IMG/VR virus record: IMGVR_UViG_3300033142_001406
Coordinates: 1-64,000 of that record
Length of the DNA: 64,000 bases
Direction: 5' to 3' (one strand)
Source of the DNA: a virus
The notes beneath the pieces are model-generated. The model was not told the DNA's origin. It did not search any database and saw nothing but the letters and a program-made list of their open reading frames with translations. The translations under genes were made by a program, and so were the position numbers. Within the stretch, counting starts at the first letter, position 1, and the number at the start of each line of letters is the position of its first letter. This document shows, in pieces, positions 1 to 64,000 of this stretch.

Positions 1-223
1 CGTCGGGAGATATCTCTTCCCAGTAATCAACCGAATTCAAAAACTGAAGTACTTTTTCACTCGTAACTGGTCTTGGCAAAATATAATTACTTAGGCGGTT
101 TACAAGCGCCCCATATTTAAGTTCAGAAAAGCACTTCTCCACGGTGCAAAGCCTCACTGGGCTGAAGCACCTATTGACCCACACTTCCACTTCGTCTTTT
201 AGTTCTCTTCCTAAAGTTGCCAT
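1..223 (-). CDS. Hypothetical protein (C-terminus beyond the window)
   Basis: Open from an ATG at 223 to the window edge, 74 codons seen, no stop reached. The ATG follows a purine-rich Shine-Dalgarno stretch (AGAAGGAGAAGGGAG). The visible part begins MATLGRELKDEVEVW and carries three cysteines (VNRCFSPVRLCTVEKCF). I do not recognise a family. It lies downstream of, and in the same direction as, the next two small genes, so it is probably the next gene of that minus-strand unit. Confidence 0.6.
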   Translation of the reverse strand, partial: MATLGRELKDEVEVWVNRCFSPVRLCTVEKCFSELKYGALVNRLSNYILPRPVTSEKVLQFLNSVDYWEEISPD

Positions 224-319
224 CTTCTCTTCTCCCTTCTCCTTCTCTGTTATCGGGTAAACTACCCTCGAAAAGTCGGGAGAGTTAAACTCCCGGCCTT
301 TAAGCGGTGGGTTATCCCC

Positions 320-586
320 CTACTCCTTATCAATCCAGAAATAGAAACTATAGAGTGATTTGTCAGCTTCTCCGTAAGTTTCGAGGATATAAACAGCACT
401 CTCAAAATCGCCATCCTCAAGATTGGCTGTACTAATATTATTGTCTTCGCAATATTTATAGAGTGTTGCAGGATAATCAACAGCTACCCGTCTATCTATT
501 ATAATTGCGTCCCCAGTGCTGTTGTCGCTGGGGTCGTGGTCGTTCTCGTCTGTCGAAAAACTCAGTCTCTCTGATAACGTTTTCAT
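320..586 (-). CDS. Small acidic hypothetical protein
   Basis: 88 residues, ATG start preceded by an excellent Shine-Dalgarno (AAGGAGGAG, about 7 nt spacing). The sequence is acidic, with an Asp/Asn-rich stretch near residues 12-25 and an aromatic C-terminus (YSFYFWIDKE). It has no transmembrane segment or recognisable motif. It is separated from the upstream gene by about 95 nt that hold a GC-rich hairpin (636-655) without a T tract. No function can be assigned. Confidence 0.65.
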   Translation of the reverse strand: MKTLSERLSFSTDENDHDPSDNSTGDAIIIDRRVAVDYPATLYKYCEDNNISTANLEDGDFESAVYILETYGEADKSLYSFYFWIDKE

Positions 587-680
587 CTTTACTCCTCCTT
601 CTTTTACTTCTTACTATTTACTTTACTTCTCTACTTCGGGGGCTTGCGCCCCCGGTTGGTAGTACTTCTATTTACTTTAC

Positions 681-1004
681 CTACTCTTCTGGCTCTAACT
701 CAAGATCGTAGCAGAGTGCAGCCATCGCCAGTTCACTGCTCAACGTAATACGGTGGTTGATAAGCAGCGCCCCCGCTGCCTCAGATCCCTCTACTATTAT
801 ATAGAGAGGCAGGGCTTCGCCCTGCTGTCTATCCAAACACTCTACTATCTCCCGCAGCCTGAAGGCTGCGTCCTCCTCGTAGTACCAACCAGAGTCAATT
901 TTAAAAGACGGTGTTAAAATAAAGTGAGTGTAACCCGTTCGGGTTAAGATACCTTGCTCCTCTCTATCCAATAGACGTGTAAAATCAGCGTGTTGGTTAA
1001 TCAT
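681..1004 (-). CDS. Hypothetical protein
   Basis: 107 residues, ATG with Shine-Dalgarno AAAGGAGGA about 6 nt upstream. The protein is acidic and soluble, ending LELEPEE, with a predicted mix of helix and strand; no family recognised. It is the first gene after the long noncoding stretch 1005-1764, so its promoter should lie there. Its position suggests it heads the unit that runs off the left edge of the window. Confidence 0.65.
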   Translation of the reverse strand: MINQHADFTRLLDREEQGILTRTGYTHFILTPSFKIDSGWYYEEDAAFRLREIVECLDRQQGEALPLYIIVEGSEAAGALLINHRITLSSELAMAALCYDLELEPEE

Positions 1005-1764
1005 CTTGTCCTCCTTTGGGTCTGTCGTTTGTTAAAGAGCGGTGTTGTCCAACTATATATTGACACAACCGCGCAGTGGTTGCAACCTTGATAGCCCCCA
1101 ACCGCGCGCCTTCTGGCGCGATTAGCGGGATAACCGCGTCAAAATAGACAGATTTGGAGAGGGTCTTATTTCGGGTTAGCTGCTATTTTCAAGCCAAATC
1201 TCCGAAAAGCTCCGCTTTTCAAAGATTAGGTTCAACTGTTTTCTCCTAATAGCTCCCAATTGCGGTGCAATTGATAGAGTCGAATACTGAGAGATAGATC
1301 AAGGGATAGGGAGTGAACAGCCGCACTGGGGTTGAGATTAGACCGCAGGCGGTGGTGAGCGTCAAAAAAATAAGATAGGGGTCAAAGGCTGTAGAGGGGA
1401 CAAAAGCGGGGTATTGTTGAGGATTTGAGGGGATTGGGATTATTGAGGGCTGTGGTTCTCTCTTTAAAAGGTCGGTGTGGCCACTACATATTGTGGTAGG
1501 CAGGCAGGGCACACACTATATAGTGTGGTAGTGTGTGGATCTGGTCCGTATTACCCCGGCTTGACTAATACCGGGGATGGGATCTATAAGGATAACAGTC
1601 AGTTAAGGGATGATAACGTGTATTTAGGGTAAATACGGAAGGCAAGGGGGGGCCTCAAAAAAGGACCCACCAAGGACTTGGAGCGATCCGCTCCCGCTAT
1701 ATAGGAGGACCACAAAGATATTTTCAATTAATCTGATCACTCCTATAACGTACCGTATTTATTA
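1005..1764. other. 760-nt noncoding region rich in inverted repeats
   Basis: No supported gene. It contains several perfect palindromes or hairpins: a 10-bp palindrome GGTTGCAACC at 1078-1087; CGCGCC-TTCT-GGCGCG at 1105-1120; CACACTATATAGTGTG at 1512-1527; and GGAGCG-ATC-CGCTCC at about 1681-1695. CATATTGTGG at 1487-1496 resembles the box found at three promoters elsewhere in the window. On the minus strand, TTGCAA followed after 17 nt by CAATAT, near 1056-1085, is a weak promoter candidate for the gene ending at 681. The region could be regulatory or a replication or packaging site; the sequence does not decide. Confidence 0.5.
1512..1527. promoter_or_regulatory. 16-bp perfect palindrome, candidate operator
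   Basis: CACACTATATAGTGTG is perfectly self-complementary. It sits between related GTGG-containing sequences (CATATTGTGG at 1487 and TGTGGTAGTGTGTGG just after). Palindromes of this size fit a dimeric winged-helix or Xre-type regulator, and many are encoded nearby. The operator role is an inference. Confidence 0.4.
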
Positions 1765-2082
1765 CTATTTAAGAAATTCTTTATAATAACTCTCCCCTTT
1801 TTTTGTGAGAGTGATTATATTCGCCCGAGTGTCCCGAGTGTCTGGACGCGCTTGTAATAAACCAGATCTCCTCTGCCTATCTCTTGACCGGGCGCAACAC
1901 GCGCCTAAACCTTTGAGATTTCTACTGCAAGACGCTCCGGTAATCCCCAAATCTTTTTTAATATCAGATTGATATACCGATCCTCTCTCAGCCGTATACA
2001 GAAATATTGTCAATTGAACCAACTCCTTTATAAGAGTGTTGTTGGCGTGCGCCAACACTTCAGTTATATTTCTATATTCCAC
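1765..2082 (-). CDS. MarR-like winged-helix DNA-binding protein
   Basis: 105 residues, GTG start with Shine-Dalgarno GGAGG 6 nt upstream. N-terminal helices lead into a recognition-helix region (IKKDLGITGASCSRNLKGL, residues about 40-60), then a MarR-type wing with GLLQARPDTRDTRA and the terminal signature LTKKGESYYKEFLK. The D..D.R spacing in the wing is typical of the MarR family. It is the best MarR match among the many small paralogs here and is closest in its ending to the gene at 60611-61054. It is separated from the main array by the plus-strand gene at 2147 and probably has its own promoter near 2090-2140. Target unknown. Confidence 0.75.
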   Translation of the reverse strand: MEYRNITEVLAHANNTLIKELVQLTIFLYTAERGSVYQSDIKKDLGITGASCSRNLKGLGACCARSRDRQRRSGLLQARPDTRDTRANIITLTKKGESYYKEFLK

Positions 2083-2146
2083 CCAGAACCTCCTTTTTTT
2101 TTTATTATTTACAAAATAAATCTAATAGTTTATAGATCTACGTATT

Positions 2147-2728
2147 ATGAAACCAAGTGAAAATATCAAAGCCTTTGAGTCAGCGGAGCTGCCTCCTTCA
2201 GTAATCAAAAAGATGAAGAAGCTAGAAAAATATCTTAAATCACTCTCGAAGACTTCGCAAATATCCCCTATTTTCGAGCGAATACACCGCGTTCTGGATG
2301 ATTTTATGGCTAAACGGGTGAACAGATTCCTTTCTTGCAGAAAGGGTTGCAGCTACTGTTGTAATAACGCCGTGGAGATATTGGCGCTTGAGGCTGTCTA
2401 TATTTCAAACAAAACAAATACCGAGTTCCGAATCGGGAGACACCCCGTCGACCACTCCTCACCGTGTCCGTTTTTGAAAGACAATCTCTGCTCTATTTAC
2501 GAGTATCGTCCGTTGGTTTGTCGAACCTATGGTTCTCTCGAACCCTCTGAAATCTGCGAAGATCCAACCGCAACCCACGCTCTTCACAACTACAAATCGA
2601 GTGATTTTTGGTTTAAGACAGTCTTTACTTGGCTCTACTTTAACAGCCGGGATATAAAAACAGACGAGGGCACTTTAGAAACTGGCAAAGACATCCGGGA
2701 ATGGTTTGGCACTATCAAACCATCTTGA
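2147..2728 (+). CDS. YkgJ-family cysteine-cluster protein
   Basis: 193 residues, ATG start. It has the layout of the YkgJ-type metal-binding family: CRKGCSYCCNN at about residues 64-74, then CPFLKDNLCSIYEYRPLVC and a further Cys (EICED). Such proteins are thought to hold a zinc or iron-sulphur cluster through these cysteines; their biochemical role is poorly known. It is the only plus-strand gene in the first 14 kb, bounded by a bidirectional terminator at its 3' end, so it resembles an independently expressed accessory gene (moron). The Shine-Dalgarno is weak. Its base composition does not stand out and it also lacks CATG, so recent acquisition is not obvious. Confidence 0.8.
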   Translation: MKPSENIKAFESAELPPSVIKKMKKLEKYLKSLSKTSQISPIFERIHRVLDDFMAKRVNRFLSCRKGCSYCCNNAVEILALEAVYISNKTNTEFRIGRHPVDHSSPCPFLKDNLCSIYEYRPLVCRTYGSLEPSEICEDPTATHALHNYKSSDFWFKTVFTWLYFNSRDIKTDEGTLETGKDIREWFGTIKPS

Positions 2729-2742
2729 GTGGTTTAGCTTTT

Positions 2743-2768
2743 AAAAACCACGTTGTGGTTTAGTTTTT
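2743..2768. terminator. Bidirectional rho-independent terminator
   Basis: AAAAACCAC-GTT-GTGGTTT followed by AGTTTTT, with A-rich sequence on the other side. It lies between the convergent genes at 2147-2728 (+) and 2760-3005 (-) and overlaps the stop codon of the latter. Confidence 0.7.
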
Positions 2769-3005
2769 GATTTTCCCTAAAACACCTTCAACCATTCTAT
2801 CAACCAACTTATCTTTATCTTCGCTGGAGCTGTCTAGTTCAGCAATATATCTCAGTATTGATATAAACTCACCGAGGGACAAAGGGATAGTTCCCCTCTC
2901 TTTTCTTGCGTAGTTTGATCTCTCTTTTCCTATAACCTTCGCAAGCTCCTCTTGAGTTATACCCTGCTTTTTACGGGCATCCTTAAGATATTCAAGGTTG
3001 GGCAC
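2760..3005 (-). CDS. Xre/Cro-type helix-turn-helix regulator
   Basis: 81 residues, GTG start with Shine-Dalgarno AAGGGGG. A canonical HTH_3 domain fills residues 4-55: LKDARKKQGITQEELAKVIG, then RSNYARKERGTIPLS, which gives the two helices and turn of Cro/C1-type proteins. The C-terminal 25 residues are charged (SSSEDKDKLVDRM) and probably dimerise. It is the last gene of the long minus-strand array. It could be a lysogeny or array regulator, but no peptidase or sensor domain is attached. Confidence 0.8.
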   Translation of the reverse strand: MPNLEYLKDARKKQGITQEELAKVIGKERSNYARKERGTIPLSLGEFISILRYIAELDSSSEDKDKLVDRMVEGVLGKIKN

Positions 3006-3016
3006 TATAACCCCCT

Positions 3017-3325
3017 TTAGTTAGTCCCTCTGTTTGGGTCAGCTACAAGCTGCCCACTCAAATAAAAAAGAAGAGTGCAACTCTTCGATCCCAGCTCTGT
3101 CAGTTTGTAGATATCCCGTTGACGGAATAACGTCTCTATTAAACCTATATCCTCTAATCTCTCTAAACAGTCTTCCAAGTCGTCGCTCTCCCAGAGTGAT
3201 CGCAACGTTGAGAAGGAGGCGGGTTGGTTATTGCAGATTATTACTGATAGCGGTACGAGTTGAGTATCTAATTTGAAGTACGCGTTTAGATAACTCAGAA
3301 CCTTGTTTACGTCGTTGAAATCCAC
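3017..3325 (-). CDS. Winged-helix paralog of the left-arm array
   Basis: 102 residues, GTG start. Helical N-terminus, recognition-helix-like stretch (LEDCLERLEDIGLIETLF), and wing strand with YKLTELGSKS. The arrangement (start of domain, helix, GLIE, strand, LTELG) repeats in its neighbours. It is separated by 1 nt from the upstream gene. Predicted DNA-binding; no further function visible. Confidence 0.65.
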   Translation of the reverse strand: MDFNDVNKVLSYLNAYFKLDTQLVPLSVIICNNQPASFSTLRSLWESDDLEDCLERLEDIGLIETLFRQRDIYKLTELGSKSCTLLFYLSGQLVADPNRGTN

Positions 3326-3326
3326 T

Positions 3327-3587
3327 TTACTTATTCTCCTCTTCGTTTAATTTTTCCAAGACTCCCCACCCCTTACCACTAAGAACAACAGTCGAAGCGT
3401 TTACCCTCTGGACAAGCTCCCAACTGAATAAGTGGGTTATTGTCCGGCTTATATTATATGCGGGTAAACTCTGAAACTCTGTATAAATATCAGATATCTC
3501 AACCTCTCCTTGTTGTAAACTAATATATTTGAGTACAGATTTATTCGATCTGCCTTGTACTCCTAATCGCTCCTTGGGGTCGCTCAT
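3327..3587 (-). CDS. Winged-helix paralog of the left-arm array
   Basis: 86 residues, ATG with Shine-Dalgarno GGAG 9 nt upstream. N-terminal SNKSVLKYISLQQGEVEISD reads as helices 1-2, ISRTITHLFSWELVQRV as the recognition helix, and VVLSGKGWGVLEKL as the wing. The ORF before it in the array starts with TTG (3916) and the one after with GTG (3325), so start codons vary from gene to gene. Predicted DNA-binding. Confidence 0.65.
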   Translation of the reverse strand: MSDPKERLGVQGRSNKSVLKYISLQQGEVEISDIYTEFQSLPAYNISRTITHLFSWELVQRVNASTVVLSGKGWGVLEKLNEEENK

Positions 3588-3601
3588 ACTGTTTAATCTC
3601 C

Positions 3602-3916
3602 TTATTCCAGACAGCGTAAAGGAATCAGCTTCGCCAGTGGCGTTCTATCATCCGATATAATAATCTCGTAAACTTTAAGGCCCTTATCGGTTAGAATTAT
3701 AGTCATCCTCTCGCCCCCCGCTTCGAGGGGTGCTACTATATCACTGATATACCCACTTACAACGAGAGTCCTAATAAGGTCGTCTGACTTGTTTTTATAC
3801 TCCGCTACAAAACTGTGAGGAGACTCTGCGATATTAAGAAAAGCCGCCAATAAGCCCGCGTTATCGTTAAACAAGAAAAGAGCTGAATCTAAATTACTTT
3901 TTATATCAACCGACAA
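3602..3916 (-). CDS. Winged-helix paralog of the left-arm array
   Basis: 104 residues, TTG start with Shine-Dalgarno GGAG at good spacing. It begins with helices (LDSALFLFNDNAGLLAAFLNI), has LIRTLVVSGYISDIV at the recognition-helix position, and the wing motif MTIILTDKGLKVYEIII. The C-terminal extension DDRTPLAKLIPLRCLE is not shared with neighbours. Predicted DNA-binding. Confidence 0.65.
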   Translation of the reverse strand: MSVDIKSNLDSALFLFNDNAGLLAAFLNIAESPHSFVAEYKNKSDDLIRTLVVSGYISDIVAPLEAGGERMTIILTDKGLKVYEIIISDDRTPLAKLIPLRCLE

Positions 3917-3920
3917 TTAT

Positions 3921-4088
3921 TTAGTCTCCTATCGGATAGTGGATTTTCTCGTACTCCGCCACTTCGTCTATACGAGCTTCGAACTCATCCCGGAGAGGGT
4001 GCCCCAAGGGCTTCCCCTCGACAGAATCCCAAATCTCTTCAATACGGACAAGAGCCTTCTCGTACTCTTCTTCGGTCTGTAAAATCAT
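3921..4088 (-). CDS. Stand-alone HigA-antitoxin N-terminal-like domain
   Basis: 55 residues, ATG with Shine-Dalgarno GAGAGGA. The sequence MILQTEEEYEKALVRIEE, then GKPLGHPLRDEFEARIDEVAEYEKIHYPI, follows the N-terminal segment of HigA-type antitoxins (COG5499-like), which have TE.DYE.AL..I..L, a GTPEGDELD linker and EAYE..HYPI. In that family this helical piece precedes an Xre helix-turn-helix; here the gene stops right after HYPIGD, so the DNA-binding half is missing. No HigB-type toxin is next to it. It may be a remnant, a decoy or a toxin-neutralising mini-protein. Confidence 0.6.
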   Translation of the reverse strand: MILQTEEEYEKALVRIEEIWDSVEGKPLGHPLRDEFEARIDEVAEYEKIHYPIGD

Positions 4089-4089
4089 A

Positions 4090-4350
4090 CTATTCCTCTC
4101 CCAGAAGAGCTTCGCAAAGAGCCTCACCTAAATCGGTGAGGCCTATTGTATCGTTTACGAACTCTTCTATAATAAGTTGTTGAAATAGTTCGTAAAGACC
4201 CCTTGTAATATGTTCGTTACTTAAGTTCTCTATATCGTTATAAATAGAACCAATAAATACTGGCTTATCCCCCTCCTTTATCAGTTCCAGTATAAATCTA
4301 TTACAGATAACGGCTTGCTCTGCAAGCCCCAAGTTAAATTCAGATTTCAA
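4090..4350 (-). CDS. Winged-helix paralog of the left-arm array
   Basis: 86 residues, TTG start with Shine-Dalgarno AAGGAG about 8 nt upstream. It overlaps the upstream gene's stop by 11 nt, suggesting translational coupling. Helices (AVICNRFILELIKEGDKP), recognition-helix region (HITRGLYELFQQLIIEEFV) and wing TIGLTDLGEALCEALL. Predicted DNA-binding; no ligand domain. Confidence 0.65.
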   Translation of the reverse strand: MKSEFNLGLAEQAVICNRFILELIKEGDKPVFIGSIYNDIENLSNEHITRGLYELFQQLIIEEFVNDTIGLTDLGEALCEALLGEE

Positions 4351-4636
4351 TTGTACAGTCTCCTTTATTTACCCACGCTTCCAGCGTGATCTCCCCTTCG
4401 TAGAACTTCTCTAAGCACTCCCGGACCATACTCCCGACCTCTTCAGCCTCTTCGTCTGTCAGCGGGTTGTAGACCCACTTTGCTGCTTTAAAACTGATTC
4501 TGGTTCGGTTGGTGGTTATCCTAACTGCCCGTATTGTTACGTAATCTCTGAACCCAAGGTGAATCTGAATCTTATTTAAATCCGTTCGTGAGATTGGTGG
4601 TTGTGTGACAACCACTACAACGTAATCGGTTAGCAT
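4340..4636 (-). CDS. Hypothetical protein, paralog of 5584-5871
   Basis: 98 residues from ATG 4636 (AAAAGG 5 nt upstream); a GTG two codons earlier is possible. It starts with a beta strand (DYVVVVVTQ) and continues with a second strand pair (YVTIRAVRITTNRTRISFK) and a C-terminal helix and strand (EEAEEVGSMVRECLEKFY). It aligns over its whole length with the protein at 5584-5871 (shared VRI.....T.FRIS..GWKY pattern). An alpha-beta fold is likely; function unknown. Confidence 0.6.
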   Translation of the reverse strand: MLTDYVVVVVTQPPISRTDLNKIQIHLGFRDYVTIRAVRITTNRTRISFKAAKWVYNPLTDEEAEEVGSMVRECLEKFYEGEITLEAWVNKGDCTIEI

Positions 4637-4638
4637 AC

Positions 4639-4935
4639 TCACCTTTTCTTTGTTACCCGTTGAAATTCTTTATATAAATCTTTACCGTGCGCCGTGAGAA
4701 CAAGCTGATTTGCAATACTCTTTTTCTCGGAAACTTGCGCGAATACAAGATCCTTATTTGCTAATTTTACCGCACACTTACAAACAAGCGCGTTGTTCAT
4801 CCCGATTAGTTTGCAGATATCCGGCTGGTGGACAACTGTGTTGGCCCCTACGCAAAGGAATACGTTGAACTGGTTGATATTCCCCCCGAAATAGTTGGAG
4901 ACAAACTGGAGTGCTTCAGTAATATTACCTCTCAT
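4639..4935 (-). CDS. Winged-helix paralog of the left-arm array
   Basis: 98 residues from ATG 4935, one base after the upstream stop. The open frame extends further upstream but that part overlaps the preceding gene. ITEALQFVSNYFGG, INQFNVFLCVGAN, a recognition helix near ICKLIGMNNALVCKCAVKL, and wing QLVLTAHGKDLYKEFQRV. It shares its opening pattern (helix, YF/HF, QF..FL) with the genes at 4937 and 5294. Confidence 0.65.
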   Translation of the reverse strand: MRGNITEALQFVSNYFGGNINQFNVFLCVGANTVVHQPDICKLIGMNNALVCKCAVKLANKDLVFAQVSEKKSIANQLVLTAHGKDLYKEFQRVTKKR

Positions 4936-4936
4936 A

Positions 4937-5290
4937 TTATTGTAACTCTTTCTTATAATTATAGATAAATTCAAGCAGCTTATTATATATCCCCACACCC
5001 TTTGGGGTGAGTTCCAATACAGATATATTGGGATATTCTGGATGCTTACGGGTTCTGATATAATCGAGCGGCTTTTGACCAGCAACAATCTTATAGTTCT
5101 TTGCTGGGCCTAACGATCTGATTATCTTACGTATTTTCTGCTCCCCCACGTCTATAGCAGCCTTTACCCCGCTCCGTAAAACCATCCCGTTCTCCGCAAC
5201 GTAAATAAAGAGCAAGAACTGCGTAACGCCGCCCTCAGTATGAAAATAGCGGTGTCCGAATTTGAGTGCTATAAGCAAATCAGAATCCAT
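4937..5290 (-). CDS. Winged-helix paralog of the left-arm array
   Basis: 117 residues, ATG. The pattern RYFHTEGGVTQFLLFIYVAE closely matches the gene at 60611 (RFQQFLIFLYVAE). It is followed by a recognition-helix region (KAAIDVGEQKIRKIIRSLG), a long basic wing (YIRTRKHPEY) and SVLELTPKGVGIYNKLLEF. Together with 5294, 6986 and 60611 it forms the longest, most MarR-like subgroup. Confidence 0.7.
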   Translation of the reverse strand: MDSDLLIALKFGHRYFHTEGGVTQFLLFIYVAENGMVLRSGVKAAIDVGEQKIRKIIRSLGPAKNYKIVAGQKPLDYIRTRKHPEYPNISVLELTPKGVGIYNKLLEFIYNYKKELQ

Positions 5291-5293
5291 ACT

Positions 5294-5587
5294 TTAAACC
5301 CCGACAAACTCTTTAAAGTTTTTTAAGTAATCCACACCCTTGGGTGTGAGGGAGGCTCCTTTTCTTCGTAGGTCGTCTTCATCCACTCTCTCTTCAATCA
5401 GTTTCTCTTCAAACAGTCTGAGGACTGCCTTGCTGACGGAACTTCTTGATAAGTTTAGGACTTTTTCTAATTCTACGCGGGATATCTCTCTTGCCTCTGC
5501 TATATATAGGAACACTCTCAGCACACTTATCGTACCAGAAAAGTGTTTGTCACACCATCCAACTGCCAGTTCTAAATTACAAATCAT
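5294..5587 (-). CDS. Winged-helix paralog of the left-arm array (MarR-like)
   Basis: 97 residues, ATG. WCDKHFSGTISVLRVFLYIAEA forms helix 1, LEKVLNLSRSSVSKAVLRLFEEKLIEE the helix-turn-helix, and DEDDLRRKGASLTPKGVDYL the wing. The SRSSVSKAVLRL recognition helix is the cleanest example in the array and is typical of MarR/IclR-type winged helices. The gene overlaps the next upstream gene by 4 nt (ATGA type). Confidence 0.75.
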   Translation of the reverse strand: MICNLELAVGWCDKHFSGTISVLRVFLYIAEAREISRVELEKVLNLSRSSVSKAVLRLFEEKLIEERVDEDDLRRKGASLTPKGVDYLKNFKEFVGV

Positions 5588-5871
5588 ACGAACCCCTTTA
5601 CAATTTCAACCTTGTACTTTAATACTTTTTCGTCCAGCCGGTCTTCCATACACGCTATAAACAGTTTCTCAACCCGGCACACTTCGTTCAGATCCAGCGG
5701 AAGGTACTTCCACCCCTCGGAGCTGATACGGAACTCAGTTGTTGTCTCTGCGATCCTAACGGATCTGTTGATCTTATACCCGCCAAGCAACTCGAAGAAA
5801 TATATAAGCATATCAATTATTACGGGTTCAAGTTTGATCCCGGTTAGGGTTATCGTTACGTATTGGTTGAT
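5584..5871 (-). CDS. Hypothetical protein, paralog of 4340-4636; probable AUC start
   Basis: The first ATG (5811) would give 75 residues, but the frame stays open upstream and the extra residues (NQYVTITLTGIKLEPVIID) align with the N-terminus of the paralog at 4340-4636. The extension stops matching at an ATC codon at 5871, which has GAGGAG about 10 nt upstream, so I place the start there (95 residues). It overlaps the upstream gene by 44 nt. Alpha-beta protein of unknown function. If AUC is not used, the protein starts at ATG 5811 without a good Shine-Dalgarno. Confidence 0.55.
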   Translation of the reverse strand: MNQYVTITLTGIKLEPVIIDMLIYFFELLGGYKINRSVRIAETTTEFRISSEGWKYLPLDLNEVCRVEKLFIACMEDRLDEKVLKYKVEIVKGFV

Positions 5872-6172
5872 AAATCCGACTCTCCTCTTTTTTGTACTTT
5901 TCTTCCAGAACTACAAGCTTTTCCCAATCTTGGAGAGTCTTAACGTAGTTTGTAGTGTTTAAAATCCTAAATCCGACGTAGATTATGCAGAACGCGCAAA
6001 GTAGTACTGCGTAGGATGTGACGTAATCTTTACCAACGTAAAACAACCTAAGACTAACCCAAAGGAGAAACACACCTATAGCGGGAAGAATATTCCCGAC
6101 AAGCGCACCTTCCTTAATCCTTTTTGGAATCTGTCTCTTAGAGTGTTCCAGCTCCGCTTTTGCGTTTATCAT
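5828..6172 (-). CDS. Small membrane protein, two transmembrane segments
   Basis: 114 residues, ATG. Residues about 23-46 (GALVGNILPAIGVFLLWVSL) and about 54-71 (SYAVLLCAFCIIYVGF) are hydrophobic helices, with a short charged loop between them. The N-terminus is basic (KRQIPKRIKEG) and the C-terminal tail is charged, so both ends are probably cytoplasmic. No family recognised. It is one of two such proteins in the array (the other at 10466-10810) and could anchor a complex or act in superinfection exclusion, which is speculative. Confidence 0.6.
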   Translation of the reverse strand: MINAKAELEHSKRQIPKRIKEGALVGNILPAIGVFLLWVSLRLFYVGKDYVTSYAVLLCAFCIIYVGFRILNTTNYVKTLQDWEKLVVLEEKYKKEESRIYQPIRNDNPNRDQT

Positions 6173-6422
6173 CCTCTCTCATCTCCCTTACACTCCAAGC
6201 TAATCCCAAAAGATAACGGTCACTTACTGGCTCTTTGTCCAAGAGTCTCTGTATCGTTTCGGAGCAAACTTCCGCGAGGCGGTTTCCCCTCCGGCTAAGG
6301 GCGCAACTGCTGTAAGATTCTTGATAGATTAACAATTCCCGAAGCGAAAGCTTCTGAAGATATTCCAAAGCTTGTAACGCCGCAGGATGCGGCTCCGTAT
6401 CTTTAAGCTGTCCTATACCCAT
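6138..6422 (-). CDS. Hypothetical helical protein
   Basis: 94 residues from ATG 6422, which lies 6 nt from AAAGGAGG; an ATG two codons earlier is too close to it. Predominantly helical and charged: LQALEYLQKLSLRELLIYQESY, then CSETIQRLLDKEPVSDRYLLGLAWSVREMRED. No motif recognised. It overlaps the genes on both sides. Confidence 0.55.
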   Translation of the reverse strand: MGIGQLKDTEPHPAALQALEYLQKLSLRELLIYQESYSSCALSRRGNRLAEVCSETIQRLLDKEPVSDRYLLGLAWSVREMREDDKRKSGAGTL

Positions 6423-6708
6423 CCTCATCCTCCTTTAACACTGCAACCGTGAGTGTTAGGTGTATAATATAGATCTCACACCCCAATTCAGTTATACTTA
6501 TAAGGCCGCAAGCGTCCCCGCAAATATAACCAGATCTAAGCAAGAAGCCCAGAACCTCGCAAACTTTTATAGCCCCGAACCTATCGAATTCCTTATATAT
6601 ATTGGTAGCTGATACGGTGTTGTTCTGGTAAAGGCACCCCAGCACTTGGAGCTTTTGCAAATCACCTTTAAAGAATTTTAACAGATAATCTCTGTACTGA
6701 TCTCTCAC
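6403..6708 (-). CDS. Winged-helix paralog of the left-arm array
   Basis: 101 residues, GTG start sharing bases with the upstream TGA. DYLLKFFKGDLQKLQVLGCLYQN closely matches the adjacent gene at 6705 (DFLIDYFDGDVWKLNCLGHI), so the two are a recent tandem pair. Middle helix VCEVLGFLLRSGYI and wing GLISITELGCEIYII. The last 20 residues are unique. Confidence 0.65.
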   Translation of the reverse strand: MRDQYRDYLLKFFKGDLQKLQVLGCLYQNNTVSATNIYKEFDRFGAIKVCEVLGFLLRSGYICGDACGLISITELGCEIYIIHLTLTVAVLKEDEDGYRTA

Positions 6709-6989
6709 CTTTCTTGTCCCCCGTTACAATATAACGTCTCGTATTCTTTATACAATTCTTCACCCTTCGGGGTGACGTAAAGCTGACTCCTTTCTTGGGG
6801 TTCTATCATATAACCGTTCCTAAAGAGAAAACTGATTATCTCACTCGTTCTAAGCGTCCCAATATATTTGAGATACTTATAAATATCAGCCCCCGTAAAC
6901 TCGCCCATCCGGCAAATATGACCAAGACAATTTAACTTCCACACATCCCCGTCAAAATAATCTATAAGAAAATCGTTGTAGTCCTTCAT
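6705..6989 (-). CDS. Winged-helix paralog of the left-arm array
   Basis: 94 residues, ATG with Shine-Dalgarno GGAGG 5 nt upstream. Sister of 6403-6708: same opening, ADIYKYLKYIGTLRTSEIISFLFRNGYMIE for the DNA-binding helices, wing SQLYVTPKGEELYKEYETL. It overlaps the next gene's stop by 4 nt. Predicted DNA-binding. Confidence 0.7.
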   Translation of the reverse strand: MKDYNDFLIDYFDGDVWKLNCLGHICRMGEFTGADIYKYLKYIGTLRTSEIISFLFRNGYMIEPQERSQLYVTPKGEELYKEYETLYCNGGQER

Positions 6990-7342
6990 ATTTCCTCCAA
7001 ACTTTCTGTAAGTTCAAGTAACTCTTCGTAAAGTTTCTTTCCCTTTGGGCTAAGAAAAATAACGTTGTGTGCAGAGTGTATTTTAGAGGGTTTGCTGTTT
7101 ATATACCCCAAACCCTTCTGTTTTTTTGAGTCTGTCTTTGGACAACTGTCCCGGTGCCCATTCCCAAGCATCCCCACCGCTCTCCCGGCTGCTGCCCGAC
7201 TTATTGAGAGTATTATAAACACTTCACTTTGTTTAATCTTCCCAGATTCAGCAACTAAGCAAAACACCCGAAAATACCCAACCTCGTTGCGAAAGTGCTC
7301 CGCACAAAAATCTAATATTATCTGTACTTTTTCTAAGGTCAT
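6986..7342 (-). CDS. Winged-helix paralog of the left-arm array (MarR-like)
   Basis: 118 residues, ATG. ILDFCAEHFRNEVGYFRVFCLVAE, then ILSISRAAAGRAVGML (recognition helix), an extended wing with a Cys and many Lys (SCPKTDSKKQKGLGYI) and NVIFLSPKGKKLYEELLEL. It belongs to the longer-wing subgroup with 4937 and 60611. Overlaps the neighbour by 4 nt. Confidence 0.7.
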   Translation of the reverse strand: MTLEKVQIILDFCAEHFRNEVGYFRVFCLVAESGKIKQSEVFIILSISRAAAGRAVGMLGNGHRDSCPKTDSKKQKGLGYINSKPSKIHSAHNVIFLSPKGKKLYEELLELTESLEEI

Positions 7343-7638
7343 ACCCCGACTATCGCCCTTATATATTTCATATTATTATCGTTAATTCCCTCGGGGAACG
7401 TTCTTAAAAGAGTCGTAAGCCCCGGCTCAGTAACCGAAAACTCTGTTACTACGCAACTATCAAAAGCAACTGCTATAATAGAGTGGAGTTCAATATAGGA
7501 GTGAACAATCAGCTCTTCTAAGAGTTCGTTTGATTCCTCCCCGAACAGAACCACAAACTCGCGGATTGGTATGCTGTTGATTGCGTTATAATCTTCAATA
7601 ATTTCAGATAGTTTCTGAAGTGCTGTCGCTTTAAACAT
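7339..7638 (-). CDS. Divergent winged-helix paralog
   Basis: 99 residues from ATG 7638, which follows a GGGGGGAAGG stretch; the frame extends upstream but that part overlaps the preceding gene. FKATALQKLSEIIEDYNAIN, IREFVVLFGEESNELLEELIVHSYIELHSI and FSVTEPGLTTLLRTF correspond in order to the helices and wing of the neighbours. Similarity is weaker than for the others, so DNA binding is probable but not certain. Confidence 0.55.
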   Translation of the reverse strand: MFKATALQKLSEIIEDYNAINSIPIREFVVLFGEESNELLEELIVHSYIELHSIIAVAFDSCVVTEFSVTEPGLTTLLRTFPEGINDNNMKYIRAIVGV

Positions 7639-7933
7639 CCTTCCCCCCCTCAATCTCAATATAGGCCGCCACACCCTTGGGTTTAAGTCTGATATGTCGC
7701 AAGCGCCTATCCTCAACTATAAACCCAAAGGTGTGGAGTTCTACAATAGCCTTCCTAAGTTCTATCGGGTGTACTTCGTCGGCAAGATCGTTTAACAGCT
7801 TTGGGATCGTAACCGCTGAATTATAATAGAGAAAGTTGAGGACCAGTTTGCTGGCCCAAAGCTCTCTATCCAGCTTATCGAGCCACTCCTCAATCTCCGC
7901 TGGACTCTTCTTTATTCCGTTTGTCCGGCTCAT
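7631..7933 (-). CDS. Winged-helix paralog of the left-arm array
   Basis: 100 residues, ATG just after GGGG. It opens with a basic/acidic helix (SPAEIEEWLDKLDRELWASK) found also in the next upstream gene (EEPAEWFKKLEAEGKAF), then IPKLLNDLADEVHPIELRKAIVELHTFGF, and wing HIRLKPKGVAAYIEIEG. With 7930 it forms a second tandem pair. Confidence 0.65.
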   Translation of the reverse strand: MSRTNGIKKSPAEIEEWLDKLDRELWASKLVLNFLYYNSAVTIPKLLNDLADEVHPIELRKAIVELHTFGFIVEDRRLRHIRLKPKGVAAYIEIEGGKDV

Positions 7934-8220
7934 ACCCCGTTCTCTATATCTTCGAATATTCCAAGTTCAATCGCCCCCTTGGGCGTGATATTGAGATCAG
8001 CAGAAAGCCCCTCAGAGCCTTTGATCAGCCCTGCAACAAAGATGGAAGCGGTGGTGGTGCCCAACAGATAGGGGGATATATCCGGGAACTCCTCGATAAT
8101 TTCGACGCTGGTAACGTCTTTATTATCTCCAATAAACCTAAGCACTTCCACGAACGCTTTTCCTTCTGCCTCTAACTTCTTAAACCACTCAGCGGGTTCT
8201 TCAAGATTTTCAGAATTCAT
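7930..8220 (-). CDS. Winged-helix paralog of the left-arm array
   Basis: 96 residues, ATG; ATGA-type overlap with the gene upstream. N-terminal helix shared with 7631, middle region TSVEIIEEFPDISPYLLGTTTASIFVAGLI, wing LNITPKGAIELGIFED. Acidic overall, which is unusual for a DNA-binding protein; the fold call rests on the shared spacing. Confidence 0.6.
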   Translation of the reverse strand: MNSENLEEPAEWFKKLEAEGKAFVEVLRFIGDNKDVTSVEIIEEFPDISPYLLGTTTASIFVAGLIKGSEGLSADLNITPKGAIELGIFEDIENGV

Positions 8221-8570
8221 ACAAGCAACTCCCGGTTAACCTTTTTGATTTGTTCCAGTTTATAAAAGCAGAAAGTGTCCCTCAGCTCCCGGTTTCGCTT
8301 CGTATCTTCTAAAGCCAGTTCCAGCGCGTCGGGGGACACGTCGACCGTGTTTATCTTAACAATTGATTTCCTTACTTCTAAGATCCCAGCAACGCTGATC
8401 AGCTCAAGATCGAAAAGAAGGGAGATATTAACGAGAGACTCTTTTCCGTATAACTCAGTGACTTCGCTTACCGGAATCTCTACAATTCGCCCAAGCTTGT
8501 TGCAGAGCAAACAGAGCTTGTGGACGATCTGCCCAACGAAGTGGTGGTGAGCTTGTCGTGTTGTGTGCAA
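8217..8570 (-). CDS. Hypothetical protein, possible degenerate winged helix
   Basis: 117 residues, TTG start with GAGGGGG upstream. It opens with a His-rich stretch (MHTTRQAHHHFVGQIVHKL). IPVSEVTELYGKESLVNISLLFDLELISV could be the DNA-binding helices, and VDVSPDALELALEDTKR takes the place of the usual LT.KG wing ending. The N-terminal Cys pair (LCLLC) and charged C-terminus are not shared. Membership of the array family is tentative. Confidence 0.5.
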   Translation of the reverse strand: MHTTRQAHHHFVGQIVHKLCLLCNKLGRIVEIPVSEVTELYGKESLVNISLLFDLELISVAGILEVRKSIVKINTVDVSPDALELALEDTKRNRELRDTFCFYKLEQIKKVNRELLV

Positions 8571-8584
8571 TTATCCAACCCCCT

Positions 8585-9241
8585 CTAAATCTCTTCTGCT
8601 TTGCAGTACTCAGAAAGTTTAAAGTAAAATCCACGTCCCTTGGACGTTAGTTTTAAGATTGAAGTGTTGGGGGAATCCGGGCGGGGTTCGCTCTTTATTA
8701 AGCCCCTCTCGACAAGCTTGGCAAGCGTTGTGCTCAAAATCTGAGTGCTGGTTTTACTCTTAAGGCACAACTGGATTCTCTCGATACCAGCACCCTTAGC
8801 AGCACCAATAAAGACAAACGCTATAAAGGAGTTGAACCCGCCTCCTATTTTAGAAAACCAATAAAAACAAGCCTTTGAGATATCTCCGTATAGGCCACTA
8901 TTATCCTCGATAATCGAGTCGGACATATCAAAGTAGAACTTATCTCCCGCTTTTGTTAAGTCTACGAGTTTTTTATTACGCACTCTCTTGCAAGGTGTTT
9001 TAAAGACCAGACCACTTCCGATTTGCTTTTTTCCACACATCTCATACTTGTAAGTTATAGGCCCAAGCCGCTGAAAAGTATGGGTTATTCCGCTTAGACC
9101 GATACCAGTTTCCCTCGAAACGTCAGACGTATATTTCAGTTTATCTGCGTCCCCGGTGCTCAGAAAGACTAATAATTGAGTTAACTCACAGCCGTGATTC
9201 TCTTTCCAATAATTAAGAGCACTACCGATATCACCTATCAC
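8585..9241 (-). CDS. Double winged-helix protein (two fused array domains)
   Basis: 218 residues, GTG start, twice the length of its neighbours. Residues 1-105 and 118-218 each hold a full copy of the domain. The first has IGSALNYWKENHGCELTQLLVF and the ending LVDLTKAGDKFYFDMSDS. The second has ISKACFYWFSKIGGGFNSFIAF and the ending ILKLTSKGRGFYFKLSEY. Fusion of two tandem genes is the simplest origin. A covalent dimer could bind an asymmetric operator. Overlaps the upstream gene by 11 nt. Confidence 0.7.
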   Translation of the reverse strand: MIGDIGSALNYWKENHGCELTQLLVFLSTGDADKLKYTSDVSRETGIGLSGITHTFQRLGPITYKYEMCGKKQIGSGLVFKTPCKRVRNKKLVDLTKAGDKFYFDMSDSIIEDNSGLYGDISKACFYWFSKIGGGFNSFIAFVFIGAAKGAGIERIQLCLKSKTSTQILSTTLAKLVERGLIKSEPRPDSPNTSILKLTSKGRGFYFKLSEYCKAEEI

Positions 9242-9689
9242 TCTTCACCTTCCTTTCTGTTAGTATCTTTTCAAGTGTACTATAAACAGACTGTTCGATA
9301 ACTTGCCGTAACCACCCACCTATATTTGCTTGGTTGCCCAATATTCTAAGCTGGACCGCTGTTATAATCTGCTGGGTTTCGTGATCCTTTAGGGGACACT
9401 CAACCCCGGTAATTTCTTTTAATCGGGCTTCATTCATACAACCAGAATCCTCCGCGTATAACTGTTCGCCTTTATTGAGCATACCCAAGTGGTCTGTCTC
9501 AAGAGCTTCTGCCAACCTTCTTTGCGTAACCCACCGCATACAACTCTTACCAAGTAGGAAATTTGAAGTAGAGGTTTTAGGTACCCCGGAGATTTTGTGA
9601 AGTTGTGTAAGGGATAGCTTCCGCTTATTCAACTCGTACCGGAGTGCTAATCTGAAAAAATAAACAACGTCGTGATCACCGTTTATCAC
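9231..9689 (-). CDS. Xre-like helix-turn-helix protein with C-terminal extension
   Basis: 152 residues, GTG with GGAGGAG upstream. Residues 8-75 carry an HTH domain of the same type as the next three genes: YFFRLALRYELNKRKLSLTQL, GVPKTSTSNFLLGK, and the ending LETDHLGMLNKGEQLY. The remaining 75 residues are extra and mostly helical (IGGWLRQVIEQSVYSTLEKIL), perhaps for oligomerisation. It is the longest of four tandem paralogs. Confidence 0.65.
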   Translation of the reverse strand: MINGDHDVVYFFRLALRYELNKRKLSLTQLHKISGVPKTSTSNFLLGKSCMRWVTQRRLAEALETDHLGMLNKGEQLYAEDSGCMNEARLKEITGVECPLKDHETQQIITAVQLRILGNQANIGGWLRQVIEQSVYSTLEKILTERKVKSDR

Positions 9690-9933
9690 TGTTCTTCTCC
9701 TCCAACAAATCTCTACCGAGATTTAGAACCTCTAAAACAGTCATCCCGAAATAATCAGCAAGTGCTTCTTGCAGACTGAAACCGAGACCATCCCGGTCAC
9801 CCCTAACAAATCTATAAATATTACCCGCACTTACATCCATAGCAAACGAAATAGAGTGTGGATTTAGCCCCGCTTCGTCTAACAGTTGAATAATAGCTGT
9901 CCTATAATAGCCCTCAAGTGTTGGTTTTTTCAC
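9676..9933 (-). CDS. Small HTH protein, NLG-type tandem family
   Basis: 85 residues, GTG. GYYRTAIIQLLDEAGLNPHS, then FAMDVSAGNIYRFVRGDRDG as the helix-turn-helix, and ALADYFGMTVLEVLNLGRDLL. The ending YFG.T.LE.LNLG..L is shared with 9935 and, more loosely, with 10183 and 9231. Domain order suits a Cro-like DNA-binding protein. It overlaps the gene downstream by 14 nt. Confidence 0.65.
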   Translation of the reverse strand: MKKPTLEGYYRTAIIQLLDEAGLNPHSISFAMDVSAGNIYRFVRGDRDGLGFSLQEALADYFGMTVLEVLNLGRDLLEEKNSDKR

Positions 9934-9934
9934 C

Positions 9935-10195
9935 CTAAGCTCTCTTCTTGAATTTAGACCGATTTGCTGATAGTTCAGCCCCCAAATTCAGCAGCTCAAG
10001 ATGGGTAAGTCCAAAATATTCAGCTACTTTTTGTTCGACGTCCAAACGCAGCCAATAAGTTCCCCGCAGAGCAGCGCTTAAATAGGTCGGTGCTAAATCA
10101 AGATCCCGGCACACTTGAACGCCCAATATTCCGGTTTCCTTGAGAAGATAATTTAGAGCTTTTTTGTAGTAATTAATTATAGTTACTTTTCGCAC
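9935..10195 (-). CDS. Small HTH protein, NLG-type tandem family
   Basis: 86 residues, GTG with AAGGA upstream. NYYKKALNYLLKETGILGVQ, LDLAPTYLSAALRGTYWLRL (helix-turn-helix) and VAEYFGLTHLELLNLGAEL. Nearest relative is 9676-9933. The C-terminus is basic (NRSKFKKRA). Confidence 0.65.
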   Translation of the reverse strand: MRKVTIINYYKKALNYLLKETGILGVQVCRDLDLAPTYLSAALRGTYWLRLDVEQKVAEYFGLTHLELLNLGAELSANRSKFKKRA

Positions 10196-10452
10196 AATTC
10201 AATTCCTTCCACCTCGTTATTAATATGTAGTTGCTCTCCGAGATTAATCATAGCTAAGTGCGAGGTATCAAAAACTCTTGCAAGCCTCTCTTCAATCTCG
10301 TAAGTTGTATTTTTATTCTCTTGGAAAGCCCCGTAAATAGCGGAAGCGGCTGTCTTTGTTTTTTTTGTGAGGTAAGCTCCGTTGTAGCCCTTCTCTTTCG
10401 TCAAGTGTTTAAGTGCTATTCTAAAATAATCGTGAATATCTAATTCTTTCAA
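10183..10452 (-). CDS. Small HTH protein, NLG-type tandem family
   Basis: 89 residues, TTG with AGAGGA upstream. DYFRIALKHLTKEKGYNGAY, KTKTAASAIYGAFQENKN and LARVFDTSHLAMINLGEQL. It is the first of the four tandem relatives to be translated and is acidic at its C-terminus. Confidence 0.6.
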   Translation of the reverse strand: MKELDIHDYFRIALKHLTKEKGYNGAYLTKKTKTAASAIYGAFQENKNTTYEIEERLARVFDTSHLAMINLGEQLHINNEVEGIELCEK

Positions 10453-10465
10453 TTTCCTCTTACTC

Positions 10466-10810
10466 CTATTTATTATTATTATTATATTTTAGCAATTCGG
10501 ATTCTATTTCTGCTGGGGATAACTTACCATCCCGCACTTTCTCCAGTAGATTCATACTCGCTATAAAAGAGGTCTGTTTTACAATCCTCTCTCTCTTTTT
10601 TGAGGCGTTCCAAGTTGAAAACATATTCCCGAGCATACAAACAAAAGTAAATACGCAGTAATCAGTTAAACCCAACGAGAGATATTCTTTTGTCCCGTGT
10701 ATCGCAAAAAGGGGAGTAAGAAAAAGAGTGGTAACAAAGAAGATATTATCCAGATCAAGAAGCTGTCTTATTGATAACTCCTTCTTAAATAAGCTCTTGA
10801 TATTTCTCAC
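10466..10810 (-). CDS. Small membrane protein, two transmembrane segments
   Basis: 114 residues, GTG sharing bases with the upstream TGA. Two hydrophobic helices at about residues 23-38 (IFFVTTLFLTPLFAI) and about 49-66 (YCVFTFVCMLGNMFSTW), followed by a basic stretch (SKKRERIVK) and a helical cytoplasmic tail ending in five residues of Asn/Lys. Similar in size and topology to 5828-6172 but not clearly homologous. No family recognised. Confidence 0.6.
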   Translation of the reverse strand: MRNIKSLFKKELSIRQLLDLDNIFFVTTLFLTPLFAIHGTKEYLSLGLTDYCVFTFVCMLGNMFSTWNASKKRERIVKQTSFIASMNLLEKVRDGKLSPAEIESELLKYNNNNK

Positions 10811-10992
10811 TTTACGAGTCCCACTTTCTGCAAGTGCTTAACTATATTGAGGCAAGATCTTACTGCCTCACTTGCCAGAGCCTCTTCTGGGTGTGGTTTA
10901 GGTTCAATATTCCAACTCACGTTTGCTACTTCGTCGCAAACGTCTGTAATCTCGATTGTTGCTTTAAATATCCTCTTGTTCTCTTCGTTCAT
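10807..10992 (-). CDS. Small hypothetical protein
   Basis: 61 residues, ATG with AAGGA 7 nt upstream. A beta-like first half (FKATIEITDVCDEVANVSWNI) and a helical second half (EEALASEAVRSCLNIVKHLQ) ending in a basic tail. Overlaps the upstream gene by 29 nt. No function visible. Confidence 0.5.
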   Translation of the reverse strand: MNEENKRIFKATIEITDVCDEVANVSWNIEPKPHPEEALASEAVRSCLNIVKHLQKVGLVK

Positions 10993-11167
10993 CTTCGTTC
11001 CTTTTATCGACTAATTTAGCAAGTAAAAGAGCAATTATAGTTAACGTTGGCGATTCGCTCAAAGGCAGATTAAGAATATTCGGGGGTCCCTCGAAACAAA
11101 TATCGAGCTTCCCGTCCGGCAGATCTGTAAGAATTACTCTGACGGGTGTGTCTTTGTTAATACTCAA
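10964..11167 (-). CDS. Small hypothetical protein
   Basis: 67 residues, TTG with GGAGGA about 7 nt upstream. Strand-rich N-terminus (PVRVILTDLPDGKLDICFEG) and a hydrophobic helix (LTIIALLLAKLVDK) before a charged tail (RNEDERREQEDI). The hydrophobic part is short for a membrane span. Unknown. Confidence 0.5.
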   Translation of the reverse strand: MSINKDTPVRVILTDLPDGKLDICFEGPPNILNLPLSESPTLTIIALLLAKLVDKRNEDERREQEDI

Positions 11168-11181
11168 AAAGTGTCCTCCTC

Positions 11182-11451
11182 TTAGTCCAGAAATTCACTT
11201 AATATTTCTAATAAATTCAGCCCTTTTTCAGAAGGGATGCCCTTGGGCTTTTCAAACAGCGGGACCACCAACCCCGGTTTTATAAATCCTCCTTTTAAGA
11301 GGTTTGTCCTCGCTTCCGTATAATCAACGGTCTCGCAAGCTCCCCGCGAGAACAGATCGTCGATATTGGGAGTGTCGTCTCTAAACCAACTTAAAAACAC
11401 GATAATCTCCCAATTTGAAATCTTATCAGTGGAAGATTGCTCCTTCAGCAC
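11182..11451 (-). CDS. Probable winged-helix paralog
   Basis: 89 residues, GTG with AAAGGAG 7 nt upstream. SNWEIIVFLSWFRDDTPNIDDL, YTEARTNLLKGGFIKPG (helix then the turn GFI/GLI seen in neighbours) and GIPSEKGLNLLEILSEF, which has the KG..LL pattern of the wing ending. Weaker match than most. Overlaps the first gene of the array by 26 nt. Confidence 0.55.
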   Translation of the reverse strand: MLKEQSSTDKISNWEIIVFLSWFRDDTPNIDDLFSRGACETVDYTEARTNLLKGGFIKPGLVVPLFEKPKGIPSEKGLNLLEILSEFLD

Positions 11452-11890
11452 TTTCGGCTCCTTTCGCAGCTTCTCTTTCTTTTTCTGCCATACTTGAGCG
11501 GAAACCTAAGTATGACCCTCTATTTAGAGTTATATCATACACGCCCGGCTCTTTTGTTGAGATAGTCCCAAACAACGGTGTGAGTACAAATTGACCCTCT
11601 TCCTCCATATGAGCCTCCGAGCAGGTTTGAACAATAGCAAAGAATATATTGTTGTATTCTTCGATAGTTAGTCCGTCTTTTTCTATTCTATCCGAGATAT
11701 CAATCCGGTAATTAAACTGCTTAGTTGCTACAACTTGTTCAAGGAGTTTTTGGAGAATACTAGCACCCACCTCGCAAAGCTCCGGGCCAAAAAAGGACAT
11801 CTGAACCTCCCCTTCTGGAGCTTCTTCTCTCATCTTTTTTAGATCTTCTCGCGAAAGCTCTTTGTCTATTACTTTTAATTTAACGGTCAT
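11426..11890 (-). CDS. Hypothetical protein, first gene of the left array
   Basis: 154 residues, ATG with AGAGAG upstream. Acidic N-terminal helix (LSREDLKKMREEAPEGE), a central mixed region, and a strand-rich part (GQFVLTPLFGTISTKEPGVYD), then an Ala/Glu-rich tail ending AIFH. No family recognised. As the promoter-proximal gene it sets the 5' end of the array transcript. Confidence 0.6.
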   Translation of the reverse strand: MTVKLKVIDKELSREDLKKMREEAPEGEVQMSFFGPELCEVGASILQKLLEQVVATKQFNYRIDISDRIEKDGLTIEEYNNIFFAIVQTCSEAHMEEEGQFVLTPLFGTISTKEPGVYDITLNRGSYLGFRSSMAEKEREAAKGAESAEGAIFH

Positions 11891-12218
11891 TCCTATCTCT
11901 CTTTCTCCAGATATTATATTATATTATCTCTGATAGTATTCAGTGGTATTACTTTTCTTCCGTTGTCCAAAATAACTCCCAAATAGTCTATAAGCAGTAT
12001 CGGAGATACGTATACAAGTCAAGCACTTTCTCGGTATGCGCCGACGCAACTTAAGAACATCCGTATGGGCGCATTCTGGAGACTTTACCACACTCGCGTA
12101 TACATACGTATAGGCCCTGCTGCTTAAGTTCCCAGAACAGCGCGTGAGCGGGTCTTACGGGAGTATAAAGACTATCCCAGAACCCACGCTACGCGCCCAA
12201 TTCTTCCTAACACTATAG
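11891..12218. other. Noncoding region, candidate promoter for the left array
   Basis: No supported gene. On the minus strand TATAATATAAT at about 11911-11925 would serve as a -10 element for the gene starting at 11890; I see no good -35 at the usual spacing. Further upstream are short inverted repeats: AACTTAAG near 12050 and CTTAAGTT near 12126, and tracts such as GTATAC and ACGTAT. A structured leader or regulator-binding zone is possible. Confidence 0.35.
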
Positions 12219-12467
12219 ACTATACCTTAACGGTATAGTATAAGTTGATCCTAATAGTATATTAACAAGATGTTAATAAATACAAACCCGTAGGGTTTGT
12301 TTAATCTAATAAACTAATCTCTTATTAAGTTTAAATTAAGAGATAATTAGAAAACCCTTTAGGGTTTTCCTTATTAACTTAATAAATTAAATTAATCTAA
12401 GAATAAAGATCCCCTTTAGGGGATCTTCTTTTAATCTCTTATTAGAGAATTAAATATAAGAGATTAA
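12219..12467. repeat. Array of eight consecutive inverted repeats, AT-rich
   Basis: Eight perfect or near-perfect hairpins tile 249 bp. 12219-12239: ACTATACC stem, 5-nt loop. 12260-12278: TATTAACA stem. 12282-12300: ACAAACCC stem, GTA loop. 12317-12344: TCTCTTA stem. 12350-12369: GAAAACCCT stem, TT loop. 12371-12385: TTATTAA stem, 1-nt loop. 12406-12427: AAGATCCCCT stem, TT loop. 12431-12467: 12-bp stem TTAATCTCTTAT. It lies 24 bp from the end of the Rep-like gene. Candidates are a replication origin, a partition site, or a structured RNA or terminator cluster. Confidence 0.7.
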
Positions 12468-12490
12468 TCAAAATATCTTTTTAAAGAAAC

Positions 12491-13423
12491 TTAAGCATAT
12501 TTTGATTCCACTTCGAAAGCAGCAGCCAGCTCGGAGAGCTGTCTGTCTCTGCTTTTCAGAGTATTTATATTTTTAGGTATCCCTTTTCCAACACCAGCCA
12601 GCAGCGCTGACACGCTGCGGTCTGCTATCGGTTGTTGTCCAGCAACTTCTTTTTGGGGCTGCTTCTGTATGTATTCAGCAGCGTTAAGGTTTTTAGCAGC
12701 GGATATCCCGGCAGTCCTAAGCCACGCCCACGGGTGGCGTATTCGCTGCCAGAGACGGACGAGAATATACAGACATTCTTGTATTGCGTCCGGTCTGACC
12801 CGCTGTTTCCAGAGATAATTTATTGCAGCTTCTGCGTTAAACCGCCGCTTTTTTTGCGGAAGGGACTCAAACTTTCTGATTAGAGGCTTCGCAGCCTCCA
12901 GAAACTCAATCCGTTCCCTCTGGGTATTTTTTTCCGAAACCACCGCAGGTGCAGCTTTGGGGTTTTTAATATTATCTAGCTTAGAAGTTTCCGTTTCTTT
13001 ATTAGCGGGGGTTGTTTTTTGAGCGGCCAAACCACCGGGTATTCCGGCGTTTTGTAGGGCTTTATCATACTCAGTATGCCAGATCAGATAATAGTTGTTG
13101 TTCCGAACCTCAGCCGCGTGAGCCGCTTTGCGGTCACGGTGAGCCGCAGACTCGACAACAACAAGCTTTTTGCGCTTCAAACCGCTGATTATTTTACGGA
13201 TGGTGTCCGGGTGTCTTCCGAGCTGCTTCCCCAGATATTCGAGACTCGGGTAGGCGAAGCCGTGAATTTTAGATTGGAAATTTAAGAGCTTTAGGAGGTT
13301 TTTTTCTGTTGCAGTTATATATTCCCCCATATTATCCAGCACTTTATCGAAGGGAACTGGGAGGTTAAGGATCGGAATTAACTGGTCTATTTTGTAAATT
13401 TGGGCTTGATTTTTAGAATTCAT
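12491..13423 (-). CDS. Rep-like replication initiator with N-terminal HTH (HTH_36-like)
   Basis: 310 residues, ATG. Residues about 38-95 read as the winged-helix domain of plasmid and phage replication proteins: TATEKNLLKLLNFQSKIHG, YPSLEYLGKQLGRHPDTIRK, ISGLKRKKLVVVE. The middle (residues about 140-180) is low-complexity and the second half is basic and helical (RKFESLPQKKRRFN, WQRIRHPWAWLRTAG). Its start is immediately preceded by direct repeats (13433-13501) and its end by an AT-rich hairpin array, the surroundings expected of an iteron-type replicon. I infer origin binding. A transcriptional regulator is the main alternative. Confidence 0.6.
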   Translation of the reverse strand: MNSKNQAQIYKIDQLIPILNLPVPFDKVLDNMGEYITATEKNLLKLLNFQSKIHGFAYPSLEYLGKQLGRHPDTIRKIISGLKRKKLVVVESAAHRDRKAAHAAEVRNNNYYLIWHTEYDKALQNAGIPGGLAAQKTTPANKETETSKLDNIKNPKAAPAVVSEKNTQRERIEFLEAAKPLIRKFESLPQKKRRFNAEAAINYLWKQRVRPDAIQECLYILVRLWQRIRHPWAWLRTAGISAAKNLNAAEYIQKQPQKEVAGQQPIADRSVSALLAGVGKGIPKNINTLKSRDRQLSELAAAFEVESKYA

Positions 13424-13432
13424 CTGCTATAG

Positions 13433-13501
13433 TCTTTCTCAGTTTTGAGGGTTATCTTTCTCAGTTTTAAGGGTTCGTTCTTTTACGGGTTCTTTTACGG
13501 G
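13433..13501. repeat. Iteron-like direct repeats upstream of the Rep-like gene
   Basis: Two 21-nt copies (TCTTTCTCAGTTTT[g/a]AGGGTT) start at 13433 and 13455, a 22-bp period with one mismatch. They are followed by two exact 12-nt copies of TTCTTTTACGGG at 13478 and 13490. Read on the minus strand, all four contain an ACCC[G/T/C]..AAA core. Position (10 bp before the start codon) and helical phasing fit binding sites for the initiator or autoregulation by it. Confidence 0.65.
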
Positions 13502-13544
13502 TCACTCTTAATATTGGTGAGCAACTTTTTGGGTTAATTGCCGA

Positions 13545-13564
13545 CACCCACCGCAAGGTGGGTG
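13545..13564. other. Hairpin with GCAA tetraloop
   Basis: CACCCACC-GCAA-GGTGGGTG, an 8-bp perfect stem closed by a GNRA-type loop. There is no T tract, so it is not a standard terminator. It may be part of the Rep-gene control region or a structured RNA. Confidence 0.45.
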
Positions 13565-13591
13565 GTTCAAAGTACAGCGGCCAAACTGACT

Positions 13592-13664
13592 TTCTACAAA
13601 TTATTTTAAACGACTATCCCGTTCAAGCCTGCAAGCTTAAACGGGTTTTGTCGTTGTAGAGTTT
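13592..13664. other. Long compound hairpin
   Basis: Nested arms pair from outside in: CTACAA with TTGTAG, AACGAC with GTCGTT, and CCCGTTcAAGC with GCTTaAACGGG around a 5-nt loop, with bulges between them. A T-rich stretch (GGGTTTTGTC) follows the inner arm. It could be a terminator for rightward readthrough or a structured RNA. Confidence 0.45.
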
Positions 13665-13848
13665 AAAAGCACAATAACTATCCCCCTCTGTTTAATTTTT
13701 CTGTCCCCTCTTAACAACTTCTTGCACGTTTGTCCAATTATATTATAAATTCAACTACTTAAGAAGCTGAAGTACGATCTTCTAAGCGTGAACATACCAA
13801 CAAAACAAATCAAAAGCAAACAAAAACGAAATAAAATAAAAATAAAGC

Positions 13849-13876
13849 TTGACAATTGTGGTAGGGTGCTTATATT
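13849..13876 (+). promoter_or_regulatory. Promoter for the rightward virion operon
   Basis: TTGACA at 13849-13854 and TATATT at 13871-13876, spacing 16. The spacer and -10 region contain ATTGTGG and TATATTGTGGAT; the latter is shared with the parA promoter and nearly with the one at 60499. It lies about 150 nt before the small terminase gene. Confidence 0.65.
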
Positions 13877-14022
13877 GTGGATGTTGGAGTACTACCCCTT
13901 GTACTTTGTAGTTTTGCTTGAAAATATCGAAAGAGACCTTCCCTAAAATAATTGAAATTTTGAAGCGACCTGCTTTCAGCAGCAATACTACTAAAGTGCG
14001 AGTCGGCAGTATGCGAGGATAA

Positions 14023-14502
14023 TTGACAGAGAAGAAATCCAAATCCAAATCGAAAGTCAAAACCCCGAAGAAAATCATTCCAAAAGAAACAGCTTTGGCA
14101 GCACCCGAGGGTGCGTTGATAAAAGCTTACTCAGCTAAGAAGAAAAAAGAACTTACAACTAGGAAGTTAACTCAGAAAGAAACTAAAGCACTCGCAATAA
14201 GTGAGCGGCTGGCTCACGAAGGATTCGACGTTATCGGAGAAACCCTCAGTCTTTTCAAAGATCTGAAAAGGCAAGCTAAAAAAGACAAATCCAACAAATC
14301 ACTTCTTAAGCAGCAGCAAGAGATTCTTTTTAAATTGTTAGATATGAACTTCGCAAGACCCCGCCCCGTAGACCAGAGGATGAGTTCAGACCGCATCCAG
14401 TTCAACATCCAGATCCCGTCAGCAACCCCAGCGGGCAGTCCAAAAGTGACCACAATTGACGTGAATAAGAAAGAGATAGGGATAGAAAATAAGAATGAGT
14501 AA
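14023..14502 (+). CDS. Terminase small subunit-like protein
   Basis: 159 residues, TTG start with GAGGAT just upstream. Very basic N-terminus (TEKKSKSKSKVKTPKK), a helical centre (LAISERLAHEGFDVIGETLSL), another basic helix (LKRQAKKDKSNKSLLKQQQE) and a C-terminal tail. Size, charge and position directly before the large terminase fit a DNA-recognising small subunit, but I see no diagnostic motif. First gene of the virion operon. Its TAA stop is the first of a run of GTAA repeats. Confidence 0.55.
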   Translation: MTEKKSKSKSKVKTPKKIIPKETALAAPEGALIKAYSAKKKKELTTRKLTQKETKALAISERLAHEGFDVIGETLSLFKDLKRQAKKDKSNKSLLKQQQEILFKLLDMNFARPRPVDQRMSSDRIQFNIQIPSATPAGSPKVTTIDVNKKEIGIENKNE

Positions 14503-14602
14503 GTAAGTAAGAGAGTAAGAGAGTAAGTAAGAGACTGGCAAAGTAAGTAAGTAAGTAAGAGAGTGAGTAAGAAACTAAGAAGGATAAAAAGTGAGAGAAT
14601 AA
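14503..14602. repeat. GTAA microsatellite-like spacer
   Basis: About 100 nt of GTAA/GAGT-type tetranucleotide repeats between the terminase genes, containing runs of three and four GTAA units. Three GTAA units place TAA in all three frames. The same type of sequence occurs after the polymerase-helicase junction (57922-57980), before the integrase (46260-46290) and inside the large virion gene (37085-37165). It may be slippage-prone or an all-frame translation stop. Confidence 0.7.
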
Positions 14603-14617
14603 GAAAGAGAGAAAGAT

Positions 14618-16060
14618 ATCGCCTTAGAAAGTATTGATTACAAAATTCTGCCAACCTACGCGAAGATCATAAATGACCCAAATCCTTACATATTTTGTCG
14701 GGGACCAGTTGGAAGCGGCAAGTCTTCCGGGTCAATTTGGCACATCTTTTTGAACGCGATAAACCAAGCTCCAAACGCAAAAGGAGTGCGTCACAGTCGC
14801 TACGCGATAATCAGATCCTCTTATCCAGCACTCAAATCGACAGTTATAAAATCTGTAATTGATTGGTTTGGCCCGATCGTCAAGATCGTTTACGACATAC
14901 CGATTCGAGGTATGATCAAAACACCCCTCCCGGATGGAACTTACGTTGAGTGCGAACTTATATTTCTTTCAACCAGCCTTGATACAGACGTTAAGAAGCT
15001 TCAATCACTTGAATTAACTGGAGCTTTTATCAACGAAACAACTGAAGTCCCTTTTGAGATCTTCAGTATGCTGAAGTCGCGTGTTGACAGATACCCGTCC
15101 CAGCGGGGTGTGGGGACAACCAAGAAATTTATACTTTGCGACTATAACTCTTGCGACACCGACCACTGGCTTTACAGACTCGCAGAAGAGATTAAACCAG
15201 AGAAGCACTCCTTTTACGCCCAACCTCCCGCGCTTTTATTTGACGGGAAAGATTACCGAGTCAACCCCGAAGCAGAGAATATCGAGAACCTCCCAGCAAC
15301 CTACTATACAGATATGGTTTACGGGCAAGATCCAGACTGGGTGAGTGTTTACGTTCTAAATAATTACGGGCAGGTCCGTACCGGACGCCCAGTTTACAAA
15401 GCTTACGCAGACCGGGTTCACTGCTCCCCGGTAGATATATTACCCCTGCGGGGTGTCCCTCTGGTTATCGGCTGCGACGTTGGACTCGACTGTTCGATAG
15501 TAATTACCCAACTTACACCCACCGGACAACTGCTGGTTATTGACGAGGTGAGTTGCGAGAACACATCCATTCTGGAGTTCGCTCACGATATTGTCTGGCC
15601 ACTTTTACGGAACAAATACAGAGAGTTTGAGTACGAGATTATCTGCGACCCAGCAGCAAAATTCAGATCGGCAAACGATAAACAGTCTGCTTTGGATATT
15701 ATGATCCGGGCAGGTTTACCAGTTCGGATCGCGTATACAAACGAGCCTCTGGCGAGGAGGGAAGCAGTAAACTTCTTCCTACGGAAGCAGATAGGAGGAG
15801 TAAGTGGCTTCTCCCTTTCACCACGTTGCAAAGTATTAAGAAAAGGATTTATAAGCGGGTATCGGTACTCAAAGTTGAGTAATTCCAATATGTTCAAAGA
15901 GAAGCCCGAGAAGAATTCTTTCAGTCACCCCCACGACGCTTTACAGTACGCGCTACTAGAATTGAGCAAGGGACGGGTTTTAAGAAAACGCCGACACTCC
16001 AATAGACCAACCTCAGATTTTAAGTATGACGGCACTCCAGCAACCAACGTAGGCTACTAA
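14618..16060 (+). CDS. terL: Terminase large subunit; start codon uncertain (AUC/AUU)
   Basis: About 480 residues. It packages DNA as the ATPase-nuclease motor. Walker A is RGPVGSGKS (codons 14699-14725), Walker B-like GAFINETTE lies near 15030, and the nuclease residues lie in GCDVGLDCSIVI, IDEVS and SHPHDALQYAL. The first canonical start (TTG 14750) lies after Walker A and would destroy the enzyme. The frame is open back to 14603. Candidates are ATC 14618 or ATT 14633. A GTG at 14591 in the same frame has an excellent Shine-Dalgarno (AAGAAGGA, 6 nt) but meets TAA after three codons. I place the start at 14618 provisionally. Confidence 0.85.
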   Translation: MALESIDYKILPTYAKIINDPNPYIFCRGPVGSGKSSGSIWHIFLNAINQAPNAKGVRHSRYAIIRSSYPALKSTVIKSVIDWFGPIVKIVYDIPIRGMIKTPLPDGTYVECELIFLSTSLDTDVKKLQSLELTGAFINETTEVPFEIFSMLKSRVDRYPSQRGVGTTKKFILCDYNSCDTDHWLYRLAEEIKPEKHSFYAQPPALLFDGKDYRVNPEAENIENLPATYYTDMVYGQDPDWVSVYVLNNYGQVRTGRPVYKAYADRVHCSPVDILPLRGVPLVIGCDVGLDCSIVITQLTPTGQLLVIDEVSCENTSILEFAHDIVWPLLRNKYREFEYEIICDPAAKFRSANDKQSALDIMIRAGLPVRIAYTNEPLARREAVNFFLRKQIGGVSGFSLSPRCKVLRKGFISGYRYSKLSNSNMFKEKPEKNSFSHPHDALQYALLELSKGRVLRKRRHSNRPTSDFKYDGTPATNVGY

Positions 16061-16080
16061 AATAATTAGGATAATAAAAT

Positions 16081-16479
16081 ATGGCTAACGAAGTCTTTAA
16101 AAAATTTAGAACCACTTTCACTTGCCAATCTTCTGTAGAGATTATTGACGGCAACCATTCGAGCGGAGATCTTACCCCCATAAACACGGGGACGGGAGGG
16201 AACGCTGAAGGTGCTGAACTGCTATATATAACGATAGAAGTTAGTTCTGCTCCAACGTCAGATTGTACGGCAGAAATATACAGCCGCGTAGGGGATGCAA
16301 CAAATACTCTTTCGGACTGGGAATATCTGCTAACTGCCCCAGTTTTAACCGACTCAGTACGAATTAATTGTGGTCTTGTAGTTGTAGAAGGTCAGTACGG
16401 TGATTTTTCTTGCAAAGCTGTTGGTGCAAATTTTACATCTCACCTAACTGTCCGACCCGCGTTGGTTGAGGTCCAGTAA
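16081..16479 (+). CDS. Hypothetical virion protein
   Basis: 132 residues, ATG. Beta-rich, with Ser/Thr-rich strands (TCTAEIYSRVG-like segments and TVRPALVEVQ at the end) and four cysteines. No family recognised. Its place directly before the lectin-like fibre, whose TTG start overlaps its stop, suggests a small decoration, fibre-base or chaperone protein. Confidence 0.6.
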   Translation: MANEVFKKFRTTFTCQSSVEIIDGNHSSGDLTPINTGTGGNAEGAELLYITIEVSSAPTSDCTAEIYSRVGDATNTLSDWEYLLTAPVLTDSVRINCGLVVVEGQYGDFSCKAVGANFTSHLTVRPALVEVQ

Positions 16480-19059
16480 TTGAGTTATTTAAGGCAACTG
16501 TGGAAGAGAAGGCCGAAACAGTGGGGCAGTTTTACGGCGGTTCAGAGATCGCTCTTTGAAAATCTTGGGAGCCAAAATATCGGGATTGATCCCGAGAGTT
16601 GTATAGTCGCAATACCTTTTTGGGAACGGGCAGGAGATTATCACAGCTACGGGGTGCTGAGAGGTAGCGGTACCCCATCATCTTGGCAATCTGGTGGGGC
16701 ATATTTTCAAGAGCAGAGTACTACTAATATTGTTACGAACTTGGGGACTAGCGATTTTACAATATTAGTTGTGGGCGTAGCGGAAGTCCAGACAGCCACG
16801 ACTCCAACTCTGATAGCATCTGGGAGTATAGCAACTGGGGACTGGAGGATATTTGGCCGAAATACCAACCTGTTATTAGAGAGGTTCGCAGCTTACGACG
16901 GAACCCACACCACAAATAACACCGCATCAACAATAGATGGTCCGATAGAGTGGGGTGTTACTAAAAACGATAATAGTGTCTCTTTATATACTGACGCCGA
17001 AGTTGCCGCTGCCAGTGGCGAAAGAACTTTTAATTTAAACTCCCCTAACCCCCTGTCGTTATGCGGAACACTGGATAACAGTTCCACATACTTCCGAGCA
17101 GTTCTTTCCAACACTATAATTCTAAAACAGCACATAACCCCAGAGCAATACTACACGTTGTCGAGTGGGCCATCCATATTCGCGCCAGTACCCGCACGAA
17201 CGTATTTTCTACCCGCAGAAACACAACCCGTACCAGGACCGGGTTATTTAAGGCGGTTGTGGAAAAGAAAACCGAAACAGTGGGGTAGTTTTTCCGCAGT
17301 AAGGTCGGCGCTCTTTAACCGAGCGGAACTACTTGGGATTAGCTCCGAGAACGTAGGTGTTGCCTTACCTTTTTGGGAAGGTTCGGGAGAATATCTGTAT
17401 GACTACGGTAGGTTAGGTCACAGAACGGAATCCGATAAATACTACTACAATAACGACGGCGTAACTTTTTCAGACACGGTTTTTTACGCCGACAAGGACC
17501 CTTTAATTCAGCCGGATTACGCTGAAGTTTCCGTTGTTGCTGCTATTGAGCTTCTGCCTTGGCTATTGCCTAATTATCACTGGATTGCTAACAGATGGCT
17601 TAATTCTGGCGGCGCGGCATACGGTATGTATATTCGTGTCAAAGATTCGCCATACAGTCTGTACGCATATCACAACGGCAGTAGTGAAAGTGTCAATAGC
17701 ACCTACGATCAGTTGTACGAAACTACGTCTATTTCGTATGTATATCAAGATCTTAACGTTAAGGCATACTTAGACTATAAGGAGATGATAGATTGGGACG
17801 TAGCAAGTCCTTTACAATATACGACTACTTCCACCGACGGAACGGATGGTTTGATGATCGGCGGGCAAAAGTTCGGTGGTGAGCTAACAAGTTCAATCCT
17901 AAAAAGTTTACTGATTTTTAGCGAACCAATTTCAGCGGATCAAGTCGGTATTTTGTATGACAATCCGTTCCAGCTCTGGCAACCAGCACTCCAGAGAACG
18001 ATATTCATTCCTTCTGGGGATTCACCCGATCTGTTGAGCTTGGACAGTCTTACCCACAATCAAGCGGTCCCCAATCTGAATTTAACGCAGAAACACTCAG
18101 TTACAGCAAATAGTCTGGCGCAAGTCCACACCATTCCGAACTTAGATATTTCTGGGTATTTAGAACTACTTTTAGACAGCTTAACACACGCACAATCTGT
18201 CTCCAATTTGTCAGTCAGTCAGACCCACGGTCTGACACCAGATAATATACAACAATTACAGACACTTGAAGAACCAGCTCTTACCGCCTTTGCTGATCTG
18301 ATCGTCCAGCACTTAGCGCACCAACACAGCCTTGATAATCTGGCCGTGGCTCAACTACACTCACTTGTGGCAGAAGGATTATCTCACAACCACAACACCC
18401 CAAATATAGAGATAAATCAATATCATACTGTAACTGCTAATAGTCTCTCTCAGTCTCAAACACTCGAAACAACAACGCTTACCGAGTTGTCAGAATTAAT
18501 CGTTGATTACCTTGTCCACGATAATAATTTAGATCCAGCGGTTTTAACCCAAATCCACAGTTTGACCGTAGATCAGTTAACCCAAGCCCAGACAATAAAC
18601 AACGTAACAATAGAGCTTCCCGGTCTGCTGGCTATAGCTGATCTCTTGCAAGATCAGACAATTACAACCGCAGACGTAACGCAAGCCCACGATCTAATAA
18701 TACAGAATGCAGGGCACAACCACAATCTGGGGACAGTACAACTCATACTTCTTTTAGAGTTGGCGGGACTGTCCCACCTTAACACACTTGAAACACTGGA
18801 TCTTATAAAGGTTATCACCGTAGATAATCTTAACCACTCCAACAATTTAGGGGAGATGAGTATCACGCAAGTGAGTGATCTGCTTGTAAACGATCTCCAG
18901 CACAATCAAACACTTAAGCGTGTAATAATTGGACTGCCCTCGGGCAGAATAACAATACTTCTAACCGGAAAATCAAGCGGGGTACAATTTGACAGCTCAA
19001 AATCAGACATCCTCTTCACCGAGCACTCAAAATCAAACATCTCTTTCATCGAGCACTAA
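16480..19059 (+). CDS. Fibre-like protein: duplicated lectin-like domains plus His/Gln repeats
   Basis: 859 residues, TTG start with GAGG upstream. Two related N-terminal units start at residues about 2 and 254 with the same opening (YLR.LWKR.PKQWGSF.AV) and the same PFWE.[AS]GEY element. Each continues as a beta-sandwich of the concanavalin/LamG type. From residue about 515 to 830 there are many 17-18-residue repeats of the form L.H.[QH].L.N....Q.H.L, giving regularly spaced His-x-His/Gln positions. The end is Ser-rich. Such proteins are receptor-binding or decoration proteins of virions; sugar binding is inferred from the fold. Confidence 0.7.
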   Translation: MSYLRQLWKRRPKQWGSFTAVQRSLFENLGSQNIGIDPESCIVAIPFWERAGDYHSYGVLRGSGTPSSWQSGGAYFQEQSTTNIVTNLGTSDFTILVVGVAEVQTATTPTLIASGSIATGDWRIFGRNTNLLLERFAAYDGTHTTNNTASTIDGPIEWGVTKNDNSVSLYTDAEVAAASGERTFNLNSPNPLSLCGTLDNSSTYFRAVLSNTIILKQHITPEQYYTLSSGPSIFAPVPARTYFLPAETQPVPGPGYLRRLWKRKPKQWGSFSAVRSALFNRAELLGISSENVGVALPFWEGSGEYLYDYGRLGHRTESDKYYYNNDGVTFSDTVFYADKDPLIQPDYAEVSVVAAIELLPWLLPNYHWIANRWLNSGGAAYGMYIRVKDSPYSLYAYHNGSSESVNSTYDQLYETTSISYVYQDLNVKAYLDYKEMIDWDVASPLQYTTTSTDGTDGLMIGGQKFGGELTSSILKSLLIFSEPISADQVGILYDNPFQLWQPALQRTIFIPSGDSPDLLSLDSLTHNQAVPNLNLTQKHSVTANSLAQVHTIPNLDISGYLELLLDSLTHAQSVSNLSVSQTHGLTPDNIQQLQTLEEPALTAFADLIVQHLAHQHSLDNLAVAQLHSLVAEGLSHNHNTPNIEINQYHTVTANSLSQSQTLETTTLTELSELIVDYLVHDNNLDPAVLTQIHSLTVDQLTQAQTINNVTIELPGLLAIADLLQDQTITTADVTQAHDLIIQNAGHNHNLGTVQLILLLELAGLSHLNTLETLDLIKVITVDNLNHSNNLGEMSITQVSDLLVNDLQHNQTLKRVIIGLPSGRITILLTGKSSGVQFDSSKSDILFTEHSKSNISFIEH

Positions 19060-19136
19060 AGAGCAAGAGAGTGAAACAGTCACTCTAAACATCCAGAACG
19101 TAATTCACCAAATCAAAATCAAGGACAAGAAATAAT

Positions 19137-19502
19137 ATGGGAAAATCAATTGACGATACGGTACTGGACGCGGCTTTAGACGTTATAGCTGCGTGTGATA
19201 AGCTAACAATTACGAGTGACACGAGTACACCAACGGATATCACTACAAATCCTCTGGCTCAAGCGACAGACCTTGTGCCGGGGGATTACACTATAGAGAA
19301 CGGTGCTGTTTCGGGGCGTAAAATTATAGTCCCCGCCCGAACGGATATGAACGTTGACGTGGGTGGGACAGCAAAACATATTGTACTTTCCAACGGGAGT
19401 GATATCAAGCTTATAACTACCTGCGACGATCAAGTACTTGTTCAAGACAGTAAAGTATCAACCCCAACTTTCAGCGATGAAATCGCTGATCCGACTGTAT
19501 AG
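19137..19502 (+). CDS. Hypothetical virion protein
   Basis: 121 residues, ATG. Acidic, beta-rich (PGDYTIENGAVSGRKIIVPA, ISLSNGSD-type strands), with a conserved-looking VGGTAKHIVLSNGSDIKL segment. It resembles small head-decoration or fibre-associated proteins by position only. The next gene starts one base after its stop. Confidence 0.6.
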   Translation: MGKSIDDTVLDAALDVIAACDKLTITSDTSTPTDITTNPLAQATDLVPGDYTIENGAVSGRKIIVPARTDMNVDVGGTAKHIVLSNGSDIKLITTCDDQVLVQDSKVSTPTFSDEIADPTV

Positions 19503-19503
19503 T

Positions 19504-19836
19504 ATGCTACTCGATATCCAGCCCAACGAAGAGGGTACCTATATAATATCTGTAACGATTACAGACGCTTTGGGCGCGGGAATATCTGTAGACGCTCTGA
19601 CAACCGGAACTTGGACACTCTATAAAGGTACCAGTACGGTAGTTAACGAGAGAGAAGATATCGCTATCCCCACTGACGGGAATATAGTTCTGACCGGGGA
19701 TGATCTCGCACTTATCACCGGGGAAACAAGAAAAAGAACAATAAAAGTACACGTCGTTTACGATTCGACTTACGGCGAAGATCTGACAGATAACGCCGAA
19801 ATATCCTTTAAAATCAAGAACCTCAAGACGATATAG
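19504..19836 (+). CDS. Hypothetical virion protein, immunoglobulin-like strands
   Basis: 110 residues from ATG 19504. The frame is open upstream but overlaps the previous gene. The pattern EGTYIISVTITDALGAGISV, TWTLYKGTSTVV, NIVLTGDDL, RTIKVHVVYDSTYG is that of an Ig-like beta-sandwich. Likely a decoration or fibre accessory protein. Confidence 0.6.
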   Translation: MLLDIQPNEEGTYIISVTITDALGAGISVDALTTGTWTLYKGTSTVVNEREDIAIPTDGNIVLTGDDLALITGETRKRTIKVHVVYDSTYGEDLTDNAEISFKIKNLKTI

Positions 19837-19849
19837 AGAGTCCCCTAAT

Positions 19850-21835
19850 ATGCCAAGTCAATTAGAAAAAGAACAAGAGGTTTTTGAAAATCACTTCGAG
19901 GAAGAGATTCCAGAAGAGGGTGGTCCCCGCCCAGCATACTACGATCATATCAGTCCGTTGGGGATAAAACTGCAAGGTCTGTTTACTCAAGCAGAAGACG
20001 AGCGCCGGGACGTTGAAGAGGAGTGGTTAAAAGATCTCAGACAATACAAGGGGTTATACGACCCAGAAGTCCTCGCCAGAATCCACCCGAAAAGATCAAA
20101 AGCTTTTTTGTCGGTTACAAGAACAAAAGTAAAGACTGTGACCGCGAGGATGATGGATCTTCTATTTCCAGCATCCCGCGAAAAGAACTGGGGAATACAA
20201 CCCACCCCGGTACCGGAAATAAATCCGCAAATAAAACAGCAGATTACAGAACAATATATAGCAAAAACCAGCAAGACTCCGACTGAAGCTCAGATAAACG
20301 ACATCCTATACAACTTTGCTAAAAAATCAGCGGAGCGTATGGAAAAAGAGATAGCTGACCAGCTTGCAGAGCTGGAATATACAAAGATTGTAAGAGAGGT
20401 TATAAGCTCCGGGAATCTTTACGGAACCGGAATACTGAAAGGTCCTCTGGCCCAAGAGAAAGTTGCGAAGCGTTGGTTTCAATCAGACGCTGAAAACTGG
20501 GATTCACTCGATATTAAATCTCTTCATCCCTATTGCGAATTTGTTTCACTCTGGGATGTTTATCTCGATCAGTCAGCCAAGAATATAGAGGACTCTCGGT
20601 ATATTTTCCAGCGTTACGTTCTGCCCAAGAACAAGGTTCTGGAACTTGCCGAAAGATCTGATTTTAAAGCAGATCCTCTGACGCTTTACGTCAAAGACCA
20701 CCCTACGGGTGATAGCGAATACAAGGCGTTTGAAACAAACCTCAGTATGATCGACGGCAAGAATAGAGTGGGAACCACAATCCAGCGAGAGGGTTATTTT
20801 GACGTGCTGGAGTACTGGGGATTTATCGACGTTGAGGAGCTGAAGAATCTTGACGTTGACTTGAAGGGAATTCCAGAGGGAGCAACAGAGGTTGCTTGTA
20901 ACGTTTGGCTTCTTGGTAACGTAGTAATTAAAGTCGTTCTGTCCCCGATAAGCGGAATAGTTTTTCCTTACTATACCTACTATTTCGACAAAGACGAAAC
21001 GTCAATCTACGGGCAGGGCTTACCTTATATTATGAGGGACAGCCAAACACTCTTTAACGCCGCCGTCAGAGGAATGCTTGACAACGCGGCAATATCCGCT
21101 GGACCTATTATTGAAGCAAATATGGACCTCCTTGAGCCAGACGAAGATCCTACGGATCTGTTTCCGTTCCGGGTGTTTAAGAGGTCGGGACTCGGAATCG
21201 AGAGTACTCAAAGAGCAATCCACGTAGAGACTTTGCCTTCCTATACCAACGAGTTTATGGCGATGACAGAATTCTTTCTGGCAGCAGCCGACGAGACAAC
21301 CGCTATACCTCGCTATATGGCGGGGGACAGCACAAATATGGGAGGTGCTGCCACGACTGCCAGCGGTCTTAGTATGCTTTTCGGGGCAGTCAATATTACT
21401 CTCAAGGACCAAGTAACCAGTTACGACAACGATATTACTAAGAAATATATCAGAAACCACTACTTCTTTAATATGGAGTTCAGCCCCAAATCGGAGAACA
21501 AAGGGGATTACTCAGTTATTGCGAGAGGATCTACCTCGCTGGTTGCGAAGGAAGTTCAAGCAGAACATCTTAATCAGTTTATGATTACCACCAACAACGA
21601 GTATGATCAGCGGTACGTTAACAGAGACGTTTGCCTCCGCGAGTTCGCCAAATCACTCGATTTAACTGAATTTGGACTGATCAAACCACCAGAACAAGTC
21701 GCTCACGAAAACGAAATAAGAGCAAAACAGAACCAGCAGCAACAAGAATTTGAGCGAGAACTCGCAAAAGAGAAGGCTGCTTCGGGCGGCCATATGGCCG
21801 ACAAAGGCCAGACTCCCCAGTTAGGAACGCCCTAA
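19850..21835 (+). CDS. Portal (head-tail connector) protein
   Basis: 661 residues, ATG. An acidic N-terminus leads to a typical podovirus portal pattern: W..DL.QYKG.YDPEVLA, RSKAFLSVTRTKVKTVTARMMDLLFPA (residues about 80-107), then LHPYCEFVSLWDVYLDQSAK and YTYYFDKDETSIYGQGLPYIMRDSQ (residues about 375-400), with a C-terminal coiled, Gln/Glu-rich tail (QNQQQQEFERELAKEKAA). It forms the dodecameric DNA gate at the capsid vertex and partners the terminase. The position before scaffold and capsid genes agrees. Confidence 0.85.
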   Translation: MPSQLEKEQEVFENHFEEEIPEEGGPRPAYYDHISPLGIKLQGLFTQAEDERRDVEEEWLKDLRQYKGLYDPEVLARIHPKRSKAFLSVTRTKVKTVTARMMDLLFPASREKNWGIQPTPVPEINPQIKQQITEQYIAKTSKTPTEAQINDILYNFAKKSAERMEKEIADQLAELEYTKIVREVISSGNLYGTGILKGPLAQEKVAKRWFQSDAENWDSLDIKSLHPYCEFVSLWDVYLDQSAKNIEDSRYIFQRYVLPKNKVLELAERSDFKADPLTLYVKDHPTGDSEYKAFETNLSMIDGKNRVGTTIQREGYFDVLEYWGFIDVEELKNLDVDLKGIPEGATEVACNVWLLGNVVIKVVLSPISGIVFPYYTYYFDKDETSIYGQGLPYIMRDSQTLFNAAVRGMLDNAAISAGPIIEANMDLLEPDEDPTDLFPFRVFKRSGLGIESTQRAIHVETLPSYTNEFMAMTEFFLAAADETTAIPRYMAGDSTNMGGAATTASGLSMLFGAVNITLKDQVTSYDNDITKKYIRNHYFFNMEFSPKSENKGDYSVIARGSTSLVAKEVQAEHLNQFMITTNNEYDQRYVNRDVCLREFAKSLDLTEFGLIKPPEQVAHENEIRAKQNQQQQEFERELAKEKAASGGHMADKGQTPQLGTP

Positions 21836-22063
21836 TTGCTAAATACAATAAACGAAATAAGAACAGATAGTTATACCGCTTGTTTTCGAGCCTCCTTAAA
21901 ATTATTTGAGATAAGGATCGGGATCTTAAGCGACAAACTCCACACTGCCGAAGGCGACGAGGTTCTGCGATTGCAAGGAGGAATAAAAGAGCTGAAGCAA
22001 TTACAAGCACTTTTTACCAAACCCCAACCGCGAACAGATCAAGTTGACGGCGCATATTACTAA
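21836..22063 (+). CDS. Small hypothetical protein between portal and scaffold
   Basis: 75 residues, TTG start overlapping the portal stop region, with AGGA upstream. Helical with a pattern like coiled coil (LKLFEIRIGILSDKLHTAEGDEVLRLQGGIKELKQLQALF). Proteins of this size often sit here in podovirus genomes; role unknown. Confidence 0.6.
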   Translation: MLNTINEIRTDSYTACFRASLKLFEIRIGILSDKLHTAEGDEVLRLQGGIKELKQLQALFTKPQPRTDQVDGAYY

Positions 22064-22078
22064 AAAAAAGGGAATCAA

Positions 22079-22930
22079 TTGGCAGAAGAAATAGAGACTG
22101 TTGAACCAACAGACGAAGAGATATTCGGGCAAGCTTTTGACGAAGACGAGGCCACTGACAGTGATACCCCGACTGAAGAAGCTAACTCTACAACTAAGGA
22201 GATCGTCCCAGCAGAAGAACTGGCTAACGATACAACCGAAGAAACAGAGACAACCGAAGACGAAGATCCACCGGACTTCGAGGCTCTTTTCAATCAAGAA
22301 AAACAGAAGAACGCAAGCTGGGACGGTCGGATCAAAGCGGCGAACGAAAGAGCCGCCGAAGCCGAAAAACAACTCCAGCAATCCCAACAAATCCAACAAG
22401 ATTCGAATCCGTTTAAAGAAGAAACAGACGATAATTCGGATAGTGAGGATGACGTTCTTGCAGAATTTGTTGACGAATTCCCAGAGCTGGAAACACCGCT
22501 TAACTTGCTGATCGAGAAAAAGACAAGATCTTTAATCGAAGAGCAGCTTAAGACGCTTACTCCAGCAGTACAGCAGCTCACCGAGTCTGCTAAAAAAAGC
22601 GAAGCAGAATCGCACTACAAAAAGATCACGTCAGCACACCCAGATTGGTCTACTACGTTAAGTTCTGGACGGTTAGACGGCTGGATAGACAAGCAGCCCT
22701 TTATCATCCGAAACACCTACAAGGGGATTATCAAAGCGGGTTCAACTGACGAGGTTATCGAACTATTAACCATATTTAAACAGACAAATCAGCAAGAAAC
22801 AAAACAAGCGAAAACCCAAAAGGCTAAGAATCTTATAGCGGTAAGATCCGGCCCAGCCTCCACCGGAGGCACATACAAGGGCGCATCTGATCCAAACGAT
22901 TTTGAAGCAGCTTGGGATGAGTTTGACTAG
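22079..22930 (+). CDS. Capsid assembly (scaffold) protein
   Basis: 283 residues, TTG start. Strongly acidic N-terminus (EEIETVEPTDEEIFGQAFDED), a long predicted coiled coil (residues about 75-190, AANERAAEAEKQLQQSQQIQ) and a basic C-terminal end with GPASTGGTYKG. This layout and its place just before the capsid gene are those of podovirus scaffolding proteins, which guide procapsid assembly and leave before DNA entry. Confidence 0.75.
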   Translation: MAEEIETVEPTDEEIFGQAFDEDEATDSDTPTEEANSTTKEIVPAEELANDTTEETETTEDEDPPDFEALFNQEKQKNASWDGRIKAANERAAEAEKQLQQSQQIQQDSNPFKEETDDNSDSEDDVLAEFVDEFPELETPLNLLIEKKTRSLIEEQLKTLTPAVQQLTESAKKSEAESHYKKITSAHPDWSTTLSSGRLDGWIDKQPFIIRNTYKGIIKAGSTDEVIELLTIFKQTNQQETKQAKTQKAKNLIAVRSGPASTGGTYKGASDPNDFEAAWDEFD

Positions 22931-22968
22931 TCGAATTTTTGATTTGTCGAATATAAAGAGGTACTAGA

Positions 22969-24123
22969 ATGGCATACGAAGGAACAAGCTACGGACATAT
23001 TACTCCTCGGACGGCAGCATACGTAAGTAAAGAATTACTTAAGCGTGGGATGCCCTTTCTCGTTTTTGAACGATTTGGACAAGCAAAGCCTATCCCCAAG
23101 AACAGCACTCAAAGTATTAAATTTAGACGATATTTCCTTGAATCGGCTGATATTTTTGCACTTGATACCACTACCCCGTCAGTAACCGACGGAGTGGCCT
23201 CTGGTCCGGGTCTTGTTACAGAGCAGGACGACGGCACTATAGACTATACTCCTTTCGAGTATTTTGACGGAACTAATAACCCCTTTAGGGTTAATACCAA
23301 AGTCTTGGCGGAAGGTACAACTCCTTCCAGCTCAAAACTGGCTTCTGAAGATATCAGTAAATCCCTTGTTCAGTACGGGGATTGGGTGCAACTGACTGAT
23401 ATGATTGCAGATACTCACGAAGATCCCGTTCTCCAAGAAATAATTTCTGTACTTGGTGAGCAGGCGGCGTTAGTAATCGAGAGAACCCGATACAACGATT
23501 TGGTTTTGGGAACAAACGCTTTCTATTCCGGCGGGACAAGCACTGTCACGGTAGATAGTATATACGACCTCAACCTTCAGAGAAGGGCTGTAAGAAGGTT
23601 GAAGAAAAACTTAGCTAGGCAGATCACTTCTGTAGTCAAGAGTACAACCAGCTACGGAACGCAACCGATCGCTCCCAGTTTTATCTGCGTTGTCCACCCA
23701 GATATGGAGTCAGACCTGCGTAGTCTGGGTAATTTTGTACCCGCAGAGGCTTACGGATCTACTACCCCACTTGAGGGTGAGCTTGGTAAGTGCGAGGAGG
23801 TTAGATTTATCGTTTCTACGATTGTCCAGCCCCTTGCAGACGAAGGAAAGGACGCGCCAACGGGAGTACTTTTAAACGGTACAGCGGCGATGGTATACCC
23901 CGCACTACTGTTCGCCAAGGATGCCTATGCGCTTATCTCCCTTAAAGGAAAGCACGCTATTACTCCGATGGTGCGTAACCCCAACAATCCTAGTAGTTCC
24001 GATCCTTTGGGACAGCGTGGCTTCGTTTCTTGGAAAACCACTACTGGCGGCGCTCTCATTCTGAATCCGGCGTGGATGGTACGCCTTGAATGTGCCGTAT
24101 CTGACCTTTTAGCGGCAGAGTAA
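22969..24123 (+). CDS. Major capsid protein, N4-gp56 family
   Basis: 384 residues, ATG with AAAGAGGT upstream. It begins GTSYGHITPRTAAYVSKELL; key segments are GDWVQLTDMIADTHEDPVLQ (residues about 138-157), IERTRYNDLVLGTNAFYSGG, and FICVVHPDMESDLRSL. These are hallmark stretches of the N4-gp56-type major capsid proteins, which adopt the HK97 fold. It is followed by a strong terminator, as expected for a highly expressed gene. Confidence 0.9.
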   Translation: MAYEGTSYGHITPRTAAYVSKELLKRGMPFLVFERFGQAKPIPKNSTQSIKFRRYFLESADIFALDTTTPSVTDGVASGPGLVTEQDDGTIDYTPFEYFDGTNNPFRVNTKVLAEGTTPSSSKLASEDISKSLVQYGDWVQLTDMIADTHEDPVLQEIISVLGEQAALVIERTRYNDLVLGTNAFYSGGTSTVTVDSIYDLNLQRRAVRRLKKNLARQITSVVKSTTSYGTQPIAPSFICVVHPDMESDLRSLGNFVPAEAYGSTTPLEGELGKCEEVRFIVSTIVQPLADEGKDAPTGVLLNGTAAMVYPALLFAKDAYALISLKGKHAITPMVRNPNNPSSSDPLGQRGFVSWKTTTGGALILNPAWMVRLECAVSDLLAAE

Positions 24124-24134
24124 TAATTAACGAG

Positions 24135-24159
24135 GCGGGGGATTCCTCCCCCGCTTTTT
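24135..24159 (+). terminator. Rho-independent terminator after the capsid gene
   Basis: GCGGGGGA-TTCC-TCCCCCGC followed by TTTTT, 11 nt after the capsid stop. It probably attenuates rather than stops transcription, since the tail genes continue in the same direction, unless they have a promoter in 24165-24246. Confidence 0.85.
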
Positions 24160-24164
24160 AGTAC

Positions 24165-24246
24165 TACCCCAAATACTTTATTTTTAACTGCTATAAATAC
24201 TTTACTTTATACTTTACTATTAAACCATATAATACTTTACTATAAG
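24165..24246. repeat. AT-rich tract with repeated ATACTTTACT units
   Basis: Four or so imperfect copies of AATACTTTA(CT) occur in 80 nt, interspersed with TATAAA and TATAAT. The tract follows the capsid terminator and precedes the next gene, so it may hold a promoter restarting transcription. Similar TATTTACTTTAC units occur near 610-680. Confidence 0.45.
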
Positions 24247-24254
24247 GAACTAAA

Positions 24255-24890
24255 TTGGAAAAAGAACAACAAAACTTACCTTCACTAAAATCTTTGTACT
24301 GGAGATCGTCCAACGATCAGATTAAAGAACTGTCAGAATACAGAGAGATAGAAAACGTAGAGGATGCCTCCCGGCAGGATATAATCGAAGCCCTTTTAAA
24401 GTGGGACGAAGATAACGAGGAGCTGGCCGGAAAGGGAATCTCAGTAACGGAAGACGGTGAAGCGTATATCGATATTGACTTTATCCCGGAGATGGACCGG
24501 GACTTGGCTGAAGAGATCGAAGCGGTTGGTATTGACCCAGAAGACGTTATTGAATTTGAAGCAGCTCCAAAGCCGTCAAAGATCAATATTCCGATCACTC
24601 GCGCCAAGGGCGTGAGGCTTAAGTCCTCGAAACCAAAGGAAAAGAAGTTTTTCCGCGTCTTGTTCCACCGCCAAGAAGGGCAGACCAAGTATGTCTATCT
24701 GGGGTGCAACGACAGCGACGTATATCTCCCCAGAGAACGTCCCTGCAAACTCCCTATTGAATTTTTGGGTGTGATCAGATCAGCAGCGGTTATCAGAACA
24801 GAGGAGCGGAGAAGACCAGACGGGAGGGTTGATCGAGTTGAGGTTAGAATCCCCTCTCTCTCTTACGAAATACTTCCAGATATAGATTAA
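24255..24890 (+). CDS. Hypothetical virion protein
   Basis: 211 residues, TTG start with AAGGA upstream. Residues 1-100 are acidic and helical (DASRQDIIEALLKWDEDNEE is reminiscent of a short SAP/HeH-like helical hairpin). The second half is beta-rich and basic (KFFRVLFHRQEGQTKYVYLG, DVYLPRERPCKLPIEFLGVI). By position, between capsid and adaptor genes, probably a head-completion or minor head protein. Confidence 0.6.
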   Translation: MEKEQQNLPSLKSLYWRSSNDQIKELSEYREIENVEDASRQDIIEALLKWDEDNEELAGKGISVTEDGEAYIDIDFIPEMDRDLAEEIEAVGIDPEDVIEFEAAPKPSKINIPITRAKGVRLKSSKPKEKKFFRVLFHRQEGQTKYVYLGCNDSDVYLPRERPCKLPIEFLGVIRSAAVIRTEERRRPDGRVDRVEVRIPSLSYEILPDID

Positions 24891-24902
24891 AAAAGGAACA
24901 AT

Positions 24903-25553
24903 ATGGCAACAATAAACGACGTAATCACCCGCGTGAAGCTTATACTTCACGACGGTGCGTTAGTGCGTTGGGGGATAGACGAGCTTGTTCTGTGGGCGAA
25001 CGATGCGCAACGCGAGATTGTTGTCCACCGGCCCGAAGCGTATATCAAAACTGAAGAAGTTACACTTCAAACTGGCCCTATCCAGTATGTCCCCACCGGG
25101 GGGACGCGCCTAATCGACGTAATATATAACACGGCGGGAACCGCCGTAAGCCTCGTAGAAAAGGGTTTTCTGACCACAGTGGATGCAAGCTGGGCGGTAG
25201 CCACGGCAGTAGCCGAAGGGATCATACACTATATGTATGATCAGACCGATCCTCGGAAGTACTTCGTCTATCCGAACGCAACCGATTCAACCGCCGTCTG
25301 GATTTCTTATACTGCCATCCCAGCAATTATTGCTGTTGACGACGCAATAGTGCTGGATGAGTCGTATGTGAGTTGTATGGTAGATTACGTATTATTTAGG
25401 GCGTTTAGCAAGGATGCTGAAAGTGCGGGTAACGCCACAAGATCAGTTAATCACCTCAACGCCTTTAACTCCCACCTCAATATCGCAAGTCAAAACGACG
25501 TAAAGACAAATCCTTACGTTATCGAGTCTCAAAAAAAAGCACTGAGTGAATAA
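24903..25553 (+). CDS. Head-tail adaptor-like protein
   Basis: 216 residues, ATG. VITRVKLILHDGALVRWGIDELVLWANDAQREI at the start is typical of phage adaptor proteins that bind under the portal; it is followed by a strand region (GPIQYVPTGGTRLIDVIYN) and SYVSCMVDYVLFRAFSKDAESAG. The order portal, capsid, adaptor, tail agrees. It would join the portal to the short tail. Confidence 0.7.
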   Translation: MATINDVITRVKLILHDGALVRWGIDELVLWANDAQREIVVHRPEAYIKTEEVTLQTGPIQYVPTGGTRLIDVIYNTAGTAVSLVEKGFLTTVDASWAVATAVAEGIIHYMYDQTDPRKYFVYPNATDSTAVWISYTAIPAIIAVDDAIVLDESYVSCMVDYVLFRAFSKDAESAGNATRSVNHLNAFNSHLNIASQNDVKTNPYVIESQKKALSE

Positions 25554-25554
25554 T

Positions 25555-26163
25555 ATGAGTATTGATATTAGTACCTTAACCCCTAAAGTGGCAACCGACG
25601 CTTACGGTTGCCCACACCCCTTACTTGTCAGAAAACTTGCCGAATCTCTCCAGACTTTTTGCCGACGATCCTACGTCTGGCGTTATTTTTCTCAACTATA
25701 TTTCACACCCTCTGAAGATCTGTATGATATTGATATCCCAGCAGATACTCAACTGGTTGATATTCTCAAAGTACACACCGATAATTATATCCTTGTCCCC
25801 GATATCTCAGAAATCAGCGGAGTGGACGACGACAACGCCTCCAAACCAACGGGTACGCCAGTGGCGTACATCCGGATACCACCAAACCAGATTAAATTCA
25901 CCCCAACACCAGTCAGCGTATATCCGGTAAATATCCAGTGTGTGCTGGCCCCAACCGGAAATATAGTCCCAGACTGGATTATTGACGCGTACGGATCTGC
26001 AATAATAGCAGGTGCTAAGTGGCTTTTACTCTCAATCCCGGAAACTCCTTGGTATCGGATCAAGCTTGCCGCTTATCACCAGAACGAATTCAGAAAAGCG
26101 CTCAATTCAGCCCGAGCTTCAAACATCCAATCTAACAGAGTACAGCCTTTCGAGAGGATCTAA
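25555..26163 (+). CDS. Head-tail connector / neck protein
   Basis: 202 residues from ATG 25555, directly after the adaptor stop. The PHPLLVRKLAESLQTFCRRSYVW opening, LYDIDIPADTQLVDILKVHT strands and WLLLSIPETPWYRIKLAAYHQNEFRKALN end match phage neck proteins that pair with the preceding adaptor type. No catalytic features. Confidence 0.65.
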   Translation: MSIDISTLTPKVATDAYGCPHPLLVRKLAESLQTFCRRSYVWRYFSQLYFTPSEDLYDIDIPADTQLVDILKVHTDNYILVPDISEISGVDDDNASKPTGTPVAYIRIPPNQIKFTPTPVSVYPVNIQCVLAPTGNIVPDWIIDAYGSAIIAGAKWLLLSIPETPWYRIKLAAYHQNEFRKALNSARASNIQSNRVQPFERI

Positions 26164-26167
26164 TAAT

Positions 26168-26518
26168 ATGGAACTCTTTAAACCCGTCTTCTACGACAAA
26201 CTGACAAAAGAAGAAATAGAAACAATTACAAACGGTTGTGGTGCGGCTGGGGCTAAATTCGACTTCATCCCGGATTCTATTTACGGAATGCCTATATCTG
26301 AAGCTTGCGACTATCACGATATACTTTATCACTTCGGCGAAACCGAAGAGGATAAACGCCACGCCGACCTCTCCTTTCTCGCTAACCTATTGATATTAAT
26401 AAATAGAAAGGGTGGGTTTTTAAAATACTTACGGCGTATGCGGGCACTTGCTTATTATAACGCTGTTACTGACTTAGGGTCTAAAGCGTTTTGGGCCGGA
26501 AAGGAAAAGAAGAGTTGA
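26168..26518 (+). CDS. Phospholipase A2-like virion protein
   Basis: 116 residues from ATG 26168. The sequence NGCGAAGAKFDFIPDSIYG, then ISEACDYHDILYHFG, then DKRHADLSFLANL follows the phospholipase A2 pattern C..HD..Y with a later AD..F; His50 and Asp51 are the probable catalytic pair and Asp67 the second acid. The C-terminus (RRMRALAYYNAVTDLGSKAFW) is shared with small phage proteins of this kind. In parvovirus capsids a related domain breaches membranes; here it may help cell entry or lysis. A Ca-binding GxG loop is less clear, so activity is inferred. Confidence 0.65.
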   Translation: MELFKPVFYDKLTKEEIETITNGCGAAGAKFDFIPDSIYGMPISEACDYHDILYHFGETEEDKRHADLSFLANLLILINRKGGFLKYLRRMRALAYYNAVTDLGSKAFWAGKEKKS

Positions 26519-28098
26519 AGCTAATAATAAAGAACTTCGGCGGGATGATTCCAAAGACTGCTCCTCAACTTCTCCCCGCTAATAACGCAGAGTGGGCGCT
26601 GCACTGCGACCTTTCAGCAGGTTCTCTGCAAGGGTTCAAGAGTAGTACAACAGAGGTTCCAAGTATTGGTGGGGGTCTTAACACCGTTTATAAATACGGG
26701 GATACTTGGCTCAAGTGGCAGCAGGTTGTAAATATAATAAACGCGCCTATTTACGGTACGGAAGATATTGTTTATTTTACGGGAAAAGACGAGCCTCAGA
26801 TTTCCAAGACCGGGTTTATCCAAAACGGGACTTCTTACACGCTGGGGGTACCAGCTCCACCCAACGCCCCGACCGTTGTAGTTTCCGACCCAGAGGGTGA
26901 TCCTTTAGACGAATCGGTAACAGAAACAAGAGCTTACGCTTTTACCCGCGTAGACGATTACGGGCAAGAATCAGCACCTTCTCCACTCTCAGCACCCGAA
27001 GATCTAATTGTTGGGCAGATTTGCACCTTGACTTTGGGCGGTAATTATACTGGGACATACCCAAACTCGGATAACTCGTATCTTCGAGTATACCGAACAG
27101 TTACAGGCACTTCCGGGACCAACCTACACTATATTGGCAAGACTGATTATTTAACAGATACTGAATTTATTGATACTGTACCAGCGACCGGGATAGCGGA
27201 AGTCTGTCCCTCTTACGGGTGGTTAGAGCCACCCACAGACCTTGAGGGTCTGGTGAGTATGCCTAACGGGATCGGGGTTGCCTACCACGGCAAAGAGATC
27301 TGTTTTTCAGTACCCTACCAATTACACGCGTGGCCGATCGGTAATCGGCAGCGAGTGGACAGTGAGGTTGTCGGTTTGGGAGTTGTAGGAAATAGCGTAT
27401 TTATTGCAACAAAAACAAATCCTTATATAATTACCGGGACAGACCCACAAAGTATGAGTGTGGAAAAAGTAGAGACAACTCACCCTTGCGTGAGCAAGCG
27501 GGGACTTGTCGATCTTGGATATACTATTGTCTATCCCTCCACTACCGGACTCGTCGCAGCAACTTACGGACAAATTCCCGAACTGGTAACGGAAGACTTC
27601 TTCTCTCCTAAAGAGTGGCAAGACCTTGACCCCGAAAGTATTGTTGCGTACCCCTTGGAGGGCGGCTATTTGTTTTTTACTTCTGGCCCAACTTACCTCT
27701 TTAAGCCTCGGGAAAAACAACTAATACAGATAAATATATACGGCAGTTGTGGGTATGTTGACCCCGAGACCGGGGAGTTTTATTTTATAAACTCGTCAAA
27801 CCTCTTGAAGTGGAACGATGGTATAACCCCTTTTTATACTTGGGAATCTAAAACTTTTATCACCCCTAAACCAGTTAACTTCGGGTGTGGCTGTATTCAC
27901 ACGGGGGGAACGGGGTCGGTCAATCTGACTATCTACGCAGACGGGGATATCGTCCACGAAGCTTATATCACTAACTCCACTCCTTTTAGACTCCCATCCG
28001 GTTTTGTTGCCAGTGAATATAGGTTCAAGTTCTCGGGAAGCGCACCTATATATGAATTTCAAATCGCGAGTGAAATGAGCGAGTTAGCGACAATATGA
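26515..28098 (+). CDS. Tail/head-closure structural protein
   Basis: 527 residues from TTG 26515, overlapping the previous stop, with AAGGA upstream. It starts LIIKNFGGMIPKTAPQLLP and continues with repeated strands suggestive of a beta-propeller (ETRAYAFTRVDDYGQESAPS, NSYLRVYRTVTGTSGTNLHY, NSVFIATKTNPYIITG). It resembles large podovirus tail-body proteins by size, content and position. No enzymatic motif seen. Confidence 0.65.
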   Translation: MKLIIKNFGGMIPKTAPQLLPANNAEWALHCDLSAGSLQGFKSSTTEVPSIGGGLNTVYKYGDTWLKWQQVVNIINAPIYGTEDIVYFTGKDEPQISKTGFIQNGTSYTLGVPAPPNAPTVVVSDPEGDPLDESVTETRAYAFTRVDDYGQESAPSPLSAPEDLIVGQICTLTLGGNYTGTYPNSDNSYLRVYRTVTGTSGTNLHYIGKTDYLTDTEFIDTVPATGIAEVCPSYGWLEPPTDLEGLVSMPNGIGVAYHGKEICFSVPYQLHAWPIGNRQRVDSEVVGLGVVGNSVFIATKTNPYIITGTDPQSMSVEKVETTHPCVSKRGLVDLGYTIVYPSTTGLVAATYGQIPELVTEDFFSPKEWQDLDPESIVAYPLEGGYLFFTSGPTYLFKPREKQLIQINIYGSCGYVDPETGEFYFINSSNLLKWNDGITPFYTWESKTFITPKPVNFGCGCIHTGGTGSVNLTIYADGDIVHEAYITNSTPFRLPSGFVASEYRFKFSGSAPIYEFQIASEMSELATI

Positions 28099-31000
28099 CG
28101 ACAAACCTCCCAAATATACCAACCACCCCGGTCTTAGCAGATCCAGCTCTAAAAAGCTGGATGAACGCAGTAAGAGAGATTATAGAAGTTTTCCGAGGAC
28201 AGCGGGGGAACGAGCTTGATAGGGTTCTGACTTTAGGCGATATAAGCGGTCAATACAGAGACTTACTTGGGTTATACCGCAGCCAGAACGATATAGATTT
28301 CGACTATTATATCAGCAATCAGCCTTCCTTTTCAAACCCAAACGGGACAATCGGAACGCCGACAGCGGTTACTAATTTCGAGGTTGTCGGCGGTTTTTCC
28401 AACATCTTCCTAAGCTGGGATCTCCCGGCGTACGTCGGGCACTCTCACTGCAAAATCTACAGATCGGAGACGAACGATTACTCAACGCGGCTTTTTATTG
28501 CTACCGCAGCCGGGGTTATTTTTGCCGACGCGGTGGATGTAAATAAGCTTGCAACTATCGAAGATCCTTCGATTATCTATTATTACTGGATAACGGCAGT
28601 AAATATATTAGGCGTTGAAGGTCCAGTAAACAAGTCTGCCGGAACTCCCGGAGAAGCTGCCGTCGATCCGGCTTATATGTTGGAGTTGATCAGCGGCCAA
28701 ATCAAAGCAACTGATTTATATACAGATCTTCGCTCCAGAATTGATTTGATTGATACGTCTGGAACTGGAATACTGGACCGGATTGCTACGATTGAGAGCG
28801 AGATGGACAGTCTTGCGGAGTTTACTGATAAGACCTACGAACTAAACGATATAGTTATTTACGAAAGTAAAATCTATATTTGCACCCAAGCAATTACAGA
28901 AACACCAGCACCACTGCCAACCGATACGGATTATTGGGAAAAAGTGGGTGAATCAAGCAGTTTAGCGGGGGACGTATCAGCTAACGCTACCGCGATCGGC
29001 TTCTTAGACACTCGCGTAGAGACAAACGAAGGGCTGGTTGGGGCACACGCACAAGCACTCACAACAATAAACACACGATTAGACGACGAGACAACCGGGA
29101 TTACAGCTACCGCAAGCGCAATCTCCCAGATGACCACCGATATATCTGATAATACTGGAGATATATCTGATAACGCGAATATTCTGAGCGGCGTTGCAGT
29201 AACTGTTAATAACGAGTCAACGGGCGTAAACGCGACTGCCGCTGCCCTTTCTGAGTTGGAGGCTGAAATAACTGGTGGTGGTGGGTTAATTGAAGCAAGC
29301 GTGACTGACGCGGTAGAGATTTCAAAGGAGTACACCGAGGGATGGAGCGCTCAAGGCGCAACGAGTGATCTGACGCTTAAAACCACTGGGGATGTAGTAG
29401 CTATAGGGAACACAATTACAAAACCCACTGGGGGCTATAGTTGGGGAGCGGGACAAGCATACAGCGTTGAAAGCTACGTTGGGAGTTGTCGGTTATCTTT
29501 TCGACCGACCCAGACAAACAAAGCTTATATGATTGGACTTAATAACGATAACCCACCAGATGACGCACTCACAGAAGTTCACTACGGCTCAATAAATTAC
29601 GCTTGGTACCCAAGTAGTAGTGGTATCGCCAATATTTACGAGTCGCAATCATCCAAAGGATCGTATGGGACATACACAGCAGATTCACTTTTTGAAATTA
29701 TTTACGACGGTGCAACCGTCAAATATTATCTTGACGGCGACTTAAAAAGGGACAGAACGGCTATACCAGATCTTCGGCTGTATGTAGATTCTGATATACA
29801 AGCCGAGGGTGCGGTAATCAACAGTATCACCTTCGGACCTTACCACCGACCAGACGCGGTTACAGATACGGCAATCGCAAGCGCCGTTACAACACTTAAT
29901 ACGACAATCGACACAAACAAACAAGGGACAGACGCAACAGCGACAAGTTTAACCACTCTGACTGGCCGCGTCGGAACCGCAGAAGGGCTTATATCCACCA
30001 ACAACACCGCTATTGTTGAGTCTGGGGGGTTAATCGACTTAAGTGCTTCCGAGACACTGCAAGCGTCAATAGATCACACCGAGGGGTGGTCTGCCGAGGG
30101 CGCAACTGTCAACAGATCAGACGCAGCTACAAACGACGTTGTAACTGCTGCGGTAGAAGTCGAAGCAGGCTTGAGGATAGAAGAAACCGGGGATCTGTTT
30201 GCAAAGTATACAGTCAAAGTTGACGATGGAGACCGTGTTTCGGGGTTTGGGCTTGCTTCAGAACCGAACGAAGCTGGTGGTCAAACATCCAGTTTTATTG
30301 TGAATTCTGACTACTTTGGGATTGACCACCCCAACAACACCGAGGACGAAGTGATACCGTTTTCTGTAGTTGACGGGAAGGTTTATATTCAGTCTGCGTT
30401 GATCGAGAATGGAACAATCACCAGCGCTAAGATAGGCTCCGGCGTATTTGACGAGGTATACGCCCAAGTTGCTAATATAGCTACGATAAACGCAAGCGAA
30501 ATTATAGTAGGCGCGACGAACCAGTACGTTAACGACCAATCATCTCTTTTGCCGAACCACAATTTTGAGATGGTGGATTCTGATAACGCACCGCTTGGTT
30601 TGAAGCACGTATATATTCCTAAAGCGTCTAACGGCGCGGGAGTTTACGACACAAATTTAAAAGCACTCCACCTTAACAACCCTTATATTATATCTGCTTT
30701 TCCAGCAATTAAAATAGATAGCAATTTAACGTATAAAATAGAATTAACTGCGTGGGCACCCGTAACCTCTTCCGGTTTTTATTTTCGGGCTAACGAATTA
30801 GACGGGGATCTGCCAGAAAATATAACCCACGTTGGTTATAATAATAGCCCAACAGAGGGGTGTGTTATTTGCACTAGGGAGATTCTAATATTTAATAACC
30901 TGCAACTTACTCCCACACACCAGTTATTAACAGCCGAGTACACACCAACCTCCACCGCCCGCTGGGTTAGCTTTACAATTTGGCGTTGGGAGGGGTCCGA

Positions 31001-32093
31001 TCAGTACGTCCAAAGGGTTGTTATTAATCTAAATCTTAATCCAACAACGACGCTTAACGCTAATCAACAGTGGAACGACGTATCTGGATCTGGGATACCA
31101 GCGGATGACGCCACCAACGACGCGGATTTACGTCACACCAGCGATCTGACGACGATAAACGGCGGTAAAATCTTCGCCGGATCTGAGATCACTGTCGGTG
31201 AGGGTGGAAAAATGGTTGTCGGTGATAAAAACATAATTATAGATTCAGCGGATGTCGGGGGGTCGCAGGGTAGAATAATTATTGCGCCAGATGGCGGGCC
31301 AGACACCAACGATTACTGTGAAATTACAGACGCGAAACTCACCTATAATTATTATAACGGGGCTACACACACACAATATAACGCGATAAGAAGATTTGAA
31401 GTAGTCGAGGGGGCAACGTCTGGTCAGTATACAGCAATACCGGGGCTTTGGAGGGTTATACCAAGAGTAGTGGCTTCGTTGGCGAGTGTGGGGGTGTATG
31501 AAGTAGCATATAAGGAGTTCTCCCAATCAGTACGTTGCTACGTCGAAGATATTAGACTGCAATCTGGAAAGACGACGGAGTATGAAGCAAAGCCAATATT
31601 GGAGTTAAATATTGCTGGGGGTGTTGTTCCAGCAGCTACTCCAGTAGACAAAATTGCAAACCCCAACACCACCTCTGCTTTTAATTATTACACAGCGGCA
31701 ACAGTGCTCCAAGCTGATTTAGATATCTCGAAAATCACAATATCGGTTGGTGTTCTAGTTGAATACCAAAGAACAGACACTTGGTATCACGACGGTGACG
31801 TGTATTATTCAACCTCACACTTCCCCATTCCAGTGACAATTTACTTGCAGGGGCTTATAGGTGGATCTTGGGCTTCGCTGGCAAACGCCACTCAAGACGC
31901 GACGGGCGTAATCACGCACAATATGACCGGGGGGAGCGTATCGTCTATCACCCAATACCGGGTCAGAGTGTACAAGTCATCCAGTGATTACTGCAATACC
32001 GTCCATATTACTACCAACTCGGCGATGGTGACAGCCGATGATATGGTTGCGTTATCAAGTGGGGATGTGACTCTCACGGCGATCGGCGAATAA
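28095..32093 (+). CDS. Large tail protein with fibronectin-III-like and J-type regions
   Basis: 1332 residues, ATG overlapping the previous TGA. Residues about 93-195 form a fibronectin type III-like unit (AVTNFEVVGGFSNIFLSWDL, CKIYRSET). Residues about 290-430 are Ala/Thr-rich coiled repeats (ATAIGFLDTRVETNEGLVGA, ITATASAISQMTTDISDN) like the DUF1983-type part of tail-tip proteins. A LamG-like beta region appears twice: the VEIS..YTEGWSAQGAT opening recurs as ....SIDHTEGWSAEGAT. The C-terminal third is beta-rich. Likely the receptor-facing tail fibre or tip. Confidence 0.7.
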   Translation: MTTNLPNIPTTPVLADPALKSWMNAVREIIEVFRGQRGNELDRVLTLGDISGQYRDLLGLYRSQNDIDFDYYISNQPSFSNPNGTIGTPTAVTNFEVVGGFSNIFLSWDLPAYVGHSHCKIYRSETNDYSTRLFIATAAGVIFADAVDVNKLATIEDPSIIYYYWITAVNILGVEGPVNKSAGTPGEAAVDPAYMLELISGQIKATDLYTDLRSRIDLIDTSGTGILDRIATIESEMDSLAEFTDKTYELNDIVIYESKIYICTQAITETPAPLPTDTDYWEKVGESSSLAGDVSANATAIGFLDTRVETNEGLVGAHAQALTTINTRLDDETTGITATASAISQMTTDISDNTGDISDNANILSGVAVTVNNESTGVNATAAALSELEAEITGGGGLIEASVTDAVEISKEYTEGWSAQGATSDLTLKTTGDVVAIGNTITKPTGGYSWGAGQAYSVESYVGSCRLSFRPTQTNKAYMIGLNNDNPPDDALTEVHYGSINYAWYPSSSGIANIYESQSSKGSYGTYTADSLFEIIYDGATVKYYLDGDLKRDRTAIPDLRLYVDSDIQAEGAVINSITFGPYHRPDAVTDTAIASAVTTLNTTIDTNKQGTDATATSLTTLTGRVGTAEGLISTNNTAIVESGGLIDLSASETLQASIDHTEGWSAEGATVNRSDAATNDVVTAAVEVEAGLRIEETGDLFAKYTVKVDDGDRVSGFGLASEPNEAGGQTSSFIVNSDYFGIDHPNNTEDEVIPFSVVDGKVYIQSALIENGTITSAKIGSGVFDEVYAQVANIATINASEIIVGATNQYVNDQSSLLPNHNFEMVDSDNAPLGLKHVYIPKASNGAGVYDTNLKALHLNNPYIISAFPAIKIDSNLTYKIELTAWAPVTSSGFYFRANELDGDLPENITHVGYNNSPTEGCVICTREILIFNNLQLTPTHQLLTAEYTPTSTARWVSFTIWRWEGSDQYVQRVVINLNLNPTTTLNANQQWNDVSGSGIPADDATNDADLRHTSDLTTINGGKIFAGSEITVGEGGKMVVGDKNIIIDSADVGGSQGRIIIAPDGGPDTNDYCEITDAKLTYNYYNGATHTQYNAIRRFEVVEGATSGQYTAIPGLWRVIPRVVASLASVGVYEVAYKEFSQSVRCYVEDIRLQSGKTTEYEAKPILELNIAGGVVPAATPVDKIANPNTTSAFNYYTAATVLQADLDISKITISVGVLVEYQRTDTWYHDGDVYYSTSHFPIPVTIYLQGLIGGSWASLANATQDATGVITHNMTGGSVSSITQYRVRVYKSSSDYCNTVHITTNSAMVTADDMVALSSGDVTLTAIGE

Positions 32094-32149
32094 ATTAAAC
32101 ACAACGAATATTGTCTCGCGGTCAAAGCGAGATTTGCAAAGGAGTAAAT

Positions 32150-33382
32150 ATGGGCGGGGACTTTGATTCAGAACGAAACGACGGTGGGGACAGCGCAAAC
32201 GACCACGAAAGTGACGCCAACGGCGGGAGTGACCGTAACACTGGTGGAACTGGGCAAAACGCCGGGAATAACCCTTACAACGACGCGTCGGTTCCGGGGG
32301 GTGTTTTAGACTACAACAACGCGATACGCGGTCTGGAGAACTTCGACAACTCGACCACGGGGCTTGAAGACAGCAACAGTGACGGCACTCTGAACTACAA
32401 CAACGCGACGGAAGGTCTGGAAGGGGTACCCGAAGCTCCCCCCGAAATCACTGACGCCGATATAAAAGAACTGATAGAGATGGCGGGCGAACAAGCTAAG
32501 ACCCAGTTTGGCTGGAAAGACGCTATTGGCGGTTTGTTGGGACTCTTGGGGGGAATCCCCGGAATAATTGCGGCGGGGACTGCGGCAACAGTAAAAGCAA
32601 TACAGCGACAAGCCGAAATCAAGGCTGGATTTATAGAAAACGCGCAAGAGTTTGGAATGACTGAAGAAGAAGCCATCCAAGCTTACGAAGATAGGGCGAA
32701 TAGTCAAGGGGGTTACTCCGACAGGGAAGGCAACGGCAACGGTACTTACGAACCTTCCGGGCAAGCCGGGGGTGACGGTAACAGCGGGATATCTAACGGA
32801 ATTTATAACTCTTCCGAAGCTCTTGTAGACAGCCAGAGCAGCACCGATCCTACGGATCTGGAGTCGCTGGCGATGGAACAGTGGGAATATTACAAGAGTA
32901 CTTACCTTCCCTTTGTTAAAGATTTTGCAGCAGAACTTACAACCGACTCCGCTGGTAAGCGGGAGCAAGTTAAAAACACCGCAGCAGCAGACGTTTACTC
33001 GAATCTTGATACAATACAAAGTGGTAAAAAGTCCTCACTTTTTAACGGGGGAATAAACCCCAATTCCGGCAACTACAAATCAGAGATGGCCAGCGTAGCT
33101 TCGACGCGAGGACTGACGGCTGGCACCGCTATAGCGGGTGCTAATCAATCTGTAGATAAAGATTTAGCAGACGGCTCTATCCTCGCTTCTAATATGTCCA
33201 GAGGAATCAAATCAGACGCTTTAGAAGGACTTAGTTCGTCGGCCTACAGCGGCCTATTAAACGATGGCTTAAAGTCGGAAGTAGATAGCTATATTGAACA
33301 ACAGAATATGGCGGCGATGGGCAACCTCGCCGGGGTTGGTGTGGGATTAATAACAGATACTTGGGAGAAAAAGAAAGATTAA
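32150..33382 (+). CDS. Probable internal virion protein, Gly/Asn-rich
   Basis: 410 residues from ATG 32150 with AAGGAG 6 nt upstream. Long Gly/Asn/Asp-rich N-terminus containing two copies of LDYNNAIRGLE/LNYNNATEGLE, one hydrophobic helix (residues about 130-155, GGLLGLLGGIPGIIAAGTAA), then Ser/Gly-rich and helical segments. This pattern occurs in ejected proteins of podoviruses that help build a DNA channel. Confidence 0.6.
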   Translation: MGGDFDSERNDGGDSANDHESDANGGSDRNTGGTGQNAGNNPYNDASVPGGVLDYNNAIRGLENFDNSTTGLEDSNSDGTLNYNNATEGLEGVPEAPPEITDADIKELIEMAGEQAKTQFGWKDAIGGLLGLLGGIPGIIAAGTAATVKAIQRQAEIKAGFIENAQEFGMTEEEAIQAYEDRANSQGGYSDREGNGNGTYEPSGQAGGDGNSGISNGIYNSSEALVDSQSSTDPTDLESLAMEQWEYYKSTYLPFVKDFAAELTTDSAGKREQVKNTAAADVYSNLDTIQSGKKSSLFNGGINPNSGNYKSEMASVASTRGLTAGTAIAGANQSVDKDLADGSILASNMSRGIKSDALEGLSSSAYSGLLNDGLKSEVDSYIEQQNMAAMGNLAGVGVGLITDTWEKKKD

Positions 33383-33836
33383 CCTAATACCGTATATCAA
33401 CTTAAAAGATAACGAATTCAGAGACTTACTAAAGCAAATCGAAACAGACGGAACACTCGAAGACGTTTGCGTACCCAGTATCGAATCCCTTTATACAATC
33501 CTCACACACCCAACCCACCGCACTTTTATTGTCGAGCACAACGACGAGTATAAAGGAATTATATTACTCGAAAATATAAAGGGCCACCGCGCCCAAATCC
33601 ACTTTGTAACGTTTAAAAAATACTGGGGAACCGATCTCTCAGAAGTGGGACGGGCTGTAACTGCCCAACTTCTAACGGTATTTAAAGTGGTATACGGGAT
33701 CATACCTATCAAACCACACTTAATCAAGTATGCCTTATCAGTAGGTATGAAGTATGTGGGAACTCTCCCTTTTTATTTTGACACTTCAGAGGGGCTTATC
33801 TACGAAATACACCGTAAAAACAAAATAGAGGAATAA
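33378..33836 (+). CDS. GNAT-like acetyltransferase; probable AUU start
   Basis: About 152 residues. Translation of this frame gives a continuous protein (LKDNEFRDLLKQIETDG ... TFIVEHNDEYKGIILLENIK ... AQIHFVTFKKYWG ... IKYALSVGMKYVGTLPFYF) with the order of GNAT strands and the late GMKYVG element. The only canonical start, GTG 33645, would remove more than half. ATT at 33378, sharing a base with the upstream TAA and 9 nt after GGAGA, fits. Such phage GNAT-like proteins occur among virion genes; substrate unknown. Confidence 0.6.
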   Translation: MNLIPYINLKDNEFRDLLKQIETDGTLEDVCVPSIESLYTILTHPTHRTFIVEHNDEYKGIILLENIKGHRAQIHFVTFKKYWGTDLSEVGRAVTAQLLTVFKVVYGIIPIKPHLIKYALSVGMKYVGTLPFYFDTSEGLIYEIHRKNKIEE

Positions 33837-33841
33837 ATAAT

Positions 33842-34414
33842 ATGTTCGGATCAAGCGGAAGCAGCGGCAACGACTACGTACCAGAAACCACCGCAACAGA
33901 CACCACCAACGCTATCTCGCGGGAACTTTGGGAGTCTTATCTGGAGTGGGGCGCACCGATAGATCTAAAGACTTTAGACGACTTAAACAATCCAGAAATT
34001 AAACAAGGGCAAGTGGAAACAGCCGGGGATCTGGCACGGGAGTCCTACCAGACTTCCCGCGAATCTTACGAGCGGGGGCTGGACAGATATCACTCACCGC
34101 TCCAGACCGGGGAGGAATCGGACGCACTCAATAAGGCCTTCGACCGGGATTCAGTTATAAGCGAGGTGGACGCGGAGAACCGCGCCGCCAGAGCCTACGA
34201 GGACACTGCTCTATCCCAGAAACAAGGGTTAGTAAACTCTGCCCAAGGCCACCGAGCAGACGTTCAGAACACCTTAAGCGCTTGGACTCAGTATGAGAAT
34301 AAGACAAACTCTATCAACGCAAACGACGACGCAAACGACGCAAGAGATAGATCCCAACTCTGGGGTACTGGGTTGTCTCTTATCGGCAATATCGCCAGTT
34401 CTTTTATCAAATAA
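33842..34414 (+). CDS. Internal virion protein-like
   Basis: 190 residues, ATG. A Ser/Gly N-terminus, helical Arg/Glu-rich middle (TAGDLARESYQTSRESYERGL, ENRAARAYEDTALSQKQGL) and an amphipathic C-terminal end (LWGTGLSLIGNIASSFIK). Alike in style to the 32150 gene. Probably a minor virion or ejection protein. Confidence 0.55.
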   Translation: MFGSSGSSGNDYVPETTATDTTNAISRELWESYLEWGAPIDLKTLDDLNNPEIKQGQVETAGDLARESYQTSRESYERGLDRYHSPLQTGEESDALNKAFDRDSVISEVDAENRAARAYEDTALSQKQGLVNSAQGHRADVQNTLSAWTQYENKTNSINANDDANDARDRSQLWGTGLSLIGNIASSFIK

Positions 34415-34429
34415 AAAGAGGTGTTTAGT

Positions 34430-34831
34430 ATGAGCAAGGGACTAAAACCGCAGACAAGAAGTCAAAAACATATTGCCAGAAGCCCCTTTCAAGACGGGAA
34501 ACAAGAGGCTGCAATATTGCTTCACGCTTATAGAGATTTCAATCGGGCAAAGACAAAACAAGAAAAGGATTTATCCGCGTCGCTGTTGGCTTTGCGGATG
34601 AACGAAACTCCTTATTATCAATCACAATTTGGAATAGGTGGAGACTCTGGCCGGAAGGTTATCGGCTTCTCAAACGTCCCGACTAAAGGGGGACCATCCT
34701 TCACGCCGATAATTCGTAACAGTAAAACCGGAACCACCGGGCCGATGACGAAGAACGCCAGTAACGATCCGCAAGACGAGGTGCTTCACCTCTCAATAGA
34801 TCAATTAACTCAGTACGTTAGAGGGGCTTAA
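34430..34831 (+). CDS. Hypothetical virion-region protein
   Basis: 133 residues from ATG 34430 with GAGGT 7 nt upstream. Basic, with a helical N-terminal half (DGKQEAAILLHAYRDFNRAKTKQEKDLSASLL) and a Gly/Thr/Pro-rich second half. No family recognised. Confidence 0.55.
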   Translation: MSKGLKPQTRSQKHIARSPFQDGKQEAAILLHAYRDFNRAKTKQEKDLSASLLALRMNETPYYQSQFGIGGDSGRKVIGFSNVPTKGGPSFTPIIRNSKTGTTGPMTKNASNDPQDEVLHLSIDQLTQYVRGA

Positions 34832-34832
34832 T

Positions 34833-35969
34833 ATGGGAAGATACAGCGGGTTAAACGCCTTCGCTGAAGGTATGGTTACTGGTAATCTGTTTTACGGGGG
34901 GTTGGTCGACCGGATTGAAGACCGAAGGCAACGAGAACTTGAAAACAAAAGAACAAAGGAAGACAGAGCTATAGCCGCAAAAGAGCGTGACCGCAAACAC
35001 TCTTGGGAAGATATTTCTCACGCGGAAACAATAAAGGGCTACGGCGAGAACGACAAGATCCGAGCAGAAAACGCCGAAATAAGAAAGTATAACGATTGGG
35101 ACCGGAAAAATAAACAAGATAACTATAAAGAGAATCGGAGCTGGGAGAGGACTAAGTTTAATAACAGTCAAACCTTATTCAAAGATACGCTTGAACAGAA
35201 CGACATCACCAGAAATCTCACCAATACCAATCTCGGTATAGCCAATATCAATTTAAAACAGAAAAAACAAGAGCAGGCCCAGCAAAGATATCTTACCTAC
35301 AACGGAAAGCCTTATAAAGTCGAATACGTTGAAGATATATACGATAATAAATACCCAGAACCAAACCCAGCACTCCTTAAAGTGCTGATCGAAGCAGGTC
35401 GGACCACTGAAGCAAATAAGATGCTCGAAGACTACAAAAACTTCAAAAATAAACCCACCAAGGATGAGTTCAAAAATATGTTCGAGTTGTATGGCTTTCC
35501 GCGTACGTGGGAACCGACCCAGCTTGAAATATATAGAAAAAAAGTCGGCGGTGACAAATCCCCACCACCAGATTTTTCGAAGTATCAGATAGGGCGAAGT
35601 GGTGCAACGACTGCGGGACGTAGTGGTGTAATAAAAGGTTTAGGTATTACTGAAAAGGGCGTTAAAGTAGGTTCTTCGGCAAAGGAATTGGGAATTACAA
35701 AAAAGGATATAATTGGGGAATTTAAGATGGGTAGGTGCGCCTTTGTCCGGGGTTATTACTATATCGAAAAATTCAGAGAGGAGCTTGTCGAGGAAACGCC
35801 CTACAACCGGGCGCACACCGAAAAAGTGCCTTATTGGGTAAAGGCAACAAAATCCGAATTGAATAAACTTGACAAGGAAAGCCGCGAAAGCAACGCCGAG
35901 ACAAAAAAGAAAAGAGAGAGTAATCGTAAAATATTTGACGCTTTAAAAGAAATTGGGGGGGAAATCTAA
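34833..35969 (+). CDS. Coiled-coil internal virion protein
   Basis: 378 residues, ATG one base after the previous stop. An extended Arg/Lys/Glu-rich coiled coil runs over residues about 25-150 (RIEDRRQRELENKRTKEDRA), followed by mixed segments and another charged helix at the end (NAETKKKRESNRKIFDALKE). Located before the giant virion gene, as expected for a component of the ejected complex. Confidence 0.55.
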   Translation: MGRYSGLNAFAEGMVTGNLFYGGLVDRIEDRRQRELENKRTKEDRAIAAKERDRKHSWEDISHAETIKGYGENDKIRAENAEIRKYNDWDRKNKQDNYKENRSWERTKFNNSQTLFKDTLEQNDITRNLTNTNLGIANINLKQKKQEQAQQRYLTYNGKPYKVEYVEDIYDNKYPEPNPALLKVLIEAGRTTEANKMLEDYKNFKNKPTKDEFKNMFELYGFPRTWEPTQLEIYRKKVGGDKSPPPDFSKYQIGRSGATTAGRSGVIKGLGITEKGVKVGSSAKELGITKKDIIGEFKMGRCAFVRGYYYIEKFREELVEETPYNRAHTEKVPYWVKATKSELNKLDKESRESNAETKKKRESNRKIFDALKEIGGEI

Positions 35970-35975
35970 AATAAA

Positions 35976-38900
35976 ATGGATCAAAAAGACCTTATAATCA
36001 ATCTGGCCCGCCGTAATAATTTCGACCTTGAAAGAGCACTTAACGACGGGCACTCTTACGAGGATATTTTAGCGTATTTGCAAGAAGAATCGGGAGTTAC
36101 CGGAGAAAGGCCAGAAGGAGATCCCGGTTTTATCGGCGGCGTAAAGGACTTCGGACTCGGTATCGCCAGAGGCGCTCTTGTCTCTCTACCGCAAAAAGTG
36201 GGACAGACATTCCAGCGTTGGGATGACGAAGGTGGGGATGACACTCTCCGAGATTTAGGAATCTCGCTTGAAGAAACTGGAGACGAGAATCTCCAAGAAC
36301 AACCTTGGCTTCAAGAGTCCCGACTGTCTATAGAAAAACGGCAAGAATCCCCTTGGAATATACGAGGCTGGGGTTACTCAGCCGGGGACAGTCTTATTAC
36401 CTCACTCGCCCCGGCAGCGGTGGGTGCGGCGGCGGTAGTCGCGGGGGCACCCGCAGCGGTGGGGGTTGGTATCGGTGTTGTAACGGTCGGTGCTTTATTC
36501 TACGGATCGGAAGCAGAACAAACCTACAGACGTGCCCTCCCAGAACTCGGGCACGAAGAAGCGTTAGAATTGTCCAGACTAACCGGACTGATAGAAGCCG
36601 GGGGAGAGATCGTTGCCGACCTTATCCCGCTCTGGTTTTTTAAAGCACTTCCCAGTCCCGCCAGAAAGAATATCCTCAAAGCCCTTACCTCAAAAAAAGG
36701 TGTCCGGGGGATTATTTGGGATATTATTAAAGTTGAGGCCCTTGAAGTCAGCACTGAAATAGGGCAGTCTACAGCGCAAGGATTAGCCGAAGAAAGATTC
36801 GGTATGGGGGACCAGCCGCTACTTGATAACGCTTTAGCCGTTATCGGTCCGACCCTAATTGTCGGCGGTCTGTATGGTACAGCCGGATCTGTCGGCGGTA
36901 ACGCCCGACGTAGCTGGATGGTGGAAACTCTTAAAGATCCCAAAGCTCCGATAGAAGATAAACGGAAGATTATAGCGGAGATAACCGAAGCAGTTACGAA
37001 GAAAGACGCGGAGCTGGGTGCTGCTTTTTCGAAGCAAGCAACCGCCCTTGCCGAAGCTAAGAAGCCCGTTCTGATTGGGGAGGATAGTAAGTACGAAAGT
37101 AAGAAAGAAACTAAGCAAGAGAGTAAGAAAGAAAGAGAGATAGTAAGTAAGCCAGAGGCAGAGATAGAAAGAGAGACGGACGTTCAGAGAGGGGCGTTAG
37201 ATACTAATTTTATTGCAGATCCTAACGATAGTCTCCAAGTCCAAAATCAAAAAAGAATACGCGGGATAGTTGGACCGGAGGCAAAGGGGAGCACCACTTT
37301 TGAAGATACGTTAAGCGACGGTTCTGAAAGACCCGGAGTAACCCCCTCCCAATTCAACAAGGGATTATCAGAAGAGGTTCTGAAAAACCACTTTGAGGCT
37401 GTTGGAAAACAGAAAGAGGGTGAGGCATCCCGAAATCAAAGTATGCTTATAAAGCGTTTTAATTATACGCTTAACCGCTTTAAGCAGCTTGTAAAGTATA
37501 AAGATACTTACGCTTATTCTCTCCAAGAAATCGGGGATCAATACGAGCAAGCACTCCAAAGTACCAATTTAAGAGATCTTTCTTCAACAAGGGATCTGTT
37601 CACCCGACTACAATCCCAAGAACAAAAAATAACTGAGGTTGACCAGCAACTTATCAAAGCTGCTGAAGACCTCCTCTCCCTTGGGGGCGAGACTAAATCA
37701 GTTGACCAGCAGACTTTAGCCCGTATTCAAAAAGAGATAAATCCAGAGACTTTAAAGCAACAAGCCGAACGAAGACAACAGCTTATCAACGACGCGCAAG
37801 AGCGTGGAAACAAAGTTCTTCAAGAAGCTGAATACAAAAACTCCCCGGAGTACGCAAAGGAAGTTGACAAAGAAAGACAACAGCAAGAAGCGGATCAGAT
37901 TAAAAAAAGACAAGCCGAAACCAAACAAGCCGCCGAAGCTAAAAAGAAGAAAGACGAGCATACCAAAGCTATAGACGACCTTTACGAGAAAACCAAGAAG
38001 AGACTCTCCGAGTCTCCCGTATTTTTAAGAAACGAAGATCTGTCCAAGCAGATCCTAAACGCTATTCACACCGAGCGGTTGGGAGCTGCCGAAATTGAGC
38101 GTGTTATCCGGCAAGCAGAGTTAAATCGTCTGGAAGAGAGTGGAACTCTCCAGAGTATCACCGAGATGATAGAGGACAAACAATCACCCGGCAAAAAAGA
38201 CAAAGGCGCAATAGCGCGGGGTGTTGTCCAGCAAGACAAAGACAAGGCCCAAGCAGCCAAAACAAGGGCTGCTGACAAAAAGACCCAAGAAAAAGCAGAC
38301 GAGGTAACGGAACAAGAACGCCTTGGAGCTGCTGCAATAAAGCGCCGTGACTTAAAGGGAAGATTAAAAGATAAGTACGGTACCAAGAGGCAAAGGAAGA
38401 AGGATGTTGAAGCGGCGGTAAAAGAAAAACAAGAACAAGATCAGAAGGTTGAGGAGCTTGGAGACGAAAAGGGTAGCACTCCCAAGAAGCCGAAGAAGAA
38501 ACAAACTCCTCCTCCGAAAAAGAAATCTGCCCTTCGGGTAAAGCTGGACGATAAGAAGAAAAAGAAAGAGGAGCCTAAACCAAAGCCCCCCAAGAAGAAA
38601 AAGGCTACCCCCGTTGAAAAGAAAGTTGTAACCCCAAGGGTTACACCACCGAAGAAGAAAACCGTTACTGACGCAGCTAAAAAAGAAGCAGCGGCAGAAA
38701 AGAAAAGAGAAGCCGCCGCCAAGAAATATCAGGCCAACAAAAAGAAACGAGAAGCTGACGTTGACGAGAACAACCGCCTCGTCCAGAAGGGCAAGGAGCT
38801 GATCCCGACGATCCGGCTCGAAGATGCGCGGGAAGTCGGAGAGATGGGCGAACTTCTGGAGAAGGGAGAGATCACCCCAGACGAGTGGGACTCTTTTGTT

Positions 38901-41900
38901 GAGCGGATGTTCAAAGAGAACCGAGCAAAAGGTAAGATTAACGAGGCTTTAGGAGACCCGAAAAGAAAGAAAGCCCCACCCAAAGACCCACACGCTAAAC
39001 TGTTTAATAAGAAGAAAACAATCGAAGTTTCCGGCCACACCTTTACCGCGCCGAAGTACAACAGCACCCAAGGGGAGTGGTACACCGAAACAGAGGGTCG
39101 TCGGTTTGTTTTAAGAAAGTCTCCCCCGGAGGATGCTATTGCCCGTCAGTGGTTTGTTCGGGAATTTGACTCCAACAACCCCTCAACGACAAGGGGTGAA
39201 CAGCTTGTCCCGGACAACACCAAAAAAGCCTCTCTCCAGTTTGTCGTTGACGAGTACCTAACTGATAAACCTAAAGATCCCACCGAAGGTGGGAACACTC
39301 CAAAAGGTAAAAGGCCGATAAAGGATGTTAAGACGATCCTAAAAAAGAAGAAAGATTTACCAGATAAGGACAACAGATTCAAGAAGACAACAAAAGAGGA
39401 AAACTCAACCGCAGAAGGGCAGAAGGGGATGTTTGATATAGCCCAAGCAACTGGACCCCTCCGGGGGATGGTTGCAGCTATCGAAAAAGCCGGGGGGATT
39501 TCCCCGGTAAGTTTAAAGGAGATAGATAATATCTCTTCTGAAAAAGAGCTGGACGACCTACGTGAGACTTTGAGAGTAGCTTATAACAAATCGCTCAAAA
39601 AACCAGAGTCAAAACCTTCTAAAAAAAAGAGAAAGAAAGACGAGCGAACTTCTGAAGAGATTCTACTTAATAAAGGTATTGCGGCACTAAACAAAGTTGG
39701 TAAAGCTCAGAAAGAGGAGTTACTTGGTAAGGTTGACGCAGAAATCAAGCTGCTTGAGACTTCGGATGTCTACTACGAAAAAGAGCTGGTAATCAGTCTC
39801 GATAATTCTCCAACCTCCTTCACCTTTTACCGGGAGAATTTCTATAAAAAAACAAATAAAGATGGGTCCAAAGAAACAGTTAAAGTAACTATGCTTGACG
39901 CTTTAAAGGAGTTTAAAAAGAAGCTGACCGCGACCAGCTTTAACGCAGACAGCCCCTATAAAAAACCCCCAGTACAAAATACGACAAGTGTTACAGCTCA
40001 TATTGAAAAACGAGCGTATAAAAAGAAAACACAAAAACCAATACCCCCAAAGGGTAAATATATTCAACCAATATACCAAGACGGGTTTTATTCAAACAGA
40101 CAATATTTAGTTAAGATGGACGACGCGCCCAGTGTGGGAAAGCTCCCGTATGCTACTGGCAAAATAAATATGGAATCTATTTTATCTACGACGGGACTTG
40201 AGGAAGTTACTCTCGGAAAAGAGTATCTTGACACCCGACTTATTCACGATCCAGAATCTCCGATAGCTGCCCACGACGCTGAAAGCGTCATACACGTTGA
40301 ATTTGAGGATGGAGATCTTAAGCACTATATATACAAGACTACGTATATCAACGCCATCCTCACCGAGCACCCCAAAGCAACCCCAAAGCTTCACCCCCCT
40401 ACCGGGATGCTGAAGTTTTTTGACGGGTCTGAAGAGATTGTCGGAATTACGATGCCCGTTGGGAATAATCTTAAGGTCGGTAGTACAACGGGCCTAATAC
40501 CAGCAATAAAGGAGGAGCTGGGTATAGATCCTACTGACCCAGCTCATATGGCAGAGTTTGATAGGATGAGGGCAACTGAGTTTAAACTTAATAAGATTTA
40601 TAAGAAGACCGGAGTACGGTATCTTGCTGGACTCCCAAGAGGCACTTGGTACGATCCAGCAGGTAAAGAAATTATAGGCAAGCAAATATCTGAACTGACA
40701 AACCTTTCTCACGCAGAGGTAGAGGGTATCGAGAGTTTGGGCAAGCTCAGTATGAAACTGGGTGGGAGATCCGATAAATACAGCCCACTACAAGTCGCAG
40801 AAGCGCTCTATAACGCGGGTATGAGTGGGAACAAGGGGTTTGCAAGAATCCCCCGAAAGAAGCGCACCTTTATTACCAACGGGGATGACGTGTTTGAAAT
40901 AAGAGATTCGGGGTGGGGGAATCCTCTCGTATTCCCAGTGGTAAGTGCCGGACACTTTACCCTTTCCGACGAGCAGATATTAAGTATTCAAACCGAGTAT
41001 AAAGAAAAAGACCAGCAGACCTTTACAATACCAGATAACCCCGACGTTTCCTTTACAACTGGTCAAAAAACAAATCAGAACCCGATTTCAGAAACCCAAA
41101 TAAAACAAGCCTTTAAGGGCCAATCTGTCATATTGACGGGCAAAAAAACTTATTCAGTTCGCTTCCAGAATGGACGCGGAGCGACTATAAAAATCGTAGA
41201 CCAGACCCCCGAAGGAAGTGTTCTAATCGAAGCCAAAGGCGGGGTACTTAACCGGAACGGCCAGTTGATCGCCGGAAAGCAGTACGGAACGACAATCGAG
41301 CTTGTTGAGGGTGTGGCTACCGAAGACGTGCTCACGCACGAAATACAGCACCTTTTAGAGCGTATAGGGGTAGTAACACCCGCAGACGTTAAAGTGCTGG
41401 ACAAGGCCGTAATAAGGGCGTCTAAACGTAACAAACTTGCATACGAGTTGCACTCAGACCCAAGGGAGAACCGCGCTTACTTCATCCAGCAGCTTATCAG
41501 AGAAAGAAAGGACGGTCGGGGGACCGTCACTGGGAGAGTAGTACAAAAGATAAAAGACTTCTTCTCCAAGCTGGCGAAGAGTATATTCGGTATTGAGTCT
41601 GCTAGTAATATAGCAAGAGAACTGGAGAGTGGCGAGATTTTTAAACGAGAAGCTATAAAACAGCAAGAACTACCAATCTCCACTGAGCAACCACTTTACT
41701 CCACCGTAAACGGGTTTGACCACCTCAAGATCAAGTCAACCGCAACAAAGGCAATCCGTAATACCAATATGGGCAAGAAGTCCCTCTGGGACAATATTAA
41801 AGATACGAAAGACTTTATTCTCGGAGATATAAAGGGAAACGCGAAGAGGGGTAAGAACCACTTCGTAGAGCAATATCTCGATAGATATAAGTATCTTAAG

Positions 41901-44537
41901 ACTGTTGTTGGTGAGCACTTAGACGAGATCGGGGTTAAGCTTTCCCCCGAAGAGGACCCCTATAAAGCCCGTCGTATGATCGCAGCCCTTCCTCAGATTA
42001 TGGGCGGCGTGTTCCACGACGGCCTTATTCTGGAAGAGAACGGTTGGGTAGCTTACAAGAAGGAGCAGGACCCGGAAGAGGGTGAACTCCGGGGAGGAGT
42101 TCTTTCCGTCTTCGAGGCGCTGGGTGATTCAGCACCCGCGTTTAAGCTTCACTATCTCGCTAACTCAGCTCAGTTCCTTTTTGACAACAAGGAGGTGTCG
42201 ATTGGTAAGAAGCTGTTTGGTGTTGATCCAGAAACTCCCGAAATCTTTAGCGATTCTGCTGGTAAGATGGTACCTAACTATCTTGATACTCAGACTGTTA
42301 TTGACGAGCTGCGGGAAGCGACAAAGGAAGAGTGGGACGCGAACAAAGACCTCTGGAAGTCGGCTGAAGATAGGCTGCAAGAGATAAACGATTCAGTACT
42401 CCAGTTCGCGGTTGATACTGGAGTGATTAAAGCAAGCTCAGTTCCCCAGTGGAAGAGGGAGTTCTATTTACCCTTCAACCGGATGGCTGAAGACTTCCTT
42501 GGGGATGCCTATAAATCAATCATTCCCCGCTCAAAGGGTAACACCGTAGGCGGTATCAAACACTTAAAAGGATCGAAGATGTCAATCGGAGATCCTATCG
42601 AGAATCTACTTACAAACTACACCTATATAGTAAACGAGGGGATAAAGAACCAAGCCAACACCAAACTCTATAAAGCTTTGGAAAAGGCTAAAATTAAAAA
42701 CGATCAAGGGCAAGAAGTGAGTGTCTTTGAGGTTAGGAAAGTCGGCAAACCAGAGAATATAAGAGTTAGAGCTGGGGAGGTAAACAGAGGCTTAAACAGT
42801 TTACTCACCAGTATGGGATTTGACCCCAGCAAGCTCCCGAAGGGTACCCGAGATTTTTACGTTGATATGGTGAATATGGTGAGTCCTATCAACGAGGACG
42901 GGGTATTTTCTATTAAAGAGAAGGGAGTCTCAAAGTTTATCAAGACCAACGATCCCCACTTGTTTGAGGTATTGGCTGACGTAAATAACGAGGCTATTAC
43001 AGCCAGCTTTATTAAGATGCTATCGGCCCCTAAACGTCTGTTAACACTGGGAATTACAGTGAATCCCGCCTTCAGAATTGCTAACTTACTGAGGGATGTT
43101 ATCCACTCAAAGATTATCTCCCCCAACTTCAAAATAAGTGGAGTGGCGAAGGCTCTCCGGGACGTTTGGAACGAGCACCCGGAGTATCTTGAGATGAGAG
43201 GGATAGGTGGTGCTTTCAGCGGGGGCTGGCACACCCAAGATGCTGGAAAGACTATTGATTCTGTTATCAATAAGGGGAAAGGAGATAAAGGAAAGGGTGT
43301 CCTCTTAAGTATGTGGGATGCTTGGGAGAAGGTTGGAGAGGCAGCAGAGAACGCCTCCAGACTTGCTCTTTATCGGGAAAACTTAGCAGACGGTAAGTCA
43401 AAGTTTGCGTCTGCTTTCGAGTCGCGTGACTTGATGGACTTCAGCAATCGTGGACGCGGCGCTTTGGCTCAACATCTTATTGCGCTTGTCCCCTTTCTCA
43501 ACGCCCACGCTCAAGGGCAGTACAAATTTGCTCGGGCAATCAGTGAAGAGGAGACCCAAGAACACGTTATTAATACCGGGTTGCTGCTGACCGTCTTAGC
43601 ATCCACTTTGTTGGCAATCAACAGAACTGGTAACGAGGATGAGTGGGAGGAGCTTGAGACCCACGAAAAGTGGCAATACCTCCACTTCTTCGGAACGGAG
43701 AAACACTACCGGGTACCGCTTCCTTTTGAAGTGGGGCTGCTGTTCGGAACGGTTATCCCGGCTACGCTGGATATGGTCTTAGACGCTAAGGACGAGCCTC
43801 TTGGCGAGGCTATCTGGGATTATACGAAGTTTCTTGGACAAGCCTCCTTCGGTATTTCACTTGTTCCGCAAGCATTCAAACCAGCAGCCGAAGTCTACAA
43901 CAACAAGAATTACTTTACTGGTAGACCTATTGTCAACCCCAGTATGGAAAGAAAGGATGAAGTAGATCACTACGATCAGTACACCAGCGACACGTCCCGG
44001 ATTGTTGCGAAGGCAATTGAGGGGCTTTCGGAAGTCTCTCCAAAGAATATAGATCACCTTGTCAACGGATATTTCGGCTTTGCCGGAAGATTTGGGCTAC
44101 TGGCCCTCGACGGAATCCTCAAGCCTTTCAGTGACTTCCCGGTTGAGCCAGCCGCCAGATCGGAGCACCACTGGTTGACCGGGGTGATACTCGGGTCCGG
44201 CAGATTTCGAAGAGACAAGAACCCGAAGCATACTAAGTATGAGACTGCTTATTACGAGCTTGTAAACGAAGTAGATCAAGTTATCAACTCCCTCAACGGG
44301 TATAAGAGCAGCAGAGATTACGAGACGTATAAGAAGTATATGAGCGAGCACCGCGAGGAGTACCTCAACCACAACAAGCTGAAATTATTTACCAAACAAA
44401 TACGGAAGCTGAATACCAGAAGGAAGATTATAGCTAAGAACCAGAAGTTATCCCCGGCAGAGCGCCGGAAGCAGCTCGACGAAGTATTCAAGAAGCGAAC
44501 GGAGGTATTCAAGCAAGCTCTTGAAAGGATAAGATAA
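35976..44537 (+). CDS. Giant internal virion protein with HEXXH peptidase and LPD38-like domains
   Basis: 2853 residues, ATG. In order: a hydrophobic Gly/Ala segment (residues about 145-170); a Lys/Glu/Gln-rich coiled region (about 360-1000), including a stretch coded by the GTAA-type microsatellite; strand-rich regions; a zincin-like peptidase with HEIQH (His1788, Glu1789, His1792) and a later ENRAYF acid (Glu1831); and a C-terminal part with LGITVNPAFRIANLLRDVIH and GRGALAQHLIALVPFLNAHA typical of large polyvalent protein domain LPD38. It is probably ejected into the host, with peptidase action on the envelope or on itself. Not truncated. Confidence 0.7.
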   Translation: MDQKDLIINLARRNNFDLERALNDGHSYEDILAYLQEESGVTGERPEGDPGFIGGVKDFGLGIARGALVSLPQKVGQTFQRWDDEGGDDTLRDLGISLEETGDENLQEQPWLQESRLSIEKRQESPWNIRGWGYSAGDSLITSLAPAAVGAAAVVAGAPAAVGVGIGVVTVGALFYGSEAEQTYRRALPELGHEEALELSRLTGLIEAGGEIVADLIPLWFFKALPSPARKNILKALTSKKGVRGIIWDIIKVEALEVSTEIGQSTAQGLAEERFGMGDQPLLDNALAVIGPTLIVGGLYGTAGSVGGNARRSWMVETLKDPKAPIEDKRKIIAEITEAVTKKDAELGAAFSKQATALAEAKKPVLIGEDSKYESKKETKQESKKEREIVSKPEAEIERETDVQRGALDTNFIADPNDSLQVQNQKRIRGIVGPEAKGSTTFEDTLSDGSERPGVTPSQFNKGLSEEVLKNHFEAVGKQKEGEASRNQSMLIKRFNYTLNRFKQLVKYKDTYAYSLQEIGDQYEQALQSTNLRDLSSTRDLFTRLQSQEQKITEVDQQLIKAAEDLLSLGGETKSVDQQTLARIQKEINPETLKQQAERRQQLINDAQERGNKVLQEAEYKNSPEYAKEVDKERQQQEADQIKKRQAETKQAAEAKKKKDEHTKAIDDLYEKTKKRLSESPVFLRNEDLSKQILNAIHTERLGAAEIERVIRQAELNRLEESGTLQSITEMIEDKQSPGKKDKGAIARGVVQQDKDKAQAAKTRAADKKTQEKADEVTEQERLGAAAIKRRDLKGRLKDKYGTKRQRKKDVEAAVKEKQEQDQKVEELGDEKGSTPKKPKKKQTPPPKKKSALRVKLDDKKKKKEEPKPKPPKKKKATPVEKKVVTPRVTPPKKKTVTDAAKKEAAAEKKREAAAKKYQANKKKREADVDENNRLVQKGKELIPTIRLEDAREVGEMGELLEKGEITPDEWDSFVERMFKENRAKGKINEALGDPKRKKAPPKDPHAKLFNKKKTIEVSGHTFTAPKYNSTQGEWYTETEGRRFVLRKSPPEDAIARQWFVREFDSNNPSTTRGEQLVPDNTKKASLQFVVDEYLTDKPKDPTEGGNTPKGKRPIKDVKTILKKKKDLPDKDNRFKKTTKEENSTAEGQKGMFDIAQATGPLRGMVAAIEKAGGISPVSLKEIDNISSEKELDDLRETLRVAYNKSLKKPESKPSKKKRKKDERTSEEILLNKGIAALNKVGKAQKEELLGKVDAEIKLLETSDVYYEKELVISLDNSPTSFTFYRENFYKKTNKDGSKETVKVTMLDALKEFKKKLTATSFNADSPYKKPPVQNTTSVTAHIEKRAYKKKTQKPIPPKGKYIQPIYQDGFYSNRQYLVKMDDAPSVGKLPYATGKINMESILSTTGLEEVTLGKEYLDTRLIHDPESPIAAHDAESVIHVEFEDGDLKHYIYKTTYINAILTEHPKATPKLHPPTGMLKFFDGSEEIVGITMPVGNNLKVGSTTGLIPAIKEELGIDPTDPAHMAEFDRMRATEFKLNKIYKKTGVRYLAGLPRGTWYDPAGKEIIGKQISELTNLSHAEVEGIESLGKLSMKLGGRSDKYSPLQVAEALYNAGMSGNKGFARIPRKKRTFITNGDDVFEIRDSGWGNPLVFPVVSAGHFTLSDEQILSIQTEYKEKDQQTFTIPDNPDVSFTTGQKTNQNPISETQIKQAFKGQSVILTGKKTYSVRFQNGRGATIKIVDQTPEGSVLIEAKGGVLNRNGQLIAGKQYGTTIELVEGVATEDVLTHEIQHLLERIGVVTPADVKVLDKAVIRASKRNKLAYELHSDPRENRAYFIQQLIRERKDGRGTVTGRVVQKIKDFFSKLAKSIFGIESASNIARELESGEIFKREAIKQQELPISTEQPLYSTVNGFDHLKIKSTATKAIRNTNMGKKSLWDNIKDTKDFILGDIKGNAKRGKNHFVEQYLDRYKYLKTVVGEHLDEIGVKLSPEEDPYKARRMIAALPQIMGGVFHDGLILEENGWVAYKKEQDPEEGELRGGVLSVFEALGDSAPAFKLHYLANSAQFLFDNKEVSIGKKLFGVDPETPEIFSDSAGKMVPNYLDTQTVIDELREATKEEWDANKDLWKSAEDRLQEINDSVLQFAVDTGVIKASSVPQWKREFYLPFNRMAEDFLGDAYKSIIPRSKGNTVGGIKHLKGSKMSIGDPIENLLTNYTYIVNEGIKNQANTKLYKALEKAKIKNDQGQEVSVFEVRKVGKPENIRVRAGEVNRGLNSLLTSMGFDPSKLPKGTRDFYVDMVNMVSPINEDGVFSIKEKGVSKFIKTNDPHLFEVLADVNNEAITASFIKMLSAPKRLLTLGITVNPAFRIANLLRDVIHSKIISPNFKISGVAKALRDVWNEHPEYLEMRGIGGAFSGGWHTQDAGKTIDSVINKGKGDKGKGVLLSMWDAWEKVGEAAENASRLALYRENLADGKSKFASAFESRDLMDFSNRGRGALAQHLIALVPFLNAHAQGQYKFARAISEEETQEHVINTGLLLTVLASTLLAINRTGNEDEWEELETHEKWQYLHFFGTEKHYRVPLPFEVGLLFGTVIPATLDMVLDAKDEPLGEAIWDYTKFLGQASFGISLVPQAFKPAAEVYNNKNYFTGRPIVNPSMERKDEVDHYDQYTSDTSRIVAKAIEGLSEVSPKNIDHLVNGYFGFAGRFGLLALDGILKPFSDFPVEPAARSEHHWLTGVILGSGRFRRDKNPKHTKYETAYYELVNEVDQVINSLNGYKSSRDYETYKKYMSEHREEYLNHNKLKLFTKQIRKLNTRRKIIAKNQKLSPAERRKQLDEVFKKRTEVFKQALERIR

Positions 44538-44538
44538 T

Positions 44539-44787
44539 ATGAATGATAAGGAACAAGGAGAAAAACTGATAGCGATTGAGACTAAGCTAACTACTCTGAT
44601 AAAACAGTTCGACAAGATTTCAAACGGGGTGGGATTCCCCCGCTGCGTAGAGCGGGACCAGCGTATCAGACAGTTAGAAGAGAGGATGAAGGATCAGAAA
44701 ATACAGAATCAGAAACTACAAGTTGGTGTTATTACTGGAATTATTATTATCGTCTTACAGTTTATATCAAGATTTATAGTATTTTAG
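44539..44787 (+). CDS. Holin-like small membrane protein
   Basis: 82 residues, ATG. A helical coiled N-terminal part (LIAIETKLTTLIKQFDKI, RIRQLEERMKDQKIQNQKLQ) is followed by one C-terminal transmembrane helix (VGVITGIIIIVLQFISRFIV). This is the layout of XhlA-type and other small holin-like proteins. It is the last gene of the rightward operon, where lysis genes are often found. A spanin-like role cannot be excluded. Confidence 0.6.
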   Translation: MNDKEQGEKLIAIETKLTTLIKQFDKISNGVGFPRCVERDQRIRQLEERMKDQKIQNQKLQVGVITGIIIIVLQFISRFIVF

Positions 44788-44797
44788 ACAGCAAGAA

Positions 44798-44830
44798 AGG
44801 CCAACCTGGAGGGCTGGGGCTGGCCCTTTT
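44798..44830 (+). terminator. Terminator at the convergent end of the virion operon
   Basis: GGCCA at 44799-44803 pairs with TGGCC at 44821-44825, with additional GC pairing in the arms, then CTTTT. It lies between the holin-like gene (+) and the DNA-binding gene ending at 44840 (-). Confidence 0.65.
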
Positions 44831-44839
44831 GTCTATTGC

Positions 44840-45355
44840 TCAAGACGATTTCCAGCCGATAGTTCTCATTCGGTGTTCGTCGTTTGTAAGTTGATCCTCG
44901 TTGACGACAGCGGTTGGTCCCAATACTGGGAGACACCTCCGCTTGTTTACTACTGCGGTTGATCTGGCAGTACCAGCGTAGCTTACCAGAAATACTGCCT
45001 CCAAATATCCCCTAAAAAGCAGCTCCTCTATATAGTTTTTCACCGAGCCGTAAGGAATATGTTTGTTATATTGCTCACTTACACCCAGATCCTTCACTTT
45101 AAAAGGGCGGGTGTGGTAGATCTGCCAAAGTAAGAAGTACTGTTTTTCGGTGAGATCGCCGGGGCACTTCTCGGGGCAGAACCCCGGAGTTGCGCCCTCC
45201 ACCGCGCCCTGCAACACTTCCCTTGCCCTATCCGCGACATCTTTTCTGGACTCCTTAGTCACTACCTCCTCCAATCTTTTTCGCGCCTCTACGGTTCGCA
45301 AGTCGTCCCGGTCCTCTCTGCCCACTTTTGTTGATTGTGCTCGGGATAATACCAT
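44840..45355 (-). CDS. ParA partner, predicted winged-helix DNA-binding protein (ParB-like role)
   Basis: 171 residues from ATG 45355, which has GGAGGA 5 nt upstream inside the end of parA; the frame overlaps parA by 101 nt. Charged helical N-terminus (DDLRTVEARKRLEEVVTKES), then LTEKQYFLLWQIYHTRPFKV and YGSVKNYIEELLFRGYLEAV, which read as a winged-helix unit. Cysteines in CPEKCPG are of unknown use. Small DNA-binding proteins directly after parA usually bind the centromere; that role is inferred from context because the sequence is not ParB. Confidence 0.55.
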   Translation of the reverse strand: MVLSRAQSTKVGREDRDDLRTVEARKRLEEVVTKESRKDVADRAREVLQGAVEGATPGFCPEKCPGDLTEKQYFLLWQIYHTRPFKVKDLGVSEQYNKHIPYGSVKNYIEELLFRGYLEAVFLVSYAGTARSTAVVNKRRCLPVLGPTAVVNEDQLTNDEHRMRTIGWKSS

Positions 45356-46154
45356 ATTCGTCCTCCAGTAATTTAATAAATTCAGTTGCCAAATCTCTAA
45401 ACGCTTGAGTTCCTTTAGAATTTCTCCCAAACTCAAAGATACTTGATTTTCCGTTATACTCTGAGTCCTCGAAGCCAGCACACTTCGGAATAAGAGAATC
45501 AAACACCACAGCTTCTCCGAATCGGTCGTTCAGCTTCGCGATATTAGCTTTGTGAACAGTCCGCCGTAGATCCACTCTGTTTACTACTATCCGCAATAGC
45601 TTAAGCGTATCGTTCCCCGTATCTTGTACCGCGCTCATCAACTTCAGAACTCCACTCACTCCTTTAAGGGAGTTGGCTGATCCAGCCAACATCGGAATCA
45701 CAACGCAATCAGCAGCGTACAGAGCGTTAGAAACGCTGATTCCGAGTGTCGGTGAGCAATCAATTAAAGTAACGTCGAAATTATCCCTTGCAAAATCCCT
45801 AACCTGCTGTTTTAAATAGAAATTGCTGTTCGGATATTGCAAAGCTATCGGGACCTCAAGTCCGGTAGTTTCGGTCACGTTCGGGAGTATTTTGATATTG
45901 TTGTGGATTGTATTGTAAATACAATCTTCAATCGGGGGCTTCCTTAACTGATCCGGGTCAAGTAACTCATACAGACAATTATTAATTTCCTTGTCCGGGT
46001 CGCGCATAAGCGCGTCCGTAGAATCTGCTTGCGGATCGTTGTCAACCACCAACACTTTCAACCCTCGTCTCGCCAGAGCTGACGAAAGATTGATCGACGT
46101 CATACTTTTTCCCGTCCCCCCCTTATAATTCGCGATAGCGCATATTATTCCCAC
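45255..46154 (-). CDS. parA: ParA-family partition ATPase
   Basis: 299 residues from GTG 46154, which has AAGGAGGA 6 nt upstream. Deviant Walker A KGGTGKSMT with Lys11 and Lys16; VVDNDPQADST, then LIDCSPTLGISVSNALYAAD (Walker B region) and VVIPMLAG. These identify a ParA/Soj-type ATPase that segregates DNA with a DNA-binding partner. There is no N-terminal HTH, so it is of the short type. Its promoter overlaps a 17-bp palindrome. ParA in a phage indicates plasmid-like maintenance or positioning of DNA in lysogens. Confidence 0.88.
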   Translation of the reverse strand: MGIICAIANYKGGTGKSMTSINLSSALARRGLKVLVVDNDPQADSTDALMRDPDKEINNCLYELLDPDQLRKPPIEDCIYNTIHNNIKILPNVTETTGLEVPIALQYPNSNFYLKQQVRDFARDNFDVTLIDCSPTLGISVSNALYAADCVVIPMLAGSANSLKGVSGVLKLMSAVQDTGNDTLKLLRIVVNRVDLRRTVHKANIAKLNDRFGEAVVFDSLIPKCAGFEDSEYNGKSSIFEFGRNSKGTQAFRDLATEFIKLLEDEYGIIPSTINKSGQRGPGRLANRRGAKKIGGGSD

Positions 46155-46195
46155 TGCGATCCTCCTTTTTTTGTATATTTGTTTGCAATCCACAA

Positions 46196-46225
46196 TATAT
46201 ACAACATACGCGGCGCGTATGTCAA
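46196..46225 (-). promoter_or_regulatory. parA promoter with embedded palindromic operator
   Basis: On the minus strand: -35 TTGACA (46225-46220), 18-nt spacer, -10 TATATA (46201-46196). The spacer is filled by CATACGCG-G-CGCGTATG (46205-46221), a perfect 8-bp inverted repeat with a 1-nt centre that also overlaps the -35 box. Autoregulation by ParA's partner or control by a repressor is likely. The box TATATTGTGGAT overlaps the -10. Confidence 0.7.
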
Positions 46226-46233
46226 TATATTTG

Positions 46234-46262
46234 TTGACAATTCCACCCTATCCGCTTATAAA
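46234..46262 (+). promoter_or_regulatory. Integrase promoter
   Basis: TTGACA at 46234-46239, 17-nt spacer, TATAAA at 46257-46262. Close to the bacterial sigma-70 consensus, facing away from the parA promoter with the palindrome between them. Confidence 0.75.
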
Positions 46263-46301
46263 GAAGGTAAGCAAGAAAATAAGAAAATAAGGAGGAGGAG
46301 G

Positions 46302-47387
46302 ATGACAAATCAGAGAACAACAAAGCTTGAAGGGTATACCGGAGTGTACAAGTACGCGTGTTCTGACGGTCGGATTGCGTACCACATACACTACGACAGT
46401 TCCCGGAAACTCGCGGGTTATAAAGATGAGGGCTGGACTCCAGAAAAGGCTCAAGCGGAGAGAACGCGCCGGATGGACACGCGGAGAGAGTTCAGTAAAG
46501 CAGCGAAAATCGAACGGTTTGACGACGCAGCCGAGGCGTATTTTCGGTGTATGGTCGGAAACGGAAAGACGGGGGAATCAATCCGAGTGGCCAGATCCCG
46601 GTACGAAAATCATATTCGACCGCTTCTCGGTTCTACCAATTTAAAGAACGTAAGTGTTCAGAAAATCGAAGATCTGAAGTTTGATTGGGCAAAGAGGGGT
46701 TTGACTGATCTGAACAAAGCGTCTGTATTTACGACACTTTCAGCGATAATCAACCGAACATACGCAAACGGGGACTGGCCGTCAACGAAGAATCCGCTTG
46801 CTTTCGTCCAAAGGCTAAAGTGTGAGTCCCGGAGGGAGCGCGCCCTTTCTTTCGAGGAGTACGAGAGGTTGCGGAATATGTTTAAAACGTTTGACGACCC
46901 GCTTTGCTTGACCGTCTTCGAGATAGCTATTTATACCGGGCTTCGGGGTTCGGAGCTTGAACAGCTCCGTTGGGAAGATGTAGATCTGGACAACGAATTC
47001 TTGACTGCCCAAACTAAAAACAAGAACGTAAAACAGAAAACCCGCAGAGTTCGACTACACCACAAGGTGGTCAACGCCCTCTACGCGTGGATTGAGGAAA
47101 CCGGAGAGATTGGCCCCTCTGAATTAGTATTCCCAGAAGGTTTACCAAAGAATACAATCAAGAAAACTATCAGTATGCTTAGTCTTAACAGAGGTTTAGA
47201 ACCCAACTCAAAAAAGCGAGTGACCTTCCACACTTTCCGGCACACCTTCGCAACTTGGCTTGTTCTCCAAGGTGTTGATATTATTACACTTAGAGATCTG
47301 CTGGGACACCACTCCGTTACGATGACGGAACGTTATATGCACCACGCTCCGAGTGCCGGGGACGAGGCTGTATTAGCACTTAAATAA
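46302..47387 (+). CDS. int: Tyrosine recombinase (integrase)
   Basis: 361 residues from ATG 46302 with GGAGGAGGAGG upstream. N-terminal arm- and core-binding parts (residues about 60-180, a SAM-like helical bundle), then the catalytic domain with Arg215 (TGLRGSEL), His310 and Arg313 (HTFRHTF), His336 (LGHHS) and nucleophile Tyr345 (ERYMHH), all present. It performs site-specific integration or excision, or multimer resolution if the phage is maintained as a plasmid. Divergent from parA. No attP core could be recognised with confidence. Confidence 0.9.
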   Translation: MTNQRTTKLEGYTGVYKYACSDGRIAYHIHYDSSRKLAGYKDEGWTPEKAQAERTRRMDTRREFSKAAKIERFDDAAEAYFRCMVGNGKTGESIRVARSRYENHIRPLLGSTNLKNVSVQKIEDLKFDWAKRGLTDLNKASVFTTLSAIINRTYANGDWPSTKNPLAFVQRLKCESRRERALSFEEYERLRNMFKTFDDPLCLTVFEIAIYTGLRGSELEQLRWEDVDLDNEFLTAQTKNKNVKQKTRRVRLHHKVVNALYAWIEETGEIGPSELVFPEGLPKNTIKKTISMLSLNRGLEPNSKKRVTFHTFRHTFATWLVLQGVDIITLRDLLGHHSVTMTERYMHHAPSAGDEAVLALK

Positions 47388-47398
47388 AGGGAAGTAGA

Positions 47399-47740
47399 AT
47401 GACAGAGGAAGTATATCAAGAGATGAAAAAGGATCTTAAAAATCTTTGCAAAAAGATAGCGAAAGATTACGGGATAAAAGAGGGGGTTGCTGAAGCTATT
47501 TTAAGCTTGAGTGCTGACCAGAATATTATTGCTAACCGTTTGGTACGCGGAGCAACCTCGCTTATAAATACCGCAATAACTGGAGAAGATGGGGTGGGTG
47601 AAACCAGAGATATCGAGAATAATATCACGGGGATGCTCGAAGACTTATCTACTTATATTGAGAGTTGTGTGAGAGTCGGTTTGATGAAAGAGCACAACAA
47701 GATAATCGAGCCACTGTTCAGAATAGAGACAGAAGATTAA
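47399..47740 (+). CDS. Hypothetical protein downstream of integrase
   Basis: 113 residues, ATG with GGGAAG upstream, 11 nt after int. Helical; KNLCKKIAKDYGIKEGVAEAI and ILSLSADQNIIANRLVRGATS suggest a helical DNA-associated or regulatory protein, perhaps an excisionase or int-associated factor, but there is no diagnostic motif. Confidence 0.55.
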   Translation: MTEEVYQEMKKDLKNLCKKIAKDYGIKEGVAEAILSLSADQNIIANRLVRGATSLINTAITGEDGVGETRDIENNITGMLEDLSTYIESCVRVGLMKEHNKIIEPLFRIETED

Positions 47741-47849
47741 ACGAGAAAAGGCCAGCTCGAAAGCTGGCCCTTACCCACTAACATCTTTTATTAACTAACC
47801 GATCTTGGCAGCTTACCTATAACACTTCTCAAATATAACTTCAACAAGG

Positions 47850-47885
47850 AAAACCACCCCAAGGTGACCAAGAAGGGTGGTTTTT
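47850..47885 (+). terminator. Rho-independent terminator after the integrase unit
   Basis: AAAACCACCC at 47850-47859 pairs with GGGTGGTTTT at 47875-47884, followed by TTT. It also has an A-rich left side, so it may work in both directions. Confidence 0.7.
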
Positions 47886-48156
47886 ACTTGGTACTTAACT
47901 TGTAGATTACCACTGAGTAAAACCTAAAAAGGATTTACTTTGCTGATCCTCAAGATTCCGGGCTTTTATTTTACGTAGGAGCCACTGTCTCTCTTTAAAC
48001 GCCCACGTAGTACGAAACAAGAATACAGTAACGCTATAAGAACCCCCCGCCCTGCACAACGCAGGGTGGAAGGCGTGGACCGATTTGAGTCGAAGCTGGG
48101 TAAGCGACAACCAAAATCACCATACCTCTTATACTATCAGAAGTCAATAGGCAAAA

Positions 48157-48193
48157 AAAAACCCCACCTACTCGCCAGAGTAGAAGGGGTTTC
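48157..48193 (-). terminator. Terminator for the leftward nrd-replication unit
   Basis: On the minus strand, AAACCCC and GAGTAG/CTACTC arms form a two-part stem (loop TGGC), ending GGGGTTTTTTTTT with nine Ts. It ends transcription after the HicB-like gene. Confidence 0.75.
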
Positions 48194-48290
48194 TCTCTAA
48201 AAATTGGACAAATCTTAGATATTATAGATTCCTAGCTTTTATTTTGAGTAGGAGCTAATACCTCCGTGGGGTGCCTACTTCGCGCCTCGC

Positions 48291-48569
48291 CTAGAGTGTA
48301 GAAATCGGGATAATAAAAGTATCTTCTACTACTACGTATTGTTTGTACAAAGCCGTAAACTCTTTGTATTGATCGTAGAAAGCCGCAAACACTGTTGGAG
48401 GATTTATAAAGACTGGTTCTGAAAGTTCTAAGTGATTTGTTAGAGCATCCCGCGCCATCTCTACGGCCTCTTCCATATCTTTCCCGCAAGTGTTGCAACC
48501 TATTAGATCTGGGAAGGCCACAGCAAATCCTTCTTCGTTCGATCTGACTATCGCGTAATAAGTTGCCAA
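48291..48569 (-). CDS. HicB-like antitoxin-family protein (no HicA)
   Basis: 92 residues, TTG start with AGAGAAA upstream. TYYAIVRSNEEGFAVAFPDL, IGCNTCGKDMEEAVEMARDAL is the partial RNase H-like HicB fold (HicB_lk antitoxin type). In HicAB systems HicB neutralises the mRNA-cleaving HicA. I see no HicA-like small basic gene on either side (48570-48731 is noncoding), and no C-terminal DNA-binding part is obvious. An orphan antitoxin could counter a host HicA, which is inference. Confidence 0.75.
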   Translation of the reverse strand: MATYYAIVRSNEEGFAVAFPDLIGCNTCGKDMEEAVEMARDALTNHLELSEPVFINPPTVFAAFYDQYKEFTALYKQYVVVEDTFIIPISTL

Positions 48570-48731
48570 TCTATTTCTCTTTCTCTTTGTGTGTGTGTGA
48601 ATCAGTGACGTTTCAAGGCTCCCCCCAAGGTGCCACCACGCCTTGTACTTCGCTATCGGCTCTCCGACAAGCCTCCGTAACGGAGCCGGGTGAAAGCACT
48701 TGACCTTGCACCGTTACTGGTAAAGTACGTA
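48570..48731. other. Structured noncoding stretch
   Basis: 162 nt between the HicB-like gene and DUF3310. CAAGGC near 48617 can pair with GCCTTG near 48648, and CTCCG-TAA-CGGAG is a small hairpin near 48675. Possibly an RNA element or leader for the HicB-like gene. No open frame. Confidence 0.3.
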
Positions 48732-48995
48732 TCAACTTCTTCTAAATTCGTCAAGGTAAAAGTTGGCCTTTTCTATATCTTCGGCAAGCTTTGCCGGGTC
48801 TTTCAAACCCGCCCGGAGGCGATACTTGACAATAGAGCCAAGACAATACGCTTGATAAAAAGACATCTCCTCAACTGTCTGCTCTGCCTCATCCAGCACC
48901 ACCCTTATAATCTCCTTTACCTCCAGCGGGTACATATTATAGTGTTTCGGGTGGTTTACCGGGTCGTCCTTTTCTAAAATAAGATCTTTATTCAT
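48732..48995 (-). CDS. DUF3310-family protein
   Basis: 87 residues, ATG with AGAGGAAA upstream. DDPVNHPKHYN, EVKEIIRVVLDEAE, YCLGSIVKYRLRAGLKDP and LAEDIEKANFYLDEF are the diagnostic DUF3310 elements, found in many phages and sometimes called nucleotide kinase-like; the biochemical role is not established. Its start overlaps the previous gene's stop. Confidence 0.85.
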   Translation of the reverse strand: MNKDLILEKDDPVNHPKHYNMYPLEVKEIIRVVLDEAEQTVEEMSFYQAYCLGSIVKYRLRAGLKDPAKLAEDIEKANFYLDEFRRS

Positions 48996-49284
48996 CCGTT
49001 TCCTCTGTAGCCTTTTTAGAATGTCCCCACGTTATATTACCCTCTTTTAAGAATTCCGTAGGAAAGGTGTTCTCAATATGATTTTGTAATTCTTCGAGCA
49101 ACTCAATAAGAGAATCAATACAGACAGCTTTGCGGGAGTGGCTCTTTAGAATGTGATTTGCCCAACCCTTTAGAGTAGCGTCTAAGGAATAATAGTAACT
49201 GTTTTCGGGGGTTTGGGTGTCTCTTAATATATAATTATAACTGTCTGAAGTGATATGGTGTTCTTTATCAACCCACACATCCAT
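48988..49284 (-). CDS. Hypothetical protein
   Basis: 98 residues from ATG 49284 with GGGGGAGA upstream; a GTG 6 codons earlier is less likely. Mixed alpha/beta, with a Trp- and Tyr-rich N-terminus (MDVWVDKEHHITSDSYNYI) and a helix at about residues 55-78 (SLIELLEELQNHI). No family recognised. Confidence 0.55.
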   Translation of the reverse strand: MDVWVDKEHHITSDSYNYILRDTQTPENSYYYSLDATLKGWANHILKSHSRKAVCIDSLIELLEELQNHIENTFPTEFLKEGNITWGHSKKATEETDE

Positions 49285-49289
49285 ATTAT

Positions 49290-49805
49290 TTATCTCCCCC
49301 ACTTTACGTAATTGTAATAATCTTCAATAACTCTCTCTGGATCTGCCGATCCTTGGTAAGTGTTGTAGTATTTCTTGTAATACTGAGCTAAACCCTTGAT
49401 ATCTCTCTCATCCGGGAGTGCTTCCGGCACTCTCCAATAGTGAACCCTCGCCAGTGCTACTTGGTAAGCCAGATTCACTCTTAACTGCCAGAGAAACTTA
49501 TTCTCGTATGCTGGGTACTGCTCTGACTCAAATTTAGTATTTGGGATAAATTGTAATATCTTATCTGCGATTGCTGGTTTTCTGTTTAAGTAATTAATCC
49601 AGATATCTTCGGCTGTATCTGGTTCGATCTGAACTACACCGACGGCGGGACCACGAACTTGCTCAAGATAGTAACCGCCCTTGGATTCGTGGGCTATCGT
49701 CATAATAAGCAGTTCAATTGCAGCCTCAGAATACGGTATTTCTGGTTCAAGAAGAGTTAGTACGTCAGAGACTAACATCCTCATATCTTTCTGATTAATC
49801 GACAC
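49290..49805 (-). CDS. Lysozyme/transglycosylase-like endolysin
   Basis: 171 residues from GTG 49805, which has GGGAGGAGA 6 nt upstream and overlaps the nrdG stop. IELLIMTIAHESKGGYYLEQ gives a catalytic-type Glu in AHESKGG; GPAVGVVQIEPDTAEDIW and LAYQVALARVHYWRVPEALP follow, the pattern of phage lysozyme-like (soluble transglycosylase fold) proteins, then YYKKYYNTYQGSADPERVI. There is no signal peptide, so it would need the holin to reach the wall. Cell-wall hydrolysis inferred. Confidence 0.65.
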   Translation of the reverse strand: MSINQKDMRMLVSDVLTLLEPEIPYSEAAIELLIMTIAHESKGGYYLEQVRGPAVGVVQIEPDTAEDIWINYLNRKPAIADKILQFIPNTKFESEQYPAYENKFLWQLRVNLAYQVALARVHYWRVPEALPDERDIKGLAQYYKKYYNTYQGSADPERVIEDYYNYVKWGR

Positions 49806-50292
49806 TTGCTTCTCCTCCCGCCCACAACTGCGAGGCTGGGATAACTGTCTGATTTCGAGAGGCGAGTCTGATACCTTGAACGCTATAAGAATTATCAGAA
49901 GCTTCAGAAAATACATACCGCCCCAGCTTAATATAAGTTGCGAATTCTTTTAAGGTTTCCAGATGCTTAGGCATCTGGTCTATCTCGAATTGTTCGTACT
50001 TGGTAAAAACAATAATCGGAAGTTTGTACTGGGAGAGTGACCGTAGCAACAACCGCAGCGGAAGAGGCTTCTGATCGAGCGGCTCTCCCCCCAGCACCCA
50101 GATCTGTTCTACTTCTCCATACTTTATATTGGATGCTACCCTCCGCAGCATCTCGTTACTGATTGGCTTCCCCGCCTTGAAATCGTGAAGTTCTGGATTG
50201 TGGCAATAGGCACAATACGGAGCTTCGCAACCAGAGAGGTATATCTCAAGAGATTTAGTTGTCAGTGAGTATTGCAATCCTCCGTAATTCAT
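49795..50292 (-). CDS. nrdG: Anaerobic ribonucleotide reductase activating protein
   Basis: 165 residues, ATG. Radical-SAM cysteines Cys22, Cys27 and Cys30 in SGCEAPYCAYC; the first spacing (C-x4-C) is one longer than the usual C-x3-C. It is followed by VLGGEPLDQKP (the GGE SAM-binding motif). It activates NrdD by generating the glycyl radical with an iron-sulphur cluster and SAM. It follows nrdD by 2 nt in the same direction. Confidence 0.85.
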   Translation of the reverse strand: MNYGGLQYSLTTKSLEIYLSGCEAPYCAYCHNPELHDFKAGKPISNEMLRRVASNIKYGEVEQIWVLGGEPLDQKPLPLRLLLRSLSQYKLPIIVFTKYEQFEIDQMPKHLETLKEFATYIKLGRYVFSEASDNSYSVQGIRLASRNQTVIPASQLWAGGEASVD

Positions 50293-50294
50293 AT

Positions 50295-52280
50295 CTAAGA
50301 TACCCCCTTATAGAATTGACGATTAGGATAATCCTTTTCTCGACGGACCGCCGCCCAGTGCTTTGTATTTGTTAAGAAACCAACTATTCTCGTAAAATTA
50401 TTTATAATCGGGGACTTGCAAATATTGCAAGTGTCTTTCCTCCCGACGGTCATATGACCGTTCTCACATTCTTGGAGATTGTAGTTCACAGCCCAATAAA
50501 TCACTCCCCGTTTTGCAGCCATTCTGATAAGCTTTTCCATATCCTCAACGTCTTCAATTCTCTCTTCGACGTTGACGTGACAGATTGCACCTCCCGAGAA
50601 CATCCCGTCGAATTTCCCTTGTATTTCAAGACGTTCAAGCAACGTAGCCTCCGCTTGCAGCGGAATAAACTGATTGCTATAAAAGGGCAGATTGGCTTTG
50701 TTAAACCCAAGATATTTGTCCTTAGTTGCCAGCTTGATTGCTGAACTTTCGGCTGGTACTTGCTCGATATTGTGAGGCGTTTTGTGCCTCTTCTGAGCAA
50801 TCTTAGATACAAGGTCTAAGGCCCGTATGATACGTTCTGCGACGTTCTGACCAGTTTCTGATACTATACTATGCCCCAGCAGCTCAACGGCCTCGTATAG
50901 CCCCGTTATTCCTATCGTTGAGTATTGTTTACTCAACTCCATATAACCAAGATCATACAACGGGAGTGCTCCCCGAGCGATCCTATCAGCGAGAATGGAA
51001 CGCTTCGCAGCGTTAATCTTGACCGCTTTCCCGGCAACCAGACAGATTTCGTGGATAACTGCTGGGAAGTCGTTGGGATTTGTTCTGAGTGTTTCCTCAA
51101 CCAACCGGGGAAGGTTGATAGTACAAACTCCTAAACTTCCGATCTTTGTACTTCCAGATCCAAAGCTGTTAAAATACTCGTTTCGAGTGTCGGATCTCAA
51201 GCGACAACAAGAACTTAGCGTACTTGACTTACCACAGTAGATATTGATAAACCCGTATTTTTTGTTCTCTTCAGCAATCAGCTTGAGGAAGCCTTCGTCT
51301 TGAATTTCACCCTCGTCGTTAACGGTGAAGCAAGCCGTTGTTACCGGGAAAGTGATTGGGGCGCGGCGTAACTCTTCATTCATAACTTCCAAATAAACAC
51401 GTTGTAAATTTTCTACTGTAGTAAACGTGGGGATAGCGCCGTCTTTAAATTTATAATCTTTTACGAGTGATTCCAAGAAGTTATCGTCAAAGACGCTGAT
51501 ATTAACGAACGGACTTTCAGCACCCCTCATAGGGAAGTTGAAACCGTAGATTAGGGAAGTTAAAGTCTCTCTTACGTAAGTCCAAACATCCTCTTCAGTA
51601 TTCCCAACCACGATATTCCCATCCCGGAATATCGCGTACTCGAATACTTCACAATCTTCTTTAAAATCTCTGAACGATACAAACTGCTCTATATCGTTAA
51701 ATTCTAATATCTTATCAATATAGTAAGCCATACAAATCAGCAGGTCAGCGAGTCCGGTGGCCCCAGCGGTACTCTGGGAGGCGTTGACAACGAACTGCTC
51801 AATCTGGCTCTTAAAAGTAAAGAGCGATTTGGGGGGCAAAGAGCGCACCTTTGCGCCCATCTGAAGTCCTCCAAGCGCAATATCGTAGCAGCTATAGTTA
51901 AAGCAGTAAGGCTTCGCAAGAGAGTGGAAGTCGTTGATATAAATTCTTCCAACAAGCTGATCTTCTAATATCTGGTTTGCGGTTTGGAGATCGTAAAGAT
52001 CCCGCAACTCTTGCCAGAGGAGAAAGTATGAATTGTAACGCTGAAAGGGCTTAGAAGCCTCGTAATTATAGGCAATTACGTCTTTTGTAGCAACGTTGCT
52101 GTTGCTGTCCACCGAAGCGTCGGCGGTGGTTGTTTTGTTTTTGAAAAACTCCTTCGCGAATAAATTCTGGTCTAATTGCTTTCCTATCCCGTCGATATCA
52201 AACAGTTCTTTTCCGTACTTGCTCCACAAGTACATCATAACTGTATCGAAGTCTGAGTCGTAACCAACTTTAATAAACAC
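50295..52280 (-). CDS. nrdD: Anaerobic (class III) ribonucleoside-triphosphate reductase
   Basis: 661 residues from GTG 52280 with GGAGG upstream; the open frame extends further but overlaps the upstream gene. It reduces NTPs to dNTPs through a glycyl radical. The C-terminal RIVGFL holds the radical Gly (about residue 634) and the zinc site is CENGH...CNICKS just before it. Internal landmarks include GAESPFVNISVFDDNF and SCCRLRSD. No aerobic nrdA/B is visible in the window, so the phage appears to depend on the oxygen-sensitive enzyme. Confidence 0.9.
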   Translation of the reverse strand: MFIKVGYDSDFDTVMMYLWSKYGKELFDIDGIGKQLDQNLFAKEFFKNKTTTADASVDSNSNVATKDVIAYNYEASKPFQRYNSYFLLWQELRDLYDLQTANQILEDQLVGRIYINDFHSLAKPYCFNYSCYDIALGGLQMGAKVRSLPPKSLFTFKSQIEQFVVNASQSTAGATGLADLLICMAYYIDKILEFNDIEQFVSFRDFKEDCEVFEYAIFRDGNIVVGNTEEDVWTYVRETLTSLIYGFNFPMRGAESPFVNISVFDDNFLESLVKDYKFKDGAIPTFTTVENLQRVYLEVMNEELRRAPITFPVTTACFTVNDEGEIQDEGFLKLIAEENKKYGFINIYCGKSSTLSSCCRLRSDTRNEYFNSFGSGSTKIGSLGVCTINLPRLVEETLRTNPNDFPAVIHEICLVAGKAVKINAAKRSILADRIARGALPLYDLGYMELSKQYSTIGITGLYEAVELLGHSIVSETGQNVAERIIRALDLVSKIAQKRHKTPHNIEQVPAESSAIKLATKDKYLGFNKANLPFYSNQFIPLQAEATLLERLEIQGKFDGMFSGGAICHVNVEERIEDVEDMEKLIRMAAKRGVIYWAVNYNLQECENGHMTVGRKDTCNICKSPIINNFTRIVGFLTNTKHWAAVRREKDYPNRQFYKGVS

Positions 52281-52455
52281 CCCGTAGCACCTCCGTATAT
52301 ATCTTTTTTGCGTCTTGATATTTCCGACGCCGACCAACGGCGTAAACCACCCCCGTCTTGGGGTGCTGGACGTACTTCTTTTCAGCACTGATACCGTGAC
52401 GTTCGCAAATCCGATTGACAATCTTTCTTAATCTTTTCGCTTGTTTACCGTTCAT
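52270..52455 (-). CDS. Small basic hypothetical protein
   Basis: 61 residues from ATG 52455, sharing ATGA with the dut stop. Basic throughout (KQAKRLRKIVNRICERHG, VGRRRKYQDAKKIYTEVLRG), suggesting nucleic-acid binding. It overlaps the nrdD start by 11 nt. Confidence 0.55.
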   Translation of the reverse strand: MNGKQAKRLRKIVNRICERHGISAEKKYVQHPKTGVVYAVGRRRKYQDAKKIYTEVLRGVY

Positions 52456-52886
52456 CCCGTTACCCCCGTACAACCCCAACCGCCGTCTCCCCGGTCGGTT
52501 GCCCAAAGAGTATCTACTTCGACAAATTCAGCCCGGATAACCGGGGCAATCACCCCTTGGGCGATTCTATCGCCGGGGGAGATTCTCCACACCCGCTTAG
52601 AATTATTTCTAATAATTAGAGTAACTTCTCCGGTGTAACCAGAGTCGATTGTTGCTGGAGAGTTGACAAGGTAGTTGGGAAAGTCTTTTGAAAGACCGCT
52701 ACGCTGCCGGATCTGGAGTTCAAACCCAAACGGAATCCCGAAGGATAACCCGGTCCCGAATACCCCGTAGTGACCGGGCTGGATCTTCTTTCCGACCAAC
52801 GATCTAAGATCAAAGCCAGCATCCCCAACGTGCTTGTACGTTGGGAGCACTGCGTCGTGGTTAACTTTGCTTATCTCGATACGCAC
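52452..52886 (-). CDS. dut: dUTPase
   Basis: 144 residues, GTG with GGAGA upstream. All five motifs of trimeric dUTPases occur in order: GDAGFDLRS, IRQRSGLS, TIDSGYTGEV, GDRIAQG and RGDGGWGCTG. It hydrolyses dUTP to dUMP, supplying thymidylate precursors and keeping uracil out of phage DNA. Its neighbours are nrdD and the nuclease genes. Confidence 0.92.
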   Translation of the reverse strand: MRIEISKVNHDAVLPTYKHVGDAGFDLRSLVGKKIQPGHYGVFGTGLSFGIPFGFELQIRQRSGLSKDFPNYLVNSPATIDSGYTGEVTLIIRNNSKRVWRISPGDRIAQGVIAPVIRAEFVEVDTLWATDRGDGGWGCTGVTG

Positions 52887-53343
52887 TGTGATTAGCTCTC
52901 CTTTTTTGAGGTTTCAACCAGCTTTTTGGCATCCGACTATAGGCCCAGATTATATTGTGTTTTGTGGCCCACTCTCCGTATGTCGTATTAGATCCTTTGT
53001 TGATCGGGTTGTTTGGCCGCTCAAAGATCAGCCTAAAATCAACGTCGGGATATTGGGTTTTAATTGCTAATATCTTCTGCCGTCCATCTATTGTAAGTCG
53101 TCCTTTATACTCGATAATCAGCACCGACCCGTCGTCGCGAGTAACCCGGAAGTCTGGAAGGTAAGTTCTAATTTTAGGTTGCCACCTCATCCGGGCATCC
53201 TTCGGTTCGTACTCCCAAGTTGTCCCCAGCTTGGAAAGCTGGGCTGCAAGAAGAGACTCCCCTTCAGACCGGAACTGATTAACTCCGTCGCTGTATGACT
53301 TTCTTTTTTTCTTACCCTTCCTCTTTCTTAGTCTCTTGACCAA
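52861..53343 (-). CDS. T7-type endonuclease I (Holliday-junction resolvase)
   Basis: 160 residues, TTG with AAGGAGG 7 nt upstream. A basic N-terminal tail is followed by FRSEGESLLAAQL, TWEYEP, YLPDFRV (Asp), VLIIEYKGRLT (Glu and Lys), PDVDFRLIFERPNNPINKGS and TTYGEWATKHNI, as in phage T7 gp3. It resolves branched DNA and degrades host DNA. Overlaps the dUTPase start by 26 nt. Confidence 0.88.
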   Translation of the reverse strand: MVKRLRKRKGKKKRKSYSDGVNQFRSEGESLLAAQLSKLGTTWEYEPKDARMRWQPKIRTYLPDFRVTRDDGSVLIIEYKGRLTIDGRQKILAIKTQYPDVDFRLIFERPNNPINKGSNTTYGEWATKHNIIWAYSRMPKSWLKPQKRRANHSAYRDKQS

Positions 53344-53776
53344 TATTCGCCTCCTTGATTAACTCGAATTGATATTTTGGTATATCTATCAAGGGCTTAT
53401 CCTTATCTCCCCGCTTCTTGAATCCACCCATCCGACGCTCAAACTCCAGATCGTCGTTGATCGGAACGGAGATAACAGACCCGCACCGCCACCCGGAAAC
53501 GTAGTATGCTGGTACTTTATCCAGCTTTGACAAGGCCAGCATATAATCGTATTTGCTTTCGTCCAGATAGACAGTCTCAAGTTTCGAAAGGATATAACTC
53601 CTTGATTTAACTTCAATATATCCGACAAGGTGTTTATTGAACTCAATAAAGAAGTCTACCCGGTGCCACTGAGGAAACTGGTGGAGGATGTGACCGTCGT
53701 GGGTTGACTCCCAGACTTGCTTAAGATACTGTTCTGACTCCCAATCCTTATAAGTAAATATATCTTTTACCACCAC
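53312..53776 (-). CDS. PD-(D/E)XK nuclease-like protein
   Basis: About 154 residues if it starts at GTG 53776 or 53773, close to GGCGAGGAG; a TTG at 53809 would add 11 residues overlapping the exonuclease. WHRVDFFIEFNKHLVGYIEVKSRSY has the Asp and Glu-x-Lys of a PD-(D/E)XK core, with helices and strands around it. The second half (VSGWRCGSVISVPINDDLEF) is unassigned. Role in DNA processing inferred from the fold and neighbours. Confidence 0.6.
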   Translation of the reverse strand: MVVKDIFTYKDWESEQYLKQVWESTHDGHILHQFPQWHRVDFFIEFNKHLVGYIEVKSRSYILSKLETVYLDESKYDYMLALSKLDKVPAYYVSGWRCGSVISVPINDDLEFERRMGGFKKRGDKDKPLIDIPKYQFELIKEANIGQETKKEEG

Positions 53777-54663
53777 TCCTCGCCTTCGCAGAGTGACTTG
53801 AATCTGCAATAACTTTTACAGCGGGTTCCCCGATCTTTGCGCTCTTCAATAAAGTAGTTTTGTTTTTTATTACTCTGGATGCGCTTTGCCAGCTCAACTT
53901 CAGCAGCCTCCCGATCTTCAAAAACTCTTAGGGCGCGTTTGCCGCCGACTTTAAGGACAGCGAACGTTGACGGGTCTTTCCACCTTTCTAAGTCTGTACA
54001 AATAGGAAGGTGTTCTTCCTCCAGAAGCTTGACGTTCCGGTGCTCTTCAATACGGTGTTTGAGGTAATCAAGCTGATCAGCTTCTTGCCAAAGCGGAATT
54101 GGAATCTGAGTAAAACGGGTCTGCGGATATTCTGGGTTTGCGTCGGCTTGCTTCTGGTTCCACCCGTCCATAACTGCAATAACAAACAATTGATTAATCT
54201 CTATATCCTTGGATTTCTTAGCCATATAAGCGTAAAGATTGAGCTGGTTAGTCCACTCGGCTATCTTCTTTTTGACTACTTTGAAGACGTTACACGTTTT
54301 GATATCGTAAAGAACATCTTTGCGGATAATATCGGGACAGCCGGAAACCTTAGCCCCGTAAACGTCTAAAAATAAACGTTGCTCACATACGTAGCCAGAA
54401 AGCAGATTAAGTCCAGCCTCAAAGTGAGAGTGGACAGCATCCCCTCTGACTCCAGCCAGAGTGCTATTAATTGCTGTTTTTTCTCGTTTAACATACGGAT
54501 ATAACACCTTTAACCGGGCAAGCCGGGTTGAGTCAATCAACTCTGTTACGCTGAAATCAGCCTCCCCCTTTGAGTATTTGCCCATATTAGCTATCAGCAA
54601 ATCAAATACTGGTTTAATATGTTTTACGTCGTCGTAGTGTTCTGGATATTTAATATTTCTAAT
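53767..54663 (-). CDS. RecB/Cas4-type exonuclease with C-terminal cysteine cluster; AUU start
   Basis: 298 residues if begun at ATT 54663, where a perfect AAAGGAGG lies 7 nt upstream and the frame is open. The first canonical starts are TTG 54600 or ATG 54585, which lack a Shine-Dalgarno. Core motif: GCPDIIRKDVLYDIKTC (residues about 110-126). C-terminal cysteines CKSYCRFKSLC fit the iron-sulphur cluster of PDDEXK_1/Cas4-like exonucleases. It probably processes DNA ends with the SSB and polymerase encoded alongside. Confidence 0.8.
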   Translation of the reverse strand: MRNIKYPEHYDDVKHIKPVFDLLIANMGKYSKGEADFSVTELIDSTRLARLKVLYPYVKREKTAINSTLAGVRGDAVHSHFEAGLNLLSGYVCEQRLFLDVYGAKVSGCPDIIRKDVLYDIKTCNVFKVVKKKIAEWTNQLNLYAYMAKKSKDIEINQLFVIAVMDGWNQKQADANPEYPQTRFTQIPIPLWQEADQLDYLKHRIEEHRNVKLLEEEHLPICTDLERWKDPSTFAVLKVGGKRALRVFEDREAAEVELAKRIQSNKKQNYFIEERKDRGTRCKSYCRFKSLCEGEEWW

Positions 54664-54708
54664 ATTTATACCTCCTTTGGGGAGCCGATAGGCTCCCTTG
54701 GTAAACTG

Positions 54709-55308
54709 TTAGTAAAGCACGTTGTCGTCCAGATCGCCGCTTCCACCCTTGAGCGCGGAGTTGTCAGACTCTGTTACTTTACCCGAGGCACCCCCCTTGA
54801 TAAACGCCTCAAAAGACTCAGCATTCTCTAAAAGAATCATTCTGATTCCCTCTTGAGTGAGGGTCTTCTTGAGCGCCTTTCCAAACACCTCTTGATTGCT
54901 TGCCAGATTGCCAAGCAATTTAACGGATGCCTCAATTGCTGAAGTGCGGATGATCTCCTCCGGGGATCTGAACTGACCCGCTGCTGGAGACTGAAAACTA
55001 CCCCCTCCTCTGCTCTTTGATTGAGAAGAGGAGCCTCCTCCTCCCCCGGCTCCCAGCTTCGAAACCCCTTCAACTTTCCAAAACTGGCCGTCTTTGACCA
55101 TCTTTATATTGATCTCGTCCCCAGCTTTGAAGTCTCTGAAATCACTTGCTATATCATCCCAAGTGGGTATGTCCTTTTTCCAAGTGTCTGCGGAATACTG
55201 ACCACTCTGGTCTTTCTTGTTTCCGACAAGAAATAGTACGTCGTAATCCTTCCCGGCTTTTGAGGTTCTCTTTTCTTCAGTTACGTCTTTTGTTAGTTTT
55301 ACGATCAA
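54709..55308 (-). CDS. Single-stranded DNA-binding protein
   Basis: 199 residues, TTG with AAGGAAA upstream. Strand-rich N-terminus (residues 1-85, IVKLTKDVTEEKRTSKAGKD, FKAGDEINIKMVKDGQFWKV) like an OB fold, a Gly/Ser-rich linker, a helical part, and an acidic aromatic tail (SGDLDDNVLY) typical of SSBs, used to recruit partners. Gene order SSB, exonuclease, resolvase supports the call. Confidence 0.7.
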   Translation of the reverse strand: MIVKLTKDVTEEKRTSKAGKDYDVLFLVGNKKDQSGQYSADTWKKDIPTWDDIASDFRDFKAGDEINIKMVKDGQFWKVEGVSKLGAGGGGGSSSQSKSRGGGSFQSPAAGQFRSPEEIIRTSAIEASVKLLGNLASNQEVFGKALKKTLTQEGIRMILLENAESFEAFIKGGASGKVTESDNSALKGGSGDLDDNVLY

Positions 55309-55311
55309 GAT

Positions 55312-55950
55312 TTAGTTTCCTTTTTTTTTGTCTTTGATTAGGTATTCGGGGAAAGCAATCTGCTTCAGAATTTCAACGCAGAACTCCCGCCACTCGTACC
55401 ACTTGTGGTTTTTTCGTTGGTAAATAATATTCTGTAAAGTCTTATAGTTACAATTGACGAGGCGGGTATAGTGGAAGCCTACCGGGGCGTTTTCGACCGC
55501 CCCCTCAAAGTCTCCGCACTCAATATATTCGTTGACGATATCCAGAGTGCGTTGGTCAACGTGCTTCCCGCAGTTCTCTTTTTTGATAGCACCCCGTTTT
55601 AGAATGGTGTGCATCATACTGTCAGATTGTTTAGTAATTCCAACTCGATAGGTATCAAATTGATCCCAGAATTTAAGAGTGGCCTCTACTACAAACCATA
55701 CTTGGATTGACTCCAAAAACTTATTGTGACCGCCTTGGGCGTGGGCTAAACTTCTCGCGATTTCTTCTAAGTAAGCCATACTGGGAGGTTTATTTTCTAT
55801 AACTTCGTTGTTCCGGTAATCAAACGCTGTCATCTCCCACGCTGGGTGATTGTCGGTTAAAAACATATACTTACGGGAGATATCGTGGCTTAAGCCCAGC
55901 CCCAGAAGGGCTTCTTCGTAGCCACGCTCCTCTATAACTTTTACTTTCAA
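55312..55950 (-). CDS. ThyX-like phage protein
   Basis: 212 residues, TTG with AAAGGAGG 8 nt upstream. VVEATLKFWDQFDTYRVGIT, then KQSDSMMHTILKRG and LVNCNYKTLQNIIYQRKNHK, EWREFCVEIL recall the thymidylate synthase X arrangement (flavin-dependent dUMP methylation), but the ThyX signature RHR...SxR is not intact here. Phage proteins of this kind are usually annotated as hypothetical. Lying beside dUTPase and RNR genes suggests nucleotide metabolism; activity is uncertain. Confidence 0.5.
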   Translation of the reverse strand: MKVKVIEERGYEEALLGLGLSHDISRKYMFLTDNHPAWEMTAFDYRNNEVIENKPPSMAYLEEIARSLAHAQGGHNKFLESIQVWFVVEATLKFWDQFDTYRVGITKQSDSMMHTILKRGAIKKENCGKHVDQRTLDIVNEYIECGDFEGAVENAPVGFHYTRLVNCNYKTLQNIIYQRKNHKWYEWREFCVEILKQIAFPEYLIKDKKKGN

Positions 55951-55971
55951 AATTAACCTCCTTTTATTTTT

Positions 55972-56048
55972 TGGAAGACCAGATAGGAGTCGAACCTATA
56001 TCACCCTGCGTCAAAGGCAGGTGCTCCACCGGATTGAGCTACTGGCCT
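55972..56048 (-). tRNA. tRNA-Gln (anticodon UUG)
   Basis: 77 nt with encoded CCA. Acceptor AGGCCAG pairs with CTGGTCT (one G-T). D-arm stem GCTC/GAGC; anticodon stem CCTGC/GCAGG around loop CTTTGAC, anticodon TTG (reads CAA); T-arm ATAGG-TTCGACT-CCTAT. Its 5' end overlaps the polA stop (TAG): the A and G of the stop are the first tRNA bases. It must be cut from the polA transcript by RNase P and a 3' nuclease. It may supply Gln-CAA, which is common in the Gln-rich virion genes. Confidence 0.92.
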
Positions 56049-57921
56049 ACGCTGATATTTTCTCTATCTCCCCATAGTTAGGACCCGCTTCCGCGTCCCC
56101 AGCCAACCGGACGTTGAAATCGCAACCGAAGTATCGGCTGATATAGAGAGGGAGTTTACGGAACACATCCAGACAGATCTTAGCTACTGGCTGCACCTCT
56201 TCGTTAGGACAATCCAGAACTAACGAATCGTGGACTTGACAGATAACCAAAGAGGTAAACTCCCCTTTTTTAAGCTCTTTTCGGATCAACAGCATCGCCA
56301 AACAAACAATATCGCCGCTGGCGAACCCTTGGACCGGATAGTTCTTGATCTGGTTTTCCGAATAGTTCCCCCGAAGATCCCGTTTGAATCTTAGGATGCG
56401 ACCAGAGGGGAGCTTAAGATATCCGTTTTCCTCAACAAATTTGATATTTCGATTCTGCCATTCCTTAATTTTAGAATACTTTTGATAGAAGCGGTCTATC
56501 GCGATCTGCCACGCTTTACGCGATAATTTGGGCATATTGGGATCGTCAAAGAAGCCTTGAGCTGTCCGACCGTAAATCAAACCAAACAGCAAAGCTTTTG
56601 CTGCATCCCGAAACTTCGCGTCCCCAAAAAACTTAATCGCGTTATCGGTGTGAGCGTCCAGACCGTCAGCGATCTCTTTTATTGCAGTCCAATCTTGCGC
56701 AAAAAAGGCAACAACTCTCCACTCGATCTGAGAGAGATCGACGTTAAGGATCTGGTCGTAGCGAGGAAGGAAAAGCCTCTTAACCGGGGCTGTACGGCTC
56801 TTCGGCAAGTTCTGCCCGTTGGGGTTTGAAGAAGAAAATCGGCCAGTATTTGTTGCTGTATTATTAAAGGAAGGGTGGATAATTCCGTTAACAGATTTCT
56901 TTGGGAGACCGACAAAATAAGTCCCCCGTTGTTTCTCAAGCTTGGATCTCTCTTGTAATAATTTGAGTACCCGCTTTTGCCTCTTGTCTTTTGTTTTGAG
57001 CTTTGCGAGGACGTTCTTATTTACAAAATAGTACCCGTCTTTCTTGGTTTGGGACCGGGGGAGGGGGCTGATCCCCAACCCCTCGATTCGGGTTGGTGTG
57101 ATACACTTTCTTTCGTATTGCTTTATCCGACCACCTTTTAATTCTCTTTCAACAGTCTCCGTTCCTTCCCGCTTTATAACACCGCCGTAAAGCCCCGCAG
57201 ACAGCTCGTCGTCAGAGTTTAAGCGGATATCGAAACCAAACAACCCGATTAGTTCGGAGTCAATATCCGCTATTTTCTCTGCATACTCAGCCGCATACTC
57301 TGCGGCCAGCGCGGAGTCAAACCTCATCCCGTTCGTTTCCACGTCGGCAAGCATACCGACGATCCCACAGTGGAGCCGGACAACTTTAGACAGTCCCTCC
57401 TTTCTTATCTGTCCCCGTTGTCTCTGATAAATAGCCAGTGTGTTGATACAATCTTGCTCTAAATAAGGATTAAGAACGGACAGAGGTATCTCGTCCGTCT
57501 CATACCCGCTGTCCCAATAAGTTTTAACAAGATCAATTTTATCTGGAATTCCGTATCGTTTGGACAGATAGTCCAGCGACGGGTATTTTATTTGCTGGCC
57601 GGATAGAATATATTCTGCCGTCGAAGTGCAGAATACTTTTGAGTCGGGACAGACCAGCCCGACCGAGCTTAACCAGTACAGATCAAACTTAAAATTGTGG
57701 CCGCAGACAAGCGCTGCGTTGTCAATCTCCTTTTGTATTTCAGCAAGTTTAACGTTGTCGGGAACAAGGCTGCTATCGACCTCTGAGTGATTAAACACCC
57801 ACACTTGGGTAGTTCCATCCTCTCTCGCTACCCCAATTGAAACGAGAAAAGAATCGTCTAACCAAGGAAGATGATTAGGTTTTTTAGAAGTCTCTACGTC
57901 CAGCCCTATACAGTATGTCAA
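56047..57921 (-). CDS. polA: DNA polymerase I (family A) with 3'-5' exonuclease domain
   Basis: 624 residues, TTG with AAAAAGGA upstream. 3'-5' exonuclease domain at the N-terminus with Asp8 and Glu10 (LDVETS) and HNFKFD; no 5' nuclease. Polymerase motifs: DLSQIEWRVVAFFAQ (A), RDAAKALLFGLIYGR (B) and VHDSLVLD (C). Replicates the phage genome with the primase and helicase genes directly upstream. The stop codon overlaps the tRNA. Confidence 0.92.
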   Translation of the reverse strand: MTYCIGLDVETSKKPNHLPWLDDSFLVSIGVAREDGTTQVWVFNHSEVDSSLVPDNVKLAEIQKEIDNAALVCGHNFKFDLYWLSSVGLVCPDSKVFCTSTAEYILSGQQIKYPSLDYLSKRYGIPDKIDLVKTYWDSGYETDEIPLSVLNPYLEQDCINTLAIYQRQRGQIRKEGLSKVVRLHCGIVGMLADVETNGMRFDSALAAEYAAEYAEKIADIDSELIGLFGFDIRLNSDDELSAGLYGGVIKREGTETVERELKGGRIKQYERKCITPTRIEGLGISPLPRSQTKKDGYYFVNKNVLAKLKTKDKRQKRVLKLLQERSKLEKQRGTYFVGLPKKSVNGIIHPSFNNTATNTGRFSSSNPNGQNLPKSRTAPVKRLFLPRYDQILNVDLSQIEWRVVAFFAQDWTAIKEIADGLDAHTDNAIKFFGDAKFRDAAKALLFGLIYGRTAQGFFDDPNMPKLSRKAWQIAIDRFYQKYSKIKEWQNRNIKFVEENGYLKLPSGRILRFKRDLRGNYSENQIKNYPVQGFASGDIVCLAMLLIRKELKKGEFTSLVICQVHDSLVLDCPNEEVQPVAKICLDVFRKLPLYISRYFGCDFNVRLAGDAEAGPNYGEIEKISA

Positions 57922-57980
57922 TATTCTCTTTCCTTTTTACTTAGTTACTTTCTTACCTACCCTCTTACTCTCTTACTTAC
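57922..57980 (-). repeat. GTAA-type repeat spacer between helicase and polymerase
   Basis: Minus strand: the helicase stop TAA lies in AAGTAAGTAAGTAAGAGAG, followed by further GTAA/GAGA units and then the polA Shine-Dalgarno. Same type as 14503-14602. TAA occurs in all three frames. Confidence 0.7.
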
Positions 57981-59243
57981 TTACTTCTTTTTGTGGGTAC
58001 TGATCCGGCAAAGATCTTTGTCGATTCTGGCAACTATCGGAACGTTATTGTTGCCGTTGATCTTGTTCTTGGAAACGTAAACATACCTTGTATTTTCGTA
58101 GGTTTGCCCTTCCATCTTACCGATACCGATAGCAACATCCAGCTCACCTTGAACACCCACTTTAGACTGGTCAATATAGATCATATCGAGCCACTGGCGA
58201 TTCTGAGCTTTTTTATCTGCTTGACCTATTGTAATAAGAGTTACTTGGTATTCTTTTGCTAAATCGCGGTAAGCTTCAAATAATTCTTGGAGTCTTTCGT
58301 GCTTAGATTCTGTCTTAGACCCGGTTAGCTGGACCTTCGGTCCTTGATCAATCACGCAGACAACTGGCTTATATTGTTCAAGATATTGCCGAATAGCAGC
58401 AATCGTCTTCACCTGCCCGATAGTGACCAGATTCTCACCGCCGTTCTCCTTGTAGATCCTATCAGCAGTCTCCGGGTCCTCTGAAATCCGGTCCTTAGTC
58501 GCGCCTAACAACGCGCTGTAGGTTCTTAGCCTAAGACGCAAGATAGACTCCTCGTTTCCCAGATAGAGCAACTTCTTTTCTGTCCCCCGGAGCTGGTACG
58601 CAAAGTGGGACAGCTCAGAAATACAAAACGCAGACTTGCCCGTTTCTGGCCTCGCAAAAACGTGGATCAGCGTCCCCGGTATCGGGGGGCCTATCACGTC
58701 GTTGAGGGGGGCCAGCCGCCACTCCAGCCCCTCCCTCGGCGTTACGCTCTCTATCAGATCCGCTACACCTAAAGAGCACACCCTCTCGGAGTCTGTCCCC
58801 TCTTCTTCTGCTGTGAGTCCCTTTATATTGGTATTGTACTGGTCAATTAATTCTCGGACTGCTGGGAGGTTGTTCTCTCCAGTTCCGCTGCTCATAGGAA
58901 TCATCTCTTGGATGATAGCAGCGCTCACACTCTGAGCAACCAACTGATCCAAACACTCAAATACCAAGGAAGGATTTGTATCTTTGTGTTTTCTAATATT
59001 ATCAAAGACTTCGGCGTAAGCCGATTTATCCTTCGTCGCGGGATTTTCCAGCCAGAAAAGAGTCTCTAACTCCTCCGGTGTGATCTTTTGGGTATCGGAA
59101 TACTTTTCGTAAAATCTCTTTACGGTGGCGACAGTGCGTTTAAACACCGCGTCTTGCGCGGGTAACTCACTAATATACTTGATTGTTTTTAGGTAGGTAG
59201 GTTTGTCCAGCAAAGCACTTAAGATAATTGCTGTATTGTCAAT
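57981..59243 (-). CDS. Replicative DNA helicase (DnaB/RecA-like ATPase); probable AUU start
   Basis: 420 residues if started at ATT 59243 (shares a base with the upstream TGA; GAGGAG 11 nt upstream); a CTG one codon earlier is also possible, and TTG 59213 would cut off AIILSALL. N-terminal helical domain, then Walker A ARPETGKS (about residue 190), YLGNEES, CVIDQGPKVQL (Walker B) and VTLITIGQADK. It unwinds the fork; the primase is encoded separately, unlike the fused T7 gp4. The C-terminus ends HKKK at the GTAA repeat. Confidence 0.85.
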   Translation of the reverse strand: MDNTAIILSALLDKPTYLKTIKYISELPAQDAVFKRTVATVKRFYEKYSDTQKITPEELETLFWLENPATKDKSAYAEVFDNIRKHKDTNPSLVFECLDQLVAQSVSAAIIQEMIPMSSGTGENNLPAVRELIDQYNTNIKGLTAEEEGTDSERVCSLGVADLIESVTPREGLEWRLAPLNDVIGPPIPGTLIHVFARPETGKSAFCISELSHFAYQLRGTEKKLLYLGNEESILRLRLRTYSALLGATKDRISEDPETADRIYKENGGENLVTIGQVKTIAAIRQYLEQYKPVVCVIDQGPKVQLTGSKTESKHERLQELFEAYRDLAKEYQVTLITIGQADKKAQNRQWLDMIYIDQSKVGVQGELDVAIGIGKMEGQTYENTRYVYVSKNKINGNNNVPIVARIDKDLCRISTHKKK

Positions 59244-59434
59244 CAGAACCCGAACTCCTCACACACCGCTTTAAGCTCGGCAACAACCTCCGGGTTTGTG
59301 GAGTAAACTAAGATTGCCTCGCTGAGATTGTTGCAAGTATCACAGACTGTTTTCGCGATTCCTTGTAGATTTTCAACGCTGTCTTCTTCGCAGATTCGCT
59401 CTAAGTCGTCGAAAATACATTCAATTTCTTCCAT
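59243..59434 (-). CDS. Small acidic hypothetical protein
   Basis: 63 residues, ATG with GAGGGGGGA upstream. Acidic and helical with several cysteines (EEIECIFDDLERICEED, VCDTCNNL). Between primase and helicase genes, so a replication-related accessory is plausible. Unknown. Confidence 0.55.
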   Translation of the reverse strand: MEEIECIFDDLERICEEDSVENLQGIAKTVCDTCNNLSEAILVYSTNPEVVAELKAVCEEFGF

Positions 59435-59452
59435 ACAATTCCCCCCTCTTTT

Positions 59453-60265
59453 TTAAACCAGTTGTTTTTTTATTTCAGAAATACTACACTCTTTTGGATC
59501 TGCTTCGGTAAAGACTATTACAGCCCTCGCTCTCCCGAGCGTGTGGCACCGCCTCAAAAACCCCAAAGCCTCTTTAAATTTGTTGGAATCCAGCCAGATA
59601 TAAATTTTATTGTCTGCTGGGATGGAGAGTATCAAATCGTCCGAGATATACGCGTATAGGAGCGCTATGGCGCGACACGTCCGATTTAATTTGATTGCTG
59701 ACAAGATATCCTCTACCAGAACAAAGGCTTCACTCTGTTGATTATCGTGGGTGTCCCCGATAAAGTAAGTTCCGGTTCGCCCTCGCTCCCGGATATTGAT
59801 ATACTTCGGGCGCTCTTTGGTAATCTGTCCGACGTTCCGGCCCTGCCAGTACCGAAGCACCCCCTCTTGGTAAACTGGGAGGATTACCCGGTCCAGAAAC
59901 GGAGAGTACCCTATTATATAGTGCTGGATCTCCTTTGGGGTGATCCCGTACTTCCGAAGCCAGAACATCCCCGCTGGGGGGAGCAACCGCGTGAAATCTT
60001 TGGGTAATCGAACGTTGGTCTGGTAAGGATTTGTCTGCAAATCTTCTTTATTTATAAAGGATATTGTCTGAGCTGGGCTTAGGCCGCTTACTGACCGAAA
60101 GCCTCTTAGACCACAGCGGTGACAGTAATACTGCCATCCACTTGCTCTACGGGTTATAATTAAGGCTTTGTCTTTTTTGTGCTGAGAGCACTCGGAGTGA
60201 TAATAACGTATGGGTGCGTCAATTGGGGCTTCTGGATCAAATAAACTACTGATCCCGGCACTCAT
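59453..60265 (-). CDS. DNA primase (T7 gp4 primase-type)
   Basis: 270 residues, ATG. A zinc-binding part ECSQHKKDKALII, YYCHRCGLRGF near residues 28-58, then a linker and a catalytic region with RVILPVYQEGVLRYWQGRN, VLVEDILSAIKLNR (TOPRIM glutamate position) and IYIWLDSNKFKEA (TOPRIM acidic position). It makes RNA primers for the fork. ATGA overlap with the upstream small gene. Confidence 0.8.
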   Translation of the reverse strand: MSAGISSLFDPEAPIDAPIRYYHSECSQHKKDKALIITRRASGWQYYCHRCGLRGFRSVSGLSPAQTISFINKEDLQTNPYQTNVRLPKDFTRLLPPAGMFWLRKYGITPKEIQHYIIGYSPFLDRVILPVYQEGVLRYWQGRNVGQITKERPKYINIRERGRTGTYFIGDTHDNQQSEAFVLVEDILSAIKLNRTCRAIALLYAYISDDLILSIPADNKIYIWLDSNKFKEALGFLRRCHTLGRARAVIVFTEADPKECSISEIKKQLV

Positions 60266-60453
60266 ACTTCGTCTTCGGAAAGTCTGTCTTTTAGGGTGTC
60301 TTTTACAATTCGGTTTATAATAGGATAGAGTTCTTCGAAGAGCTTCTTGTACTCTGGTGGGGCGTTGTTGTGAACGTAAAGACTTGAAAAGACATCGTTT
60401 TTGCCTTTTCGTCTCTCCTCAACGCCTACTCGAACCTCGCAAATAGATTCCAA
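60262..60453 (-). CDS. Small hypothetical protein, first gene of the replication unit
   Basis: 63 residues, TTG with AAAGGGGG upstream. Begins MESICEVRVGVEERRKGKND and ends with a helical acidic tail. No family recognised. Overlaps the primase start by 4 nt. Confidence 0.5.
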   Translation of the reverse strand: MESICEVRVGVEERRKGKNDVFSSLYVHNNAPPEYKKLFEELYPIINRIVKDTLKDRLSEDEV

Positions 60454-60498
60454 TATTGGCTGTCCCCCTTTGTTTGGGTTGCGTTAAGCATACCCAAC

Positions 60499-60526
60499 AA
60501 TATATATACAGTTGTGGATAAGTCAA
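60499..60526 (-). promoter_or_regulatory. Promoter for the leftward replication unit
   Basis: Minus strand: TTGACT (60526-60521), 16-nt spacer containing TATCCACAACTG, TATATT (60504-60499) then GTTGGG. Same -10/spacer design as the virion promoter at 13849. It lies 46 nt before the first gene. Confidence 0.65.
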
Positions 60527-60536
60527 GGGGTGAAGC

Positions 60537-60570
60537 AAAAAAAAAGGAGCGCTTTAAGGCGCTCCTTTTT
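60537..60570. terminator. Bidirectional rho-independent terminator
   Basis: GGAGCGC at 60546-60552 and GCGCTCC at 60559-60565 with a 6-nt loop, flanked by A9 and T5. It ends the upstream minus-strand unit (60611-64000) and shields the replication promoter. Confidence 0.85.
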
Positions 60571-60610
60571 GTATCTCTAATATTTTCAATTGTTTATCTT
60601 TTTCAGCTTT

Positions 60611-61054
60611 TTACAGCTCAGAAGCTTTTAAAAGTTTCTTGTAGTAGTTCTCACCTTTTTTAGTCAAGTACACCAACACCCCCTTGTTGTAAGTCTTTGG
60701 ATGCGGGGAAACCCCGAGCAAACCCTTCCCACCCTTTTTAGTATACGTCCTCGAAGCCAGCTCTGTCACTGTACTGAAAGTACTAAGTGCTTTAATAAGC
60801 CTGCTGACGGCAGGCTGGGACAGATCGAAGTGGTGTTTTATATCATACTGTGTCGTCGGGGCATTCTCAGCGACGTAAAGAAAGATCAAGAACTGCTGGA
60901 ATCTGTCCCCAAAGGTGCCCCAACCCATAGTCAGAATTTTAAAAAAACTTCCGTCGAGTTTTGGGCCTTTGTATCTCAAATCTTCAATTATTTCGTTTGC
61001 TTCGCTGTTTTTCTTGTCGGCCTTTTGGGATCTACTTAAAGCTAAAGGAGACAT
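60611..61054 (-). CDS. MarR-like winged-helix protein related to the left-arm array
   Basis: 147 residues, ATG with AGGA upstream. RFQQFLIFLYVAENAPTTQY, LSQPAVSRLIKALSTF (recognition helix), an extended basic wing (TYTKKGGKGLLGVSP) and VYLTKKGENYYKKLLKA. Same subgroup as 4937-5290 and 6986-7342, and the same ending as 1765-2082. It sits 50 kb from the array, on the other side of the virion genes, just after the acidic DNA-binding-like gene. Confidence 0.75.
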   Translation of the reverse strand: MSPLALSRSQKADKKNSEANEIIEDLRYKGPKLDGSFFKILTMGWGTFGDRFQQFLIFLYVAENAPTTQYDIKHHFDLSQPAVSRLIKALSTFSTVTELASRTYTKKGGKGLLGVSPHPKTYNKGVLVYLTKKGENYYKKLLKASEL

Positions 61055-62072
61055 TCACGTCAATTCCTATTCGGTGTTGTTCTGATTTAGGTTCCTCCAC
61101 CCGTTGCGGGGCAACTTGGACGATTAGAGCTTGTAATAGATTGATCAGTTCCGGTGGTATCGCTGGGACGGGTGCTGCCGCTGGCTGCTCCGGGACAGCT
61201 ACTACAGTCAGCTCTTCTTCAACCACTACTTGGGCCTCGGGGGGAGTTAGGTATAACTCCTTCGAGGGAAGAATCTCTTCTAATTCCTCAAGTGTTAGGG
61301 AGGGTGTTGCCTCCGGTTTAGCAATTATCTCCTCTTCCTCGCTATCTTCTACTACCTCTTTGGGTAGTTCGATATCAGAAGGAGTCTCTTCAATTACTAC
61401 TTCTTTTTCAACAACAAAATCTTCAAGCGGCTCTATAGTCCCCGTAACCTCTTCTTTTTCCACAACTTCTTCGGGTAGCGGCTTGAATATGGGTGATACT
61501 CCGCTCGAAAACGCCCCGGAGGAGTAATTCAGTTTAAGTGCTGGTATTACTTCGTTTATACAATCCAGAGTGAGTCTTTTCGAAGGGGAGTATAGCTCGT
61601 TTAACTCTCCGGGAGTTAGTCTGTAGCCGTCTTCGGTTAGAGTATAAGAGTAGCCACTTCTATTTGTTTTGCGCACTCGCTGAATAAAAACTCCCGTCTC
61701 TCGTCTTGATATCTGCGATAGTATTGCTGAGATATTCGAGCGATTAGTTCTGATCTCGTTTTTCCGCAATACCTTTAGCATCTCCAACGAAGTCGCACCC
61801 TCCCCCGACGCTAAAATATTAAATATTCCAATAAGTTGTTTGTTTTGAATTTCTCCACCCTCCATAATAAATTTCCCTTCAAGCATCCGCTCGTAACGGT
61901 GCCGATTAATCTGTCTGTTTGTTAGTCTTTTCGTCCGTCCCGGCTTGCGGTCTTCGGAATATCTGTTTAAATTATCTTGCCAGTTTCGTTCGGCGTTAGT
62001 CACACCAAGGTGGTGGCCACTCCGGTGAGTGGCCTCTTGGACTACGCTTAGTATCTCTTTACCCTCGCTCAT
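61032..62072 (-). CDS. Putative DNA-binding protein with long acidic/Pro tail
   Basis: 346 residues from ATG 62072 with GAGG 9 nt upstream. Basic N-terminus (KPGRTKRLTNRQINRHRYER), then a helical section with LMLKVLRKNEIRTNRSNISA and RVRKTNRSGYSYTLTEDGYRL that reads as a winged-helix unit. From residue about 190 the sequence is Glu/Val/Pro-rich and probably disordered. Overlaps the next gene by 23 nt. Possible regulator or hub protein; unknown. Confidence 0.55.
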   Translation of the reverse strand: MSEGKEILSVVQEATHRSGHHLGVTNAERNWQDNLNRYSEDRKPGRTKRLTNRQINRHRYERMLEGKFIMEGGEIQNKQLIGIFNILASGEGATSLEMLKVLRKNEIRTNRSNISAILSQISRRETGVFIQRVRKTNRSGYSYTLTEDGYRLTPGELNELYSPSKRLTLDCINEVIPALKLNYSSGAFSSGVSPIFKPLPEEVVEKEEVTGTIEPLEDFVVEKEVVIEETPSDIELPKEVVEDSEEEEIIAKPEATPSLTLEELEEILPSKELYLTPPEAQVVVEEELTVVAVPEQPAAAPVPAIPPELINLLQALIVQVAPQRVEEPKSEQHRIGIDVNVSFSFK

Positions 62073-62176
62073 ATTATTCAGCCTCTTTGTATTAGATTTC
62101 ACCCCCGATTGTCGGTATTCGCTATTGCATACCAGAATATCTATTATACAATTTCCCAATAAAATCAAGTATTATT

Positions 62177-62446
62177 TTAGTCGATTTGATCTGGATCGCA
62201 GATAAGCGCGTCACCAACGATTGGACCGACACCAGCTTGAACAACCTCAGAAGCCAACAAATTGAGGGGTTTGTTCGTCAGAAGCCCCTCCTCGTCAACA
62301 ATCATACAGCGGTGATCCTCTGTATAAACGATCTGGATCACACTACAGCTAAGTAGCTCGTACAGCTCTTGAAGTTCAAACGTTTTCCCGTTCCTTGGTT
62401 CGACCTCTTCCGGGAAACAATTAACTTTTAGTAATATCGCTTTCAT
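62177..62446 (-). CDS. DUF3846-family-like protein
   Basis: 89 residues, ATG. FELQELYELLSCSVIQIVYT, MIVDEEGLLTNKPLNLLASEV and GPIVGDALICDPDQ are in the order of DUF3846 domains, common small phage and plasmid proteins of unknown role. Starts two nt after the upstream stop. Confidence 0.7.
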   Translation of the reverse strand: MKAILLKVNCFPEEVEPRNGKTFELQELYELLSCSVIQIVYTEDHRCMIVDEEGLLTNKPLNLLASEVVQAGVGPIVGDALICDPDQID

Positions 62447-62449
62447 ATT

Positions 62450-62632
62450 TTATTCTCCCTTTTTATAGACTTCTCCCTCAAATTCGGGGATAACACCTTG
62501 TTTTAGTACAGCCTTTAGTTCCGGGATATCTTCGGTCCCGAGACAGAGTTTACCGACGTTTTTACCACCGATAAAAACTGTCGTTAACGTGTGTTCCGGG
62601 TTTGACGCGTCAAACCTTAGTTTTATTTTCAA
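62450..62632 (-). CDS. Small hypothetical protein
   Basis: 60 residues, ATG. Strand-rich (KIKLRFDASNPEHTLTTVFI, GKNVGKLCLGTEDI) with a short helix. Possibly a small beta protein; no family seen. Tight spacing to both neighbours suggests co-translation. Confidence 0.55.
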   Translation of the reverse strand: MKIKLRFDASNPEHTLTTVFIGGKNVGKLCLGTEDIPELKAVLKQGVIPEFEGEVYKKGE

Positions 62633-62633
62633 A

Positions 62634-63053
62634 TTACCCTCTTATCCACTTGTTTTTAAACAGTTTTGGGTTTCTGATTTTCTTTGCTCGTCTGAGTTTG
62701 CCAACCGATTGTATGGCTTGCCAGTGACCAATTTCAGCAATCGCCCAACTGGAATACTTAAATATTAGATCTCTGTCCCCAATTGAGACAAGCGTTTCAA
62801 AAGGCTTGCCGTCGTTACAGATCCCCAAAGGGAGAAACACTGTTGAAATAAAACCAAATTCACCCCCAACCCGGATTCTGGTTCGCCCGATAAACCGCCA
62901 AGAGGGACACTCTTTTTCGTTTTGCCCCCCCTCTTCTGCAAATATAGTAAACAGACTCTTCCCGAAATTACCGGAAATATCAAAGTCAACCGGAGTTACA
63001 CTTTTATCCCGGTGCAATTTAAAATAGCGTGGCCTATAATCAAACATACTCAT
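62634..63053 (-). CDS. Hypothetical protein
   Basis: 139 residues from ATG 63053 with GGGAAAGG upstream. SGNFGKSLFTIFAEEGGQNE, FIGRTRIRVGGEFGFISTVF, GDRDLIFKYSSWAIAEIGHW and a basic end (KLRRAKKIRNPKLFKNKW). Similar sequences occur in phages; function unknown. Confidence 0.55.
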   Translation of the reverse strand: MSMFDYRPRYFKLHRDKSVTPVDFDISGNFGKSLFTIFAEEGGQNEKECPSWRFIGRTRIRVGGEFGFISTVFLPLGICNDGKPFETLVSIGDRDLIFKYSSWAIAEIGHWQAIQSVGKLRRAKKIRNPKLFKNKWIRG

Positions 63054-63054
63054 A

Positions 63055-63195
63055 TTATACCTTTCCCATCTCAACCCTCTGTTTATTCAGCTTTTTAAGT
63101 GCGCGACCCCACCGCCCTCGGCGGCTTATCCAAAAGCCGCCGAAAAACGTTATAACTGATATTAATATTGTTTTAACTATCAAATTACAAATCAT
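63055..63195 (-). CDS. Small membrane protein, 46 residues
   Basis: ATG 63195 to TAA 63055, below the usual ORF length limit. MICNLIVKTILISVITFFGG forms one hydrophobic helix with a basic C-terminal part (RRGRWGRALKKLNKQRVEMG). Its start overlaps the upstream stop by 11 nt and its stop is one base before the next ATG. GAGG lies just before the ATG, closer than normal. Probably a single-pass protein. Confidence 0.5.
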   Translation of the reverse strand: MICNLIVKTILISVITFFGGFWISRRGRWGRALKKLNKQRVEMGKV

Positions 63196-64000
63196 ACCTC
63201 ACTATATAAATTTTATTACCTTTTACTGCCGTTGTCGGCCCAACCCAACAAGCCGCAACGTCAATTACTTTGCCAATATTGTCCCCGAATCTTTCGTGGC
63301 GTAGGACACGCTTGTGCCGCCGCCGTTCGTGGGGACTCTTGAGAGTCACTTTTTGGGAGTGTGTCCCTTCTCCCTCCGTTAGATCGTAAGTTTTTCTGAT
63401 CTGATCGGGAGTAAGCAGCGTAAATTCCGAGCGCTGGTGCGCTCTTGGGATCTTCTTTGACGTAAAGGGGTCAATCACTTTTTTGGGTCTTTCTTCCACT
63501 ACAAAGTGTTTAGTTGATCCCAAAAAAAGGAAAACCGCAAGTCTGCTCATAATTGATTTTGTTATTATCTCTCTATATTCGTCTATAAATTGATCACCTT
63601 CCTTTATCGGCACACCTCCTTTCTGGTCTTGAAATAAGATCGTCTTCGCCGGGATGTCCAAATCCGCAAACAACTCTAAATTATTAAATACTTGTATACG
63701 TTTTATATTGAAAAAAACACTGTGTTTATCACCCTCAAGTACGCCCGCCGCAAGTGTTGTTAGATTACCTTTTTCCGGGAAACCAACGGGGGCTACTTCT
63801 CCGTTTTTTGGTGGGGAAAAAGGCTCGTAAGTGCTAACAAAACGAGGACTTGAGAATCCTATCTGATTATTGAGAGTGTCCCCGATTAAACAAACGGAAT
63901 CTTCAATTTCAACGGTACACTCGGTAAAAGGGAGTGTGAAAGTTGACAACAGTTCTTCCGGCGTTTCAGCTATATTTCTGTCGTCAAGTGGTAGAGAGTC
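63185..64000 (-). CDS. Hypothetical phage protein (N-terminus beyond the window)
   Basis: At least 271 residues. The frame is open through the window edge (TTG 63949 is only an internal codon). Visible: ELLSTFTLPFTECTVEIEDS, VCLIGDTLNNQIGFSSPRFV, and a C-terminal basic region (SPHERRRHKRVLRHERFGDN). Proteins with this PF..C.VE opening occur widely in phages with no assigned role. Confidence 0.6.
   Translation of the reverse strand, partial: DSLPLDDRNIAETPEELLSTFTLPFTECTVEIEDSVCLIGDTLNNQIGFSSPRFVSTYEPFSPPKNGEVAPVGFPEKGNLTTLAAGVLEGDKHSVFFNIKRIQVFNNLELFADLDIPAKTILFQDQKGGVPIKEGDQFIDEYREIITKSIMSRLAVFLFLGSTKHFVVEERPKKVIDPFTSKKIPRAHQRSEFTLLTPDQIRKTYDLTEGEGTHSQKVTLKSPHERRRHKRVLRHERFGDNIGKVIDVAACWVGPTTAVKGNKIYIVRYDL

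Follow-up and report, generated by a model that had tools for sequence, protein, structure and literature searches.

The sequence analysed here is the IMG/VR record IMGVR_UViG_3300033142_001406 (68,137 bases), of which positions 1..64000, hereafter the window, were studied as a single stretch of 64,000 bases. The virus is a podovirus-like phage, and the window carries the following features:

1..64000, both strands: zero CATG and graded avoidance of the non-palindromic consensus 5'-RCATGRR-3' (counts, matrix fits)
14750..16060, plus strand: terminase large subunit (phrog_2, E 2.3e-17; 48-55% to the relatives G001 and G004)
19850..21835, plus strand: portal / head-tail adaptor (phrog_332, E 4.3e-46)
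22969..24123, plus strand: major capsid protein (phrog_1357, E 1.4e-59)
26491..28098, plus strand: internal virion protein (phrog_511, E 6.8e-129)
28095..32093, plus strand: tail fibre / tail protein (phrog_496, phrog_2589)
35976..44537, plus strand: open reading frame of 2,853 aa, conserved with relatives (29-32%)
45255..46154, minus strand: ParA-like partition ATPase (51.5% to a Desulforapulum autotrophicum plasmid protein)
46302..47387, plus strand: tyrosine integrase (PF00589), indicating temperate potential
49795..52280, minus strand: anaerobic ribonucleotide reductase, NrdG and NrdD (closest phage homologue in Desulfovibrio phage ProddE, 47.6%)
52861..53343, minus strand: T7-type endonuclease I, a Holliday resolvase (PF05367, E 6.4e-25)
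53312..53773, minus strand: putative phage endonuclease of the PDDEXK_14 family (PF24579)
56047..57921, minus strand: DNA polymerase A (PF00476), the basis for placing the phage within its clade

The matches of ParA, of the anaerobic ribonucleotide reductase and of the internal virion protein hint at a host among Desulfobacterota, i.e. probably anaerobic, sulfate-reducing bacteria. Among 395 Desulfobacterota genomes, the internal virion protein had four distant prophage-like matches (28-37%), with normal CATG content there. The search of GTDB genomes for prophages with the DNA polymerase yielded only matches of a very general kind (24-30% identity), and the search of 155 genomes for CRISPR-spacer-like DNA matches gave only weak or low-complexity ones, with no repeats around the three that were checked.

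By word count, CATG occurs neither in the window nor in the 4,137 bases by which the record exceeds it. The first-pass annotation had reported its complete or near-complete absence and estimated that about 240 copies would be expected from composition, and both statements are borne out: 244 are expected from base composition and ~151 from dinucleotides, while the four words CATGN, counted in 30 genes under a null preserving proteins and codon usage, number 0 vs ~118 expected. CATG is zero in every 8-kb bin. The earlier view that the avoidance extends to all modules and is long-standing is supported. Since CAT and ATG are themselves depleted, a maximal-order Markov model expects no more than 18.7 copies; the trinucleotide ATG/CAT stands at 0.25 of its composition expectation, and therefore the event is much wider than CATG.

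The one-mismatch neighbours AATG and CCTG are low as well (observed/expected ratio 0.09 and 0.14), as is CACG/CGTG (0.58), while CAAG is high. AATG/CATT was seen 49 times on both strands for 529 expected, with 26 CATT on the plus strand and nearly all survivors in the form CATTC; the corresponding counts are 60/415 for CAGG/CCTG and 63/405 for YKATG. Palindromes unrelated to CATG are also affected: CTAG was seen 16 times for 265 expected, 21 of the 107 testable palindromes are at exactly zero, and ~25 six-base palindromes have no or almost no copies. The annotation correctly listed GATC, CCGG and GGCC as present (311, 248 and 98 copies), but its conclusion that palindromes in general had not been lost was wrong. 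Degenerate words have disappeared as units (GRGCYC 0/55, RCCGGY 2/46), which points to real recognition sites. CATG, CTAG, GRGCYC and RCCGGY thus all lie far below composition-aware expectation, the pattern by which restriction-site avoidance is recognised in phages. Restriction is, to our knowledge, the one well-established process by which a phage genome loses many palindromes together, and the loss of CTAG, GRGCYC, RCCGGY, GGATCC and the other palindromes is probably the usual trace left by several type II restriction systems of hosts.

The fate of the words around the ATG core depends on the flanking base. Under a codon-preserving null, the observed/expected counts are 0/63 for CATTA, 0/63 for CATTG, 2/70 for CATTT and 26/67 for CATTC, and similarly 1/70 for CCTGA, 1/54 for CCTGG, 4/66 for CCTGT and 27/67 for CCTGC. 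CATAR and CATCR are scarce, in contrast to CATAC and CATCC (ratio 1.23), and CAAG/CTTG shows no avoidance (CAAGN 0.97-1.46). The annotation's description of CATA, CATC and CATT as common near misses accordingly applies to CATA and CATC, mainly before C or T, but not to CATT, which is strongly avoided. With any mismatch, C as the 3' base rescues the word, T has an intermediate effect and words followed by A or G are the most depleted; this order recurs behind CATT, CATA, CATC, CACG and CCTG.

The avoidance was modeled by pseudo-likelihood, combining a single avoidance matrix with a background of dinucleotides. A fit from a symmetric start became stuck at a palindromic optimum, while a perturbed start led to an asymmetric one, R C A T G R R. 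Its core penalties (in nats) are -4.2 for C>A, -3.4 for A>C, -3.9 for T>C, and -2.2, -2.8 and -3.4 for G>T, G>A and G>C, respectively. The flanking penalties, in which part of the fine structure could reflect composition, as the background comprises dinucleotides only, are -1.1 for C and -0.7 for T before the core, -1.5 for T and -3.5 for C at the first 3' base, and -1.2 for T and -0.8 for C at the second. The gain over background was 5,650 nats for the asymmetric matrix, 4,941 for nine hard motifs, 4,678 for the palindromic matrix and 298 for CATG alone; the held-out gain (3-fold, each third of the genome left out) was 5,549, 4,895, 4,628 and 297, respectively, which places the palindromic matrix ~920 nats behind the asymmetric one. 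Each third of the genome fitted alone returned the same matrix, once in reverse orientation. Sites scoring >2 number 112 in the real sequence vs 1,451 +/- 36 in simulated genomes, and sites scoring >5 number 0 vs 164, a deficit of well over a thousand CATG-like words. Near-cognate words are thus avoided in a graded order with energies that are stable over the three thirds, as would be expected of promiscuous restriction.

A matrix of this kind could also arise as the sum of a number of host restriction systems, each strict and unrelated to the others, that happen to share ATG or CAGG in their sites (e.g. CATG, CATTD, CATNR and CCTGD). Phages of this clade evidently contend with many systems simultaneously (21 zero palindromes here, 33 in the relative G004), and nine hard motifs taken together capture most of the likelihood. 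However, one additive matrix is ahead of these nine fitted motifs by ~650 held-out nats, the same flank order recurs behind five different cores, and we know of no recognition sites of the form CCTGD or CATTD; we therefore consider this explanation unlikely. The C/A and A/C swaps, which keep a major-groove amino group, are among the mildest, and the simplest agent would therefore be one relaxed asymmetric protein. The mild mismatches C>A, A>C and G>T would fit protein contacts rather than base pairing.

Other contigs were examined as controls. A 4-base palindrome is almost or completely missing in ~40 such cases (phage and MAG contigs), and its one-mismatch neighbours then mostly have ratios of 0.4-1.6; only L015 departs from this, with GCG present in all of its zero words. 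The GATC-free marine podophages (e.g. L058, L022 and L032) resemble the present phage in the complete loss of a 4-base palindrome (0 of 57-63 expected), but differ from it in that the one-mismatch neighbours are near normal (0.5-1.6) and the off-consensus penalties are 5-12. Fits to the pooled GATC-free phages and to a GCG-free relative gave core mismatch penalties of ~5 to 14, and the graded shell was absent. Helicobacter phage KHP30, considered as a CATG-avoiding control, proved unsuitable, as it contains 75 CATG and the fit found no CATG motif.

Restriction-modification of the NlaIII/HpyI type would account for a CATG count of exactly zero, but the set avoided here is much wider and asymmetric, whereas L165, a CATG-poor MAG contig (1/102), keeps AATG (0.94) and CCTG (0.68). 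The restriction reading of the annotation therefore holds insofar as selection acts on DNA and is consistent with restriction pressure, but not in its choice of a simple CATG-specific (NlaIII-type) enzyme: as the sole cause, such an enzyme fails both the one-mismatch neighbour test, since AATG and CCTG are purged too, and the matrix fits, given that the flank dependence is asymmetric and a palindromic matrix fits worse. A search of 395 Desulfobacterota genomes for the ICEA/NlaIII family (PF05315), run without a positive control, gave no match. Another parallel is KpnI, for which the work cited as reference 22 of PMC3834813 (Vasu et al. 2012) is described as reporting promiscuous (star) restriction, i.e. 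near-cognate cutting, with a proposed benefit for the host. Such cutting would select against near-cognate words; KpnI is however palindromic, and in the present case promiscuity in vivo is a deduction.

HAATG is missing from the coding and the non-coding strands alike (2/203 sense, 0/171 antisense), as is HCAGG (5/179 sense, 2/125 antisense), and DNA is therefore the target. Cutting at the RNA level by an mRNA interferase is ruled out by the equal sense and antisense loss. The idea that ATG was purged throughout because it would create unwanted starts was also rejected, as the antisense strand loses ATG too and GTATG/GGATG are at or above expectation. The uniformity of the loss across the genome, both strands and all codon positions could also be expected of a context-dependent mutation bias that removed the words in the absence of selection. 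Against it, the possible products go in many directions, the simple transition product CACG/CGTG is itself low while CAAG is high, exact zeros stand against 151-265 expected, and several unrelated six-base palindromes are at zero simultaneously, all of which makes mutation bias highly improbable.

The words are missing on both strands and in every region, in an order described by a graded matrix, and the proteins have lost Met. On balance, we think it somewhat probable that sequence-specific DNA cutting, mostly host restriction, selected for these losses, and that the CATG part reflects one relaxed asymmetric recogniser. The lineage would have been under lasting attack, with the target words removed genome-wide, and CATG would be the peak of one graded asymmetric matrix, 5'-RCATGRR-3', in which C>A, A>C, T>C or G>N is tolerated at a flank-dependent cost. 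The agent could be one restriction-type endonuclease or nickase of relaxed specificity, for which near-cognate cutting itself would be harmful enough to select against near-cognate words. We infer that the agent is a nuclease and that it is of host origin. Against this reading, neither a host genome nor the enzyme nor a methyltransferase was found, and so loose a nuclease would require the host to protect its own DNA with a correspondingly loose specificity. A phage genome keeps a trace of the words that its hosts are able to cleave, and here the trace is detailed enough to yield a base-by-base energy matrix of an unseen recogniser. As the matrix predicts the cutting order of near-cognate sites, the natural importance of imprecise (star) cutting becomes testable.

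Restriction-site avoidance as such is known, and its graded non-palindromic form is a new variant. In a survey of phages, exclusion (ratio <0.1) was found in 3.9% of phage-site pairs, and elimination concerned orthodox type II sites, with none for type I or IIG and few cases for type III (PMC6286503). The loss of type II words from dsDNA phages is fully matched by several of the zero palindromes, but the strongest signal here comes from a graded matrix without palindromic symmetry, near-cognate words included, which, given the absence of type I/IIG avoidance and the scarcity of type III avoidance in the survey, is unusual. Avoidance was also weaker in temperate phages (PMC6286503); the present phage carries an integrase, and these findings of the survey count against the reading as host restriction.

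As to phage-encoded agents, a sequence-specific endonuclease of the phage could destroy host DNA, its own genome being immune by the absence of sites. The PDDEXK_14 protein is the only visible candidate for such a recogniser. Its gene is present here and in 0 of 7 relatives, some of which are fragments and none of which avoids the motif (their RCATGRR-like sites, at score >1, are near the expected number); the T7-type endonuclease I also occurs in relatives that do not avoid CATG. No methyltransferase was seen in the genome, self-immunity through site absence would explain the very tight purging, and Chlorella viruses have enzymes that recognise CATG or very short sites. However, host systems better account for the many other lost words and for the differing sets in relatives, a PDDEXK_14 protein may be no more than a nuclease of ordinary recombination, and the link comes from one genome (n=1), so that we regard a phage-encoded agent as improbable. 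A similarly low probability attaches to a selective agent other than a nuclease, namely sequence-specific DNA damage (by a restriction glycosylase or a DarT-kind DNA ADP-ribosyltransferase) or a DNA-binding protein. The motifs read by restriction glycosylases and DarT-kind systems are short, asymmetric and in part relaxed; however, no such gene was seen here. Restriction glycosylases are described in PMC10273834.

The DNA polymerase identified relatives at about ten IMG/VR loci (39-47% identity). The 69-kb relative G004, with its 33 zero palindromes, lacks CTAG, CGCG, CCWGG, GGWCC, CGWCG, RGATCY, SAGCTS and more, G003 and G001 each have their own set of missing words, and G007 shows nearly no avoidance. 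In G006 (41 kb, 49% GC), GCG/CGC is at 0 vs 1,213 expected from composition, and the portal-bearing fragments L208, L209 and L212 are also without GCG. Whole 3- and 4-letter words thus vanish in this virus clade, and our literature search for trinucleotide-level loss in phages found no paper with the terms used. The sets of forbidden words appear to turn over between related phages, as expected if the host defences differ. We tentatively suggest, as a possibility short of a likely one, that the hosts of this clade harbor an undescribed class of DNA-targeting defence (or that the phages carry such a weapon) with very short, asymmetric and loosely read targets, which shapes whole viral proteomes and of which RCATGRR and the GCG loss of G006 would be two specificities. 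The same analysis applied to metagenomic phages could reveal unknown defence specificities.

The consequences for the encoded proteins are considerable. At positions aligned to relatives, Met accounts for 0.7-1.2% of residues (about 1.1%) vs 2.1-3.0% in the relatives, and is mostly replaced by Leu, Ile and Val; selection on DNA words has thus exchanged roughly every second Met of a proteome. In 24 genes, His is encoded by 180 CAC and 18 CAT codons. ATG start codons are retained, nearly all of them preceded by AT, GT, AG, GG or GA, i.e. in contexts tolerated by the matrix.

IMGVR_UViG_3300009488_000019 (G004; loci L173-L176), a 69-kb relative of the window phage, has at least 15 palindromic recognition words at zero, degenerate words included, and the zero count extends to 33 of the 111 palindromes testable in it. 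The word missing from another relative, IMGVR_UViG_3300017971_000460 (G006; loci L177-L179 and L015), is GCG/CGC, with no occurrence in 41,227 bases of 49% GC vs 1,213 by composition. It is likewise at zero in three fragments that carry a portal (L208, L209 and L212), and depleted in L206/L207.

A contig of a Tidjanibacter MAG (L165) contains a single CATG against 102 expected, with normal counts of the words one mismatch away, a pattern that looks like that of a strict CATG system. Desulfovibrio phage ProddE (MZ666938, L185) shares with the window phage the loss of GRGCYC (0 vs 61 expected in ProddE), but differs from it in that its CATG count is normal.

The window itself has these further features:

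53312-53773, minus strand: a putative phage endonuclease of the PDDEXK_14 family
1765-10452, minus strand, also 60611-61054: tandem array of small paralogous proteins
45255-47387: ParA partition ATPase adjoining a tyrosine integrase
14477-14579: low-complexity intergenic repeat tract, GTAAGTAAGAGA-like

No counterpart of the putative endonuclease was found in the seven relatives checked, which include fragments. Several paralogues of the array have sequence matches to MarR-like winged-helix or "transcriptional regulator" families. Since the ParA ATPase lies next to the tyrosine integrase, a plasmid-like prophage state is possible. The repeat tract is located directly upstream of the terminase gene.

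Follow-up and report, generated by a model that had tools for sequence, protein, structure and literature searches.

The integrase gene of phage LUZ100 is cotranscribed with that of a MarR-like regulator, for which a role in lysis/lysogeny control is proposed (PMC10134795). The N-terminal domain of T4 MotA is a winged helix that serves protein contact, and this contact is with region 4 of sigma70 (PMC6755090). Lineage-specific multiplication of one small domain of the DNA-binding type is also known from jumbo phages: in a survey of these phages, specific transcription factors have a median of two per genome and a range of 1–15, and Bacillus phage G carries about 35 zinc-ribbon copies (PMC7824862). 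The usual number of one to three regulators per phage, given in the preliminary description of this locus, agrees roughly with these figures. Four annotated Autographiviridae (HTVC200P, RHEph01, CRP-113, and S39-C11) possess one MarR gene each, located directly upstream of the integrase, and these genes belong to the same profile family as the locus described here (E 8.5e-12 to 1.1e-15 with its profile). To our knowledge, no acidic class of these proteins is known in integrase-bearing Autographiviridae. TubR and AspA, small winged-helix proteins that bind plasmid centromeres, are typically encoded by a single gene adjoining that of their motor.

The DNA analysed (the window, 64,000 nucleotides) comes from a tailed-phage record of 68,137 bp with a 114-bp terminal repeat. 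The phage is of the temperate type, since it codes for an integrase (PF00589, positions 46179–47387, 106.3 bits against a cut-off of 27.1), and it also carries a ParA gene (PF13614, 132.9 bits). It shares with the four autographiviruses the temperate type and winged-helix proteins on the basic side, but instead of one gene it contains eight MarR-like and at least eight diverged domains, whose sites are an operon and the neighborhood of the primase, not that of the integrase. The gene directly upstream of the integrase is parA; no MarR gene is present there, unlike in the lysogeny module of temperate autographiviruses, where such a gene immediately precedes the integrase and the phage RNA polymerase. 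The phage G expansion involves a different fold and the jumbo-phage genomes are far larger in kind, whereas here the genome is 68 kb, the domain is a winged helix and the copies are divided into basic and acidic ones. No phage winged-helix array of this sort is described in the titles and abstracts listed by searches of the open-licence PMC literature. The features are listed in Table 1, where genes are ordered by the lower coordinate that names them in the text.

Table 1. Winged-helix (wH) genes, neighboring regulators and candidate operators in the window (LOO, leave-one-out profile).
Position	Strand	Feature	Evidence
1512..1527		Perfect palindrome CACACTATATAGTGTG, imperfect copy at 1482–1493; candidate operator	
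1765..2082	-	MarR-like wH, basic, pI 9.7, DxR-type wing motif, outside operon	LOO E 8e-23; phrog_9665 E 9e-13
2760..3005	-	Cro/CI-type HTH_3 protein, final gene of packed run	Pfam HTH_3, 36.2 bits vs cut-off 23
3017..3325	-	Diverged acidic wH, pI 4.4, recognition-helix charge -7	Profile rank above decoys; hhalign group profile
3327..3587	-	Diverged wH, pI 5.8, wing shortened to 11	blastp with 4090, E 2e-5; hhalign group profile
3602..3916	-	Diverged acidic wH, pI 4.7, wing 19	Profile rank above decoys; hhalign group profile
4090..4350	-	Diverged acidic wH, pI 4.2, net charge -12, wing 11	blastp; hhalign group profile
4639..4935	-	MarR-like wH, basic, pI 9.5, ATG 4935 taken as start	LOO E 1e-16; blastp
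4937..5290	-	MarR-like wH, basic, pI 9.6	LOO E 6e-18; phrog_9665 E 3e-5
5294..5587	-	MarR-like wH, near neutral, pI 6.6	LOO E 4e-12; Pfam MarR_2
6403..6708	-	Diverged acidic wH, pI 5.3, tandem copy of 6705	blastp with 6705, E 2e-12
6705..6989	-	Diverged acidic wH, pI 4.9	blastp with MarR-like 4639, E 4e-4; 8-domain profile E 0.007
6986..7342	-	MarR-like wH, basic, pI 8.8	LOO E 4e-19; phrog_9665 E 3e-8
7339..7638	-	Probable degenerate wH, acidic, pI 4.4, ATG 7638 taken as start	AlphaFold2; VIA
7631..7933	-	Diverged wH, neutral, pI 6.8, tandem copy of 7930	blastp E 3e-4; hhalign group profile
7930..8220	-	Diverged acidic wH, pI 4.1, net charge -12	AlphaFold2; VIA
8217..8570	-	Possible degenerate relative of 7339, absent from the earlier list	blastp with 7339, E 0.03 (33-sequence set)
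8585..9241	-	Two fused MarR-like wH domains, 218-aa chain, pI 8.4 and 9.5	LOO E 1e-13, 1e-9
9231..10452	-	Four XRE/Cro-type paralogs (9231 N-terminal part, 9676, 9935, 10183), operon members	blastp
11182..11451	-	Earlier-listed gene, wH not established	hhalign 4.1%
46204..46222		Perfect palindrome ACATACGCG-G-CGCGTATGT, 9-bp arms, between parA and integrase; candidate operator	
60611..61054	-	MarR-like wH adjoining primase gene	LOO E 1e-17; phrog_9665 E 1e-10

The array of paralogous winged-helix genes is real according to blastp, leave-one-out profiles and hhalign. All-against-all blastp, whose E-values refer to a set of 33 sequences, groups 1765, 4639, 4937, 5294, 6986, 60611, and both domains of 8585 into one MarR-like family. 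Each of these eight domains is recovered by a profile built from the other seven (E 1.1e-9 to 8.3e-23), and the top-scoring decoys of the eight runs have E 0.39–1.5. With respect to public families, phrog_9665 matches six of the seven MarR-like genes at E < 0.01 (8585 at 0.019). Pfam MarR_2 is above its cut-off in 5294 alone (31.6 against 27 bits) and just below it in 60611 (25.9 bits), matches 1765 and 8585 weakly and does not match the remaining members. The DxR wing motif is a signature of the MarR family; D.R is present in the wing of two of the eight MarR-like domains (1765 and 5294) and of one of 11 diverged domains (7631).

The diverged domains 3017, 3327, 3602, 4090, 6403, 6705, 7631, and 7930 are individually weak against the eight-domain MarR-like profile: only 6705, 3327, 3602, and 3017 outrank every decoy, 6403 and 7930 are interspersed with decoys, and the best 40 matches do not include 4090 or 7631. 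As a group, their profile aligns with that of the MarR-like eight with a probability of 94.2% (hhalign, E 1.1e-7), two control proteins scoring 0.7% and 0.2%, and the profiles of both halves match solved MarR-type regulators. A weak DUF505 match of 4090 is below cut-off. The tandem pairs 6403/6705 (blastp E 2.4e-12) and 7631/7930 (E 2.7e-4) bear out the local duplication that had been proposed for them.

Structure prediction was applied to two members, both from outside the basic class. The AlphaFold2 model of 7930 (pLDDT 89.8) has the element order H-H-H-E-E-H of a MarR-type winged helix, and in VIA it reaches Z of about 12 with MarR (several chains), PadR, AspA (11.9), and the MotA N-terminal domain, and 11.5 with TubR. 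The model of 7339 (pLDDT 86) looks degenerate: the wing hairpin is kept, but residues 25–45 form a single fused helix; its best VIA match is TubR (Z 8.0). No sequence link of 7339 and 8217 with the family was detected by hhalign (0.2%), and 11182 reached 4.1% against the diverged profile. The 18 winged-helix domains first listed are consequently reduced to 16 supported by sequence, with 7339 retained through its predicted fold and 11182 not established.

The two halves of the array form distinct populations, a feature that had passed unnoticed: one is mostly basic and MarR-like, the other acidic or neutral and diverged. The pI is 6.6–9.8 in the eight MarR-like domains (5294 being near neutral although MarR-like) and 4.1–6.8 in the eight supported diverged ones (exact Mann–Whitney p 3e-4; p 6e-4 with all 11 diverged domains). 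In the latter eight, the net charge ranges from -12 to 0 and that of the recognition helix from -7 to +1, charge being an indirect proxy. Three of them (3327, 4090, and 7631) still have an Arg or Lys within this helix, so certain acidic members may still bind DNA. All five homologs from outside the phage are on the basic side (pI 7.8–9.9), and therefore the ancestral state of the family was likely basic.

The wing, said earlier to be kept throughout, is constant in the MarR-like class, where it spans 17–18 residues in 8/8 domains, but not in the diverged one: among 11 domains it is shortened to 11–13 residues in seven, spans 17 in one and 19–21 in three. The wing-end motif [LIVF][ST]xxG is present in the last 45 residues of 15 of 18 array genes (the 17 listed earlier plus 8217), in none of 14 other early genes and in 5 of 98 decoy ORFs, a count that is partly circular because the motif was derived from the same data.

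Fourteen of the 16 supported domains are located in a leftward series of 30 closely packed genes, from 11890 to 2760, in which all 29 junctions measure at most 16 nt. The overlapping starts and stops reported before are present at 17 of these junctions, exactly 4 nt long at eight of them, and the ORF positions hold except that two starts are moved to internal ATGs. The description of the array as one operon thus applies to 2760–11890 but not to 1765, separated by a 677-nt gap that contains a gene on the opposite strand, or to 60611, which lies in the replication region. The four XRE/Cro-type genes of the run are also paralogous (four of six blastp pairs at E ≤ 5e-7, 9231/9935 at 1.6e-4 and 9231/9676 at 0.89). 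Adjacent genes are only marginally more similar than in permuted order (p 0.051). An arrangement along the operon in which acidic blocks come after basic ones was considered and dropped, the number of runs counted by hand being compatible with chance. With regard to a possible phage-plasmid, the partition ATPase ParA is present, and for plasmid-type replication the 12491 gene has an HTH_36 match below cut-off. The Rfam search returned the tRNA and nothing else. Promoter-like sites in 1–14500 are not in excess (29 against 25.2 in shuffled sequences).

Relatives of the phage were retrieved with its DNA polymerase, portal and helicase as queries; the capsid protein and ParA retrieved no kin contigs, nor did NrdD in genome contigs. 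By the MarR-like profile, the phage contains eight copies, whereas one copy each is present in the four autographivirus records and in the kin genome G002, and none in the kin genome G007. Three sets of records were searched: one of seven (eight copies in this phage, one in G002, none in the other five), one of DNA-polymerase kin (matches in 0 of 45 records, 35 of the 80, mostly the shortest, being left out) and one of 20, four of them repeated from the earlier sets. Many of these records are fragments, which makes their zeros weak; G002 (65 kb) and G007 (69 kb) alone come near this phage in length. The G002 copy (L004, 3426–3758) is located upstream of the primase, as is 60611; the primase was assigned to the ORF at L004 4189–5004, which aligns by eye with that of the window. 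Homology searches placed 1765 in four records and 5294 in eight, at one place each, and 5294 in seven plasmid records, again at one place each. No relative of 5294 was found in viral contigs, and tblastn in phages, at the limits used, gave no match for 60611, 6986, or 3327.

In a tree of the eight MarR-like domains and the five outside homologs every branch is below the support threshold; the window set forms one clade in none of 200 bootstrap trees, and there is a weak grouping of 5294 with two of the outside homologs. Several acquisitions are therefore possible, besides duplication in place.

As for candidate operators, inspection of the bases by eye places the 46204 palindrome within the spacer of a putative promoter facing parA, and it has no second copy when up to three mismatches are allowed. 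Among three patterns searched as repeated operators, CACTATATAGTG alone is enriched (7 against 1.45 expected). The fused pair of 8585 and the palindromes nearby are suggestive of a putative homodimer on a palindromic operator.

The reading that we favor, at about even chances, is that a phage MarR-type winged-helix regulator has expanded, mostly within a single leftward operon of a temperate phage that carries ParA, into basic DNA-binding regulators and acidic protein-binding derivatives. Duplication, probably inside the lineage, would have generated many paralogs that split into two classes. The eight basic domains, with their positive recognition helix and constant wing, would most likely bind phage operators, setting lysogeny, replication or early gene expression. 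The diverged domains (eight of them firm, up to 11 in all), in which most positive charge is lost and the wing is shortened or altered, would most likely have exchanged the usual DNA binding for protein contact, either modulating the basic class, for instance through mixed dimers unable to hold the operator, or binding host proteins. A specific form of this model, which we consider speculative and rather improbable, is a network in which the co-translated acidic, short-winged paralogs would act as dominant-negative factors or antirepressors through mixed dimers, partner choice setting the output.

The four earlier proposals all treated the members as DNA-binding, wholly or for the most part. 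If all members were operator-specific repressors, forming a combinatorial code or providing many immunity specificities, the winged-helix fold, the temperate context and the several intergenic palindromes would be explained; few palindromes are repeated, however, and an acidic or neutral, mostly short-winged diverged half makes an all-DNA-binding code unlikely. On the charge data we dropped the idea of DNA-binding regulators throughout the array, and the diverged half also argues against an immunity repressor with its own operator in each gene. DNA binding fits the MarR-like eight but fits the diverged eight badly, and a combinatorial code survives only as DNA binders with non-DNA-binding partners. 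A chromatin-like coat or a DNA decoy, built from numerous small proteins that bind DNA, would agree with the copy number and with a fold common to the centromere-binding AspA, but about half of the array is acidic or neutral, and we regard this reading as scarcely credible. The phage shares ParA with the TubR/AspA setting, but the genes are many and, in the circularised genome, distant from parA (about 14 kb for 60611 and 25 kb for the operon); the acidic members are also unlikely to be centromere binders.

Host takeover or counter-defence is a tentative alternative, of lowish probability, in which acidic winged helices would bind RNA polymerase, sigma factor, SMC/MukBEF-type or defence proteins, their copies diversifying by an arms race in gene-accordion style. 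Small, acidic, fast-diverging genes in a tightly packed operon are what such a cassette would contain, and the best PDB match of 7930 in Foldseek is the sigma70-contacting MotA domain. However, this match (E 1.7e-3) falls short of E 1e-3, many other winged-helix proteins score alike, MotA is a single gene with a second, DNA-binding domain and resembles 7930 in structure, and the operon also contains the basic members. If the genes were decaying duplicates or chance ORFs of little function, this would account for the very low pairwise identity and for those candidates whose fold looks degenerate or lacks evidence; such a reading is very unlikely given the open frames, the packed junctions with their exact 4-nt overlaps, a fold conserved despite deep divergence and the constant wing length of the basic class.

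In phages with genomes of about this size, large multiplications of small regulator-type genes seem to be rare, and here at least 16 winged-helix domains occur in 68 kb, adjoining four Cro-type paralogs. From the split into basic and acidic members follows a claim open to testing, namely the conversion of a DNA-binding fold to a protein-binding one, perhaps repeatedly, within one operon. If this is true, the array would offer a natural series on the loss of DNA binding in a transcription factor, and possibly a novel phage network for regulation or host takeover.

Most of the winged-helix array lies within a minus-strand run of 30 genes (11890 to 2760), in which all 29 junctions are of 16 nt or less, 17 of them overlapping and 8 of these by exactly 4 nt. 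Gene 1765 (genes are named by their lower coordinate) is set 677 nt past the last operon gene, with an opposite-strand gene in the gap, and 60611 is found among the replication genes, next to primase. The gene in the gap (2147-2728, plus strand) encodes a CxxCxxCC putative metal-chelating protein. Blastp also recognizes a second family of paralogs within the operon, next to the array at 9231-10452 on the minus strand: four proteins of Cro/XRE type, namely 9676, 9935, 10183, and 9231 in its N-terminal part. The operon also contains a weak paralog pair of small unknown proteins (4340-4642 and 5584-5811, minus strand; blastp E 0.001). Between the 12491 gene and the operon, the non-coding DNA has three short hairpins of terminator-like form at 12282-12427, of which two are on the minus strand and one is on the plus strand.

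When the small proteins are compared pairwise by blastp (E-values refer to a 33-sequence set), eight MarR-like domains are joined, namely 1765, 4639, 4937, 5294, 6986, both halves of 8585, and 60611; the pairs 6403/6705, 3327/4090, and 7631/7930 are joined separately. In leave-one-out searches, a profile of the remaining seven recovers each of the eight (E 1.1e-9 to 8.3e-23). The decoys comprised 660 shuffled sequences, 182 further ORFs, and 14 further early proteins, and the strongest of them in each run scored E 0.39-1.5. Of the seven MarR-like genes, all match phrog_9665 at E <0.01 except 8585, which reaches 0.019; 5294 is also above the Pfam MarR_2 cut-off.

Among the diverged members, the eight-domain profile places only 6705, 3327, 3602, and 3017 above all decoys; 6403 and 7930 rank among the decoys, and 4090 and 7631 are absent among the best 40 matches listed. 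Once 6705 and 6403 are included in the profile, the members 3327, 7930, 3017, and 3602 lie above all decoys. Judged by sequence, diverged members taken singly are not provably in the family. As a group, a profile built from just eight diverged members matches the MarR-like family with 94.2% probability (E 1.1e-7; two unrelated operon proteins give 0.7% and 0.2% as controls), and among PDB entries it most closely matches QsrR, BlaI/MecI, HxlR, YodB, MarR, and TubR (E from 1.2e-4). With respect to weaker candidates, 11182 is without support as a winged helix and the one link of 8217 is a weak likeness to 7339.

In AlphaFold2 models, which array-member alignment rows may bias toward the winged-helix fold (for 7930, ten other array sequences, three MarR-like ones among them), 7930 shows the order H-H-H-E-E-H (pLDDT 89.8), and 7339 has the wing hairpin, although its second and third helices are fused into a single long one (pLDDT 86). 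The 7930 model gives VIA Z 11 to 12 against solved MarR, PadR, AspA, and TubR chains and the T4 MotA N-terminal domain; Foldseek against the PDB found nothing at E 1e-3 or better, MotA being the top match (1.7e-3). For 7339 the best Z is 8.0 (TubR), a value that can be common.

The two classes differ in charge. In the eight MarR-like domains pI is 6.6-9.8, with 7/8 at or above 8.4, and net charge runs from 0 to +9; in the eight diverged domains with support, the corresponding values are 4.1-6.8 and -12 to 0 (p 3.1e-4 for pI, exact Mann-Whitney test). When the diverged set is widened to all eleven candidates, p becomes 6e-4 for pI and likewise for recognition-helix charge, which, with hand-set helix limits, is +1 to +3 in MarR-like and -7 to +1 in diverged domains. 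Relative to 35 further proteins of this phage (median pI 5.9), MarR-like domains are higher (p 0.004) and diverged ones lower (p 0.03). The wing, described earlier as kept by all members, is constant in the MarR-like class; counted from the residue pair that follows the recognition helix as far as the LTxKG motif, with limits set by hand, it spans 17-18 residues in 8/8 MarR-like domains, but 11-13 in seven, 17 in one, and 19-21 in three of the eleven diverged domains. Since five homologs in other phages also fall toward the basic end (pI 7.8-9.9), we infer that the basic state is probably ancestral and the acidic class derived. The recognition helices of 3327, 4090, and 7631 retain Arg or Lys, so that loss of DNA binding is perhaps incomplete.

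The profile of the MarR-like domains detects distant members: each of four annotated Autographiviridae records contains a single match (E 8.5e-12 to 1.1e-15), a MarR gene directly before the integrase and RNA polymerase genes. The MarR-like regulator of LUZ100 is cotranscribed with the integrase and has a proposed role in the lysis-lysogeny choice, according to PMC10134795. Among kin genomes, G007 (69 kb) has no match and G002 (65 kb), whose DNA polymerase is 46% identical, has a single one. This copy is upstream of an ORF that by eye can be aligned with the window primase, the location also seen for 60611. Paralog pairs at E 1e-4 among all ORFs of at least 50 aa number none in G002 and one in G007. 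Therefore, the array is not common to the sampled group. The local duplication claimed for 6403/6705 and 7631/7930 is clear from their sequences, blastp joining both pairs. For other members duplication is the simplest reading, and repeated acquisition instead of duplication in place is a possible source; the tree does not decide whether the eight MarR-like domains have a single origin, which is recovered in 0/200 bootstrap trees.

The full IMG/VR record, of which the window covers positions 1-64000, has 68,137 bases and is most likely a complete genome, because positions 1-114 are repeated identically and directly at its end. Rightward genes encode terminase, portal, major head, and tail, and leftward genes family-A DNA polymerase, DnaB-type helicase, primase, and anaerobic ribonucleotide reductase; the latter, with a radical-SAM protein, suggests an anaerobic host. 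The portal is about 30% identical to those of HMO-2011-type podoviruses (best match Pseudomonas phage Rollin, 33%). The parA and integrase genes are divergent, with a palindrome between them, and their presence makes a temperate lifestyle probable and a phage-plasmid state possible. The gene after parA (44840-45502, minus strand) has no Pfam match; inspection by eye suggests a further winged helix toward its C terminus, and it could be a ParB-like partner.

Features of the phage and candidate operators
Feature	Position	Strand	Remarks
ParA	45255-46193		
Tyrosine integrase	46179-47387		
NrdD (anaerobic ribonucleotide reductase) and radical-SAM protein (probable activase)	49795-52421	-	
Candidate operator, perfect palindrome	46204-46222		9-bp arms; in spacer of parA-facing promoter (bases read by eye)
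Candidate operator, perfect palindrome	1512-1527		Imperfect copy 32 bp away, within 1482-1527

Our favoured reading is that the array is a mixed system, in which basic members would be operator-binding regulators of phage promoters and acidic members would act by protein contact, with basic members or host proteins as possible partners. CACTATATAGTG, the word at the 1512-1527 palindrome, is enriched, occurring 7 times in the window at two mismatches or fewer (1.45 expected). The MotA N-terminal domain, a winged helix, is a precedent for this fold in protein contact. Its contact with sigma70 region 4 involves both a basic/hydrophobic groove and an acidic/hydrophobic surface (PMC6755090). Multiplication of transcription-factor-like genes is already known from jumbo phages, a feature shared with this phage: PMC7824862 gives as many as 15 specific transcription factors, and about 35 zinc ribbons in Bacillus phage G. 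New in this phage are the winged-helix fold, the density (no fewer than 16 such domains, as well as the four Cro-type paralogs, within 68 kb), and the division into basic and acidic classes.

Follow-up and report, generated by a model that had tools for sequence, protein, structure and literature searches.

An AT-rich array of tiled hairpins in the putative origin/control region of a temperate podovirus and its relatives

What role is played by a row of closely packed palindromes next to a replication-type gene is the question raised by positions 12219-12467 of the window analysed here, that is, the whole 64,000-nt stretch covering positions 1 to 64,000 of the IMG/VR virus record IMGVR_UViG_3300033142_001406. 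An initial annotation had described this segment as eight tiled inverted repeats, read them as DNA palindromes rather than terminators, and offered a candidate origin, a centromere for the partner of ParA, or a packaging or recombination site as explanations.

The repeats themselves proved to be real. When stems with arms of at least 7 bp were counted, the array, to which no strand is assigned, consisted of eight perfect inverted repeats with arms of 7-12 bp: stem 1 (12219-12239; 8-bp arms, loop of 5), stem 2 (12260-12278; 8 bp, loop 3), stem 3 (12282-12300; 8 bp, loop 3), stem 4 (12317-12344; 8 bp, loop 12), stem 5 (12350-12369; 9 bp, loop 2), stem 6 (12371-12385; 7 bp, loop 1), stem 7 (12406-12427; 10 bp, loop 2), and stem 8 (12431-12467; 12 bp, loop 13). 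The near absence of a loop, remarked on earlier for several stems, applies to some of them only, and the count of eight is correct within 12219-12467, to which a ninth inverted repeat should be added (12466-12507, no strand assigned; 11-bp arms AATCAAAATAT/ATATTTTGATT with 20 nt between them) that overlaps the last codons at the 3' end of the adjoining rep-like gene. Stems 3, 5, and 7 have CCC..GGG cores (AAACCC-GTA-GGGTTT, AAAACCCTTTAGGGTTTT, and AGATCCCCTTTAGGGGATCT) and are interspersed with AT-rich dyads, four of the eight stems contain just 0-2 G/C per arm, and a 13-nt copy, TAATCTCTTATTA, is common to stems 4 and 8.

Stem coverage amounts to 140 of the 249 nt, a value never attained in 2000 Markov samples (mean 17.8, maximum 88) or in 300 dinucleotide shuffles (z 6.0-10.3), and among all 250-bp stretches of the 64 kb the array ranks first, the independent runner-up covering 58 nt. 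The array is thus not a product of chance. Its GC content is 0.24 versus 0.45 for the genome, and both the 100-bp and the 250-bp GC minima of the complete record fall within it, which bears out the AT-richness noted at the outset. Nevertheless, AT-richness alone is an insufficient explanation, because hairpins are not clearly in excess at 24120-24300 or 10380-10640, which are likewise AT-rich parts of the window. Single-strand folding of the array was also much stronger than that of shuffled sequences (RNA z -7.2 and -6.4 for the two strands, DNA z -7.8), and the predicted fold of the + strand contained no G-U among 85 pairs, compared with approximately 10% in shuffles. The same tendency was found in the arrays of L031, L200, and L190, three contigs of relatives described below. 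On either strand of the window's array, the fold is made up of Watson-Crick pairs nearly throughout. Such scarcity of G-U pairs fits selection, or template-switch repair, acting on a DNA palindrome; it is supportive of a DNA function and is not proof of it, since a perfect palindrome necessarily folds on either strand. An Rfam scan of the window returned a tRNA-Gln only, so that the array matches no known structured RNA, and blastn searches with the array region gave no match or short, weak ones.

The virus record to which the window belongs is 68,137 bp long and is classed as linear. A circular, complete map is nevertheless probable because the record ends share a 114-bp direct overlap (window 1-114 corresponds to L009:8025-8138, record 68024-68137). 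The virus is a temperate podovirus of 68 kb, whose genome encodes an SU10-type portal, a phage capsid protein, an integrase, ParA, NrdD, a family-A DNA polymerase, a DnaB-type helicase, and a primase. A leftward gene block runs from about 48 kb to the record end and continues through 0-13.4 kb, a rightward block extends from about 13.9 to 45 kb, and the array sits in the control region that separates the leftward replication-side operon from the rightward structural operon. The latter is headed by a conserved rightward promoter, TTGACA-N16-TATATT with a TGCTTAT motif (13849-13876, + strand), and includes the genes for the terminase large subunit (terL, 14750-16060, + strand) and the SU10-type portal protein (19850-21835, + strand). 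Elsewhere in the window, positions 35976-44537 encode a protein of 2853 aa that carries an LPD38 (large polyvalent protein) domain close to the C-terminus and of which only the last ~870 residues are common to relatives; its other matches are PHROGs without assigned function. The presence of NrdD, an anaerobic ribonucleotide reductase (50295-52421), and of the tRNA-Gln (55972-56048) suggests an anaerobic or facultative host.

Several features of the control region surround the array. On its left lies a non-coding control stretch preceding the leftward operon (11891-12218, no strand assigned; z 3.4), which carries two copies of TCCCAGAAC as well as AACTTAAG and CGTATAC dyads. On its right, at a distance of 24 bp, ends the gene for a 310-aa O-like replication initiator (12491-13423, - strand; HTH_36, PHROG 678/270/428), whose match to phrog_678 has an E-value of 2.7e-8 and whose HTH_36 match falls just below the Pfam curated cut-off. 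An AlphaFold model built without homologues had a pLDDT of 37 and gives no structural support, no nicking domain was found in this initiator, and no homologue of it could be detected in viral contigs, genomes, phages, plasmids, or the relatives. Upstream of the rep start, iteron-like tandem direct repeats occupy 13433-13500 (no strand assigned; repeated 8-mers z 3.2), with TCTTTCTCAGTTTTGAGGGTT present at 13433-13453 and 13455-13475 and GTTCTTTTACGG present twice at 13477-13500; no DnaA box free of mismatches was found. Along the 68-kb record, detrended GC skew reaches its minimum at 12231, inside the array; this would agree with an origin, but the signal is inseparable from gene direction. 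Third-codon-position skew was considered as proof of replication direction and dropped as uninformative, that of rep being unremarkable (rank 22 of 63).

A search for similar arrays in relatives had been proposed, and such arrays do recur. Relatives were identified by terminase searches, with terL as anchor, and by searches with the portal protein as query (portals approximately 37-53% identical); their genomes, scanned whole or nearly so, were compared with that of the window's virus (G000). Strong arrays were found in G007 (contig L031, portal 51%; six stems at 8276-8459 of the contig, z 9-12), G016 (L200, 48%; at least 10 stems in 430 bp, z 7.7-8.6), and G019 (L134, 52%; z 9-10), the contig ends of the last joining within the array. 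G017, G018, and G020, whose portals are 37-44% identical, have weaker sets that are AT-rich (z 2.4-7.1). The contig of G002 ends in the array region, the complete genome G012 has the AT trough and lacks a clear hairpin excess, and scans of the more distant G011 and G025 revealed no array. In the array-bearing relatives, the array lies at or near the genome's own AT minimum in the same control region, while its distance to terL differs. The promoter motif TTGAC-N-TGCTTAT is common, with small changes, to G000, G002, G007, G012, and G019, and G016 has a perfect TTGACA-17-TATAAT promoter. Of six genomes tested, five show an enrichment of short repeats in the control region. In G007 and G016, the gap of about 140-165 bp between promoter and array is geneless, both operons diverge away, and no gene reads into the array; in the window, rep occupies this gap. 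Thus, array and Rep are not strictly linked, as relatives carry arrays without a detectable homologue of the window's initiator. The arrays could not be aligned overall between relatives, although one CCCC hairpin plus its flanks aligns between G016 and G019. In the portal tree, array bearers are found in both subclades, implying that the trait is either old or recurrent. Nor is it confined to a single site in G017 (the contig of L190), where three hairpin-dense AT-rich intergenic stretches with ACTTAAGT palindromes were identified (10860-11110, 11890-12120, and 26765-26930), two flanking a weakly HU/IHF-like gene and one lying between primase and dnaB. Separately, TGTCTCA/TGAGACA repeats are present some 500 bp from the array, on the side of the leftward operon, in G007 (L129:7725-7790) and G019 (L220:703-730) and may be a shared operator of these two genomes.

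Hairpin arrays were also encountered in other phages. A DNA pattern of tandem CCCTTTAGGG hairpins matched 12 contigs, several of which are other phages with hairpin arrays of their own, and three of the 12 (L020, L026, and L029), retrieved by the hairpins alone, encode portals 28-30% identical to that of the window. In L021 and L024, viral contigs matching the same pattern, the hairpins are scattered over kilobases. Two further phages carry homologous arrays of approximately 30 hairpins over 1.3 kb (L022:6966-8286 and L030:511-1818). Between their stems, 29 pairs differ at both positions and still form Watson-Crick pairs, 3 have become G-T, and 7 are broken, and 20 of 83 loop positions differ; as judged from these sequences, the double changes would fit template switching as well as selection. 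Pseudomonas phage Rollin (L208:1-500) has a leader of 1.4 kb with four copies of a AAAAGGTAG..CTACCTTTT palindrome, close to where its record contains a run of N; the apparent AT minimum of Rollin was discarded because it consists of such a run and is not real sequence.

Among the proposals of the initial annotation, a candidate origin is the reading best supported by position, the AT minimum, the adjoining O-like initiator, and recurrence in relatives. The AT minimum, the control region, the initiator next door, and the nearby repeats make this an origin-like place, while the absence of clear hairpins in G012, the extra arrays of G017, the lack of conservation of the initiator, and the confounded skew are points against it. 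Our best reading, held at about even odds, is that the array is the structured AT-rich element of an origin/control region and that, after melting, its strands fold into hairpins; melting, folding, and initiation are steps that we infer. The initiator, probably the adjoining O-like protein and perhaps acting via the repeats at 13433-13500, or else promoter-driven supercoiling, would open the least stable stretch, and each opened strand would then snap into a row of hairpins, keeping the region open and giving entry to the phage DnaB-type helicase and primase. Alternatively, the hairpins might bind an architectural protein.

Other functions have to be weighed against an origin element. Tandem, partly bidirectional intrinsic terminators that stop rep transcription and separate the two operons would agree with the location of the array directly after the rep stop codon and with three weakly terminator-like hairpins (0.1 expected), which have G+C cores and T-rich tails; L200 has as many as 13 such sites versus 1.1 expected, and in G019 a small leftward ORF, read by eye, lies between array and promoter. 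However, only three of the eight hairpins qualify, and loosely, their T tracts being interrupted, half of the stems contain few or no G/C (0-2 per arm), and L031 contains just 2 terminator-like sites versus 0.8 expected. Moreover, a terminator role cannot be general, because the array keeps its position in G007 and G016 with operons diverging and no gene reading inward; together with the absence of G-U pairs, this favours the earlier preference for DNA palindromes, and the terminator explanation is considered unlikely. A second function would be that of a silencer, insulator, or condensation platform, in which a phage or host architectural protein of the HU/IHF or H-NS type, bound to the AT-rich palindromes, controls the divergent operons, for example in lysogeny. 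The control-region repeats and the location in the control region of a conserved promoter are consistent with this, as is the weakly HU/IHF-like gene beside the array in G017 and G018 (PF00216, E 0.029 and 3.6e-4), but these matches are under curated cut-offs, no HU-like gene was found beside the array in G000, and simple protein binding does not need eight tiled stems, making this role quite unlikely.

It is also conceivable, with low probability, that the palindromes have no specific job and that template switching repairs and multiplies inverted repeats in AT-rich non-coding DNA. This would account for stems that are near-perfect and varied in sequence, for the hairpins inside L200 that vary symmetrically, for the 29 two-sided changes of the unrelated L022 and L030 arrays, which are also expected from arm-to-arm correction, and for the absence of hairpins in G012 and their several dense stretches in G017; it would not account for a control-region position that recurs in six relatives, or for the absence of a clear hairpin excess from AT-rich DNA elsewhere in the window. 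A packaging (pac/cos) or site-specific recombination site, to which the contig end of G002 and the closure of G019 at the array region might point, is highly improbable. Hairpins are a common cause of assembly breaks, G000 and G012 circularise elsewhere (overlaps of 114 and 123 bp), the integrase lies 34 kb from the array, and the distance to terL varies. Two further candidates were rejected. The suggested centromere of a ParABS system is disfavoured by the finding of ParA in only one of 12 genomes, G000, with none in 11 relatives while six of these carry arrays. Single-stranded hairpin promoters of the N4 type share with the array the small size of the DNA hairpins, the 3-nt loops of some of them, and the podovirus setting, but no virion RNA polymerase was found in the window's virus, the giant protein being of the LPD38 type and the other scanned proteins giving no match to such a polymerase.

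The preferred origin/control reading can be compared with known initiator-dependent systems. In lambda O/ori, an initiator-dependent origin, an AT-rich melting region lies next to the gene of the initiator. Similarly, oriV of RA3 is located at the 3' end of the initiator gene and has an AT-rich region next to it (PMC9455977). The window resembles these systems in its divergent operons, in the repeats of its control region, and in an AT-rich stretch at the 3' end of a gene for an O/Rep-type initiator; it differs in that eight tiled hairpins are present instead of a clear iteron set or DnaA boxes, and in that relatives keep arrays without a detectable homologue of the initiator. The plasmid pT181 replicates by the rolling-circle mechanism, and its initiator is a nicking protein. 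At its origin, the pT181 initiator enhances the extrusion of cruciforms (PMC3176155). Inverted repeats at a putative origin, proposed to fold upon initiator action, are likewise present in the window; unlike pT181, it combines many short tiled stems with an O-like helix-turn-helix protein. Within a partial coverage of the literature, no relevant description of hairpin arrays in phages or of inverted repeats in HMO-2011 was found. The array may tentatively represent an undescribed class of phage origin/control element, in which tiled hairpins are kept by pairing and not by sequence across a temperate podovirus lineage, whatever partner protein (O-like or HU/IHF-like) adjoins, a generalization that we hold as possible rather than probable.

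Few environmental phages have a known origin. For a lineage with a distant relationship to HMO-2011- and Rollin-type phages, the array offers a signature that can be recognised and tested: an AT minimum together with tiled hairpins, placed in the control region that holds a conserved promoter. If the proposed role is true, this would be an origin in which many short hairpins, and not a conserved sequence, are kept, an arrangement that may suit different partner proteins.
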